From: Tubulanus polymorphus | Lineage: Eukaryota > Nemertea > Palaeonemertea > Tubulaniformes > Tubulanidae | Assembly (NCBI RefSeq): GCF_964204645.1 | Contig: NC_134035.1 | Span: 8,060,501 to 8,124,500, forward strand | DNA length: 64,000 nt | Direction: 5' to 3' | Part shown: in pieces, positions 1-64,000 of the stretch | How the letters are laid out: each line of letters opens with the position of its first letter | How positions within the stretch are numbered: position 1 is the stretch's first letter | Translations under genes and position numbers: made by a program | The notes under the pieces: generated by a model | Told to the model about the DNA's origin: nothing | What the model saw: the letters and a program-made list of their open reading frames with translations, nothing else | Databases searched by the model: none

Positions 1-245
1 TAGTGTCCTCGGGCAAGACACTTATCCTCATTGCCTCTCTCCACCCAGGAGTAAATGGGTACCTGGCCTGATAGATGACTCCTGAGCGTTTGTTAGCAGC
101 TCGGTGTTACTTCTCCCCAGGGAGAGATGACTGATACATGTTAGAGTATAAAATTGGCCAGGGTAATAATACCGAAAAAAATGTAAAGCGCTCTGAGCAG
201 CCTGGCTGGATTTAGCGCTATATAAGACACATATTATTATCATAA
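1..245 (+). repeat. SINE, 3' part (cut by window start)
   Basis: The sequence has the composition of a short retroposon seen in many marine invertebrates. It has a body with GGGCAAGACACTTATCC and a conserved 3' segment with AAAGCGCTCTGAGCAGC and TTTAGCGCTATATAAG, and it ends in an ATT-type simple tail at about 230-240. The tail sets the orientation as plus. The tRNA-like head with its A and B boxes would lie before base 1 and is not visible. There is no coding capacity. I do not assign a named family. Confidence 0.6.
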
Positions 246-270
246 AAGCTGTCCATTGCATTTGTACATT

Positions 271-1218
271 TTATGTTTTCGACAAACGATACAATGTATT
301 TCTGAATTGCTTGTTTACGATTGTATAAATAATAAAATTCACACTTGAATTGAGGACTTGCGTAAAAGAGTATATTTTAGGAAACATGTTAACATAAGTT
401 CTATCCGTCGCCATCCGACCGATTGAACCGGGCAGTTCTAGAATCGAGAATATAATGCTCATCGTAAGCACCATCTTAGTGGCTTTCATTTGATTTTGAG
501 ATGGCGCAATCGTAGAAGCCGATAGAGCCTTGCGTTGCTTGTCTTTTACGACCAAAACGATAATGAGAGCTATGTTTGCCGCGAAAACTAAGACACTTGG
601 AATAATAATGCGGATGAACGGGTTTATGTACATGTGAAATATCTTGTAAATTGTTTTATCATACTCAGGAACGTAATGTGCATAATGGACAATACGTAAA
701 TCTTGATAACGATCTTGTCTTTTTACCCGGTTAAAAATTGGCATGTAAGTGTATAACGACAACGATAGCGTATACGTAATGATGACGAGTGGCAAAAGGC
801 TGCGTTTAACGTGCAGCGGAAAAATGATAGTTACCAATCGCTCGCATTGAATTATGACGGTGAAATAATTCCTAGACATCAAAGAACCCATGTTCAATGC
901 CGTTCCCCATATATTCATGTACGGCGAAATACGCGCCTTAGGGAATTTCATGACAGAATTCGTGCCGTATCGTGCGTACTGAACGTAAAAACGCACTGCG
1001 CCTTTAAGAAACTTTGTCAACAAGTACATGATGTCGCTCAGCGCGAGGTATCTCAGTAAATCGAAGCAGCGGTTTCTAGTTTTCAGTTTACGTAGAACAA
1101 TGACAACCAACACATTTAACGTAACACCGACTGCGACTAGTGGAGGTATAATGAACGCCTCCCGGATCCATGAAAACGGCGATACTTGTTTATAAACGTA
1201 AATTGACGTTTCATTCAT
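271..1218 (-). CDS. Class A (rhodopsin-like) GPCR, intronless
   Basis: A single-exon frame of 315 residues starts at a methionine followed by an N-glycosylation sequon (NETS). Seven hydrophobic segments are visible. TM1 is about residues 21-43. TM2 carries LALSD (58-62). TM3 ends in CERL (125-128) in the DRY position. TM7 has NSSVNFIIY (290-298) in place of NPxxY, followed by an amphipathic KQFRNTL helix. This is the pattern of the large lineage-expanded peptide-receptor-like GPCR families of invertebrates; the ligand cannot be named. Oddities: the only cysteines are C51 and C125, so the usual TM3-ECL2 disulphide is missing, and TM6 has no CWxP motif (ELPG is there instead). The protein is short but complete, and no frame damage is seen. 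It lies on the same strand as the kinesin upstream of it. Confidence 0.85.
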   Translation of the reverse strand: MNETSIYVYKQVSPFSWIREAFIIPPLVAVGVTLNVLVVIVLRKLKTRNRCFDLLRYLALSDIMYLLTKFLKGAVRFYVQYARYGTNSVMKFPKARISPYMNIWGTALNMGSLMSRNYFTVIIQCERLVTIIFPLHVKRSLLPLVIITYTLSLSLYTYMPIFNRVKRQDRYQDLRIVHYAHYVPEYDKTIYKIFHMYINPFIRIIIPSVLVFAANIALIIVLVVKDKQRKALSASTIAPSQNQMKATKMVLTMSIIFSILELPGSIGRMATDRTYVNMFPKIYSFTQVLNSSVNFIIYTIVNKQFRNTLYRLSKT

Positions 1219-2530
1219 TCTTTCAATTTCTAATCAGCACCACACACAACACGTACGGGAGCGCGATACATTTACAAACTTATGTCCATTGTTTCCTTCG
1301 AGCCAGAAACCGTTTCCACGTGTGAACACCAAATTTAATACGGATATTCTTTGTATGTCATCTTATTGTTGTGTTGAAGAATGGCAGCTAAGTTTCGATT
1401 TTTACCAGAGAAAATGAGAGAATGCAGATATGATATTCGCGGCGGTAGTGAGTGGTCCATTATATGAAAAGGCTACGTCGTGATTGTGAATACCACTAAT
1501 CAAATTCAATACACTCGACAATTGCTGCGTGTGCATGAGAAATATAGACATACATCCAGTTGCATTATGTAAATTCAACCTCTACAAGGCCAGTAACGAT
1601 AACACACTGATGACTTAAGCCCCCGTAACAGACTAGACGCGTCATATCTCGCTCAGCGAATCGATATTCCTCGCATTCGAACCAGGGCACGTGATACGAC
1701 GAATCGTCGTCTCCCACACGAATCTAACACGCGATTAATTCATCCATGCGTGCCTGTTACCTCCACTGGATGCTGAATTCGACAACAGATTACACACAAA
1801 ACCATGTCATCATTTGATCGATGAATCAGTTTTAACGATGGACAATATCTGTCTGTTTATTGTTATACAGAAATATTGATTGCGTGATGTAAGATTCACC
1901 TGGTTATTGGAGAGGAAGCTTGGACGCCATGATGTGCGCGTTTCAAGTAAAATAAAGTTTTGTTGAAATCAGATTCCATCGTTAGTCCTCCTAAGGGTTT
2001 AATCGACTCAGTACTCGGAAGAGAAGAGGAGACCAACAGAACATGGTGGAGAACGCGGGTTGCCCCCCCACCCTGGTGTAAAAACAAAGAAGTTTTTCAA
2101 TATAATTACCACAGGGCTGCCAACCTCTGAAAAGTTCTATCAGTAACAAACTGATTTTACATCAGTAATATTTCATTGAAATATGAAAGAAAATCTTCAA
2201 ATTAAGTTCAGCAGCAGATCACATGGAAGCCTGAGAACCAATAAAACTGAGAAGAATAATTTCTTTCAAATCAGGCAACGTTACTAACACACTTTAGACC
2301 AAAGGTTCGACCTGTGCGCGGGGCATTGATTTTTCCAATTAAACTACATGTTTGTTTGCTTCCTAAAGTTGTTACCCGCAGCCTCCACAGGCACAGGACA
2401 GCTTCAGCATATCTCCATGGGCACTCAAATTTTAATTGCTATTGGTCACGTCATGTTTTCAATGAGGTCAACAATTCAAACTTAACCGTTTAATTGACTA
2501 ACACTTTTTCACGAAACAGAAAACACGCAC
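1219..2530. other. Intergenic: GPCR upstream region and kinesin 3' end
   Basis: This stretch lies between the GPCR start and the last kinesin exon that I can place (low end 2531). It must contain the kinesin stop and 3' UTR. One candidate last exon is 1991-2072 on the minus strand, behind the acceptor TTTTTACACCAG. In the phase left by the preceding exon it would add about 26 residues and stop at TAG. Nothing in those residues supports it by homology, so the C-terminus is open. No other gene is seen, and no clear core promoter was recognised for the GPCR. Confidence 0.4.
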
Positions 2531-5500
2531 CTGTTCATATTTTCTTGTTCGGAATCTTGTTGCCTGGCAACTTTCTGTAGATGTTTCACTTGTCGGCGAC
2601 TGTCACGCACCTCTACTTCTAATCGACGCATCTTCACGAAATCCCGCAAAACCTTCAACAACATTAGACACGACATTAGAAATGGTCGGCCATCTTGGAT
2701 GACAGCATAACTAAGATTCATCTACTGATATCAGGGTTCTTACAGGTTTCCCACTTTCATTTTCCATAATTTTCCATACCCTGATTATGAATTTTTCATA
2801 CCCCTAAGTTACACATCCCAAACCTAGAATAGGCAATGTAGGTCCATTCAAAGTAAATTACTGCCAATTATCAATACTATTGACAAAGTGTTTTCATAAA
2901 GTTTGTTATGAAATGTGTAGCAAGACATTAAGGCATACATGTAGAGCCTAAATTCAAAATAGAAAGACAATTTTATTTTAAGACTAATACGATAACCACA
3001 CTCAAACGTGGTGAACGGATAAAAAGATAAAAACCCACTATCTACAGATTAAAAGAATTTAAAATCAAGAATTTATTTATTCGAACAATCTAAAATATAT
3101 AATAAACACGACGTTTCGATCTAACCCTAGAGATCATCGTCAGGTGTATTATCTCACCTGACGATGATCTCTAGGGTGAGATCGAAACGCCGTGTTTATT
3201 ATATATTTTAGATTGTTCGAATAAATAAATTCTTGATTTTAAATTCTTTTAATCTGTAGATAGTGGGTTTTTATCTTTTTATTTTAAGACTGTTTTCTGA
3301 TTTTCCACAGCTTTTGTCATCTAACATTATCATGTCATGTAACATACATTGCCTGGGGGGATATAATTAGCATGCACAAGAGTAAGACCTCCTGGACAAA
3401 AAATAAATCAATGAAGTTTAAAATGGCTTTGAAATAGAATTATTCACCTCTGGCAAAGCATTACAATTTTCACCGATGAGTTTAGCTTCGTTTTCTGTCC
3501 GCGTGAACCAATCGTTGTTTTCCTTCAGACGTGAATTGACGTCCGCCTTACGGCTCAAAATCGTATCTCGACGTTTCTCGGCCGCGTCGATCGCATGGTT
3601 TAATTTTGAATGAACCTTTTAATGAAATAGGTGAAAAAATTCCTTAAAACGTTTCATTACGAAATCACAGGTCGTTGAAAAGTACTAAATAGTGGATTGA
3701 TGAACGAAAAGCAGAATAAGGGGAAACAAGATGGCCTCTTAAAGAAAACTTAATGAGGTACATAGGGGTCCCTACTACAGATCAGTCATTTGTGGATATA
3801 AAGAGTTTTCAAGGAAAAAATTCATATCCTAATTACAGTAGACTCCTCCTAAATCGGTTCTGTCTATCTTGGTCAACCATTAATTTGGTAATTTTATCAA
3901 CAAATGATATCCTTTATACCTCCTAAACTTGGTGTCTAATTTGGTTTGAAAAAAATTATACAGGTCCCAATCGATTAAGGTGTAGTCTACTTCAAACTAG
4001 AAAAACATTTCTAATTGCCTATCTCTCAAAATTGAAAGCTTTAAAGGAGTTTTGGGCATTTTGTTCAATTAAAAGGAGTTTCAAGCACATTCAAAAGCAT
4101 TTTCCGTTTTGAAGTTTTAAGGAGTGGCAGGGACCCTGGGGCCGGTTCCATAGTCATGCCTTAGACTTAAGACCAGTCTAAGACTATCTTAGTTCTATAG
4201 CTAATCTAACAGCTTAAGACCACTTTTGGACTAAAGTCGCGACTATGGAACCGGCCCCTGTACATAAAGTCCAGGTACCCGTTACTCAGAGTTAACCAGC
4301 GGATAAATAACACGGTAAAGGGCATTCAAACATTGATTATCTTGAACCAACATTTGAGCAAATGGCCACAGGTTTGCTAAAAGTGTAACTAAACTCTAAG
4401 TAGTTTCTGTTAGGCTTTCGTATTCAAATGAAGCCAACAAGTGTATTGGTAAATCTGTTTTTGCGAAAATAAAACCCAAAGGTAGGTTTTGCTTAAAAAT
4501 AAAGAATTAAATGAACCAAAGCAAAATGGTCATCACGATGTATCAACAGTCTATCGCAAATAACTCGACGACTTCAAGTACAATTTTTAGATGGCATAAC
4601 AGCAAATGCCGCCTTATTGGGTAGAGTACGGAGGAAGGCGGAGTCTACTCTACTAGCTTATCAGTAAATCTCCCAACATTTAAGTTAAACTACACCTCGT
4701 GACAAGTACATATCATGGATTTTTTATATGTATTTACTATACCTTTTCCGATCTGGTTTTATCACTGCTGACGACGCCGAGTCGAGATAAAACCTGTTGT
4801 TTCTGATGTATTTTCAACGTCAGATCGCGTTCGGAACATTCGTACTCCATGATCTCGTTGCGTAAACTCAGTCGCTTCGTGAATATCGTACTGAACAACG
4901 TTTTCAACCTGCGGCGGAGATGAAAATAGACGATGATCGAGAAAAACCGTTTTATATGAAATAAAGTTTAACCTCCGATTGGAAGTGGGGTCCACTGGGT
5001 ATTTCCCGGGGAAAAATTCAGAATACTGACAATTTTGTGTTATATTGCAGTATACGTAAAGACATGTTAGCTAACTCTATGAATCGTATACGTAAAGACA
5101 TGTTAGCTAACTCTATGAATCGTATACGTAAAGACATGTTAGCTAACTCTATGAATCGTATACGTAAAGACATGTTAGCTAACTCTATGAATCGTATACG
5201 TAAAGACATGTTAGCTAACTCTATGAATCGTATAGGCCTACGTAAAGACATGTTAGCTAACTCTATGAATCGTATACATAAAGACATGTTAGCTAACTCT
5301 ATGAATCGTATAGGCCTACGTAAAGACATGTTAGCTAACTCTATGAATCGTATACGTAAAGACATGTTAGCTAACTCTATGAATCGTATAGGCCTACGTA
5401 AAGACATGTTAGCTAACTCTATGAATCGTATACGTAAAGACATGTTAGCTAACTCTATAAATCGTATAGGCCTACGTAAAGACATGTTAGCTAACTCTAT

Positions 5501-8500
5501 GAATCGTATACGTAGAGACATGTTAGCTAACTCTATGAATCATTAAGCTATCATCAGAACTTCCTCTAATGGTGTAAGAGATTCTCGGAAGCCCCATTAT
5601 ATCCAAACTATACAGTTTTTGCTTCAGAAATCCTGAAAATGATCGAAATGGAAATTATTCACGATACGTACCGGTTAATATCTTCTTGTTTGGCGGTGTC
5701 CGCCTGTCGCTGGTGGAACGGCGTCATCAAACCTCCTTCGTACGACTGAAGTTTCAATTTCAATTCAGAAATCTGAAGGAAAAACCATTTGAAATTTCAG
5801 ATACATCTTTTAAAATTTCGCTTCGGACATATATACTGAGCTCGACGGTATATGGCATAAAATGTGCATACAAACATTTCGGCAGACATTTTGCTTAGAT
5901 TTTCACGTTTTCAACTATTTCTCACGATTCATTGCATTTCACCTCATTCCGACTGACCGCCGTTAAACGCTTGGTGACATTTTCAAACGACCCTTGAGAC
6001 AATGTCAAAAGTTGTTTCAATTACTCTTTTGAAATTATTCATTACCTCAGTGCGCAGCTCTTCGACTATCTTCACGTATCGACTGACGTGCATATCAACG
6101 CTGAGCACGTTCTTCTTCAACTGGAAAAACAATCAATAACCGATTTATCTAATGCAAAATTTTAATCCAACCCCAATCAATTTTACAACAATTTTAACTA
6201 AAATTTTTGTTTCGATTACTGTTGGTAACTTCATGCTTTCAGAGGACATCAATTCCAACGTATTCATAGTTTCACAAAGCTCACTACAATCATTGTTTTG
6301 ATAGTTGAGTTCATCGAAAATGAGAAGGTTGTCATCATAAGCAACTAATCATAATTATTTTTTTCGTGAAACTGCCTCCCCGAAGAACTGACAGCAACAA
6401 ACTTACCGTAGCCTTGATATTCTTGGCCCTATCCGCGTATTTCAGCGAGTTTAACGTATCCTCGTAACTCATAGCAGATGGACTGACGGCAGTTATCATC
6501 ACTGTTGAACAGTTACCACCGATTGAATCTTTCAGTAATCGAGTTAGTTTACTGTCCCTGTATGGGATGTGCTGGTTCTTTTTACCGCTGTTCTATAGTT
6601 TTAAATGAATACAGGTAAAATATAATGACTACAAACATCTGTTCCTGAATGCATTGTAATTCCTACTGGAATATAGTCACCAATCATAAGCTCCCTATTG
6701 AACTACCAAATAGTGAATCAAGTTTTTCAGCTTTGCCAAATGTTTGAAAAAAGACAATTCTTTAAGCTGGTCCATGGTGTGTGTAATCCCCAATCTAAGC
6801 CAGGGGACATCTTGACTTTTCTATGATAATCAATGCCAAAATATTAGGCCCCAGTTACGACTTAAGCCCAAAAAGTCGACTTAAATCTACTTAGACCATG
6901 GTCTTAAGTTGATAGACTGGCTATAGAACTAAGATGGTCTTTAAACTAAGCCATGTGTGTGCAAGTGGTCACAGAAGAATAAATCAATGACAATGTACTG
7001 ATATATGTAACACGTACCCTGCCATCGGCTAAAGCATTAATCACATTTCCGAGCGCGAGTAACGAACGATTTATATTGGCTCCTTCTCGTAATCGAGCTC
7101 CGCGATTGGCTGTAGCGGTCGCGCGCTCGGATCCGGCCAGATCGATCAACGACATCTTCGCCATGTGTATATCCGCGGTTAAACTAGCCGTACGATCTTT
7201 CTGTCGTACAAACACCTGAACATTTTGAAGAAAAAAAAAAAGAAAATCAGACATTTTGAAATTGATTTTTCCATGAGAAATTCCTAGGTTAAGAATGTTA
7301 CAATTCATTCAATTTTCATTGAATCACGCATTGATAAGTAAACACATGGTCAATAGCATTATCCAAATTCCAGATAGTTTTTCAGATTATTTTGGTAAAT
7401 TTGTCAAATTTCATTAATTTTTTCCCGTTTTTTTTTTCTAGATTTTTCTGATTCCCGGAGCTTCCCAGGTTTTCCTGGTCAGCAGCAACCCAGCACCTTG
7501 TTGTAGAAGAAAATCTAAACATTTCCAAGGTACGCGAATAAAGCAATATGAAAATGGAATAAGACTTGAGTGTCAAGGTAATCGCACTACTTATATTGTT
7601 CCCAGAAATCTAATGGTTACGATCCATAAAACTCATCTACTGACCTGAAAAACTGCATGCGAACGTGACGACTCCTTATTGGCATCGGTCGGGTGTTGCG
7701 TGCGATTTTGATTTCCGTAATATAACATTTCCAACAAATCCTTGGCATCTTTAGGCTGAAATAATTATCAAAAACGCTTGAAAGATGCTAATATGAAAAT
7801 CCGACATGTAGAATAGGAATATTTTAGAAATTTTGTCATTATCCATAGTTTTAAGAATATCAAACCGACCTTATGTAAAGTTAACCCTTTTATGACGATG
7901 CCGCTATTGGGGTCTTCTCTAATTGGCAGGGCGCCGCTTGGTTTCAACAAATCTTGTATAGTTTCATTATATATCTAAAACAATTGAACAGTACGTAACA
8001 ATACATGAGCGATTGCTTAGCACGGAATATGATAACATTTAACAAATTTGTGTTTCAGATCTGACGCTACATGGTAATTCCATTTGTTGTAGTAATGAGG
8101 ATGATTCAACATCGAAACTTTTTAAAGGAAAATGCACAAGAAACCATTCCACTTTTGAAAGTATTCCGATATTTTTTGGGAGTAAGAAAAAGAGTAGTAA
8201 ATACTCTCAATCATTCAAATAGTGGGTGTGGATGTCCCATGAATTTTTTTAATAGCAAATTTGGCTATCACGAATATACCCATCTAAAGTGACAAATAAC
8301 CCATTAAAGGTGACAGCTCCTCGCGACTACGGCCATTTGTACCGGAAGAAGGCAATGCAGTGATGTGAGGGAAGCGTCAACATTCTTATGGAAATGTGAG
8401 CATTAGGTAAATCAAGCATTCTACAAGCGAGTGCATTAAAAGAGTTAAATAATGTTAACGAAATAACACCCATAGCAGATATGTAGAGACAGTTTATTTC

Positions 8501-9730
8501 CTAATAGTTTCGAGGTTAAAACTAAACCTCATCTTCAGAGGAACAAAAAATACAAAAATGTATTTTTAAATACATGTTAAAACTTTAGTTTTAACCTCGA
8601 AACTGTTAGGAAATAAACTGTTTCTACGGATCTGCTGTGGGTTTTTATTTGTTAACTCTACATTGTGATTCATATCAGTTCACTGCAGTCGAGTTAAATA
8701 GTGTCCAACGCGTTTAATTACCTCTAAATACGACACAGCGACGTCGCAACTTTTCTCATCTTTCATGTCTTCGATTCGTTCGTACAATTCCATCATCGTG
8801 TGAAACGTAACCCCGGGACATTCCATATTACCCAACATCGTGTGCGTTTTACCGGCTCCGGTCGCCCCGTACGCGAATACTAAATAAACAACAAATCATC
8901 AACCATTATTTCTAGTAACTATTTTGTCTTTCGTTATCATTGTAGGATTCTCAAACAGATTGATAACTGCAGTCAATTAAGAACGCAATTCCTGAAAAGG
9001 TTATCACACTGTATTTAATAGGGATGTCAACATTTTAATGGTAACCGGTTGATTAAGGTGATTCTCAAGAAAAACTACCGAGGAAAGGTGCCGTAAATGC
9101 TTTGTGAAATCAAATACTACCCAGATTAGATGAAAATTTATGAAATTCCAAAATACTTCAAAACCGGGAAATTTAAAAATTTCAAAAAGCAGACGATTTC
9201 TACCATCAATGACAATGGCTGGACTCAGTAACCAACTCAAGTGAAACGAGGCAGCCAAACGCAGATCATGCAAACAATAAGATACACGATGTAATTGCTG
9301 CAGTGAGGATTGAAAAATTACCCGAACAGTTGATTCCATTCAGTAGACAATCCAGTATAGACCGTACACAATGTTCGTACACCTGTCTATTGATAGCATT
9401 CGGATCGAAAACGCGATCGAACGCGAAACGCATATCGCGACTTTTCTTCTTCAGGATATCGTAGCGCCGCGCGCCGGCCGAACCAAATCCGTCTTTACTA
9501 TCGTCTGCCGGGTCGAACACGAGTATGTGATCGTCTAACGCTTGCACGACGTTTGAAAAGTTGCCGTCTTTTTCTTTGATATTTTCCGGTCGTATCCGTA
9601 CGACGACTTTCACGTTGCTGTTCGATGATTTTATCGTACGATCGCGTACCGCCGATGCCGGAGTTCTCGACGCGCGACACGAGGACGCCGGTCCATTCAT
9701 CGGAGTCTGCTGCATATTTCTAACAACCAT
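2531..9730 (-). CDS. KIF18A: Kinesin-8 motor protein, KIF18A-like (C-terminal end unresolved)
   Basis: Eleven coding exons can be joined in phase (high to low): 9730-9322, 8879-8722, 7974-7870, 7755-7645, 7215-7018, 6592-6407, 6120-6046, 5772-5672, 4908-4743, 3615-3448, 2652-2531, giving about 600 residues. The motor domain runs from about residue 37 to 410. It opens with [13 protein letters not shown] and has ILVFDP, the P-loop [10 protein letters not shown], switch I ESSRSHA, switch II DLAGSE and [11 protein letters not shown]. The combination RPEN-KEK, HILVFDP and NVINALAD is the KIF18 signature rather than KIF19. The neck and coiled-coil tail include LKTLF and lysine/arginine-rich helices. 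Kinesin-8 walks to microtubule plus ends and dampens their dynamics, limiting chromosome oscillation in mitosis. The start at 9730 follows a more upstream in-frame ATG at 9769; 9730 is preferred because the motor N-tail begins soon after. Introns hold a minisatellite (5052-5546) and two Penelope-type hammerhead loci. The vertebrate protein is longer, so 3' exons may be missed. Confidence 0.88.
3030..3282. mobile_element. Head-to-head Penelope-like terminal fragments (long inverted repeat)
   Basis: Two arms of about 115-120 bp form a near-perfect inverted repeat around a 14-bp centre (3144-3157). Each arm, read outward from the centre, starts with a hammerhead-type core (CTGACGA, stem II, GAAAC) and runs into AT-rich sequence. 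Hammerhead cores in terminal repeats are established for Penelope-like retroelements, and inverted junctions of their ends are common. No reverse transcriptase remains. It lies in a kinesin intron between the exons ending at 3448 and 2652. Confidence 0.65.
3106..3147 (-). ncRNA. Hammerhead ribozyme motif, nearly complete (type I, Penelope style)
   Basis: Read on the minus strand: stem I 5' arm ACAC, then CTGACGA (fits CUGANGA), stem II GATCT...AGATC with a short loop, GAAAC, the cleavage triplet GTC, and the stem I 3' arm GTGT pairing with ACAC. Stem III is minimal, as is typical of Penelope-type hammerheads, which are thought to work as dimers. The opposite arm (core 3158-3188, plus strand) has the same core with better stem II pairing (GATCTC/GAGATC), but its triplet reads GCC, which does not fit NUH. 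That arm should therefore be inactive. Confidence 0.6.
3834..3992. mobile_element. Short pogo/Tigger-like MITE
   Basis: The left end TACAGTAGACTCCTCCTAAA and the right end near 3965-3992 (GATTAAGGTGTAGTCTAC) form imperfect terminal inverted repeats with a TA at the border, as in non-autonomous pogo/Tigger elements. There is no ORF. It sits in a kinesin intron. Confidence 0.45.
4138..4258. mobile_element. 121-bp palindromic MITE with perfect 18-bp terminal inverted repeats
   Basis: GGGGCCGGTTCCATAGTC at 4138-4155 is the exact reverse complement of 4241-4258. The interior is also partly self-complementary (CTTAGACTTAAG...). A related, decayed copy lies at about 6846-6950, sharing the CTTAGTTCTATAGC segment in opposite orientation. 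Both lie in kinesin introns. The transposase family is not determined. Confidence 0.75.
5052..5546. repeat. Minisatellite of 36-bp and 42-bp units, 13 copies
   Basis: The basic unit is 36 bp and carries the palindromes GTTAGCTAAC and CGTATACG. A variant has six extra bases that create TAGGCCTA, giving 42 bp. The order is five 36-bp units, then four repeats of a 42+36 dimer, which is a 78-bp higher-order period. Copies differ by only a few substitutions, so expansion was recent. Both unit lengths are multiples of three and hold no stops in one frame of each strand, which opens about 500-bp frames on both strands. These are not taken as genes. It lies in the kinesin intron between exons 5772-5672 and 4908-4743. 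Confidence 0.95.
8478..8640. mobile_element. Penelope-like terminal fragment pair (inverted repeat)
   Basis: Inverted arms (about 8480-8525 and 8585-8632) share the segment that runs from the hammerhead 3' core into CAGTTTATTTCC. The spacer is AT-rich. It has the same architecture as the locus at 3030-3282 but a different subfamily. It is located in the kinesin intron between exons 8722 and 7974. Confidence 0.6.
8498..8543 (-). ncRNA. Hammerhead ribozyme motif, complete (Penelope style)
   Basis: Minus strand, in order: stem I TTCCT, CTGAAGA (CUGANGA), stem II GAGGTT / AACCTC, GAAAC, the triplet ATT (fits NUH), and stem I AGGAA. The 5-bp stem I (TTCCT/AGGAA) and 6-bp stem II pair perfectly. 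Stem III is almost absent, as in known Penelope hammerheads. The copy on the plus strand of the right arm lacks the CUGANGA half. Confidence 0.62.
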
Positions 9731-10500
9731 TTTGTATTTCGATGCTCGTATATATCTTTTCAGTAGCACATATGTATATTATACATAGGTAAAAAGCTCT
9801 GTAAATAAATAAAAGTTGAAAATTTTAAAAAGTTGCTTCATTCAAAGACACGGTTCACAGCGACTTGTACCCCTTGACATATATCATTTTCGAAGTGGCT
9901 ACTCGTACGGACACGTACGAATAATTCCGTAGGGTATTCGTACGCACCCGTACAAATTGGAATGTTCGTACGGGAAGTGATAGGGTTAGGTGTCGACTAT
10001 CAGCGAGCTCGGTGGTCTAGTGGTATGATGCTGCGTTAGTAATTTACTGGCCCGGGTTCGAGTCTCGCTCTATCCGCTCTATTTTTCTCTTACACTTCTC
10101 CACACTTTCCTTGAATTTCTGCACCTTGTACGCATGCGCAGCGTTAATCTTCTGTTGACTTAAGTTTTCATGCAGTTTTTGGATTGAATGGCTTGAATAC
10201 ATATTGAAATCATAGGTAACAGATAGCTCTTCATTTACTTATGACTGCATTTACAAGTGAAAACAATATTCCCTGGACGAATTCGAATAAATTTCAATTA
10301 ATTGAATTTGATTAAAAATTAATTCGGAGGTGGAAAAAGTTCTCAATTTTCTGGCTGGATTTAGAAAATCTACCATTCACTGACTGTGAAATAGCCTCAT
10401 CGTTTAGGCCTAACATATTTCCAGAAATACAAAGGAACGTACACGTTTTAAAGGCTATGATTCGATTCTTCTAACACTGTTCAAATATTCCGGTAATATC
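9731..10500. other. Intergenic, upstream of kinesin
   Basis: This contains the presumed kinesin promoter (minus strand) but no motif that I can defend. At 9895-9985 there is a cluster of CGTACG-type palindromes (TTCGTACGG and relatives). A tRNA-like relic follows at 10005-10070. No gene is seen. Confidence 0.4.
10005..10070 (+). pseudogene. tRNA-Pro-like pseudogene or SINE head
   Basis: It has an A box GGTCTAGTGGTATGAT and a B box CCCGGGTTCGAGTCTC at tRNA spacing, closest in feel to eukaryotic tRNA-Pro. The anticodon arm (GCTGCGTTAGTAATTT) does not fold into a proper 5-bp stem, and the T stem is broken (CCGGG against CTCGC). It is therefore a decayed tRNA or the head of a SINE, not a working tRNA. 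Confidence 0.5.
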
Positions 10501-10539
10501 CGCCATATTTACTACCACAACATTCACAAATCGATGGTT

Positions 10540-10746
10540 TTGAATCGCGGGATTTCATTGGCCGAACGTTTGTAACGGCGATTCTGATTCGTCGCGGAGA
10601 CGATGACGACGTCAACGGAATCCCCACTAAGCGAAATCCCGTACTTTAATGACGTCATCTTGGAAAAGCCTATCTATGGAGGAAATCCCTTCCACTAATT
10701 GCTGCTCAAAGGAAATTTAAGTCAAAAAGACCCGTCAGCTGCTGAC
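10540..10746 (+). promoter_or_regulatory. Likely TSSC4 promoter and 5' UTR exon
   Basis: This is a CpG-richer patch with an inverted CCAAT box (ATTGG at 10557-10561) and a perfect CRE palindrome TGACGTCA at 10650-10657, with a second, imperfect GACGTC nearby. A good donor (GAC|GTAAGT) follows at 10747 and matches the acceptor TTTCAG at 11911-11916 just before the TSSC4 start. A 5' UTR intron of about 1.17 kb is therefore inferred. A transcript is needed to prove it. Confidence 0.42.
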
Positions 10747-11318
10747 GTAAGTAGTAATTAACAGATTAGATCGTTGTATAGATTATGTAATTACAAACAA
10801 TGAATTTAGCACAATTTGATTGAAAAAAGTAAACCATGATGCTCACCCATCCGAACGAGAAAGTGAACTGAAATGAAGACAAGTTCTGAACTGTGTCTGT
10901 GAATCTATCTAAACTGATTTTTTCGAAAGATAAAAAAGAGAGGTGTCACTGTCTCATATCTTTTTCAAGTTCGATGAATCCAATAAGTTTTCAACATGAT
11001 AATCATTAATAAGACCAGGGACAACTAAAGCTGTGTATACTTTTTCGTGGGGCAGGGTGTAGTAGGGGGGCGCAGGGCGTTAGCACAACGGTGAAAGTAT
11101 GTTGCTCAGGCTCAGAGTCAGGAGGAGAAGGTGGAATATTAACTATCATTTAAAATTAGTATCGAAAATTGTTAATTTACTACGATTCATACGAAACCCT
11201 GGATAATTGTCTCCAAAAGAAAAATTGGAACTCTTGCAAGGAATTAATAAACCAGCGATTGCTAGATACTGCTATACGCTGTGCAAGCACAGAGGAGTCC
11301 TGATCACTGCAACCGGCT

Positions 11319-11897
11319 TTAACCCTTTTGCTGCGTATGACGAACTGGACTCGTCATTAAATTGACATTTGATGTGTGTATGACGAGCTAAGCAGTAGGC
11401 ACTATAGCAGTAGTCATCACCTGTAGGCCTATATCAGACAAACTTAGTTTTGATTTGGTCTGAAAGAGGGCGACACTGTCACCAGTTGGTGGGGCGTACT
11501 CTTTTATGACCTCCGAAGTCTCCGTCCAAAATCTCTGGTTAGCTCCACACAAAATCCGAATCATACCACCTCGACAGAAAGGAGGTTTCGGAGACTCCAA
11601 CAAGTCACGTGACCAATATAACAGAGTACGATTGGAGGCAAACGGATTCTCCGATCTGATAAAAGAGTACGCCCTTAGGGTGGTTGGCCGGCTGGTAGTG
11701 CCCGGCTATGGCTTATTGCATGTGCTATGCTTTTGCATTCTCATGGTGGTCGGAATTTAAAGATAATATTTCTAGTTACTTTCAGCGAGGAAACGTCATA
11801 AAATGAATAAGGCCCCAGTCAGAAATATGTCGTTTTATTTTAAATTGCTATAATTTTTCGACCCGGGGATCACCACAATTCGCAGCGAAAGGGTTAA
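11319..11897. mobile_element. 579-bp piggyBac-like non-autonomous element
   Basis: TTAA lies at both ends (11319-11322 and 11894-11897). The terminal inverted repeat reads CCCTTTTGCTGCG inward from the left, and CCCTTTCGCTGCG on the opposite strand from the right. TTAA target duplications with CCC-starting termini are the hallmark of piggyBac elements. There is no transposase ORF. The right end stops 19 bp before the first base of the TSSC4 coding exon, so the element lies against the acceptor and its polypyrimidine tract. Confidence 0.75.
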
Positions 11898-11926
11898 ATC
11901 CATCTATTACTTTCAGACTAATCGAT

Positions 11927-12814
11927 ATGACATCGAAAAAAGACGACGCTAAGGATCGGGACGTGCCGTCGTTCGCAATCGCCGGTGAAAGTAGTTCTTT
12001 TAAATCGAAAACTGATTCCATCTTTGGCTGTTTAGACGTGTTGGAAAAAAAGCATTCGGCCGTCGAAAAAGTGAGGGATAAACACGGAGTGGATACTAAA
12101 TTCTGGAAAAGTGAGCCGGCTGCCGAGCCGGTTCAGAGTACAAATCGTCGACCAAATCATCATCAATCGTCGAAACATATTGACAGTAATCGTAAGCATA
12201 CGCGATCAGTGTCTCCCCCTATATCGCGTCGAAGCAACAAATCTGGTCGAGATGATCGTCCGTCGAATCGTGGCTGGTCGGCCGACGATTTCAAGGTTCC
12301 GTTCTCGAGGCCTCCGCCTCCTCCGCGATCGAGGAACGTTCCCGGATTTCGCAAAGAGCCGGAAAAATGGAAAAAATATACGTTGAGCGACGTCGGTTCA
12401 GATCAGTTAACGGATCGCGCGAACGCTAAAGCCGCGTTCGGGTTTTTAGATGAACTGCGTAAACGTAGACAGTCCGAGTTGACGGATGGCGGCGACGACG
12501 ACCTCGAATCGGGCGATCAAAAAATCACGTTCAAAAAGCCAAGAATTGCGAAATCACGAGCGGCGCCGTCTGGTAGCGGTATTTCCGATGATAGTAGCGG
12601 TAGTAGCGATTGTAAAGATGGCGCTGTTGGCAATGCGACGCCGTTCGTTTACGGGGGCGGAAAAATCGTGCAGGCCGAATATCAGGTTGGCAAACATTCG
12701 GAGAAGACGAAAAAAATGACGAGCGCTAAAGCTAAACCTGTCGCCTCTTCCGATGTTGTTTCTCTATCGCATTTAATGGATGATGATGATGATGAAGATG
12801 AGAGTGATGACTAG
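11927..12814 (+). CDS. TSSC4: TSSC4 homologue (U5 snRNP assembly factor)
   Basis: A single coding exon of 295 residues begins 10 bp after a splice acceptor (TTTCAG, 11911-11916). Family landmarks, in order, are: SIFGCLDVLEKK near residue 31 (vertebrate DIFDCLE); a long basic Ser/Arg/Pro-rich linker with a PPPPPRSR run; the central block VPGFRKEPEKWKKYTLSDV (about 138-156), matching the vertebrate PDYVAHPERWTKYSLEDV block; an AAFGFLDEL helix; and ITFKKPR near 200. The C-terminus is a run of acidic residues (DDDDDEDESDD). The protein is mostly disordered. In vertebrates TSSC4 binds PRPF8 and helps assemble U5 and tri-snRNP particles in the nucleus. The identification rests on these short conserved blocks. 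Confidence 0.8.
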   Translation: MTSKKDDAKDRDVPSFAIAGESSSFKSKTDSIFGCLDVLEKKHSAVEKVRDKHGVDTKFWKSEPAAEPVQSTNRRPNHHQSSKHIDSNRKHTRSVSPPISRRSNKSGRDDRPSNRGWSADDFKVPFSRPPPPPRSRNVPGFRKEPEKWKKYTLSDVGSDQLTDRANAKAAFGFLDELRKRRQSELTDGGDDDLESGDQKITFKKPRIAKSRAAPSGSGISDDSSGSSDCKDGAVGNATPFVYGGGKIVQAEYQVGKHSEKTKKMTSAKAKPVASSDVVSLSHLMDDDDDEDESDD

Positions 12815-13524
12815 ATGCGATGTTGTCTCGAGCATTTTGATCGACATACTAATTTAAGAATAGAACCTTGATCCCTTGTCACTGGATTTTACGGAGTAAA
12901 CTCAGTTTCCCTTTGAGTTGATTGTCACTGTATTTGTCGCTAGTGTGCGATGGGCTTAAATACATTAACTGTAGTAAAACCGCAGTATATCATATACCGT
13001 TTGAATGGTAACACGTTATGTAACTAAGAACGAGATTTTCAAAAAGGGGGTGCTCTGCTGTTACATCCCTGAGAAAATTTTGAAAAATTTGTCTTCATTT
13101 TCACGCATTCTGAGCGTTTTTAGGCACTGCTTGATCGTCTCATATATTTAAAACGTACCAGTGTTTTTAAAATTAGCGTTGAAAAACTGAAAGGAAATTT
13201 TCCGATGGAGGGATGCTATAGCGCCTAAAGCAGCCCCCTAGTATAGGAGCCTAAGTAGTGTCTGCTGTATAGGCCTATATGTAAATGTTAATGAGGTGAT
13301 GATTGAGTCTGTTTGTTATAAGCTATATTTTGTTATATCTAGTATGAGATTGGCCTAGGTTAGTACATCCCCTATGGGTCGACTGAGTGAGCTCTTTGAT
13401 GAATGAACTGCTACTATGAACTCTTCTTTTGAAACATCTAGTGAAAAACTTCTATAAAACATGTGTGAACATTTCGCTTGGACTTTCATCTGTACATCCG
13501 GAAACTGTATATTTCATTTATATC

Positions 13525-13530
13525 AATAAA
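13525..13530 (+). terminator. Polyadenylation signal of TSSC4
   Basis: AATAAA lies about 710 bp after the TSSC4 stop, in an AT-rich context and before the GXYLT gene on the same strand. It is the first canonical hexamer after the stop that I noticed. Confidence 0.5.
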
Positions 13531-13604
13531 GTAAAAATGTAAATCGTCATCTTTAAAAAATCGATCTTTCTTATCACATGTGGCTGTGTTTGACCTTTTG
13601 AATA

Positions 13605-13771
13605 GGGATCATCAATTAATTACGTACGCATAAAATTTGAATTTTTCAACCCCCTCCCCTTCTGTACGCAAAATCGGCCATTTTTTCGTATACATTAAGC
13701 ATTAGCCTACAGTACGCAATTGCACTGACCCCTCCCCCTCCCTAATGCGTACGTAATAAATGAATGACCCC
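13605..13771. mobile_element. Short inverted-repeat element of the ACGTACGCA family
   Basis: The left end starts GGGATCATCAATTAATTACG and the right end is complementary (TACGTAATAAATGAATGACC). The same termini, in a longer element, occur at 39504-40228. The interior is C/T-rich with no ORF. The remaining 12815-14348 interval, between TSSC4 and GXYLT, shows no gene. Confidence 0.6.
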
Positions 13772-14348
13772 ATATTATTAGCTCCAATGTGACCGAAGGA
13801 GTTTATGTGTTAGCGTAATCTCCATAAGCTACTAGTGCTACTAGAGTTTTCATGCAATCTTTCTGAAACATGATATCTGTAGATGAGGGAAAACAGATGT
13901 AGATGATATTGAGCTGTTATTCTGATTTGTCCTCTAGGACAATTGCTCCCTGGAAAATACCCCCTGATATCATTTAAGTCCTACAATTTGGTTGTATAAA
14001 GAGTACGATAGATTCGGTTCAAGCTGCATCTTTTGGGTCTAAAATGTGTCCCTCCTGAGTGATACTCAGTAATCCCTGTTCCTGAAACTGGTACATCGGT
14101 CGTCTATCCAACAGCGTTTGTCAATTTTCTAGTTTAGCGCTTAAACAGCATTTCTTTGCTGTTTATTTCAGATGGATTTGGCACTATTTGGAATCGACTG
14201 ACTTCATCTGTCATAGCCAAAACATGTTAGCGGATTCACTGTTCACATCGATACTACACGTTAGTTTCAAAGCCTTTCATATCTGATGTGTAAGCTGCGA
14301 CGTTAGTGACTGAACAGCGCACTGTCATCTTGGAATCTGTGATAAAGG

Positions 14349-17039
14349 ATGAAAATACGGAGGAACAAGAAAATGCTGTTCAAAATCGCGCTAACGTTGA
14401 TTCTAGGCCTGGCCATAGCTACTTATTTTCTGATGAAATACTCGCACATTGATGAGTTTGATAAAGAAACTGTTATTCTCGCTGGCAGTGAAGATCCTCC
14501 AGTTGTAACTAAAGATAATTCAATGATTCACTTTATGGAAAAAGAACATATGAAGTAAGTTATCATGATTAACCCCTTAATCGATACAATGATTCATCGG
14601 ATATAACAAATATAGAATTTCGTCCCGAGTAGGAAAATTTTATACTGAATATAACGAAATATCGGTCATAACGAACAGTTTTTCTGGTCCCTTGAAGTTC
14701 GCTTTAACGAGGTTCCACTGTATGAAAAAATTCTTTTCAGAATTCCCGTCGATAAGAATGTGGTGCATCTTGCTGTCGTCGTCTGCGGAGAAAGATTTGC
14801 TGAAACTATGGTTTTGTTGAAATCTGCTGTTGTGCTCACCAAAAAAAAGTTATATTTTCATATCATCGCCGAAGATGAACTGCACGACAAATTTGAAACT
14901 GCTGTAAGTTATTTAGCCACATTAGTAACCGATTAGATTTTGGGTCCTGAAAGTTCAAGGTCAAGGGGTTAGCAGCTACGAGTTTATATAGCCGTTCTTG
15001 GATTTGTTCTTAAAGAATACCTTCAGCGTTAGGCCATTGAATAAGAAAAGTTTAAGAAACACAGCTGAGCTATATCACCTAATAGGCTGCTTCTCTTTTT
15101 TTCTCACTTTTCTAGTTGAAACATTGGCCTGCTGATATTAAAGCGCGGCTTCACTTCACAGTTTATCCGCTGTCGTTCCCGAAACAAAATACAGACGAAT
15201 GGAAAAGATTGTTCAAACGTTGCGCATCGCAGAGACTATTCTTACCTGTGAGTAGAGTTCTAACCTAATGGTTGTAGTGGCCGAGTAGTTTGAGCTGCCA
15301 TTTGGTTGATTGTCAATCCAGGGTTCACGGGTTCAAATCCTAGTCCAGGTTTTTGGTTGAAGGTTTTTCTCCGGTCTCTCTCCCCTTCATTTCAAAAATA
15401 GAAACAACAAACGGACTATCAACACCCTGCTTGCCCTCGGTGGGTTGAGGGTAAGAAAATATTTTTAACTTTTAGCCACCTTTTGGTCAATTTTTCAGTC
15501 AATGCTGCATGATGTTGATACTGTTTTGTACGTAGACACGGATACTCTATTCGTCACGTCATTAGATGATTTTTGGAATCATCTCGAGGCGTTCAACAGC
15601 ACTCAAATAGCGTCGATGACGGTGGAAACCGAGAATGCGGCGACAGGCTGGTACAACAGATTCGCTCTACATCCGTACTATGGAGAAACTGGTAAATTAT
15701 ACTATTTCCTAGGGAAGTGAGTTCAAAGAGTACGTACCCCAAAATCTCTGGATTGTTCCAAAAATTAGAAGCCTCCCTCGAACAGAGGTACGTACTTTTT
15801 GAACGCTCTCTTAGGCTAGGATGTCATTCTTTCTAGTCAATGCTTCATTTTCTCAGCAAGGGAATGAGAGACATTTTGAAAATATGCTACAACAAACTTC
15901 AAGGCCCAGTTTTGTGGACTGGTATCAACTTTACCGGGGGTTAACTCAATTCATTTGCAATTGTGATAACCCCCAGGGCTAAAGTTTATACCTGTCTATA
16001 AAACTGGATGATAATTTGTTATATCTAATTAGAAAATCGTTTCATTTTTGATTCCTAGGTTTGTCATAGCTTCATCTGGTAGAATGTTGTATGTACTACA
16101 GTCGTTTATTAACTTGTATCTTAACTGATTTATTTAGGAATGAATTCCGGTGTTATGTTAATGAATCTCACTCGAATGAGACAAGTCAGCTGGGAACAGC
16201 GAATGCAGCAATTTTATTCTCAATACAAATTCAAAATAGTTTATGGCGACCAAGATCTCATCAATATATATTTTAGCCAATATCCAGGTATGCAAGTACA
16301 GTAGAACCCGCTTAATACAAAATATCTGGGTCGAGTGAAATCTGGTTTATGGTAAAATATCATATCCTACTTAGAGGAAAATGTAATTAATAATACATTG
16401 GTTAGATCAAATTCCGAATTCTCATCTGCATTGAGTGGGTTAAATTGTTGTACTGTCCAATTGCTCGACATCAACTGGATTTGATATTATAATGATAGAA
16501 AATAATTCCATTTTTTGATAAAACGCTGCTTTTTTTATCAATAGACCAAATCTATGCAACTAGTTGCGAGTGGAACTATCGTCCTGATCAGTGTATGTAC
16601 ATCAATGACTGCAAGAGCAAAGATAACATTCGCGTTATCCACGGTAGTAGACGGTGTTTTCATAATGAGAAACAACCTGCTTTTAAAGCTGTTTACGATG
16701 CATTCAAATACGTAAGTTTAGTATAAACTTTAGTATCTAGCCATTGCCTCCGATGGGTACCAGCAATAAATATTGCAAAGTCCAAATGCTCCAGTGTAAA
16801 GCAGCTTATGTAGTTTCAATCTTACATCATACTTTCATATTTTCCAGTACGAATTGGGAAGCGAAGTAACTACGAATCTGATCGATGCGATAAAAACGAA
16901 TCTGCTCGACACACAAGAGACGAATTGCGGTAAAGTATCCCATCTATTCTATAAAAATCTCGAGGACCATATAGCGCGAATACGAAGCGATGCTACGAAT
17001 CATTTTGAAGAAATCGAACAAAACAGGACAGAAAGATAA
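14349..17039 (+). CDS. GXYLT1: Glucoside xylosyltransferase (GXYLT family)
   Basis: Seven coding exons join in phase: 14349-14554, 14741-14903, 15116-15247, 15499-15691, 16138-16287, 16545-16711, 16848-17039 (400 residues). It is a type II Golgi membrane protein with a short basic N-tail and a TM at about 9-28. The GT8 catalytic domain starts at VVHLAVVVCGERFAETM. It has FHIIAEDELHD, CASQRLFLP, the metal-binding DTD (180-182, in VLYVDTDTLF), FNSTQIA, GWYNRFALHPYYG, MNSGVMLMNLTRMR, GDQDLINI, WNYRPDQC and KQPAFKAVYDA. All of these match vertebrate GXYLT1/2, which add xylose alpha-1,3 to O-glucose on Notch EGF repeats and so tune Notch signalling. Which vertebrate paralogue is closest cannot be told. 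The intron after exon 3 carries a tRNA-type SINE. The introns before exon 2 and before exon 6 carry Tigger-like pieces. Confidence 0.93.
15268..15445 (+). repeat. tRNA-derived SINE
   Basis: An A box (GTGGCCGAGTAGTTTGAG) and a B box (GGGTTCAAATCCTAG) resemble a tRNA-Ser/Leu head. They are followed by an unrelated body with GGTTTTTCTCCGGTCTCTCT and a 3' part ending near GGTTGAGGGTAAG. It is in a GXYLT intron, same strand, and has no function visible. Confidence 0.6.
16297..16457. mobile_element. Tigger/pogo-like MITE
   Basis: TACAGTAGAACCCGCTTAAT on the left and GTGGGTTAAATTGTTGTACT on the right are inverted termini of the pogo/Tigger type. It is about 160 bp, with no ORF, and lies in the GXYLT intron before the exon at 16545. 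A related right end (TTAACGAGGTTCCACTGTAT) lies at about 14703-14722 in the first intron. Confidence 0.5.
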
Positions 17040-17191
17040 ATGCGTGTACCGGTAGAGCAATTACTTAAATATCACGGGTGAACTGCTGTAATAGGTTTAT
17101 ATACATTTCAATCAGAGATTTTGTTGTTAAGTCTAGATCAGTCCATTGTAATATATCTAGGCTGTATTTTGAGATTAATAAGTACACGTAT

Positions 17192-17491
17192 AATAGCCGC
17201 AATCACACGGGAAGATGATATAGCCCGGGCGAAATTGGCACAGATCAGGCCCCGATTCAAAATTGGCCTGTGCGCCTAATTAGAGAGAGTGTTCATATGT
17301 AAACCACTCGCTTGATACTAAACAATTACGGAATCTGTAGCAATTCATATGCAATAATTTAACCAGTGCTAAAATTTGGCTTGGGCCTGGTTCAACGTTT
17401 TTAGTCGGGCCAAATTTGGCACCCGTATGAACGGTTCGTTTCGGGCCATAATTTGTCACCGGCCAAAATTGCTCGCATGATCGCGGCTTAT
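17192..17491. mobile_element. Inverted-repeat element in the GXYLT 3' region
   Basis: The left end TAGCCGCAATCACACGGG and the right end GCATGATCGCGGCTTA are imperfect inverted repeats. The interior is rich in AAATTGG/GGCC patches. A similarly ended element (CAGCCACGATCACACTATG) lies at about 62750-63090. There is no ORF of note. Confidence 0.45.
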
Positions 17492-17815
17492 GTGGTCGGT
17501 CATTGGTCATTTATCAAAAGCCTATTGAACAGTCCATTGCAGAGAACTAAGATTGCCCTTGTCAGTCATTTAAAAGTTTTACTGTCTCCAGATATTACTG
17601 TGTTGTATGTAAATCTGTTATTTGTTTACTGGGCTGCTCTGGTGACCTTTGATCTATGAAGTCCTTTACCTTGCTTATAAATGTATTTTTATATGATTTT
17701 TGCATTTATTCAATAGGATTTAAATGTATTTGTAAATCAGACTTGTACCATATATACTTTCCACCGTTCTAATCGGGAACTATTACGGTAATATTATTGT
17801 ACGATCTTGTTGTCA

Positions 17816-17821
17816 AATAAA
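17816..17821 (+). terminator. Polyadenylation signal of GXYLT
   Basis: AATAAA lies about 780 bp after the GXYLT stop. The 3' UTR would include the inverted-repeat element at 17192-17491. Confidence 0.5.
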
Positions 17822-18782
17822 ATATCAATGCTACTTAATTTTCTTTTCACAAATGTTGTTCAACTGAGTCAAGGATTTTGTGCAAGGGCGTCAAACATCA
17901 TATACTAGGATTTATGAGTGGCTGTATTCATCCGAGTTCCAACAGATATGGGAAAATCATGGAATTTGGATTCATTTCATGAAAATCTAGGAATTCGATT
18001 TTTGATGTCTTGTTGTTCATGTGACGAGTGCCACAAGGAAACTCTTGATAAGAAACCGCTCGCACTAAGAATATCTTGTAATCGATTCATTCAGTTAAAA
18101 CATTACAACCACCTATAAGTTACAAAGATCTTTGCAGGGGGAGCTTGCCATTTCCAAACTATAGTTCCGTTCTGCTGCTATCCGTCGTATCAACTACTAA
18201 CCAAAGCAATTATCGTTTATTGAGCAATCAGTTGCATTTTTATAACACTGGCAGAGCGGGCGATCTTCAGAGAAATGAATACGAAATTGAGAGGAGAGGT
18301 TACCCCTTTAAAAATCCTTTATGGAGAACTGTGTTCGATCAAAACAAACAATAGACTTTATGTACACTATACATATTCAGTTGAGCTATTATTTATTTAC
18401 TAAGTTACAATTTACACCTAATCGACACATGCATTCACTCCTACTTTTACATGCAAATATATACAATACAAAGGATTCGTTGTGTTCAATTTTGTGTCTA
18501 GAATCCTAAAACCATAGTTATCTCTCATTGTCCAGCCTTCTGGATAAGAATTACAATGGTTTTCTTCACTGTAACTCGATATGCGTATGTCACCGAACAG
18601 CACAAGCCAAGTTCTTTTACGATTTGTCTACACCATATTGATGGTCTTGAAACATAATTAATGATTCATATAAACATGACAGACCATTGTAGTTTGTAAA
18701 TGCCCTGATTATCTTTTGTTGTTATCTATGGCAAGTCGACAGCACTGACGCCACAAGCAACGCCTCTATTGTTCATCGATAA

Positions 18783-21700
18783 CTATTTTGCATTTTGCGA
18801 CGGCGGTTTCATATGAAACAGAGTGTAATCCAGTTCCTGACGTAGAACTCCGGTGAGAACAAACTCGGCGTTGTAAACAGCTGCAGGGGAAAAAAGAGAA
18901 TTGGATTATACTAATGACATACTGAGTTTAATAGTAGTCGATCCGTGTACACTGTAGATAATTGAAGAAGTCCACCTGATGATAGCTGTTAGTCGATAGC
19001 TGAAACGTGGTTTCGTTATTTCATATAGAATTCAAATTGTGGGACTTGGATTATTTACCGAGTTAATTGATCTCAAATCTCAATTTCTAACATCAAATTC
19101 TTTAACCCTTTCAGTGCTGGCTAATTAATACCCTAGTGCTGAAGATAATTTGAAAATTCTGAAAAATTCCACCCTAGTGTGTTGAATGACGGGAATAGCA
19201 CTGTAGTGCGTCTACACCCTGGTGCGGTATATCGTTAGTTACTAATATTTCATTATGTTTGACAGGTGCTGCCATCTTTCAAGAGAGATAATTAGTTATT
19301 ACTAATTAAATCAATACACCGCAGTGCGGTGTACTAGCAAAATCCATCACTAATTCGTACACCGCACTGCGGTGTAGACACACTGAAAGGGTTAAGGAAA
19401 CTTTCAGGGAGAAGTCACTTATTGGAGTCAATAGAGTCATCAATGTAATGATCATTTCACCTACAACGACTCAAGTGAGTTTGACTGTAATACCAATGGC
19501 CTATCTGTTTGTTTCAATGCTCTTCATATATGAAACATGAAATGGTTCCAACACTACCGAATGAGTTGACGTTAACCTCGAACACTTACGTAGTCTACGG
19601 TGGAACATATCGATCAGAAGTTGGCGATCGTTGTCACAACCGATTACAATAAACGCCGGAAAACCCTACAAAAAAACACCGAACACGCTACTATATGGTA
19701 TGATACAAATAACAATCAAAATATAAATTCTCGAGATATTGTCGTGTAAAACTTACTCTGGGAGTTCGCTGCATTGCGATCGCCCGTACAGACGGCCTAC
19801 GGTTGACGACCGTACCGCCGGCGCTGATTACGATATCGCGTATTAAAGGCTTCCCCGGATCGGTACTCGGCGTGATGTAGAACGTCATATCTTTGAAAAG
19901 CGGCCTCATTCGAGCTCGTCGCAACGATTCCGGGATGTCAATACTGTACATAGCCTCGGCTTTGTCGTCTCGTAATGTAAATGGCACCTCATCTGAATTG
20001 AATGAGAAAAATGTTCATTCAGTTGCGACAACCAACCGTGTTCATTTATGTTACCCAAGTAGTTTCAAGTTTAAGCGGGGAAGTAAATTGAACAACTTTA
20101 AGATCAGGGCTCGGTTTCATAGAGTATCAAAGTTATCCCTAGGGATAACTCCTCAGTCTGGGTAACAACCACCATAGTAACAATAAGAAACCATGGTTAT
20201 AACTGACGAATTTCAAAATTTTCCCAGGGGTATGACTGCCCCGATGAAAATATGTAAAATTCACCGATTGAGTTTTCTTCCGAGGCGTCTCCTTTATCTT
20301 AATCTAATACACATAAATTCACAAAATATTCCCAAGTTAACATGTTAACACACACCGATAAATTCGCCTTTTTCGGCACTTTTCTCAATCCACTCGGTGT
20401 TGACTATGTGTCGCACAACGCTGATCGCTGTCAGGAATTTACAAGTTCTCACCAGTTCATTCGCGACGAGATGCGTAGGGCATTTCGCTTTATTCGTAAT
20501 CGAACCACCGAGCTTCTCAACTTTCTGAAAGAACGAGCAATACGGATTAGCCAGTCCCTTTTATAGGAGTCATTCATTTTTTACGTAAGCATCCCTCACT
20601 GATGGAAATATGATGGCTTTGGAAATAACACTTTAACCGCCACCGAAGCCGTGGCTATTCATGATATATAGGACTGCATTTTCAAACTCAATGATAACTG
20701 ATGTCCAACTGCCTTCACTCTTTGTACAGCGCTTCAAGCCGTTTATAAACCTTTTCGATTGAACTCATTTAGCAAAACAGAAGATTCTTCTTGGTAGAGG
20801 ATTTTCTAGCGTCACAGAGATGAAATAATTGACTATTGAAAGGTAACGTTGATAATTCCTCTTCAGGAAGAGGAATTGTGGAAGCGCAATCGCAAAGGAC
20901 CTAAACATGTACAGATACAGATCATCGAAGATTGTTGTTACACCGCACTAACCTCCACAAGGTCTGATAACAGAGTTTTGTTGATACCGGTCATCAGTAT
21001 CAGCGGTTGATTTCCGTGCACTTCGTCTTGGCCTTCTTTGATGCATTTGTCAATGATCGAGTCGAGTTCACTTGTCGGAGATAACCTGATGAGCAGACAA
21101 TTCAAACAATTATAGTCATTCTCTCTTATCGATGGACAAAGTAAACAAAATTTTGACACATTTTCTGAGAGCTCAAACCTAGGAGCTGTGTTATTTGAAT
21201 GTACAATCAACTCTCGATAATCCAGTCCTATTTATTAATAGATAATCATATCATGAAACTTTTTAACTTATCCATAGAAAATTAGCAAGCCCAACTGGAG
21301 ACTACTGTACTAACTGACCACTTTCCACCCATTTACAAATCTCCCAAGTTTTCCCGGAATTTATTCATGTGATTACACAAAATTCCCTGGTGAATCAAGA
21401 GAAACTTCAAGGTTTTAAAATGTTACAATTCATTTTTCACTGAATACAGCTCAAGAAACACAGTCTATAGCATTATCTGAATTCCCTGGGTTTTCAAAGT
21501 TTTTGGTAAAAATTGTCAAATTCACCAAGTTTTCCCTGATTTTTTTCTTGATTTTTCCAATTCCCTGAGTTTATACCAGGTCAGAGGCCACCTTGGATTA
21601 ACCAGAGTTGACTGTAGAAGATTGCGCTTAACGTACTTGACTCGTTTTGCGGCTGGTTCATCTTCGAGTTGATCAGCATCTTTACGTTTGTTGGCAGCAG

Positions 21701-24700
21701 TTTGAGCAGTTTCAATACCGGCAGACGGATAAGACGTATTACTCGAACTCGACTTAAACTTCTGCAATATACAATATACACCTCATAACATATATCAGTA
21801 GTAAATTTACTACCAGTACATTAACTTGTACAGCTAAATATTTTTTAAAAGCTAAATTTTCGTTTCCACAGACAAGTGACGGTCTATAATTCAATTGAGA
21901 TAACCCCATGGTTTGGCGTCTCGAATCAATCCTACGATCCGTTTTAGAAAGATTTTCAAAATAAAATTTTTGAAAACGGCTCATCGAATTGAATTGGTTC
22001 CTACTCGCTAAGTTTTTATTCAACGCTACTGAAGTGATTTTATTGTACTCTAATATTTATGGAATATTCAGACAGAAAAAAGTTACCTTCCATGTATCCT
22101 TGCTGATTTTAAGTGGTTGCATCCAGCCTTCTATAAATGGACAAACACAAAATTGTTATCACTAGTAAAAATACATTGAGAGCGATAAAACATTTTGTAC
22201 ATAGCCCTATTTGATAATTGTGACGTACTTAGTAAATGATGAAGCCGACTGATATCCACTTGGAAATCGTCTTTCAGCGCGAACTGCTGATATTTCGGCG
22301 GTATCGGTAATTTCAACGCCTCCAGATGTCCCATTACGAGATCATTCAACCACTGTACGTTCAACACGGGTATTCTCTTATCGCGAGCTTTATCGTACTT
22401 CGAACCAGACGGCCTGATTTAGAAGGAAAAATGCTACACGTTGACGGATGTTTTGGTATTTCCAAAATCCTTAGCATCCTTAGCACATGCACACACATAT
22501 CAAAATACATAAGATCTGAATCTAACAGTAGTCAAATACAGCTAAACTTGCTTGATCTGGATGAGTTTGATTCAGATTTCACGTTGGTTTGAGTAAAACA
22601 GTAGACAAATGATGACTCGAAACTTCATTGTTACTCTAGTATTTTACCGATCATCAACTCTAATAGACTTTTGAGCAACTAGCACGTCCTGATCGAGGGT
22701 AATTACTTCTTAGGACATCACGCCTAACTGTTTTAAAAAGTTTTTATTTCTCTAATTCTCAATCGCAGTTGAAGGTCATCATTATGCTTTTTTTAAATCC
22801 ACTGGGACCCAGTTTCACAGTCGTGAGTTAGAGTTAACTCTGAGTTTAAGTTAGTTCATTTTCAATGAGTTAACCCAGAGTCAAATATTAACTCAGAACT
22901 GTGGAACTGGGCTCTGAACATCATTCAGAGAGCTAATTTACTTATCAAATTCAATCTAAATGGAAATACCAATCTTTATAACGCCAAATTCGTAATCATG
23001 CCTTGTTTTTTATTGGTCTCAATAGCGGCATTATAAAGGAGTTTCTTTATGAATGATAGAACTTACTTTTTACAAATAAGAGCTGAATTCGTGGCAGTCA
23101 TATAACTAGTATACCTAGCACCGATGCATGATATCATGTATTTCAGCTGAATGCGTTCGGTTTCACTGAATTTTGATATAGCTATAATCTACAAACAAAA
23201 ATCATACATCACAAGTTTTTACAATGAATAGGGAGTTGATGTCAGTTTTTATTTTAAAAATTTTACATACCTGACTAGAACAAGGTTTATTCTGACCGTA
23301 TATGGATGGAAAATGCAACACGTGCCACGGTGGTTTCATACATTTCTGCGTAAGACAAGCGTTCAACCAATGCGCAGTTACAACCCTTTTACCATCGTTT
23401 ACAGCCTGTAATCGACAGTAGATCATACGAATATCAATACTTCAGTCTTTTCAATTGACTACTGACCATTTTCCCGTAGTCCATGTAACAGGGATGATAC
23501 ATTAGTACTGGAATTGCAAACTTTAATGCGGGATATTGACAATGGAGGATCCGTATCGTGAGAAGATACTCTCTATAATTGTATTAAGTGAGCCTTGTAA
23601 TTGTCAGCACACATGTAATGTATATGGCGCGTTAAACAGTCAGGAGACTTTTCAAACAGTCACTACTTCCGTCTTAGGCTTACTGATCATATAATCAACA
23701 AGATGCCCCAATTTGCCAACTTTCTCAATTTTCAATGCCCCCTTGCCATTCAAGGCCTTTAAAAAATTCTCTTCTTTCACTGCTATTCTCTGTGTTAACA
23801 CTTTCAGTGCTGACTGATCAATACCCTATAGTGCTGGAGATAATTTGAAAATTTTGGAAAAATTCCGCCCTAGTGTGTTGCACAACGGGAATACCACTAT
23901 AATGCGTCTACACTGCGGTGAGGTGTATCGTTAGTTACTAGTATTTCACTATGTTTGACACGTGCTGCCATCTTTCAATAGAGATAAAAACTAATTACTA
24001 ATTACACCAATACACCGCAGTGCGGTGTACTAACAAAATCATCACCGATTCATATACCGCAATGCACTGTATACGTACTGAAAGGGTTAAATGCCCTTAC
24101 CCTAATGTACAGTTTTATCGCTAGAAAACAGAGGAAGCCGTGTTCATCAGAATTGTTTTCAAGCGTAATGCTTACTCTTAAACATCGAAGCAGACGGCAT
24201 CGCGTACTCACCAGTTGATAGATATCGCTTTTCTGATTCGCGCAGAGAAGATGAGTAATTCTGTTCGAGTAAGACGCATCGACTTGGCCACCGTACTGAT
24301 CGATCACGGTCTTCCATACGTCGATTTCGTTTTTCTTAACGATGTGTTGATAGTCGGTGATGTAGAATACACATCCAAGTAAACATAGTTCAGGAGGAAC
24401 TGTAAACAAACCAGTCAAATATCAGGGCCGTCGGAACAGGATCAGAAGCAGCCCCACTATTTTGTTTAACAAAATTTTTTTCATAAGCACGCTGTACCGC
24501 GTAGCAGCTCGTCGTCCTCTGTACTAGGTGGTTGGCTCACGACTTCTCATGCTTCGGTGAATGAGACCGTGAAATGGCCCCAAAACGCATCTCCGTCGAT
24601 TGTATTTTCAAAACTTTTCTAGGGCAGGGCCCCCAGCCCCCTTCAGAAATAAGCCTCGTCACTGAAAAATTCCTTCTGACGGCTCTGAATATATACAATC

Positions 24701-27700
24701 TTCAATCTGTCCTCATTTTGGATTTTCGCTGTAATGGGTTACCAGCAGACGACAGACTGGCATAACAGTTACACTCCGCTCATTTCATAAAATCAGCTCA
24801 TTTCATAAAATCAGCTCATTTCATAAAATCAGCTCATTTCAATGGATTTTGAGGCTCCCAAATTGAAACGTTGTCAAACATGTTATCAAATAGCCATAAG
24901 ATTGATTCACAATCAGTGTATGGTATAGTTTTATTGGAAATTGATTTAGTAATGAGAACAAGAAAATTAACTTTAATAAATTATTTGACGCCTGCGAAAA
25001 AATGTAGAATTTCTGGGATAAGCTAATGTGGAATTGTAAATTTGAAATCGAAGTTTTAAGAAATTTCGGGAATTATGAGATTTGGCGATTGGGTAGATGA
25101 TACAGTCTTCGACTGGTCTAATTAAAAAAAAAATTGTCAACTTGTGACTTCGATTCACTTTTGCCTCTAAGCTGGTCTGCAACTTCATTGCTTCCATGGT
25201 TGAAGAAAGAGCTCTTCTGATGTCTGCTTCATCATGACTTTGAGCATATCGTGTAGCCAGCCAGGAGCTGTTCCTGGGGCCCGGTCTGGCTGTCACTTGA
25301 TATCCTAGACTTGAGTCTGGGTTGAAGTAGACATTGTCATTTAAATAACTTATTCATGTTATTCTGTATGAATTACCCGTGTGTCTTGTATTTTCTTGTT
25401 TTAAAATTTGTAAATGTATTGATTTTTGGAATTTTATCCCAGAATTTCAATGTAATAAGGATCAATAAAGTGTTGAATTTAATTGTCACCTTCATGCAAT
25501 CAGTGGACGCGGAGCCGTATATGACAGCTATGCTATTATAAATTGCTAATCTCATGAAACCTGCATACGTCTAATATCGAACATATTTTCTAAAACATTT
25601 GAATATTGAAATTATTTTACACGTTTTTATATAGACCGCTTGTAGCCGCCGATGAAATTCACACCGGCCCAACTCAGATCGTAGATAGCTTCGTCATTCC
25701 ACCGGCATCCCCATGTCAGGGTCTGACTTTTATATCAGACTTCCAAATCGTGTATACATCCGCCATTTAACCGAATAATCCGATTTACTTATCATTTCTA
25801 TTTATCCCTGCCGCTCCTGATATAATCATACATCCTTTACTATTACAATACGTCTTCTCATGATATTCAATGCGATATAACATTTCGACGTTCAAATAGA
25901 GGTCATTATATAATCACAGGAAGCCATTCTACATCTTAATCAATAATATTTTGCCAAATAGCTTGTATGTGTACACATAAACCTGTGACGTTTTGCACAT
26001 CGATTTACGGTTGTCGTTTGTAAAATGACGCTGAATGGTTATAATTGTTTAGGTTTCATAATGGTAACGTTTTATAGGGCGTCAAAAAATTGATGTTACC
26101 ACTAGGGAAGCTGGCAGACGCTCGCAGAATCGTCGCTTACCACAGTAGTGGTACCGGTACTCTACGGTAATTGTGCGCTTGATTTGAAACTGAACTCTGA
26201 ATCGGCTCAAGATTATAATAATGAAAATCTTTTTCAGAGAGTTCAATGACTTATTTTTACAGCCGACAGAAGGCATAATTATATACACTAAAAGGGAGGA
26301 ATGTAACAATTTTTCTGAGTTTTTTTGTGAGTATGACGCTCAAGGCAATAACTACCTGCCATTAGTTTTTCGGAGGGGTTTTAAACACAAATTAGATTAA
26401 TTTGACATGAAAACCATAGTGTAATTGAAAATGAACTAAATATGAATCCAATTTTGAGTGTGTTTATGATATTTTTAGAGTAATTCAGCCATAAAAGACG
26501 TTGTAAGTGTGCCTTGGCGGTAGTCAAGCTTGGATGCTAGTACTGTCCAAGGGATAAAAATTGTTCATGATGGATTTTCAGAGAGAAACGAAATAAATCA
26601 GGGTAAATACACGCACCTGTATCACTGGGGTCGTGTCCGTAATAGGTAGGTGTCAATTCAATATTTTGTCCTTGATTGAGTTGTTGGCCAGCCATCAACT
26701 GTTGTTTTCTTTGGCTCAAAGAAGCCAACAGATCTTTCACCTAAACAAAAAAAATTTCCGCAACATAAGCAAGGAATTCAAAACAGCTTTAACAAATTTT
26801 TGTCTCTTGAGAGATTGATCCTGGAATGAGTGAAGTTCGACCATATTTCAAATCCCAATCATCTATATAACTAACCTAAGGCCCCGATCATTTCAGGGTT
26901 TAACCAAAATTAATGAACCTTTCGAATGTGCTCTTCCGGACAGAGGACCTGGCTAATTACTCTCCAATTGGTTTCTTATTTATTTGTAAGCTTCCGTCAA
27001 TTTAGTGACATCTGCCGGACAAAAACCTCACATAAATGGAGCCTTCAGTAAGCACGATCGAAAGGGACCTAGTTTGTTTGAGGAACTCAATTCATTCAGG
27101 CCATGTTACAATGCAATAATATCTATACCTTTTCAGTTCCCGATCGTATCGGAGACTTCGGTGGTTGTCCGCTGTTTATGATATTACGTAAAGCCGCTTT
27201 CGGAATTTCACTAATCGGCATCGGAATACCGGGAATCTGCATCATTGGTTTACTGGTCATATCCGTCATTCTCACCGCTCCGCCAGCCTGTGATGATATT
27301 AACAATCCTTTATTACCGGGGAAGGTATATAACAGACATACTACTATATCGCATCTATCCTGTAGTGCGATGTATCACCGATAGTTTGCTATATTGTATT
27401 TACCCCACAGTGCAGAGTACTAAAACGATGAACAACTATATCGCATGTCTACTGCATAGTATATAGCGGATGCACCTTTATGTCGAGCCATTCCTGTGGT
27501 GCAATGTATCATGGATGTTCTGTTATATTGTATTTACCCCACAGTGCAGTGCACTAAAACGATGAACCACTATATTGCATGTCTACTGCATAGTATATAG
27601 CGGATACACCTTTATATCGAGTCTATCCTGTGGTGCGATGTATCATGGATGTTCTGCTATATTGTATTTACCCTACAGTGCAGTTTACTAAAACAATGTA

Positions 27701-30583
27701 CCACTATATTGCATGTTCCCTGTAGTGTAGTATGTAATGGATGCACATAAATATTGCGTCTACCCTGCAGTACTGCGTGTAACGGACAAACAGCTAGATT
27801 GCTTTATATACACAGGTGTACTGCTATATGTCCACCCACGAATACGGTGCATCCTTAGTTACTATCATTTCCATGTTTCAAGAGGTGCTGCCATCTTTCA
27901 ATGGAGATTTAACTTATCTACGCGTAAAATTGGGCGAGTGGATTATACAATGCATAGGAAGATAGATAGTTAAAAGGGTTTAACAAACTCTGGAATGTTC
28001 TATCGAAGTAGATCTCTCGTACCTGCATTCTATTGCTGACCATTTTCGCCAACGCAACCTTAGCGCCGGCCTGCGGACTCTCCTCGATATCGAAGACACC
28101 AGATACATTAATAGAATCGTCGGTTATTTCCATAGGAACGGTTAATGATACGTCAGCTGCAGCCGGTGCGGGTGGTTTCGGTTTTTCGAGTATCAATAGT
28201 TTCGGATGGTATTCACGTTCGGATTTGCGTGTTTGCGATTTGACGCAGTCGTGCGCCCAATCTATCGTCACTATTCTTATTGCACTTTCTCCCAGTTTCA
28301 TAGCGTGATCGTACTTTGCCTGTGAAAGAGAAACAACAATTCTAACCGGAATATCATAGGTTTAAATCTTTAAGCAAACATTCTTAACCCTTTCAGTGTC
28401 GACTAATTAATACCATATAGTGCTGGAGATAATTTGAATTTTTTTTTAAAATTCCACCCTAGCGTGTTGAATAACGGGAAACCACTATAGTGCGTCTACA
28501 CCGTGGCGCAATGTATTGTTAGTTACTAGTATTTCACTATGTTTGACAGGTGCTGCCATTTTTCAAGAGAGATAATTACTAATTACATCAATACACCGCA
28601 GTGCGGTGTACAAGCAATATCTATCACTGATTTATACACTGCACTGCGGTGTAGACGCACTGAAAGGGTTAAAGCCCTACTTTGGACACAATTCACAAGA
28701 CATTTCGTACACTAATACCCTTACTTGAACGGATACGTTAAAGACATAGATCGAAACCGTTTGATTATTTGCAAATTAGCAATGTCAACATATTTTCCAG
28801 ACATTACCCTGATTTAGCTTCATTCAATTCCCTGATTTTTTTTAAGAAAAGAATATTCCCCGACTTCTGGATTAGTGGCGTAGTGGCGACTTTGCAAATG
28901 CTGCTAGAATCAATAAACCCAATGCTATTTGATATAAGTTGATCGAACCGGCTTCAATATTGATTCCGTTTGTATCTTACCCCGGAAGGTTTATTGCAGA
29001 ATAAATGAGTGACGGTCTTGTTGAATTTTCGCGTACAGACACCACCGTGATAGTTCACCATCGCCCACAATGTTTTATAATCAGCCAGCGCGATCTGTGA
29101 CGCACAAACGACCAGACCGGAGAACAGACGATACTTCTCTAAATTAAACGCTTCTAATCTGTATTCATCGAATCAAGGATTGAATAATTCGCAGGACTCT
29201 AAGGCTGGACCATGGGTCCAGTAGGATCAACTGAATACAGTACCTTTGAGCATAAAATTGTTAATTTAATGTAATAAAGATGAAATTCTTGGTGCACAAG
29301 TGTGGTAAGCACGTTGTACTTGATGATATTCGTGGTGATGGGTTTTTCCCATGAATCACTAGCACATGGCAGGTTCATTCTACACAAATTGAACTTGGAG
29401 GCTGAAGGGCTCTCCCAGTGATGTCATCATCAAGGAACTAGGTCACGAGTTGATTAGTAGAATGGGTAATAAATGCTCCATTGAAATTTTGCAAATTTTC
29501 TCCTAATACTTTCAAATGGCTTAGAGCTGATTGATGAAACTCTCCATACTGATTCTAACACCGATTTCCCTCCGAAAGACAAGATATCAGTCGTGTATAT
29601 CCATCGGTTACAATTAGTGCCACCAAGAGTTTACGGAAAGTTACTCTCAGAACCATTCTATAAGCATCCTAAAAACTCATACCTTGTTTCTCATTTCTGC
29701 TGTCTATATACCCTGTCTACATAATGAAACATGACATCATCTTTGTTAAGCCAAAATGTAAAATTTTGTTTAACGCCAACTACAACGCCAGTTTCGTTCA
29801 AAGTTCTTGGGCACATTGTTCAAAAACTCTATTCTTTGAACCATATGTTGATCATTTCTGTCGACTAAGAAGAAAATGATTACTGCACTGAAAAGTGATA
29901 TAAGATGAAATGGTGCACAATCAACGTATCATTTCCTTACTGTAAACTTACATAGGCCTATATAGATTAGACCTCACTAGTCACAACTCGGGCCTATTAA
30001 GTTCTTAATGAAATACTTTCAAAGGATACGGCAATATACAGCCACATTTCAATGACTGTGTCACCCACTTCGACTGAAAGAAAATATTAAGTATTAACTG
30101 TTGTACTGTGATGCTGTTTTTTTTTAACGGATGAAGGAATATTAAGTGTCTCCTTATTACCGATACGACGGGTAACTCAAATAAGTCAACGGCTTCTGCG
30201 TATTCGTCCTGTTCGATATCATCGCAGATGACATGCGTCACCATTTCTGTCAGGTAGCTATCTTTCGTCGCACCATTGTCGTTCAGCAATTCTTCAATCT
30301 GAAATTGCAGAAAAAAAAACACCGATTGATGCAATTCTGTTCCCTCATTGGAGAGCCTTAACAAATACAGCCCACGCAGAGTACGACACTTGAGTGTCTT
30401 AAAAAGGAGTACATGAAGTTTTGACAGCTTGTTTGTTTGTAATACTGCTGGCGCCATCTATCGAAAGCTTTGAGAATTAAAAATTCTGCGTTGACGTTGT
30501 ACACTTACTTTATCGTCGATATTTCCGATTAATAAATAATTAACGCCCTCAAAAACGGGTTTTGCAACCTCTGTCGATGTCAT
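18783..30583 (-). CDS. PAXIP1: PAX-interacting protein 1 (PTIP), six-BRCT protein
   Basis: Eighteen coding exons join in phase, 841 residues: 30583-30509, 30298-30161, 30073-30030, 29158-28981, 28319-28023, 27287-27129, 26740-26617, 24399-24212, 23405-23271, 23188-23067, 22413-22229, 22130-22087, 21761-21637, 21085-20953, 20524-20356, 19992-19757, 19665-19590, 18880-18783. BRCT1 and 2 are about 9-180 (VTHVICDD, WVTQSLKCGCILP, TVTHLFCN, TIDWAHDCV). A linker follows at 185-338. BRCT3 and 4 are about 343-540 (LLGCVFYITDY, ITHLLCANQ, VTAHWLNACL, VLNVQWLNDL). BRCT5 and 6 are about 625-841 (THLVANELVRTCKFLTAISV, FYITPS, YNAEFVLTGVL). PTIP recruits MLL3/4 H3K4 methyltransferase and acts with 53BP1 at DNA breaks. 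The long poly-Gln stretch of the vertebrate protein is absent (a short QQ-rich segment lies near 310-320), which explains the length. In exon 3 the donor was chosen at CC|GTATCC because it restores frame and aligns without a gap. Confidence 0.95.
18930..19060 (+). mobile_element. Penelope-like fragment with hammerhead core
   Basis: CTGATGA (18976-18982), a short stem II (AGCT / AGCT around GTTAGTCGAT) and GAAAC (19002-19006) form a hammerhead-type core on the plus strand, with CCAC before and GTGG after that could pair as stem I. No clear NUH triplet sits at the expected place, so activity is doubtful. It lies in the last PAXIP1 intron, antisense to the gene. Confidence 0.45.
19102..19395 (+). 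mobile_element. piggyBac-like MITE, copy 1
   Basis: This element is flanked by TTAA, with termini CCCTTTCAGTGC / GCACTGAAAGGG-like. It is about 290 bp and non-coding. It carries the family's two palindromes, ACACCGCAGTGCGGTGT and its G/C-centre variant, near the right end. It lies in the last PAXIP1 intron. It is the reference copy for the copies at 23795, 28384, 33777, 39190, 41104 and 56582. Confidence 0.85.
20356..20524 (-). other. PAXIP1: PAXIP1 exon 15 (BRCT5 core)
   Basis: It is listed separately because its upstream open frames are misleading. The exon reads KVEKLGGSITNKAKCPTHLV and continues to GEFIG, ending G|GTGTGT. It joins in phase to exon 16 at 19992. The THLVA and TAISVVRHIV blocks match the BRCT5 core of vertebrate PTIP almost residue by residue. 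Confidence 0.9.
21202..21616. mobile_element. 415-bp pogo/Tigger-like element
   Basis: The left end is TACAATCAACTCTCGATAAT. The right end, read on the other strand, is TACAGTCAACTCTGGTTAAT. These are inverted termini with TA borders of the pogo/Tigger type. The right end stops 20 bp from PAXIP1 exon 13, just past its donor (21631-21636). A hAT-like fragment (TTCCCTGAG...GGCCACC) is nested near its right end. Confidence 0.6.
22804..22914. mobile_element. Palindromic MITE of the GACCCAGTTYCACAGT family, copy 1
   Basis: The termini GGGACCCAGTTTCACAGT and CAGAACTGTGGAACTGGGCT are inverted repeats. The interior is a larger palindrome of GAGTTAACTC-type blocks. It is about 110 bp. Sister copies are at 32921-33035 and, more decayed, near 15900-16005, 20106-20190, 35455-35550 and 61180-61281. 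It is in a PAXIP1 intron. Confidence 0.7.
23795..24090 (+). mobile_element. piggyBac-like MITE, copy 2
   Basis: TTAA lies at both ends (23795-23798 and 24087-24090). The left terminus reads CACTTTCAGTGC (one change from the family) and the right CTGAAAGGG. The internal palindrome ACACCGCAGTGCGGTGT is intact, and the second copy is decayed. It lies in the PAXIP1 intron between exons 9 and 8. Confidence 0.85.
24779..24842. repeat. Short tandem repeat, about 18-bp unit
   Basis: The unit GCTCATTTCATAAAATCA recurs three times, followed by a partial fourth (GCTCATTTCA). It is in the PAXIP1 intron between exons 8 and 7. No function is suggested. Confidence 0.8.
27325..27965. repeat. Tandemly amplified derivative of the piggyBac-like MITE
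   Basis: A unit of about 134 bp (marked by TTGCATGT... at 27575 and 27709 and TCGCATGT at 27441) repeats about three times with partial units at the sides. Each unit carries decayed forms of the MITE palindrome (CCCCACAGTGCAGTGCACT and similar). The block ends in a clear MITE core (GTGCTGCCATCTTTCAATGG at about 27886-27905) and a decayed terminus near 27970-27982. It starts about 35 bp from the acceptor of PAXIP1 exon 6. Confidence 0.65.
28384..28672 (+). mobile_element. piggyBac-like MITE, copy 3
   Basis: TTAA lies at 28384-28387 and 28669-28672. The termini are CCCTTTCAGTG and CACTGAAAGGG. Both internal palindromes are present, one with minor decay. It lies in the PAXIP1 intron between exons 5 and 4, about 65 bp from exon 5. 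Confidence 0.88.
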
Positions 30584-32397
30584 AGTTTACGTTTCCTCTA
30601 AAACTTGCACCATCGACACTTGCATAGATCCGTATATAGTAATAATAGTACGAAGGGAAACTCCACAGAATGGATTCGCGCGATTGCGGGATGTTCAACG
30701 CGGCTCTAAAATCTCCAATGCCACACCAGAGCAGAGGAACAATAAATCTCGAATATGAAACGTCTTCTTGTGAAAATTACTCGAAAGTCAAATGCTTAAA
30801 AAATTTCGTCTTTTACGTTTAGCTGTGTACTCAAACCAGGTTTAGACCTGCTTGTTTTTGGAGATTTTTTTTTGTAAAAAAAATAATTTGTCGTAAAATT
30901 TGTGCCGTAAAGCGATCCGTATTTACGGTGGCCATTTTTGTTTGCACCAGTTCAGCATCTTTTCTCAGAAGAAGGGACTCTTAGTTGTTTTCGGTGCGGC
31001 TTAATGGATTGATTGTTGCTCTCTGGTGATCGGAATTTTATTCACCTCAGTAAGTGATCACCCAGCCCGATTTATGTTGAGGTTCCTATCTGGGTTTAAG
31101 CGTAGTTTTTTAATCGGCGCGCGAAGGTTCGATTGAGTCAGTCACCGAGTCAGTCAGACAGTTTAGTTTAGAGAGAGACACCATAACCACTAATCAAGTC
31201 CAAGCACTCGCCGATGGGCTTGAGATACATTTCCTGGTTATTCGGCAATAAATCAGAGAAAAACGTCTTGCTACTGATACGTTTAAAAAGATAATGACAC
31301 ACACAGCGACCTCACAAAACACTAACCTGCTAACAAACTTTGGTTTTTAATGTACTAAAATTTAAACATACTTGTGATATTACAGTTATATATCCTATTA
31401 TTCCATCCGACAGTGAGACACTGTCAATTTGTGACACTGATTTGCGTGAGTTAGGAAATTCAAGTAAACTATTGAAGTTAGCGAAGAGCGTCTCACCCCG
31501 ACTAATTAGACCATCGAGACTAATCCTAGACCCCAACCCTTGTCTTATCCCTAAACCTAATATAGCGTAGTAATCACTTTATTCTTATTTTCATCAGTAT
31601 TAGAAGGGGCAAAATAGTGTTAACTTGAAATATGCCACGTCAGCGAAATATCAACTTCCATTTAAAAACTGTTTTAGGCTATAGGGTTATGGTTTGATTT
31701 AGGAGTAAACGAGTCAAGCACATAGCCTGTAAACTGTTCTGAATGCTATCAATGCATTGAAGCAGGTGGCAGCAGGTGCTGGTGTGCTGTATTAATAATT
31801 TCTTTCGGTAACAAGTGAAAATACCCTGCGGTAAATATCCCCCCAGTAAAAATACCCCCAAATTTGATTGCGCAGCAAAATTCAAAATAAAATACTCCAA
31901 TATCCTTACGTTGAAAAACTTTTATAGTTTTCAAATTTTCCGTAGTGTTTTTCACAATATATTACCTCGGATAATCTGTGACTTTTACCAAGCTACGTGC
32001 ATAAAAATGACATTATTCTAAATTTCTATGAAGAAATCTAGTTCAAAAGTAATAGTAAATACTATGTAGGCCTACACTAAATATTGTTGTAGGGTAACTC
32101 ACTGTAATTTCGGAAGACCACGTAATTTCGAAAATCATCCGTCAAAACAGCGCATCCGAAAATACCTTCCGAAATTACGTGGAGTTACCCTAAAAAGTAT
32201 CATCTGTTTTCATTTAGGTTTCATGCTTAAGTTTGATTTAAAACTGAACTTAGGGGGGGGGGCAATTTTACCAGGTGGGGTTTTAACCCAGAGGAATGTT
32301 TACCGAGAAGGGATTATTACCTGACATTCATTTCTTTCCATTCTCTCCTTTTGTAGATCGTTACTAGACGAGAATCAGCGTGGAGTATAAAACTCGT
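30584..32397. promoter_or_regulatory. Shared upstream region of PAXIP1 and DCAF7
   Basis: The two ATGs are 1.8 kb apart on opposite strands. A DCAF7 5' UTR exon probably ends at 31049 (CTCA|GTAAGT) and joins to the acceptor TTTTGTAG at 32349-32356, 41 bp before the ATG. If so, the two transcription starts lie within about 450 bp (30600-31050), as in a bidirectional promoter. No TATA box was seen. An E2F-like GGCGCGCGAA is at about 31118. The rest is AT-rich, with a MITE at 32090-32192. Confidence 0.5.
32090..32192. mobile_element. 103-bp MITE with TAGGGTAACTC termini
   Basis: TAGGGTAACTC at the left and GAGTTACCCTA at the right are exact inverted repeats. A further inner pair, GTAATTTCGGAAG / CTTCCGAAATTAC, extends the palindrome. 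TA borders suggest a Tc1/mariner-type mover. It lies in the presumed DCAF7 5' UTR intron. Confidence 0.7.
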
Positions 32398-35300
32398 ATG
32401 AGCACTCTACCCGCGTCCGGTGGTCCGCCACCGGCGGGTAAGAGAAAAGAGATCTATAAATACGAGGCGCCGTGGACGGTATACAGTATGAACTGGAGCG
32501 TACGGCCGGATAAACGATTCAGACTCGCTCTCGGTAGCTTCGTCGAGGAGTATAATAATCGGGTACGCCTCGCCTAATCCTACACCTAATGTCTATTTAT
32601 TTTTTTCGCCTGACATCGTTTTCTTTCAGGATATTTCACATCGTTTTTAGCGACTCTACTGAATGCTACTCTCCTGATTTGTGCTTAGTTTTCACAAAAA
32701 ATGTCAGTGTACTGCGTTGAAAAGTACTAACTTTTGAATTAACTGACATGTCATCCCAAATTAATGCGTCACGCGAATTGGCGCGATGCTAAATGTCGAT
32801 TAGTTAAAAACCAAGAACAATCTGGATAATAAATAGAGAATGGAATTTTTCACATTTTCTCTAGCAAAATACTCGGAAATTGTCGGCAATGAGAGGATTT
32901 ATTGAAGATGTCGAGATGTTCAGGGACCCAGTTCCAGAGTTCTGAGTTGAATTTGACTCTAGAGTTAAAACGTTGAAAATGAACTGATTTTAACTCAGAG
33001 TTAACTCTAACTCACAACTGTGGAACTGGCTCCTGATCTGTAATTCATCGAGATGTTATTGATTATTGCAGGTTCAGATAGTGTCGTTGGATGAAGAGAC
33101 GTCTGAGTTCACCGGTCGCAGTACGTTCGACCACCCGTATCCAACTACAAAAATAATGTGGATACCTGATAGTGTATGTTGAATTATTGTTTTCTTATTT
33201 TTAACATAACTTACGAGACGAGTAGTACTGTATAGGTTAACTATATATTTGACGCACGAGGTTTCGCTTCTAATGAATGAATAAATAGTTACCCTATACA
33301 GTACTACTCGTCTCGTTACTTATTTTAAACCTGGTTAACACGGCTACTTTACAAATATTTTTAACATATTCACCTTTATCCACCATTTTGCAAAAGAAAT
33401 GTATGATGGTGTGTAAGAAAGACTGGTCCCATTCCCATTTTCGATAATTGAAAAAATCACGCTTGAAATACTTCTTGACTAAAATGTAGGAATTTTGAAT
33501 TCATGTGATTGTTGGAGCATCGTTCTTAAATCATATACACGTGTACAACGTATATGCAAAATTTGACTAAATTACTCCTTCGCCCATGAATCCGAACCCT
33601 AGTCGTAACTTAACTTACCAACGAATAATTATTGTCTTCTTTTTTACAGAAAGGAGTTTTCCCAGATTTAGTGGCTACGAGTGGAGATTATCTACGCGTA
33701 TGGAGAGTCGGTGATACGGAAACTAGACTCGAGTGTCTTTTGAACAACGTACGTAGTACTTAACCGTCTTTAGTTATTAACCCTTTCAGTGTGTCTACAC
33801 CGCAGTGTGGTGTACGAATCAGTGATGGATTTTGCTAGTACACCGCACTGCGGTGTATTGATTTAATTAGTAATTACTAATTATCTCTATTGAAAGATGG
33901 CAGCACCTGGCAAACAAAGTGAAATATTAGGAACTAACGATACACCGCGCCGCTGTGTAGAGGCACTATAGTGGTATTCCCGTTATTCAACACACTAGGG
34001 TGGAATTTTTCAGAATTATCAAATTATCTTCAGCACTATAGGGTAGTAATTAGCCAGCTAGGAAAGGGTTAATCTATTGTTAGGTGATCTTTATTTAGTA
34101 ACCTTGTCTTTGTTAATGCGAGGCTTCAATCATCACCAGCTCATGGTTTGTGAAGATATGTCCACACACTTGCCGATAAGGACTATTTCTATTTACAGGG
34201 TTCTCTAATCAATGAGAAATGGGGTACAGCAGTGAACTGAATCTATTCTAAGGCCTTAAATAGTGTTGAATTTTGTGGGTGGCTAGTTAACTGACAGAAG
34301 CAGTCCTTCGGAAAGTAGGCCATAATACGAAGAAGTGACTTCGAGCCCGGACTCACTTGGGCCATATCATCCAAACAATTCGGAATCAAGCGGAATATTC
34401 GGAATCAAGCCCACAGACTGTAGTATTGGGTATTTGTGTTGTTGTTGTTATTTCGAGCACACACACAATTCAATCTCTATAAACCACTATAGCATGACCT
34501 ATATAGAAAACACCAGTTGAAAATCGCATCATCACCCGCCAGCAGTGGTGCGGTGCGTTAGTGCGCGCGTTATTTATGAATTCATTAATGAAGGGAATAA
34601 TAATATCTTTGTCTGCGAAAAAACGTTTTGTCTGAATAGTTAACCGAATAGAACTCTAGTTGCCGGGGGATGGGAACATCGGCTAACTAATACTGGTAGC
34701 TTTAACGGGTAATTTCTATATCGAAATAGTTTTGTTAAAAAAAGTTGGCTTGCATCGGATCTCGCGGGACCGATGAATTCCCTCCGAGGTCGGCGCAAAA
34801 TCCGGGAGCAGGGATAGGTTGATATCTCGATGAATTGAAGAGGCGAATTTTAAGGTTTAAACCGGTGATCTACATACCTGATCATACTCCGATGAACCCG
34901 GGTATAAAGGCCAGCCGAGGAAGAGTTCAGCAATCACAGAATTCCCTGTCATGTATGCCAAATCTGACAACTGTAGGTGCTGTGAATTAGTAATCACTTT
35001 TCGGAGGTTGGCAGCCCCGGGCATTTCTATTTGTATCGATTCGGTATTTAATTTCTTTGTAAGCTACAACTCTATCATTGAAATCATTGAATAGCAGCAA
35101 TGAATTTTGATGTAATTTCTGTGTTTTTTCCTGCTCTTTTAGAATAAAAATTCGGATTTCTGCGCTCCGCTGACGTCATTCGATTGGAACGAAGTCGATC
35201 CTAATTTACTGGGCACGTCGAGTATCGATACGACGTGTACTATATGGGGTCTCGAGGTAAGTGTCGTTGAACTATTAAACAAACGTATTTCAGCTACAAT

Positions 35301-38300
35301 TCCCTAGAGAGTTTTTATCTCGGCACAGAGATCCTTCATTCTAAGTATCCTGCCACTTCAAAGTTTGCTTTTGATTTAAGTTTCTAATCACCGAAAAAAC
35401 ACCGAGAACATCTTCTAACGATTAAACCGGAGATCACTTGTAGCCTGTCAATATAGTTCCCTTTCAATTTCGAGTCAAATTTGACTCAAGAGTTAAGACA
35501 TTGAAAATGATCTGATTTTAACTCTCAGAGTTAAATCACAACTGTAATGCATGCCAGGATACTGCCAAAATCAGGGGCGGATCCAGGGGCATGTTGGGAA
35601 CATGACGACCAATAAAAAGGGCATATCTTAATTTAGGGCGGAAAGGCGGATAGCCAAATTGAGCGCCGCAAGCACAAAATGCAACTGAGGGGGTCCTCCC
35701 CGGAAATTCTACTATCATTTAAGAGCTTTCTGAGCATCTCTATTCAAGAAATAAAGGTTATATATTTAGGAAAAATATTGTCCCGTATGTCGGGTGGAAG
35801 CAACGGCAAATTTTGATGCAGACAGAAAAAATAAAAAGGGCACCGTCTTAAACCGCCCCTGAAAATGGAGCCCTGCATACCAGACAAATGATTGTTGATG
35901 ACGTTTATCTTTGCTTTTTTAGACTGGACAAGTTATCGGTCGCGTGAATCTAGTTTCGGGACACGTAAAAACCCAATTGATCGCGCACGATAAAGAGGTT
36001 TACGATATTGCATTTAGTCGAGCGGGCGGCGGTCGTGATATGTTCGCCAGTGTTGGTAAGTCTGAATATGTTTCCGTAGCAGTTCAAACATCAGCAGTTA
36101 GGCGTTTACGACAATTGTCCCCGTGATTATTGCCCTCAGCACATTTGCCCCCTCTCCCAAAAATCTTTATTAATCTGGTTCCTAAGTACTTAACTTCAGC
36201 AAATCAAAAACTTAATCAGTCCTGGAGTGATTATATTATCACTTACCAAATCAAAATAAATGGAGTCCACTTATTAGTGCATTAGTTAATGTTGACTGAT
36301 TTATTGGAATTAGTTAGTTTTAGTGTTACTATAGCCGATCAAAAACTTAATGAATCAGTCCCAAAGTAATTAGCTACACTAAGCTTAGTTAATAAGTTAG
36401 TTTGCTTTGTTTGTCTAATTAATTAGAAATAAGTTTCTGTGTTACTATAAGATTTAATAGATTATAATGGATTTAATTCGAGGTAATTGTCCTGATAGGG
36501 TTTAGAAGATGAATGGATGATCAGATGAATAGATGATGATATGTTTCTCCTTGAATTTCTAACCACAGGCGCTGATGGATCCGTTCGTATGTTCGATCTC
36601 CGTCATTTAGAACATTCGACTATTATTTACGAAGATCATCACCATCATCCGTTGTTACGTCTGGCGTGGAATAAACAGGATCCGAATTATCTAGCAACGA
36701 TGGCCATGGATGCGATGGAGGTTCGTTTACGATAGTATTACAGGGTGGGTCCTTAGGACCCCTTCATTCTTTAAAAAATCCTTCTCTAAATGGAAAATGC
36801 TTGAAAACTGAGCAAAATGCCTGAAATTTCTTAAAAGCGCTTTCAATTTTGAGAAATAGGCAATTACAAATTTTTGGCTCCATGGCAAGCAGACTCAACT
36901 GTTTGAAACAATAGAACTATATAAAGATATCAATGGTCAAATAGAATTAGATTAGATTAAGATCTTGAGTTAACAAATTGAGTTTACTCGCAATCTCTTT
37001 CTTAATCAATCCTGCTTAATTCGTCAGTTGGTTTTCGCAAGACTCCAAGAACGAACTTAGACTCGAGCAGGAAAAAAATCCTGGAGGCTATGAGGCATAT
37101 TGACATCGAGTTACGATCAATATGTGCGATAATCCTCCGACATTTAGATTAATTATGTTTTACTCCTGTTAGATTTTGTGCGATTTCTCGTTTTAAGATC
37201 GAGGCGAGAAACTGACTACTCGGCAGAGTGGCAGGAAAAATTAAATATACAGGAGTCACAGCAGCACGGCGATCTTGAGTGTCAATCGTTGTGTGCTTAA
37301 CCCTCCTACAATTATAGATACAGAGTAGAGAACAAACTCGCTCAATTCAGATCATTTAGAACTAATGATATTCATCGGGTTTATGAGTGAGAAATCTGAA
37401 TTAATCGCTGCCGGCTACGAATAAACGCGTACTTCCAGTTCTGTCACAGTGTCACTACAAATATATTCGTAGCTGTTTACTTCCTATTCACAGGATGCTT
37501 CCTGGGTTCAGTTTCACAAAAAAATAAGAACGCCCAAAAATCTATTTAAGACAAACTGAATAATGAAATCGGTTCGATTTGTCATCCTCGCTTGCCAGGG
37601 GTCCGGTATCACTCCCGCACTCGCTTCCACCAGCCCCCTGGCCTCACGAAGCGTGATTTCATTACTGGCGCTGTTGTGCATGACGTCATACATCGATTTG
37701 CGAAATATTTCCTTGTTCGGTTAAACGTTCGCTGATTGGTCCATTTAACGGGAAAACCAACAGAAGCCCAATGTCGTTTGTTACAAGCGCTGTGATTGGT
37801 ACGACTGGATTCTGGTTGGCTAGTAATGACTCCAACGACTCGTGAGGTCAAGGGGTTCGGGGAACAGCTTTAGCGTAGTGGGTTTGAATCCCTTGACGGG
37901 TGAAGATGTGATTTGTGGGAGTTGATCCTTTTTGTAAGACAGCTAAAAGCCAGTCCGGGCCATTCAACGCACGTCTAAAATGAATGTTTTCTGGTTTCGT
38001 TTAGGTGATCATACTGGATGTACGAGTGCCGTGTACACCTGTAGCTAGACTCAATAATCACCGAGCGTGTGTGAACGGTATCGCATGGGCTCCGCATTCG
38101 AGTTGCCACATATGTACGGCAGGTATGTAAGAACTGTCAATTATCGATTTAAGCTTTTGGTTTTCGAGTGATGGAAAATGCTAGTTAATGAATCCAAACT
38201 TGGGACGTATGATTCTTCGGATATGACAGGGTCCCAACGACTCCTTAATTCCTTACAGGGATGAAAATCTTCCGACCATAGACGGATTTCCGACCTTATC

Positions 38301-38960
38301 TAACATTTTCTTTATTCCTGAGAACAGTGTAAATCACCTCAATCGCTTTGATCACCTAAATCGCAGGCGTCACATCAGAGCGCTCCGTAGTTAGGAGTGC
38401 TCCTTAAGATGGTTTTCGGCAGTTGTTAGCACAACTGTGGAGTCGGAGAAACCAATATGGCATCTCATTCAAAAAGCGGCTCTAATTCAGGCCCAAACTA
38501 TTAAGATTTTGACCATAAGGTAGTAAGTTTTTTGGCTAAAAGTTACTGATTTTTGTTCCTCAAAAATTCTTTAAAAAAAAAAAATTTTCCGACTTTTTCA
38601 ATATGGGCCGTTTTCATCCCTGTCCTTACAAAATCCTTCAAAATGGAAATTAAAACTCGAAACTCCTTAACTTTGATCACGCAGACAAAGACACATGTCC
38701 CAACAGTGGCTAATAATTGGGAGTTTCGTACGCGTTCAAAAATATCTCCTTATTTCTGATCTATTACATTTCTTTTTTCCAACGTAGCCGACGATCACCA
38801 AGCGTTGATCTGGGATATACAGCAGATGCCTCGCGCGATCGAAGACCCGATACTAGCGTATACGGGCGCCGGCGAAATTAATCAGATACAGTGGTCGTCG
38901 ACGCAGCCCGACTGGATCGCCATCTGTTACAGCCACTGCCTCGAGATTCTGCGAGTTTGA
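32398..38960 (+). CDS. DCAF7: DCAF7 / WDR68 WD40 protein
   Basis: Eight coding exons join in phase, 351 residues: 32398-32562, 33072-33173, 33650-33748, 35143-35256, 35923-36055, 36569-36720, 38005-38122, 38788-38960. The protein is nearly identical to the vertebrate one from [20 protein letters not shown] onward: [158 protein letters not shown]. It forms a beta-propeller scaffold that binds DYRK1/HIPK kinases and CUL4-DDB1. The N-tail has about nine extra residues (an ASGGPPPA segment). The ATG at 32398 is the first in frame after the acceptor; an in-frame GTG upstream is not used. Exon 6 ends GAG|GTTCGT, a weaker donor, but phase and homology confirm it. Confidence 0.97.
32921..33035. mobile_element. 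Palindromic MITE of the GACCCAGTTYCACAGT family, copy 2
   Basis: CAGGGACCCAGTTCCAGAGT on the left and ACAACTGTGGAACTGGCTCC on the right are inverted termini, with GAGTTAACTC-type palindromic interior. It ends 36 bp before DCAF7 exon 2. Confidence 0.72.
33211..33317. mobile_element. Inverted-repeat fragment, Penelope-related
   Basis: The arms ACGAGACGAGTAGTACTGTA and its complement bound about 100 bp. The interior (TTTGACGCACGAGGTTTCGC) is shared with the larger locus at 58030-58260, where it belongs to a hammerhead-bearing Penelope-type end. Read on the minus strand it keeps only the GAAAC half of the core. It is in DCAF7 intron 2. Confidence 0.5.
33777..34072 (-). mobile_element. piggyBac-like MITE, copy 4 (inverted)
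   Basis: TTAA lies at 33777-33780 and 34069-34072. Orientation is opposite to copies 1-3. The palindrome ACACCGCACTGCGGTGT is intact, while its partner has one change. It starts about 29 bp past DCAF7 exon 3. Confidence 0.86.
37598..37876 (-). repeat. Dispersed ~280-bp repeat, copy in DCAF7 intron
   Basis: This copy matches 47611-47890 in inverted orientation over its whole length, with scattered changes. Shared blocks include CGAACCCCTTGAC, ACCAGAATCCAGT, AATGTCGTTTGTTACAAGCG-like and GCCAGTAATGA (shown on the strand of the second copy where relevant). Ends near GTCCGGTATCA are shared. The family is not recognised and there is no ORF. Confidence 0.65.
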
Positions 38961-39189
38961 CATGAATACAAGTGACCGCTAGTGACACGAGTTCGTGTAT
39001 TCTACATTCTCCTGGTTACCGATCAGAAAATACGGGGGTTGAATTTCGCAAGATCGACACCATCGAGTTTAACACCTCTCGTTAACTGTTCGTCGTGTTA
39101 TAACACGATTTTGGTGTTGTATAAAAGTGGAGCGCAGATTTGCTCGTCGATTTGAAAATTGAATCTTTTAATAACGAATTTCAGAAGAT

Positions 39190-39483
39190 TTAACCCTTTC
39201 AGTGCTGACTAATCAATACCCTATAGTGTTGGAGATAATTTGAAAATTTTAAGAAATTCCACCCTAGTCTGTTGAATAACGGGAATACTGCTATAGTGCG
39301 TCTACATCGCGGCGCAGTGTATCGTTAGTATCTAGTATTTCACTATGTTTGACAGTTGCTGCCATTTTTCAAGAGGGATAATTACTAATTATTAATTACA
39401 TCAATACACCACAGTGCGGTGTACTAGCAAAATCTATCACTGATTTACACCGCACTGCGGTGTAGATGCACTGAAAGGGTTAA
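39190..39483 (+). mobile_element. piggyBac-like MITE, copy 5
   Basis: TTAA lies at 39190-39193 and 39480-39483, with termini CCCTTTCAGTGCTGAC and CACTGAAAGGG. One palindrome has a single change and the other is intact. It is 230 bp after the DCAF7 stop, within the likely 3' UTR. Confidence 0.88.
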
Positions 39484-39503
39484 ACCGTCGGACTGGTTTC
39501 TTG

Positions 39504-40228
39504 GGGACCGTTCATTACGTACATACGCAAGCCCTAGGCAGGACCTCAATGGCAATAGCGTACGATCTGCGTTTATTTACACAAAGTGTACGTACTTAAT
39601 AGATCAAAGTGCAAGTTCTACTGTATAATCTTGTAGTAGCCTGGCTACTCATCTGTAGTATTAGTTCAGCCATGAGTCTGGAACATAATGAATTCAATGC
39701 CCCTTTTAAAAGGGTGTATCCTCCTAGTAAATCCCTCCCAAGAGGGGCAAGCAATATGGCGTGATATTAAAGTCTCAAATTTAGAATTTATTCATACTAT
39801 AATAAAACGACCAGTAGACAACAGGTGCATGTTTATGTTTTATACTACATGATCAATCATTGCGGAGGTCGACCTTGCGACGCGATCATCGCGTTGCGTC
39901 ACAAGTGGGAGCAACTAGTCGACTGTGTGCGACTAGTTGCTCCCAGTCGCAAGAGCACGTAGGTCGGTTGCGACGGTCGCGTCACGTCGCAGAAAGTAGA
40001 ACATGTGCGACTCATTGCTACTGGCGTCGTTGGCAGTCGCAAGGTAGCGTAGGTCGGTTGGTTGTTGCAACGCGATCGTCGCTGGCGGTTGCAGTGAGTT
40101 GCAAGCCATAGCAAGGCCGACCTATGCCCTTAGGTAGGAGTATCGGCAATATACCGATAGGTATAGGCGCAAAGTAGGAGCTTGAAAAAAGGTACTATTT
40201 TTTGCGTACGTACTGAATGAACGGTCCC
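39504..40228. mobile_element. 725-bp inverted-repeat element with a nested 258-bp element
   Basis: The outer termini GGGACCGTTCATTACGTAC and GTACTGAATGAACGGTCCC are inverted repeats of the same family as 13605-13771. Nested at 39866-40123 is a second element with termini AGGTCGACCTTGC / GCAAGGCCGACCT. Its interior is rich in GTCGCAAC-type words and has a perfect 15-bp-arm hairpin (39907-39921 with 39930-39944, 8-nt loop). Neither has a transposase frame. Confidence 0.65.
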
Positions 40229-41103
40229 TTGAAGGTTTCTTAGGTTCATACCGAAATGGGCATTGCTCGACACGACTCCAGTGATAATGTGGATGTAAAA
40301 TGAGTTATAGGGGGAGGGGGGTGCTGAACGGATGTAGTAGCTTTAAAAAAGATCGATATTGTCCGTGTAACGTGTATTTATGGAATGTGTTATTATTAAT
40401 ATTTGGTGTTTTTCTAGTAGTTATATTCAAACTTTTCTATAAGAATGCCAGTGTTTTGTAATGAAATAGGGGAAAAAATATTTTAATCGAAAAACAAAAG
40501 TCGTCGGACTAGTGTAAAATGTACAAAACCCGCGAATAATATTCGATCGTAATTTATTAGATTTGCGTCACGCGCAAAATATCGGCGAGACGCGTATTTT
40601 TAATTTACGATGTATTTTATTGTATTATTGAATCAAATGTACTGACCGAAGTCGTATAAATATTTGAGAAGTTTGGAAGGCGAGAATACGGTAGACTCAG
40701 TTTGTCCCGGATCTCGGTACGCGAATTCCGTGGTAGTCGGATCAGGGATAGGTTATTAATATCACGATGTATTCGAAAATTTGTAGTTTAAAGTCCGAGG
40801 CACGCGATAATCTGAGGCAATCAAATCTGGGACTAACAACGGAGTCTACCGAATATATTGAACGGCAGAGTTATGCGACCAAATTAGAAATGAAATGATT
40901 ATACTATAGGACTAGGGATGAAGTACCTGAAATGTAAATAAACTTACTAAACTTGTACAGTCTATCCATTGTCGTGCATGTACAATGATTATGTATATTA
41001 TTATTATTAATATTATTATTATTACACCACTTATACATAATGTATTAACCACCTCGCTGTTATTTGATGTCTTTGTTTCTGAATTCGAAATTTCATTTCT
41101 CCA

Positions 41104-41384
41104 TTAACCCTTTCAATGCTGACTAATCAATACCCTAAAGTGCTGGAGATAATTTGAAAATTTAAAAAAATTCCACCCTAGTGTGTTGAACAACGGGAAT
41201 ACAGTGTAGGGTGCAGTGTATCGTTAGTTACTAATATTTCACTATGTCTGACAGATGCTGCCATCTTTCAACAGAGATAATAACTAAATACCAATTCCAC
41301 CAATACACCGCAGTGCGGTGTACTAGCAAAATCCATCACTGATTCATACACCGCACTGCAGTGTAGACGCACTGAAAGGGTTAA
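41104..41384 (+). mobile_element. piggyBac-like MITE, copy 6
   Basis: TTAA lies at 41104-41107 and 41381-41384. The left terminus CCCTTTCAATGC has one change. One intact palindrome (ACACCGCAGTGCGGTGT) is present. A middle segment is about 15 bp shorter than in the other copies. Confidence 0.86.
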
Positions 41385-42678
41385 CGTTATGTAGGATTTA
41401 ATCATGCAATGATTCACCTAGACTTTTCATTATCACGAAACATGTCATGAAACTATTGTAGCTCGTAGGCCTAACCTGTACTCGAGTTCGGCTAGGGTTT
41501 AGACGTTAACATTGAACTTTTGATCTCTGGTGATATGTTCGGTTTCATTTGGATGCGTTTGTTGTCCGATGATCTTCGACCGATGAAGTCAAGAATTTGG
41601 CCGCGAACATTTTTTCCCGCATCTCGCCGTGCGTACTACATTTGAATGATTTGGAGTCAGTAAAATAAAGTTTAACCCGCTTAATCCGGATCAGTTAAAT
41701 CGGCGATTCCGATCTAATCTGGTCATTATTTATGGTCCAACGTAATGCTACGGTAGATAATGATAATACCTGTTGTGTATTTGGGCTAATCAGGTAAGGT
41801 TTCGTACCCTGGGAGTTTCATGATGCCATCAGGTTTGAATCTCTGCCGAGGGAGGATGGCGTGCGTGAAATGCTATGTTTTATTATAAAACATGAAATAA
41901 ATCCAGTTTATGAGAAATCCATATAATACATGTCATAAACTAGATTTATTTCATTGGTCCCGAATGATCCGAATTAGGGGGGTTCAACTGTTGAATAATA
42001 TCTCAATGAGGCTGCTGTTTTCTCAAGACTTCAGTTTCCCAGATCTCTATAATGGATAATAGTGAGGTTTTGCTGTAATATTTATTTTCAGTCAAATGTC
42101 ATCTTAGAATATTCTGTATTGCGTGTTGGGTACACCATCATTGTCATTTGTAACAAAAATTCATTTTATAATAAAATTCATGTCATTATTGTAATTTCTT
42201 AGCAATTCAAATCTCTTCTGATTGACAGATCTATATTGCGGTGGTTGGGAGGATAAGAATTTGGTCTCAATGCAGCATTTGACCCAGTTCTTGGTGGACA
42301 GCAGCATTCCTTGGCCAATCATTCCATCTGTAGTATATTCCAGGCATTTAAGAATGGATATTGGTAACTTGAACAATTGCATCCAGGGGCTCTGTGTATC
42401 ATTTGCATAAACCCAGACGAGGCAGGTACTTATTTCAACATTCCTCCTCTTCACCGCGGATATCAGGTTGTAGCTGCTGTTTTCCTTTTACCTGAGAGTA
42501 ATCATTGCCAAATGATTACTTGAGCCTTTTACTAAATACACACCAGCCTCAGCCCTGCAGACCTACCAGTATTAGTGCATGCCACCATTCCGTCATATAT
42601 TAGACTACCTATAGACTACTTCATAGACTACAAAGTGGTTTGGTCAAATTATGATGGGAAATGCTTCATACCATGAAT

Positions 42679-42731
42679 GTTTAATGCAATCCTGTGAATC
42701 TAACTGTTAGATTCACAGGATTGCATTAAAC
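42679..42731. repeat. Perfect 53-nt hairpin (26-bp arms, 1-nt loop)
   Basis: 42679-42704 (GTTTAATGCAATCCTGTGAA...) is the exact reverse complement of 42706-42731 around a single T. It lies about 120 bp beyond the likely MYG1 poly(A) signal. No terminal elements or coding frame explain it. Confidence 0.9.
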
Positions 42732-42847
42732 AGTAATATAGAAATTCCAAAAATCAATATGCATTTTCATCCTGACTTGTAGCATTGTCAGCCTGTAACC
42801 ACTTCACCATGAATTCCAAAATATTCTGCGATTAAAATTAAAATTCT

Positions 42848-42853
42848 TTTATT
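42848..42853 (-). terminator. Polyadenylation signal of MYG1
   Basis: AATAAA on the minus strand (TTTATT) lies about 130 bp after the MYG1 stop in AT-rich DNA. Confidence 0.55.
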
Positions 42854-42981
42854 ATCCTTGTAAAATGCAATATATTCCACCGCGATGCAATTATCGCTGA
42901 AGATCTTAAAAGACCACGACTCTGGTCAAGATGTAAGCATAATAGAAAGATTCTAGTAGATATGTAGTGACTGTCGTCAGT

Positions 42982-45900
42982 TCAGCAGCCGTTTTTCGAT
43001 TTCGCTAATGTTTTTCTCGCCATTTCGAGCACGCCTTCATACGTTTTATTGCCGCCGATGAATCCGGAAGCGTGTACGAATATGCATCCGGGAATTCCGC
43101 TTATCTTCGACAGCTCGTCGTCGCGAATGCCTCTCCATTCTTCTAACAGTGATAATCTAAACAAATATGAAAATATATCCGATAAGTCATAAGTGAATAA
43201 GAATCATGCACTTGACCTTCTCTCTGACTCTAAAACTATGACTTACACTTAGTAAATTGAACTGCCAATACAAATTGGGATTCGAAAATAGGAATGATTT
43301 AACAAGTTGGCCACTTTTATTCGATGTTTACTTCACTTTTTCCCTATTCCCCTGACATGCGTCTTGTTTACCCTGACATAGTCAGCTAAGAATCCAATCA
43401 ATTCAGACAGTCAAATATGTACAAGACATTGACAGAAACTGATTTTGTGCGCAATCTCAGATTTTGAACTATTTTACAGAATTCCCTGAATGCAGGGACA
43501 TGTCCGGACCCCTGCTTCGCCATTGGGGTGACCCTCTTCATCAAGTCATTACAATCTGTAAATTTGACACTCATCCTCTCAGAAATTGCAACCTTACGGA
43601 TGTATTTCTTTAAAAATAGCTAAAACCGAGGTAGAACCATACAGAACCCCAATAGAGACCTTTGACTTGGCTACGCTATCTGGGAAGACAAACATTTAGA
43701 ATACATATTCTAGCGTTTGAATTTAGTATAAGATAGGTATACAGTCAACCCCCAATTTACTGCCCACATCGGTGCAGAACTATTTTGGCGGTACAGCGAG
43801 TATGGTGGCATATCGGGGTGTTTTACTATGTATTTGAATAGAGATGTACATTTCGAAAACCTATAATCTTTCCTCCTGAACGTCGGCCTTCCAAATTTCC
43901 TAGATCTGCCGCCTTACCTGGGGATACTATAATAGTATTGTATGTAATGGCTGCCCGGAGTCAGAAGTGGCTCTAACCACTCTCCCTCACTGATATACAA
44001 GTACAGTCAAACCACGATATACTGCCCTCCCATATACCACCACCCCCGCCTACCGCCAGGTTTTCTAAATGTACATCTCTATATTCAAATACATAGTAAA
44101 ACACCCCGATATGCCACCATACTCGCTGTACCGCCAAAATAATTCTGCACCGATGTAGGCAGTATATTGGGGGTTGACTGTATACATATCTTATAGTAAA
44201 TTTAAACACTATAGAATATGTATTCTAAATGTTCGTCTTAATACCTGTTCTCAAAACTCCCTAACACTATCGGCACACACTGCACTCGCCAATTTCCATT
44301 CTGATCGGCGAACAAGAAAAACTTTGTCGTGCCTTCTATACCCTGTTCTTCCTCGATCGTGAACAAATGATCCTTCCACGGGCATCCGCCTTGCATCAGC
44401 ACGACAATTTCTCCGCTATCATCGACCTAACAACATTGTTAACGGTAAGATAAATCCTTTTTGACAGTCTCCGAAAATTATGAGGAAAGTTTTACGACAA
44501 TAATAACCTGAAATCGCTTTTCGAATGCCGACTCGACGATTGTCCTCGCTGGCCACCAGCCTTTGACAAAATATTCCAATCGATCCATGAATTCGCCTCC
44601 AACTAGGTCCATTGCCTTGTTAAACCTTTTCTGGAATTGCAATAAAAAAACAGACCGATTATACAACAGATTGCTGATCATATGCTGTACAGGACAAAAA
44701 ATTAAAAATTTGCTGTTATTTTCAAGGAAGTAGTTATTATACGTAGATCTAATAATAGATTAAATGTATAAACTTTGATTTTGCTGAAACATTTATAAAC
44801 ATTCACCAAACATTCAAAATATCAATAACAGCCTTTCTGCTATGAAATTCGAGCTACAATCTTACAGTTATATCAACTTCTTTTTCGTTCCATCGCGGGT
44901 TCAAATGTCCGATCCTTGAGCCGATAGTTGTAGTAACTGCATACCTGTTATTGGTAAGATATAAAGAGTGGAATGAAAAACTACATTAACAAAGTCCGGA
45001 AATGCTTGTAAATTCTGTGACACAAAAGACACTGAATATCTAAACTATGAGGCTGTCTGTAGGCCTATTGCTTTCTTTGATGATAAATAATGTTATATAT
45101 GATAATAATAATCAATTATTTTCTTAATATAGCGTGATATCTACACAGCATAAATCTCTGCACGTTTCATAAGATGGGAAAATAGATTAAAATGCAATCA
45201 TTGGTGAAATACTCGACATATGAAAACATTTAGAAAAATAGGTTCGTTCAAAAGTATGTTTTCTTCAATTTTGATATAAAAGTATCAACTCAGGGTTTCC
45301 AGTGGTAAGGCCAGGGTAAAAAGAAGCACTAAGAAGGACTTTTTCAGCAATTTTAGGCAAAAGGACGGACTTTTTGACTCGAAAAGAAGTACTTTTCAGT
45401 TAAATGAGGGCCTATAAGGAAGCATTTTCGCAAAGCCTTTGCCGGGATACTACTCCTGTAGACCAATCATATATACCAGGCTAATTCCATAACACTTTCC
45501 TGTATATTCAATCAAATTTGGAAGGACTTTTTTATCAAAAAGAAGAACAAAGATGATGTTTGTCCAAACTTTTTACAATAGAAGGACAAAGAAGGACTTG
45601 GAAGGACCGCTGGAAACCCTGCAACTGTATTGGTTCATTCCCAGTTTTTTCTGGATTAATTAATTTGTGTTGATGCTCAATTTCCGCGTATTCCCTAACA
45701 AACCCACGCACCACACCTGCCGGGAACGAAACAAGGGGTTTGATTTTGAAATCCGAAATCAAAGGACGGATTCCCGATACAACTGGATGATTTGTTGAAT
45801 TCACATAATTTTTGTTTAAATCGAAGAAAACGTCTCATTCAACTCTTTGAGTTCAATTTTTCCACTGAATCCGGAAGTGAATCAGACTGGTTTCTATCCA

Positions 45901-47255
45901 ACACTGACCTCGGTTTTCCGCCCGTTTCGTACTGATCCACTCCGTTGTCGACGGCGTCGATTTCCTCGACGAACATCTCATACATTTTGTCGTAAAATCG
46001 CTCCAATTTCTCCGGCGACAAATCGATCGCGAGAGTTTTAAACGCCTGCTCAATGACTCGGTGTCCGAAGTGCAGGTACACCAGGCCGGCGCTGCTCAGT
46101 TTCGTCGTCCATTTCTTTTCCGGTCGAAGTGTATTCATAGTGTGCGCGAACTCTCTGAAATATTTTTGAAAACCGTGAAACGTCGACATAGGTGGATCAG
46201 GGAGGGGTGCGCCCCCAAAAATCAACTGCTCACTGACTATAAAATATTCAAACTGCTAGAATTCAAGAATTCAGTCAAAACGCAAAAAATTCTTCGTTTT
46301 TTCTCCATAATCGTGGGTTTTCTTCAATTGAATCATAAACAGTCACTGGTCTATGGAAACCGGTGATGTCCAATGAATGGCAGGACTAGGTTGCAGTGGG
46401 TGAATTTGACTATATTCCTAAAAATTACTGGTCAATAATCTGCCAACGAAGTAGCAAGCATTGCACATGAGAAGCTCAGTAAAAAGAGGGTCAAGGGTCC
46501 TCCCCAGGAAAATTTTGAAGTCGTTTTCCTTGTATCTAAGGCATTCTGGACATGTCAGATTATATACTTCCAAAAAATATGTTAGTCACATTTTTTACTG
46601 ACTATATTCCCGAATACAGTGGAATATAGCATGGATCATCAGCACGCAAAACAAATCTTGTTACCTCTGGTGATGATCATATCTGTGAGTATCCGGGCTG
46701 TAAACTCCGCCTACGTCAACAACAATGTCACAAGTTTCTAAAATCTCCGGTTTACGACTCCTGAAATATTGGTAATTGTTCTGCTTAAAATAACATGTTT
46801 CTCATATAGGCATATTCCAGGGCCGAGTTCCATTAAAAGGATTAGCTAGTAAAATCGTTTTAACGTGGAAGAAATCAAATAGATTTTAGAATCATTTCGG
46901 CTTAGGAAAATGTTTGTTTCAATTGTTGTCTTGATCGAAAAGATGAAGTACCTTTCAGAAACTTTTTGCAAAAACAAATATTAAAATAGAAAGAAATATT
47001 AAGTAGGACTTAAGGGCACACCCTTTAAGTACCTACACCACAAAGGACATTACATATCTAAACTAAGAGCCTGTCTGTATATCGGGGGCCTACTGCCTTC
47101 TTTGATGGTAATTGGTACATCTAGGCCTACCTAATGATTTCGGCATTTTTATAAGCGGGCAGCGTCTTCAGCATGTAACATGCAAATACTTCATCGCAGT
47201 GAAATGTACCGTCGTGTGTTCCAATCTTGATACGATCACCTGCAGCAGCTGCCAT
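42982..47255 (-). CDS. MYG1: MYG1 exonuclease (DHH-like 3'-5' RNA exonuclease)
   Basis: Seven coding exons join in phase, 341 residues: 47255-47131, 46760-46665, 46154-45909, 44944-44866, 44630-44508, 44426-44245, 43156-42982. The metal-binding motif [11 protein letters not shown] is at 12-22 (H14, H19, D21), with VVDVGGVY at 55-62, the DHH triad at 70-72, [14 protein letters not shown] at 92-105 and EEIDAVDNG at 137-145. Then follow [51 protein letters not shown] and the C-terminal [19 protein letters not shown] block. All match the MYG1/UPF0160 family, which processes nuclear pre-rRNA/mRNA and mitochondrial RNA. The start at 47255 gives a short MAAAAGDR N-tail. A splice acceptor (TTTCAG) lies 2 bp upstream, so either a 5' UTR intron precedes it or an upstream exon adds a mitochondrial targeting peptide, which the visible N-tail lacks. 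Confidence 0.95.
43686..44242. mobile_element. Compound pogo/Tigger-like inverted repeat in MYG1 intron 6
   Basis: Arms of about 175 bp (43686-43862 and 44068-44242) are inverted copies. They include termini CAGTCAACCCCCAATTTACT (43742) and its counterpart ending at 44180, both next to TA. A second terminus (CAGTCAAACCACGATATACT, 44003) lies inside, so the locus looks like two short elements joined head to head, with flanking DNA included. The right arm ends 2 bp from MYG1 exon 6, inside its donor. Confidence 0.6.
45291..45621. mobile_element. hAT-like MITE
   Basis: CAGGGTTTCCAGTGGT at the left and its complement-like ACCGCTGGAAACCCTG at the right are inverted termini of the CAGGG type. The interior repeats GAAGGACTTTTT-like words. 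It is 331 bp with no ORF, in MYG1 intron 3. Confidence 0.6.
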
Positions 47256-49531
47256 TACTGAAATATAAATCGAATTCAAATCTAAATCAATGATACTGAA
47301 GATGTCTGGGCTGCCAATAAGAAGTAGGCCTATATACACAGGCGTGGATTCAGGGGGGTGCTAGAGATAAAGCAACCCCCTTGGAAAATATCTTTTGTTT
47401 ATTCATTTTCAGTTTTACAACAGTACATTTCATAAAACAAGGTAAATTTGAAAATGATTAAGCAGTGCCTGAAACGATGTCCTTGAATTCATGAAAATAG
47501 GACTGATTTTTTACAAATCTTCGGGGGATGACCTGCAGATCACCCCCCTTTGATAATACTGGATTGGCCTCACTGCTGCATCTTTACCCATCAAGCAATT
47601 TAAACTCACTAAGCTAAAGCCGTTCCCCGAACCCCTTGACTTCACAAGTCGTCGGAGTTGTAACTAGCCGACCAGAATCCAGTAGGGCCAATCAAAGTGC
47701 TTGTAACAACATTGTAACGCCCCGACATTGGCTTCTGTTGAATTTCCGTTAAAATCGACCAATCAGCGAACATTTCGCAAGTAGTAGTTAAGGTTATATG
47801 ACATCATGCGCAAAAGCGCCAGTAATGATATTGCGCATCGTAAGGCCTGGAGGGCTGGTTGAAGCGAATTTGAGGTAATACCGGACACCCACAAACGCGG
47901 ATGTCTCTGCCGATTACAGGGGCAAAATTGATGAACCAGGACCTCTGACCGGGACCAGGCAGGAACCCTAACATTTTTTCACATTCGTTCAATTGGCTTT
48001 ATATGCACATGTCCCAGATTCTTCAAATAATTTCTTATCTTTGACTTTGTTTTGAAAAAGTCAGAAGAAAAGATAGTCAGTAACTACTGTCTGTGGTTTA
48101 GTTTCACATCGGATATTTTCACAAACAATTCGACTATAAAAAGCTTACCACCAACGATCAGGTAACTAAAACTAAAGAAAAGAATGAAAGTGAAAGAAAG
48201 AATTAAAGAAGGATGGATTGGAAGTTTAATTATTCGGATTCTTATATTAGTTTTTTAAGGCTTAAGTTTTAAGTTCTTTGTTTCACTTACTATTATGGAT
48301 TCTTAATGCAAATACACGTTTAACCTTCGGATGAGTGGCCGGGAATCTAGAAAACACTTTCAAAATGCAGTTCATAAAATACTGTTTAACACAGAAACAG
48401 AAACTATTTAATTCAATTCAATTCAATAGACTGGGCGGCGCGTGAGGGACTCGGAGCCGCGTCGGGCATTAGAAATAAATTCAAATTATACTTTATTGAT
48501 CGTAATTATGTCTGCGCTAGGCAAGTGAGGGCAATTAGTAGCCATGGCAATTACGATAAACAGTACTCTAACAGTAGTACTGAAAATCAGATGGCGCGCC
48601 CGTATGTAAAAACACAGTCCATGTCCACATATAGAAAACAATGAATTAAATGCACATTTTTAAATCTCAAGGCAAGAAAGCCCTTCAAAGATTCTGAGAG
48701 TAAAAAACAAAAGGTAAAAGGTTTGGATTTTTAACATAGGGGCCTAATCAATTCATTGATGATATTGTTGTAACTGTATTTTTTTGGGCCTGATATGATA
48801 CAAACCTGATTTGAAACCATCTCTCTGAAGAATTCAAGATGCACCATTGCCGTTTTAATTAAAGGTCGTCTTTTTACCAGTCTTTGCCGGACACAGTAGT
48901 CATAAGTAGTCAGTAACCTCTCTGTGACTGTGGTTTAGTTTCACGATCAGATATTTTCACATAAGCCCATCCGATTATAAAAAGCTTATCAGTATCACCA
49001 ACGATTAGCTAGGTAACTTACTAAGTCATAAGCACATTACATATAGTGCCTACCGGTCTTGTGTCGCACGATTCTGTTTCTGTTTCTTTACGTTGACGTA
49101 CCAACTCTGGCGTTGGATGTCAACGGTGGTGAGAGGGCGAAGTGTCTATTATTGAGGGGACGAGCAAGTGAGTTCTTCGGAACTCAGCTGCCGAAAATCC
49201 TAGTTTCATTAGCCCTACGCTGTTATCAAGATGGTTCCACCTAAGTGTAGTCCTAACGAAAAATTAGTTTTTGTTCTGGTTGTTTTCTGTATGCGGGACA
49301 ATGAAACCGCGAATGTTTTTTAAACTGTACCTTTCAACCGGGTTTGAGCTTTCGTAATCAAATAGGCGCTTTGAACAACAGTTCGACTGCGGTTTATGTC
49401 ATTAACTGGACTTGTGCTTAGTTTATGTAAAGTTTTTTAGCCGTCCTACAGGCTTATAGGCCTACTGGATTTTCTAACATTTCTAGGATTCCCATTTCTA
49501 GGATTCGGGGCGTCAACTGAAAAAAGGCAGA
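47256..49531. promoter_or_regulatory. Divergent region between MYG1 and LOXHD1
   Basis: It holds a dispersed repeat (47611-47890), a CpG-rich patch at about 48430-48470 (GGGCGGCGCGTGAGGGACTC) and a duplicated segment (48073-48177 and 48909-49024). In both copies of the segment TATAAAAAGCTTA appears (48135 and 48976). The second copy, about 550 bp before the LOXHD1 ATG, is a plausible core promoter. An acceptor-like TTTCTAG lies at about 49481-49487. A short frame at 49059-49244 is not supported as coding. Confidence 0.45.
47611..47890 (+). repeat. Dispersed ~280-bp repeat, second copy
   Basis: This is the inverted partner of 37598-37876. It lies between MYG1 and LOXHD1. It diverges by substitutions and a few small gaps only, so both copies derive from one mobile repeat rather than from a local duplication. 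Confidence 0.65.
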
Positions 49532-52500
49532 ATGCAGTCAAACTACCCGGTCACGTATACAAACTCTGAAGGGATGAAATGGGCGATGCAACAAACTACG
49601 ATTACATCTTTCAAAGCCGATAAAGCCCACAACCCGCACCCACCGTTTGCCGCTAAATATGGCCGAAAGATTCGTCCTACTTCAGGTTAGTCGATCAAGC
49701 TGTTCCTGTTGTCTTAGAAGATACTCAAAGTTGTGCCCCATTTTTATTTAAAAGTACTTCTTCATACAGGGTGGGATTTTGTTGAAAAACCATCTAAAAT
49801 AGCTAATTTGGCATTGGCATTTAATTTCTTTGATGAAGACTGCGTCGAAATTCGTCGGCAGGAAGACTTAAGACTCTGTTTCTGTTTCTGTTTCATGTTG
49901 TGTAGCTCCTGCAGCAGGTCGCTCGGAACCGTGGCATCAAGTTAACTATAACGCTCCTCAACCAAGAAAACGCTGTCATATTTCATTAAACCATCAAAAT
50001 CTTGAGTCTAAAGTCAGCAGGCACGCTCCATATGCCGGTATGTACTTTTGTTTTTTCCACAAGATGCACTTAATTGTGCTTTAATACCATCTGACATGTT
50101 TAATCCAAGATTCAGTTGCTCAAATATTGGTAAACCCGGTAAAAGTATTGGGCGTATGTTTATGTCAAATATGGTCATTCTTTTAGCATTTTGGACGAAT
50201 ATTTAGTCTACATGTTCATCACCACCCATCGTGTTATACACAGAGTGCTAGATGTAAAATTCATTTCTGAATTTGTCAGTTATTTCCGCTGGTAAACTTC
50301 GAAATCTATAAATATGTATATATTTTCAGCTCGTAAATACGACTCCGCTGTATTTACGTCGAACGTCGCGCGACCGATGTCTTCTCTACCCGATTATAAT
50401 CCACTTCACGATCCACATTTACAAGATTATTACGAGAAAAGATTCGCGCGAGCGTTATTATCGGCGCAGCAGGTTAGTCAGTGTTTCATTGCATCATCCC
50501 TAGCATTTTAACAGGGTGGCCACTCATATGGAATTCAGGGAAATCAGGGAAAAATCAGGGAATTTGATTTTCACCTAAAAAGTCATGGAATAGTCAGAGA
50601 ATTTTATGAAGAAGGTCAAAATCATGGAAAAGTCAGGGAAAATGGTTTTTATGCACGTCAAAAATACATTCCTTTTCTAAAAATTCGAAATGAAATATAC
50701 CGTAGTTGAGACAACTTTGGTCATGGAATTTTGGTAAATGTTCAAGGAAAAGTCATGGAAAAGCCAGGGAAAAACAATCTCAGATAAAAGTGGCTTCCCT
50801 GTTAAAGGTAACCGGTATTATATCCTATTCAGGGACGGATCTAGGAAAATTGAAAGGGGGGTCAGGAATGAAGGAAAAGGCGTTCTTATGAAGAAGGCAA
50901 CCAGTAGTCAATAAGTAGTTTCAATAGTTATAAGGTGCTTGTATGTATTTCAGAAGCAGACGCTTCGTAGACGGGCATCGTCAATTATATCAGCAGCAGG
51001 CGGTGCTGACGCCGGAAAGAAAGGCAAACAGAAAATTGCGTTGTACAAAGTCGCGGTGACCACCGGCGACCGAAAAGCTGCCGGAACTGACGCCCGGGTA
51101 TTCATCCAGTTGAAAGGCACGAAAAATCGCATGCCGAAAATACGCCTGTTCAAAAAGACGACCGCCAGTAAAGACCCGCGCAAAGATCCGTTTAAATTCG
51201 CGCGTGGTACGACTCATATATTCAAAGTAAAAGCGAACGAACTAGGTGAACTGAAATCATGTGTTATTGAGGTGAGTTAAGAGTAAAAATATGAATGTAC
51301 ATTATTTAGTGTACATTCACCCCCACACCACTCCTAGTAACGAGGAGTGGTGTGGTGTGAGTGGTCATAGCAAAAATTGGCCACTTCTGCCCTTGTACGT
51401 AATGCTTTAAATTGTGTACTGGGGGTTTGAAAATCAGCAAATATTTACAAACATAATCTATGAGCGATCTTTTGCCTAACTGCTTTCCGTTGAAGAACAA
51501 GTCTGAACTTTAGCCGGATTGATGACTCCTGACTGCAGTTTAGATGTAGAGATATAGGCTTGGGTCAATTATAATATCAATTTGCAAGTGTCAAATATAA
51601 TCGTAAATAGTTATCTAAAACTGCGCTGTGATGGTGTTACATTTTTCAGCACGACGGCCTGGAGAAAAAGCACAGCTGGTTTCTAGAAAGCGTTGAAGTT
51701 GTTAACGTAACAACAGGCACGTCGTGGATGTTCCTTTGTCAACAGTGGTTGTCCTTACACGAGGCCGACTGCCAACTTTCTCGGGAACTTTTCGCTAAAA
51801 AGTCAATCAAAACAGGTTTGCATCCGTTGACACCATCAGGTTTTGGCCTTATTGTAAATACAATAAATTTTCCATTTTGAATATAGTAAATAGTGGGTCG
51901 ATCTTGATGAAACGTGGGTACAATGTTATTATGGGTTCTATTTGTGCAGTGCAATGAATGGGCTCAGTGCACCACCTAGCGGCAGAACTAGGCCTTAAAA
52001 CCCCCGTTTTTCAGCGGCATGACCTTGAAGATGATCTCATAACTTAGGAACGGGGTCGAAATTCATAATGTTGTCTCGACAAAATTTTGCTATTGGGCCT
52101 AGATACAACATAGGGCCTATCCAAAATGCAATAAGAACTAACGCATCAGAGTTTGAGTTTGTGCCCGACAACCATTGTCGCTTGTTTGTTCTGTTAAATG
52201 AAAGTATTTGGAAATTCGGCATGATTTTGTCTGTTTGACCGGGAAATTTTCATTCAATCTCCATTGATTGTAGAGTATGAAGTGACCGTCGTTACGGGCG
52301 ATGGTATCGGAGCGGGCACCGACGCGAACGTCTTTTTATCGATTTTCGGTAAAAGCGGCGTCCTGTCGAAGGTTCATCTGAAAACGGCCGCGAGAAAACC
52401 TTTCCAGCGTAGTCAAAGCGATATATTCTCGTTGAAAGGAAACTGCCTCGGCCCTTTGCACAAAATCAGGTATGTACTTAAAGTTTTAGAATGTCCAAAA

Positions 52501-55500
52501 AGTTTTTTCGATTTATCAAGAACTCTGAAAACCATTTCATTATTGTACCGGTACCTTGACTTGAAGAAATTTGAAAAAACTGGAAAATTATCTGAAAAAA
52601 TGATGAATTATCAAGGTTCATTATGATGCCATGCTTCTTAATGCCACTGCTCACATAACGGCAACATTTTTAAGTCAACAAATTCGCTTGACAGTCCTAC
52701 TTAAATTCAATGAAAATACAATTCTTTATTCGCTATTTGTTATAACGCCATGTTTTCATTGGTCCTAACAGTACATTATAAAGGACTTTTACTGTATTTT
52801 TTCATCGAAAAAGCTGATTGTATGGATGTGAAAACTACATTCAGCTCATCGATCTGACCATTGATGCTTTTATGTTTTCAACACATCAATTATCAATGAT
52901 ATTTCTCTGCTATTCAGAATTCAGCATGATAATACCGGAATCGGACCCGGTTGGTTTCTCGATCGCGTCGTCATCACCGATCTTAAACACCCGAAATGGA
53001 AGTATTTCTTCCCGTGTAATCAGTGGCTGTCGCGTACGGAAGGCGATCGCGCCATTAGCCGCGATTTGATCGGTTCGCAAGATCCGCTGGCTTCGCGAAG
53101 AGGTATGTGCTCGTACTCGTCTAATAACTTCTTTAATACAACATCTGTTTACGCAATGTACGTTCTTTGAAAGGATCTGTTATCACATATGAATGACACA
53201 TGTATCATATAGCTGACATCTTTTCTGAAAAGGTTTATAAGTAATTATGAACATTTTCTTATCTTGCACTCAATTTTGGATTCCATAAACAATTTGGACT
53301 GTCTATCATACGATTGTAGAAAAATCCCACGAAGAAAAAAATAATAGAATAGTAATGATTAGTCGCAATTCTCTACTATCAGGCATTTTCAAAACTTTTT
53401 GACTGCATGTTCACTCTCAATACAAGGGTGGATCTAGGATTCTTTGAAGGGGTGGACCTGAAGCAGCCGTTGCACCCTATATGGAACCGTATTTCCAGTA
53501 TATATGCTGACCCCTTAGGGGTACTTTATTTAAAAAGGGCAAATTTAGCTATAATCATGAAAATCACGAGGGCTAAAAGCATGAAACATTGGTGGGGTTT
53601 CTGGCGGCCCTGTAACAGAAAGTTTAGGATAGAAAGGGGCTTTTCTGGCCTTTATGAGGACCCATTTGGATTTATATTTTATCTTTCTCTAGACTTTTTG
53701 GTGGGCACAGTAAATCCGCTCTTGACCCTTTTAGTTTTCCTTTGAAATTGTGGGTTTTCTTGATAAATTCAAACTATGGCAATGCTTTTTAATACACATA
53801 CAAATTTCCACTCTACACTTCTGTAATATTTCTGCTTTGTGTCACTTTGCGTCAGGCATTTTGCAAATTCATGCTCATATATTTTTCATCTTATTTTATC
53901 GCTCACTCAGGTGCTGGTAAGTAGACTATTTTGTATACGATCATGTGTTAATCTGTTTTGTTCTGTGTTGACGACCTTTATGAACCATTAAGCACCCAGG
54001 GGTGAATCCAGGCTACAAGAAATCACTTGCTATCAAAAACTGTAAAAAGATGCCCAGCCACATAGTTTTGTACTCACCCCTGGTATACTTTGGTATCGGG
54101 TGCATGTAATTAATTAACGATTGAATGTTGATGAGGACCCCGTCGTGCCACCAACTATCCGGCCAGACATTGTGCATAACGATAGGACAATTTTAAATTT
54201 AGTTTCACTTTCAATAAACTTTCATCTAGACTTTTTAAAGGGGGGTCAGACAGCGGTATGTCATACATTGCATCGTTGCCGCAAGCGTAAACCTTAAATG
54301 ACGCAGCTGACTGCGGTGTCCTCATTGCTTATCAAAATTCTTTTTGAAATGACGTGTAATGCTGGTTTAGTGCATGTTGCCGCTTAAATCAATTGTGTTG
54401 CTGATATCTATTTAATGTTAATTATCTATCCCGCATGGAATAGAAAGTTATGACCAACTTCTCATCCTTAGCCGTGTGTCGAGCTTGGTCCTAAAATCTA
54501 TTATCTTTATAGAATTGTCAGATTTAGTTCCGTTTCGTCCATATTGAACTAATACATCGATATATTTTACAATGTAGCCAGCAAATACATGGTGACAGTG
54601 TACACCGGAACTGTACGAGGGGCTGGCACTGACGCCAATGTCATTTTACAAATGTTCGGCTCACTCGGCGACTCCGGAGAAATTAAACTCAACAACAGCA
54701 AAAATAATTTCGAGAAAGGACAGTAAGTTTATCGAAAATTTAACTGATATTCTATTCATTCACACAATCAATCCACAATCAATCCATCAATCCTCCCACG
54801 TTGAGATTCGAACATCTGGTTATGCGGGGTTGCCGCTGACCTGGAAAACTCAGGGAATCAGAGAAATCTAGAAAGTAGTCCTGGAAAACTCGCGGAATTT
54901 GAAACATTTTGTTAAAAAAAACCTATCCAAGGGAATTTCGATATGTTAATTGACCACGTGTTTCTTAATCAATATGTGATTCATAAGAATTGATTTTAAA
55001 CCGAAAAATTGCCCGGATTCACTCTGGGAATTTTGTGATGTAACGTGAAAATGTCAGAGAAAACTCGAATAGGTGTCCACCCTGCTACGGTACAAATCTC
55101 TTCTATCTACGGTACGAAACCTCACCGTGCTAAAATCTCAGAATTTGTATGATATTTTCTTGCCTGTGAGCTTTCTCAAATGAAGACCAATTTCTGATTC
55201 ACTGCCATCCAGTTAGCTACAAAAGGTGTTTGTTACATGGCGATGTCTTACCATGTCAACAGGATAAATCCCAGCAATGAGCTGATTTTTTAAATTTTTG
55301 CAAATGGAAAACGTTTTTTTCTGAAGCGCATGTAATGAGTAACTTGTATTTATAGGAAAGATGAGTTCACAGTGTCGTGTCCTCACATCGGAAAACTTGA
55401 TCGCATTCGTATCGGTCATGACAACAAAGGACCAGCGCCAGGCTGGTTTTTGGATAAAGTAAGTTCTTTCATTCCTGACCAATCAAACCCGCATACCAGC

Positions 55501-58500
55501 GCATTATAGGGTTGAAACATTGATAAAACGTGAGATTTGAATAATTGCCCTGTTCTCGCTCAAATTTTAACTCAATTTATTCATGTAGATTATCGTCGAC
55601 GATATGGAAATGAGTAAAGTGTACGAATTTCCTTGTAATCGTTGGTTTTCGCGTACAGAAGACGATGGCCGCATACAGCGAGATCTGATTCCGGGTGTCG
55701 GCACTGATGATGCTCCTGCAGGTAATGATAACATAGTATGATACTATAGTATATACTACATGTAGTAGCGGAAATATGGGAAATATTTGTAATGTCTACA
55801 TTTGAGCCGATTAAATGCGTTTTCAATCGATCAGCATTCGTTAAATCTGGATTCAGATGAATTTTTTTGCCTACACTAGACGTCAAATTACCAACTAGAC
55901 TAGCGTACACTGGCATGCAAGTCTATTATCATTTGAATATCTTGACGAGCCTGTATTTATTGTTGCGATCTACTCTAAAAGAATCAAGATTAAACAAATG
56001 TGGATTCATTGATTCGTGTAGACAGTGCTCAAGTAATTGTTTTCCAAACTCTAGTATAGTCATAGGTCCCGATACACTTGACAAATTATTTAGTCTGTAT
56101 CTGTTTGGATCTGATAGTGATCCTATCAATGAGCTGCGATGGCTTCGGGAACAAACAAATTTACGATCGTTTGATACTGGAGTATATGTTTGCAACGAAA
56201 TACAGATATGAATGTATGTACACTTCACGTGTGTTTCATTGCAGGTGTGCCGTATCGAATCACCGTGACGACCGGTGATAAACCTCTCGCCGGTACGTCC
56301 GCTCAGGTTTTCATTATCATGTACGGCGGAAAATCCGGCGAAGAAACGAGCGGAAAAATTTGGCTCGATACCGGGAAATTCGAGCGAGGAAAAACGGACA
56401 TATTCAACGTCGAAGTTGCTAAAGTGCTGAGTCCTTTGTCGAGAATCGATATGGGGCACGATAACTCTGGCCCGGGAGCCGGCTGGTTTTTAGAAAGTGT
56501 AAGTTTTAAACATATTGCATTCGATTATTTGAGATTTCAATGTCGGGTTCGGAGGCAAAATCTACGAGTCATACAAAATGTTTAGCCCTTTCAGTGGGTC
56601 TACACCACAGTGCGGTGTATGAATCGGTGATGGATTTTGCGAGTACACCGCACTGCGGTGTATTGATTTAAGTAGTTATTAGTAATTATCTCTCTTGAAA
56701 AATGGCAGCACCTGTCAAACATTGTGAAATACTAGTAACTAACGATACACCGCGCCATTCCCTTTATTCAACACACTAGGGTGGAATTTCTAAAAAATTT
56801 CAAATTATCTCCAGCACTATAGGCTATTGATTAGTCAGCACTGAAAGGGTTAAGGGCAAGAAAAAAAGAGAGCCAGTGAAAATGTGAAATGATTGAAAAA
56901 TAATGCAATCTAGGGCCAATTACAGCTGTTATGAAATTTATGAGTTTCCAAAATCAAGCCCTTTTTCAAATTTTTCTCTACGAAATGGTATCTTATTTCT
57001 GAGTAGAAATTCATTGTTTTAACATAATTTTGTGGAAAATTTGTATTTCTATAAAATTGTACCCTTCATGAATAAGAGGCAATCGAAATTTTAAGGCTCG
57101 TAACACCCCCTTGATTTGAACTCGTTGTTTTACATTCTGCATGTTATACATGCAGGTTGTCGTGAAATGTGCGAGTATCGGAATGGAACAAACATTCGAT
57201 TGCCACAAATGGTTATCGTTAGATAATGACGACGGCTTGATCGAACGAACTCTGTACGAAACTAAATCCTTACGTAAAACTGGAAAGAAAGGTACGTTTT
57301 ACCTCCTTATTTAGGTTTTAGCTAAATCACTGTCATTCCACCACCAGTGAATAGCCAAATTTCTGCATGAGTCGTATTGAATATTTTGGACTAGCTTCTA
57401 GACTTGCAATGTTGAATTTATTGCCTAAGTCGGATTTTCACATAATTCAGACAGAAATCCCTTTTGAAGAACAGAATTAAGCAGACTGCTGTGTTTGGTT
57501 CTGTTTTAAAATTGAGGCGATTCGATGACTATTGATTTCAATTGAATTGATTAATCAGACAGCTGCTTTTTGTTTTGAGCCGCTATACACATCGTTCATT
57601 TTCTAAGTTGCCACTTTTCTGTTCGATTGATAGCTACGACTTGGTTCGCTTGGGTCGTCACGTCGGACGTAAGAAGCGCCGGAACCGACGCGAACGTGTC
57701 GATCGTTTTATACGGCGACAAAGGAAAGTCCGATGTGATTCCGATCACCAGTAAGGGCGACGGTTTCGAACGCGGGCAGACGGATAAGGTCAAGGTCGAA
57801 TCGAGCGAAGTAGGAATTCCGTACAAACTGCGCGTACAACATGATAACAGTGGCCAGTACGCCGGATGGCATCTTGATAAGGTGAGTGTTTTCAGTCGGG
57901 TTGTAGAGCAAGACCCACAGTTGATAATTTAACAATTTTGAACAGAGATTTTAGTTTCTCTAATGCTGAGAAGATTCGTGAAATGATAGTACGATATAAT
58001 GGTTAGATTCGTAGACCGGGTGTAGAATGAATATGAGATGAGTAGTACTGTATAGGTTAACTAGTTTATTTTAACGCACGGGCTTTTGCTACTAATGTAT
58101 TGTAGCTTCATCTGGTAAATGAGTGATGAAGCTGCTATACATTACTAGTAATAGCAAACGTTTGTGTATCAAATAAAATAGTTAACCGTTAAAGTAAACT
58201 ATTCTTCTCGTATTTATTCTGATGATGAAGTTTAGTCAAAACTTTGAAACTGTCAGAAAGAATTGTTAAATCATCAAATGTTGGTTTTGCTCATTAACTC
58301 AGAAATACAGAGATTAATATCAGTTGTGTTGTATAGTATTGATTTCGATGTTGTAGGGGTCTTTACAGGCGTTTAATCTTTGTAGCTGAATTTGATTTTT
58401 CCTTCGTGTTTTTCTGTTCATATTTCAGCCTACTACTAATCTGAAAAAATGTGCAATAATGAATGTTCACACATTTGCAGATTGAGTTGGAGAATATGAG

Positions 58501-61500
58501 CACTCAGAAACGCTATACGTTCAAATGCGGTAAATGGTTGGCATACGACGAAGATGGTCACACTATCGTACGTGAAATGCCCGCGGAAGGAGCTGGAATT
58601 AAGAAACCGTTAAAACGTACGTCTAGACTGATACACTCCTTGAAAAGGTGTTATATCCTGAAGTAGACTCCACTTGGCTCAGATCTTGCTGGACCGAAAA
58701 ATTGTTGAGGCAGGCAAATTCTGGAGCAGTCAGAAAAATGATTGTTCGTCAGCACGTGAATGGGATTAGATACAGGGGCAGATTTAGGGTCAGATTCAGG
58801 GAGGGGCGCACCCCCAAAATAGGGCACATCATATAATGATTAGGGCACCCCGAAAGAAAGCTCCTCTGAAAACATTAACATTTGGAAATACAGAGGAGAA
58901 ACTTATGAATTTAAACGTTTTATGTAAAGGTGTCAGTATGATATATTTCATTTTGCCCTAAAATTTCTGTGCAACATGATATCTTTAAGGAGGATTGCGC
59001 ATCCCCTGCACCCTCCCCTTGGATCAGCCCCTGACATAAATTTCATTAGAATTTTGACTGCCGCACATGATAAACCTAGGCCATTAGGGTCTACTGTACA
59101 TGTATGCACTGGTAAAAATGTGGGAAGCGAAACTACTGAACTACCATGTCAAATTGGTTGTTTACGTTCATGTTTTTAAGTGAAAAATTATGAAGTGGAA
59201 GTATACACCGGCGACAAGAAACATGCGGGTACCGACGCTCACGTCTTCCTTAATCTATTCGGTGAACAAGGCGACACCGGCGAACGACCGTTGAAACATT
59301 CACTCGAGAACCAGAACAAATTCGAACGAGGAAAGGTAACGAGAAAACTAACGAGAACGTTTATCGATGACTTGAAAAATTACACATTGCTTGAATATTG
59401 TCGAGAATGATATGATTTAAGTTGTAAGGGTCAATGATATTATTTTGGATTCGAATATATCGATAATTGAATTGAACCTACTGGGGACTAGTCCAGCCAC
59501 AATCTATTGATGATGTAGTGTACATCCTCTCAAATTATAATTATCAAAATTTATCATTAATAAAATACGAGTTATGATGATAAAATAAATGCCAAAATTT
59601 TCTATCATGATTATTGTTATTTTGAGGTGCCAATATTGATGACATAGTGCACATTGACTCACATAGAACCCCTTCAATAACGCATAGTAGTTATCAATAT
59701 AAATATATATATAAACGTTATTGTAATGATTTTTATGGCGTCAAAAAATATTCTTATTGTTGCCAAATATCTTAACGCGTGTGCGTCTGCTAAAACGGTA
59801 TGGCAAAAATTGTACTTACGAATCACATTATTTTTACTCTGCAGACGGACAAATTTCTGATCGAGGCCGTAGATTTGAAACAATTGACGAAAATCCGAGT
59901 AGGCCACGACGGTAAACGGCCCGGCGCCGGTTGGTATCTTGATAAGATCGTCGTCAAAGATCCCGACAAACCGAAACAGGAATATTTGTTCGAATGTAAC
60001 AGGTTAGTGCGAGGTATCTGTGGAAATCATTTGGGCCATGGTTGTTTGGTTGAATAGTAACTCATTGAGTTTGATTCACAAAGCCGAATTTGAACTGACA
60101 CCTTGGGAACTGACACCAGAATATGTCTGATAGGATTGATATCCTTGATTTTCAATTATAACTTATAGTTTATTTTCTCCAATGTTTTGAATTTTTGCTC
60201 AGATAAGTTAAGATTTGAAACCTTTATAAAAATGAATTACTGTGTATCATTAAAAAAATTCTGCGTTATTTATACATGTTTTATAATGTTTTTATGATTG
60301 AGTCACGGGAACTGATTCTGCATTTCACATTTTAAAAGCTAAAAGTTTACAATATTTGTAGGTGGTTAGCATTTGATGAAGATGATGGACTTATTGTGCG
60401 AGAAATCACAATTTCTGGATCCCAGCATCTTGAATGTAAGTACTTCAGCAAATAAAAGATATTTATTTGCCTACCTTTTTTTATCAAAATATAGTATACT
60501 TAAGGAATTTCGTGTGATGTACAATATACAAAGGATGAATAATGGCTAAGAATAGAAAAAATTCGATATTTCATTGTCATTACATGAATAAGAATCAGAG
60601 AATTTCACCTTACGAATCTACTTCTAAGTCTATCCCTATTTCATATCATGGTGGATGATTTCAAATATGGCAGTCGTATTGAAATTCTCCTTAATCCAGC
60701 AAATTTGAAGGTATATTTTTTGAAATGTTCAGTCTATTTCTCGTATTCTAGCGACGTCGTACCACGTGAAAGTACGAACCGGCGACGTTCGCAACGCGGG
60801 AACTGACGCGAAAGTTTGGATGATATTGTTCGGGTCGGGCGGCGACACGGGGCGTCTGTGGCTACGTCGGTCCGATAATACGTACAATAAATTCGAACGC
60901 GGTCGCACGGACTTGTTCACGCTGGAAGCGACTGATATCGGCACGGTAAGATATCTTAACGACGATACGTTTTTCTTTATATCGAATGGAAACTATAACA
61001 TATGATATCCATATATCCGCACCCCCTTTCCCTTAGACCCCCATCCTTATCTCTATATACAGAAGCCGAAAGAAAAAAATCATAAAGTCATGTTGATTTT
61101 CTTACTATACAGATCTTGCACGTTGTAATGTCTCAGTTTGCTTGTCCATAGCCATACGTAACAACAAAAGATAATCCGGGGATGCAGTTCTACAGTTGTG
61201 ACGTAGAGTTTAACAAATCAGTTGAAGTCAGTATTTTCAATGTTTTAGTCATATTTCAAATCACAACTGTGGAACTGGGTGAGAAAATTGTCATTATATG
61301 AAAACACCTCCCGTAGTGAACACCCCTTTGTAGTCAACACCTCCCTTAATGAACACCATTTGCCCGGTCCCAAAATTTTCTTATCTAGAATACATGCATC
61401 AGTTCCTCCCTATATTGTGAACGGTGAACATAACCTGATCCTCTCTATAGTGAGCACCCCTCCAAAGTGAACGTTTGGCTCAAATCTATAGTGTTCGCTG

Positions 61501-64000
61501 TTGGCAGGTTTTACTGTACAAGAAAAACTCGTGATCTGTTCAATTTCAAATCCACATGCTGGTAATGTCCTTGTCCATTCTAAAAGTGTGAAGCAAGACA
61601 ATTTGTTCGTTTATCGGTAATAAATGTTTAACTTATATGTATTTAACACAATGTGTATCTTGTATTCAAATATTTGCACACCGCACCGAAACAGATTACA
61701 AAGCTTAGGGTCGCTTTAGACGACGACGATGATGATTCAGGTTTGGTAGGTTTATGTAGCCGATGTCTGTCTGTCTGTTTCCTGTGTCTGTGTACAACAA
61801 TGTTGCTTTTTTATAGAAAAGGATTATTCTCGATTACGAAATTTGTACATTTCCCATGATATAGTTACCTATAACTATAAGACAGCGTACTTTTCCTAAT
61901 TAACCGAAAGGGTTAATAATGGGTAATAGATCGAAAAGGGCACAGTTTTATCCCTAATGAGGCAATTAACAGACATTCTTACCGAAATGAGTGGATAGAG
62001 GGTCCTGCCCCAGAAAATTGAACTTGAACTCATATTTAGTGCATTATGAGCTATTTTTATGCGCTACATGAGGTCCCTACTAGTTAAGTTGATATTTTTC
62101 TTCATACTGGTATAGATACAATCTGAACTGTGAGCTGGGTCCAGTATCAGGAAAAAATTCAAATTTCTTGTTTTGCCGCTTTTGGTTTAGCTTCAACTTT
62201 CTCATGAAACCAGACTCGGCACACTAGCTCCAGTTTTAATGAATATGTACGTACCAGCACCAGAGATTGTTCAATAATCCTTTTCTGGAAAGAAGTTGGT
62301 CTAATAATTACATCTTTTTTAGTTGTTACTCTCCGTTCCATAGAGGAATATCTACCTCGAGTAACCAGATAGAATTAGACTCTGTTGGAAGGGAGAGTGA
62401 TATATGACTGTCTTTGTTACAGGGTACTTTATTTCCGGTTATTCAGTAGTGGTTCTCCGTTTAGGTTATTTTACGATAATATTGTACATTATGATAGTTT
62501 AGTAGATAGTTTGTCGATTCATCGTTGAGTTATAATATATTTAGTTGCGTCGTGCTATCCAGTCGCTATATCGATTCTAATTTTGGTTTAATCTTACTCG
62601 TACTCGTCCATGGTTTTATGCTTATGACGGTGAAATGGATAGTTTTTAGAAAATGTTTGCGTTGATTTCGATGATTTGTATAGAAAATTAATCATTTCTG
62701 TGATTGGTGATGATAATTTGGAATGACTGAACACTGCGTGTAATCATACCACAGCCACGATCACACTATGTCGTGTAGAACGTTCTTAATTTAGTCATTT
62801 CCAATTGAGAATGGACCAAGCGTTGACACTAGCGAGAATCTGTCCATTCGATTTTAGAACCGACCGATTAAGATCGACCAAAAAGACCGATTCCAGGTCC
62901 GTTCTAAATTTAGTCACATACCATTGCTCTGTGTGTGAATAGAAACTTTGCTAGGCAAACACAGTTTAACTGGACCAGTGATACCAGCTGATTGAAAAAC
63001 ATGTGTGTGGGATGCACAGCATTGATTTGTTCCATTCATATCGGTCAAATTAGAATGGACTAACTAGCGACGGTGTGAACGTGGATTATGATTGCGACGA
63101 AAAATTTATATTATGTTTCTTGAAGTGCATGGTGCATGTTGAAACATATCACTCGGTACTTACTATTCATATTGATAAAAACGCATGGATTTGATGAAAT
63201 CACAAGCACCACAAATATGGGATTCGTAGGGGATTTTAAGTATAGTAAACTCCGAACTCGAATCAATTGTGACCAGCGATTTTTGTTAGAGTCAGAGTGC
63301 CCATTGATTGAGCAAAAACATTCCAATGATGGGGACTTCCATAACTGCAAATCTAATGAAATGTTGATGATATGTTAATGAAATGTTGATGAAATGTTGA
63401 TGAAATGTTAATGAAATGCTAATGAAATGTTGATAAAATGTTAACGATATTAATGTAATGTTAACGAAATGTTTATTTTATGGTTATATAGATTGAACGA
63501 ATGCAGATTGGTCACGACGGAACGCTAGCCGGAGCCGGTTGGTTCCTCGACGAGGTTCTTGTCGACGTGCCGTCGCGTGGTGAATATTACCGCTTCGCCG
63601 CTCATCGTTGGCTCGATAAAACGGAAGGAGATGGATTGACGGAAATAGAACTCGAACCGGCTGATGTCAGGAAAGGCGAAAGATGTAAGTTTGAAAACGT
63701 AACTCAAACAAAATTTCGAGGATTTTTGAGTCAATGATTTTCATAGCGATATTCAGGCAATTTTGTGTAACGTATATCATGAAAACATCACGGAACACTC
63801 GGGGAATTTGTAATTAATTGGTGTTACTAGTCAACACGATATGGTTCAACATCAAATTATTTGAACACATGCGAAGATGATGGTGCTTTGAAAGATGATG
63901 GCGTGAAATATTTTTCAAAAATTAAACATATTTTTCAGTTTTGCCGTACGAGGTGACGGTTTGGACCGGAACGAAACGTGGAGCCGGAACCGATGCTAAT
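49532..64000 (+). CDS. LOXHD1: LOXHD1-like protein, 5' part: seven PLAT domains and the start of an eighth
   Basis: Twenty exons plus a 6-nt microexon candidate join in phase: 49532-49685, 49906-50037, 50330-50472, 50954-51271, 51650-51815, 52274-52469, 52918-53102, (53911-53916), 54578-54722, 55356-55458, 55589-55721, 56245-56498, 57156-57291, 57634-57881, 58481-58616, 59181-59335, 59845-60002, 60362-60435, 60752-60945, 63492-63684, 63939-64000+. That is about 1097 residues. A 170-residue leader ([20 protein letters not shown]) precedes PLAT domains starting near residues 174, 305, 436, 562, 692, 819, 949 and 1078. Most carry TGD...AGTDA and HDN-G-GAGWFLD plus F-C-N-RWL and a DD-G-I-R-L end. 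Tandem PLAT domains are diagnostic of LOXHD1, a membrane-associated stereocilia protein needed for hearing in mammals (15 PLATs). The first PLAT is divergent and has a basic insertion (residues about 203-220). Invertebrate roles are likely ciliary or mechanosensory, which is inference. The start at 49532 is the first ATG of the exon. Confidence 0.92.
50512..50801. mobile_element. hAT-like MITE (CAGGGTGGCCACT family)
   Basis: CAGGGTGGCCACT and AGTGGCTTCCCTG are inverted termini. The interior repeats AGTCATGGAA and CAGGGAAA words. A relative with ends GCGGGGTTGCCGCTGACC and AGGTGTCCACCCTGC lies at about 54826-55084. Decayed pieces are at about 2728-2830, 7440-7500, 21330-21600 and 43310-43510. 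It is in LOXHD1 intron 3. Confidence 0.65.
53911..53916 (+). other. LOXHD1: Candidate 6-nt microexon of LOXHD1
   Basis: GTGCTG is bounded by a good acceptor (TCGCTCACTCAG) and a consensus donor (GTAAGTAG). Its phase (1 in, 1 out) fits between the exons ending at 53102 and starting at 54578, and it would add Gly-Ala between PLAT2 and PLAT3. Skipping it also keeps frame, so it may be optional. Confidence 0.5.
54826..55084. mobile_element. hAT-like MITE, second copy
   Basis: It has the same body words (CTGGAAAACTCAGGGAATC, GGAATTTTGTGATG) and the same type of ends as the element at 50512-50801, with more divergence. It is in the LOXHD1 intron between exons 54722 and 55356. Confidence 0.5.
56582..56853 (-). 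mobile_element. piggyBac-like MITE, copy 7 (inverted)
   Basis: The right TTAA is at 56850-56853. The left site reads TTAG (56582-56585), a single change. The palindrome ACACCGCACTGCGGTGT is intact. It is shorter than the other copies because of a gap near GATACACCGCGCC. It starts 84 bp after the LOXHD1 exon that ends at 56498. Confidence 0.83.
58020..58260 (+). mobile_element. Penelope-like terminal fragments with hammerhead cores
   Basis: On the plus strand, CTGATGA (58219-58225), stem II AAGTTT/AAACTT, GAAAC (58246-58250) and a GTC triplet form a hammerhead-type core, with weak stem I. Upstream, an inverted pair (about 58070-58195) has two decayed cores of the form GATGAAGCT...AGCAAA. The block GAGTAGTACTGTATAGG-TTAACTA is shared with 33211-33317. 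It is in the LOXHD1 intron between exons 57881 and 58481. Confidence 0.5.
61270..61517. repeat. Repeat of GTGAACACCCC words, Tigger-like right end
   Basis: Words such as TAGTGAACACCCC, TAATGAACACC and TAGTGAGCACCCC recur, and the block closes with GTTCGCTGTTGGCAGGTTTT then ACTGTA, in the manner of pogo/Tigger ends. The matching left end is not clear. It is in the large LOXHD1 intron 60946-63491, which holds no other gene. Confidence 0.35.
61695..61745 (+). other. LOXHD1: Possible optional exon of LOXHD1
   Basis: Behind an acceptor (CGAAACAG), this frame reads [17 protein letters not shown], which opens like the PLAT strand that normally reads I-K-IRVGHDN. With the donor TTG|GTAGGT it is 51 nt and phase-neutral between exons 60945 and 63492. 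It could be a cassette exon adding an acidic loop or a dead duplicate of the next exon. The alternative donor at 61740 would break frame. Confidence 0.3.
62750..63090. mobile_element. Inverted-repeat element, relative of 17192-17491
   Basis: The ends CAGCCACGATCACACTATG and CGGTGTGAACGTGGATTATG are imperfect inverted repeats. The interior has inverted blocks of GAATGGACCAA / GGTCAAATTAGAATGG. There is no ORF. Confidence 0.4.
63363..63476. repeat. Degenerate tandem repeat, about 12-bp unit
   Basis: About nine copies of ATGTTRATGAAA-like units run up to 16 bp before the acceptor of the LOXHD1 exon at 63492. The T-poor repeat replaces what would normally be the polypyrimidine tract. Confidence 0.8.

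Follow-up and report, generated by a model that had tools for sequence, protein, structure and literature searches.

The window, a stretch of 64,000 nucleotides from the nemertean Tubulanus polymorphus (NC_134035.1, positions 8,060,501 to 8,124,500), contains seven elements which, judged by their sequence, very probably form a single family of non-autonomous piggyBac MITEs mobilised in trans by a transposase of the piggyBat type; the palindromes near their ends would be the sites to which the CRD of that transposase binds. All seven were located where the original prediction had placed them. Each is 272-296 bp long, counting the TTAA at both ends, and they have TTAA borders and termini in common (Table 1). 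We define the left end (LE) as the palindromic end. It lies at the right in five copies and at the left in two, both orientations thus being represented as claimed. Copy 1 (19102) scores 93.5% against the consensus described below; the tips of three copies (23795, 33777 and 56582) are damaged, and in copy 2 (23795) the outer palindrome, P1, is heavily degraded.

Table 1. Features of the window, numbered from its first nucleotide; P1 to P3 are the palindromes described in the text.
Feature	Position	Length (bp)	Strand	P1	P2	P3	Remarks
MITE copy 1	19102-19395	294	-	19359-19375	19316-19332	19214-19230 (degenerate)	LE at right
MITE copy 2	23795-24090	296	-	24054-24070	24012-24028	23910-23926	right tip mutated (CACTTT)
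MITE copy 3	28384-28672	289	-	28636-28652	28593-28609	28498-28514 (degenerate)	
MITE copy 4	33777-34072	296	+	33797-33813	33840-33856	33942-33958	LE at left; right tip mutated (CCTAG)
MITE copy 5	39190-39483	294	-	39447-39463	39406-39422	39304-39320 (degenerate)	
MITE copy 6	41104-41384	281	-	41348-41364	41305-41321	41203-41219 (degenerate)	
MITE copy 7	56582-56853	272	+	56602-56618	56645-56661	interrupted by 24-bp deletion after 56756	left TTAA mutated to TTAG
Degraded relative	27325-27975		.				134-bp tandem array, 2.7 copies
Tandem array	5050-5541						78-bp unit, 6.5 copies, 97% matches, both strands open
BRCT-like peptides	20941-28361		-				
Multi-PLAT (LOXHD1-like) gene exons	50915-63734		+				

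Besides the seven copies, the window holds a degraded relative whose array of palindrome-like ACAGTGCAGTG units is followed by a fragment similar to the MITE body (about 27830-27970); it is an old relative with expanded internal repeats. Copies 2 and 3 sit among peptides that, judged by eye, resemble the BRCT exons of a PTIP/PAXIP1-like protein; two reading frames of this region gave no Pfam matches. Copy 7 starts ~70 bp beyond the end of a PLAT match and probably lies in an intron of the multi-PLAT gene.

A consensus was built, without regard to the palindromes, from a sample of 88 right tips on contig C1 and the start of C2, in 78 of which the left tip lay within reach. Ten more copies were added to the sample later, and the tree contains 92 copies. 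The consensus is 296 bp long including both TTAA, which is also the modal length of the 78 sampled complete copies, and the median divergence from it is 5.6%. An exact left-end TTAA was present in 66 of the 78 complete copies and the others carried one or two changes in it; the right TTAA belonged to the search pattern, and duplication of TTAA was inferred from the flanks. The TIRs start CCY(T), with the tip CCCTTTCAGTG at both ends of the MITE. Two palindromes, P1 (TACACCGCAGTGCGGTGTA, consensus bp 16-34) and P2 (TACACCGCACTGCGGTGTA, bp 59-77), occupy the left end; P1 is the reverse complement of P2 and their starts are 43 bp apart. The predicted pair is therefore present, but its unit, TACACCGCA-S-TGCGGTGTA, measures 19 bp where 17 had been given, and a third palindrome, less perfect and towards the opposite end, had been overlooked. 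This degenerate P3 (TACACCGCGCCGCGGTGTA) lies 102 bp further in (95 bp in copy 28384), at bp 110-128 from the right tip. In the window, 15 palindrome matches with up to three mismatches were found against 0.04 expected in shuffles, and in the genome 1,599 exact palindromes were found against none for a reversed control pattern. Consequently, chance is excluded as their origin.

The genome (268 Mb, 77 contigs) contains 1,312 exact right tips, or ~4.9 per Mb, and 2,947 exact 15-bp tips in all. Since the right tip is exact in only four of the seven window copies, we consider ~2,000 copies, extrapolated from counts of exact patterns, to be a fair estimate for the family. The copies are clumped, with a variance/mean ratio per megabase of 2.5 on C1. 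The high density claimed for the window holds for this genome but is not unique to it: at one place on C1, four exact right tips also lie within ~40 kb, the same number as in the window. Every window copy is nearer to some C1 copy than to any other window copy. The seven are thus separate insertions, and local duplication as the source of the cluster is ruled out.

We searched the genome for an autonomous piggyBac element with the same ends. Among 120 DDE_Tnp_1_7 matches, one family, represented on C4 and C6, has a right tip like that of the MITE. The C4 element (C4:17823597-17827834, 4,238 bp) has TTAA at both ends, and its left end, starting TTAACCCTTTCAGTGCGTCTACACCGCAGCGCGGTGTA...GTACACCGCGACACGGTGTA, lies far upstream, apparently on the far side of an intron. 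From the LE tip through P2, the MITE consensus matches it at 72 of 81 positions (89%, E 2e-26, blastn), an alignment that covers both palindromes, and the right tips agree at 41 of 53 (77%, blastn). The second copy, on C6, is ~98% identical to C4 over the first 3.6 kb with the same left end, and its right end is also the same (95%) after an inserted tandem repeat. The attribution to piggyBac and the expected autonomous element with the same termini and palindromes are borne out by these two copies. The C4 protein matches DDE_Tnp_1_7 (E 3e-59) and the zinc finger zf-Tnp_2 (E 4.5e-6); among solved structures it is nearest to piggyBat (9c0f, E 1.9e-31) and next to piggyBac (6x67, 7e-20), and its closest relatives elsewhere in this genome are 46-49% identical. 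No intact transposase was seen for the C4 family, because the C4 reading frame contains an in-frame stop.

The C4 family carries tandem left-end palindromes 43 bp apart and none on the right end: no P1-like palindrome was present in 300 bp of the autonomous right end, at either C4 or C6. The C4 element differs from the MITE by ~11% over the left end and in the centre of P2, and P3 is absent from it; it may be a close relative of the MITE and not its direct parent. Apart from the first 81 bp and the tips, the MITE body and C4 gave no alignment, and derivation of the inner arm of the MITE from the autonomous 5' region was rejected, the alignment being no better than shuffles (p 0.74). Three further readings were discarded. 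A copy on C10, considered as a closer parent, has a broken, truncated left end and no right tip in the stretch examined; L005 was dropped as the partner because the palindromes near its transposase belong to a neighbouring MITE copy; and ATGGCAGCACCTGTC... in the MITE body was dropped as a transposase frame start, the autonomous frame beginning elsewhere (MAAHRPK...).

The same arrangement of palindromes recurs in other piggyBac families of this genome. A palindrome with at least 7 of 8 arm matches starts at bp 17 in 14 of 29 TIR-like TTAA sites upstream of transposases, compared with 2 of 329 other TTAA sites. Among 18 family representatives, one of which stands for the C4 family, P2 duplicates the P1 of the same family at a distance of 41-45 bp (35 in one); families were counted by their end sequences and not from a tree, and some, L052 and L057 for example, may be related. 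Their palindromes differ (CCGGTATGACATACCGG, CCCGACTATAGTCGGG, TTCGACTATAGTCGAA, CTCGCAATTTTGCGAG and others), giving 17 distinct half-sites among the 18 representatives. L006, L010, L013, L020, L032, L033, L044, L051-L053, L058 and L063 are examples with a palindrome of their own at about bp 17-33 and a second one 41-45 bp further in. The 9 bp before each palindrome also repeat (116 of 171 matches; null mean 45, null maximum 64), clearly in other families but weakly in the MITE/C4 family, where 4 of 9 positions before P2 agree.

Several of these ~18 families have a readable CRD beside the palindrome, and the CRDs align on six invariant Cys/His columns. The transposase frame is open in some families, L010-L012 and L022 for example. 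A profile of 17 CRDs, with that of the C4 family first, matches residues 538-578 of 9c0f (E 6e-11), and the piggyBac CRD was not among its matches. On this sequence comparison, the C4-family CRD is of the piggyBat type, and the classical piggyBac type, a T. ni-type CRD with a single palindrome per end, does not describe the C4 family. Three families with a shorter CRD (L031, L034 and L061) have P1 and lack P2, and L031 has a second palindrome at bp 133 of its right end; we take the shorter CRD as a marker of a second end type only as a lead.

This geometry has precedents in characterized piggyBac systems. In piggyBac of Trichoplusia ni, two CRDs dimerise on a palindrome at left-end bp 17-33 (PMC7351741; PDB 6x67/6x68). 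That element resembles the MITE in its TTAA target, its CCC tip, the position of the left-end palindrome and the presence of another palindrome further in on the right end; it differs in its CRD type, in having one palindrome per end and in a right-end spacer of 31 bp as opposed to ~94 bp here. A closer likeness is that to piggyBat of Myotis lucifugus (PDB 9c0f), which has the same CRD sequence type as the C4 family, left-end units of core motif and palindrome ~44 bp apart and, like the autonomous elements here, no CRD site on the right end. In its transpososome the first unit carries an outer dimer and the second an inner dimer that is catalytically silent (PMC11707139, PMC13405395). These CRD dimers occupy P1LE and P2LE, and we infer binding at the corresponding positions, P1 and P2, of the MITE. 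Unlike the MITE, piggyBat has three left-end units, with palindromes unrelated in sequence to those described here; the MITE for its part has the extra palindrome near the right end and a weak repeated flank motif. Subterminal inverted repeats are known in several piggyBac-like elements (PMC12324416). In humans, gel shift and ChIP experiments have shown that PGBD3 binds to a 16-bp palindrome in MER85 MITEs (PMC3459987). MER85 is likewise a short TTAA MITE with a palindrome 3 bp inside the 5' TIR, and its PGBD3 parent carries further palindromes, one of them 114 bp from the 3' TIR (PMC3459987); MER85 differs in having a single palindrome (GTTCCAtTAtTGGAAC), unrelated in sequence to that of Tubulanus, where two lie 43 bp apart on the left end and a third near the right end. 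The CMITE elements of Acropora are also TTAA MITEs related to piggyBac, but they are ~100 bp long, their internal region, of obscure origin, is more conserved than the TIRs, and no palindromes are described in them (PMC2872659).

The reading of the palindromes as predicted transposase-binding sites has strong support from their position, from their pairing with a CRD of the piggyBat type and from the use of the same two positions in other families. TACACCGCASTGCGGTGTA would then be the putative binding sequence of the C4-family CRD, and mobilisation in trans by a C4-family transposase could proceed as follows. The transposase core would recognise the tip CCCTTTCAGTG; if binding resembles that in the piggyBat structure, P1 would hold the dimer that catalyses the reactions at the tip, and P2 another dimer that helps to draw the two ends together. 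P3 would provide the MITE with a potential right-end CRD site that its autonomous relative lacks.

The origin of P3 bears on this last step. The P3 block matches the inverted C4 LE at 27 of 28 positions (E 1e-8, blastn), so the MITE carries a relocated block of the left end, spanning about bp 8-36 and containing the palindrome, at ~94 bp inside the right-end TIR. Formation of P3 by a deletion between P1 and P2 was rejected, being hinted at by the flanks only and unsupported past the 28-bp block. As an extension of the transposase-binding reading, and not an alternative to it, P3 might be a working right-end CRD site that lets the MITE outperform its parent as a substrate. The presence of this block where two autonomous right ends lack it agrees with such a role, as do the right-end sites of PGBD3 (114 bp from the 3' TIR; PMC3459987) and L031 (bp 133) and the increase in activity caused by extra binding sites on piggyBac ends (PMC7351741). 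However, P3 is not conserved, its rate of change relative to the body being 1.0 in non-CpG columns and 2.0 in all columns, and no right-end site was found in those other autonomous families for which both ends were located and the left end has two sites. We therefore regard a working P3 as rather unlikely. It is just as doubtful that its relocation improved the MITE as a substrate, leaving it to outnumber its parent ~2,000 to 3, with families insulated from each other by their own palindrome and CRD.

The window copies had suggested palindromes strongly conserved within a drifting body. Across the genome this contrast is much weaker. P1+P2 nevertheless did not evolve at the rate of the body: in non-CpG columns they changed at 0.51 of the body rate (0.39-0.67), a figure that, like the others given here, depends on which body columns are used and on subfamily structure. 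In CpG columns the ratio was 0.81 (0.63-1.07), the palindrome CpGs decaying, and in all columns 0.75. The claim of conservation is thus upheld in modest form for P1+P2 and fails for P3. These values could also be explained if the palindromes had no present role and merely appeared conserved in young copies with a recent common source. The median divergence of just 5.6%, the decay of the P1+P2 CpGs at 0.81 of the body CpG rate and a number of terminal-branch changes in P1+P2 only slightly below that expected from the body (76 against ~96) are what such an explanation predicts. Changes confined to one or two copies occur as often in P1 (1.67 per column) as in the body (1.59). Variants common to at least three copies, however, number 0.13 per column in P1 against 0.46 in the body, and in the 92-copy tree internal-branch changes per non-CpG column rise from 0.09 in the TIR through 0.20 in P1, 0.40 in P2 and 0.55 in P3 to 0.72 in the body, the ratio of P1+P2 to the body being about 0.4. 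By column permutation the reduction on internal branches is significant for P1 (p 0.032), P1+P2 (p 0.016) and TIR+P1+P2 (p 0.00085), and P2 alone shows no significant constraint (p 0.19). This reduction, and a geometry common to families with different sequences, make the lack of any role improbable, although this explanation does hold after insertion: the palindrome of an inserted copy is under little or no selection. With moderate confidence, the rate pattern fits a site that is required for jumping and not afterwards.

The original prediction had left open whether a transposase or a host factor binds the palindrome. A host-factor site (for example, a RUNX-like inverted pair) carried for transcription or chromatin reasons is most improbable: each arm does hold TGCGGT, decaying to TGTGGT, both forms of the known RUNX core YGYGGT, and some of the ~2,000 dispersed copies lie among gene exons, but the palindrome stands at a fixed distance from the tip, also in the autonomous relative, and a single factor would not explain unrelated palindromes at the same places in other piggyBac families. 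Through their RUNX cores, the dispersed palindromes might still act as accidental host sites, also after CpG decay. What favours transposase binding is that ~18 other families each have a palindrome of their own at these two positions; constancy of place combined with variation in sequence argues for a site that coevolves with the protein of its family.

As a MITE, the Tubulanus family is a further example of the kind typified by MER85 and is ordinary for its class. In the limited literature searched we found no match for many families of one genome having different palindromes at the same two positions. These ~18 families, with ~17 half-sites at the same positions, constitute a natural data set on how a transposase distinguishes its own ends. 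The choice of palindrome by the CRD and the avoidance of cross-mobilisation between families thereby become directly testable, and the paired ends and CRDs are ready for use in orthogonal transposon tools.
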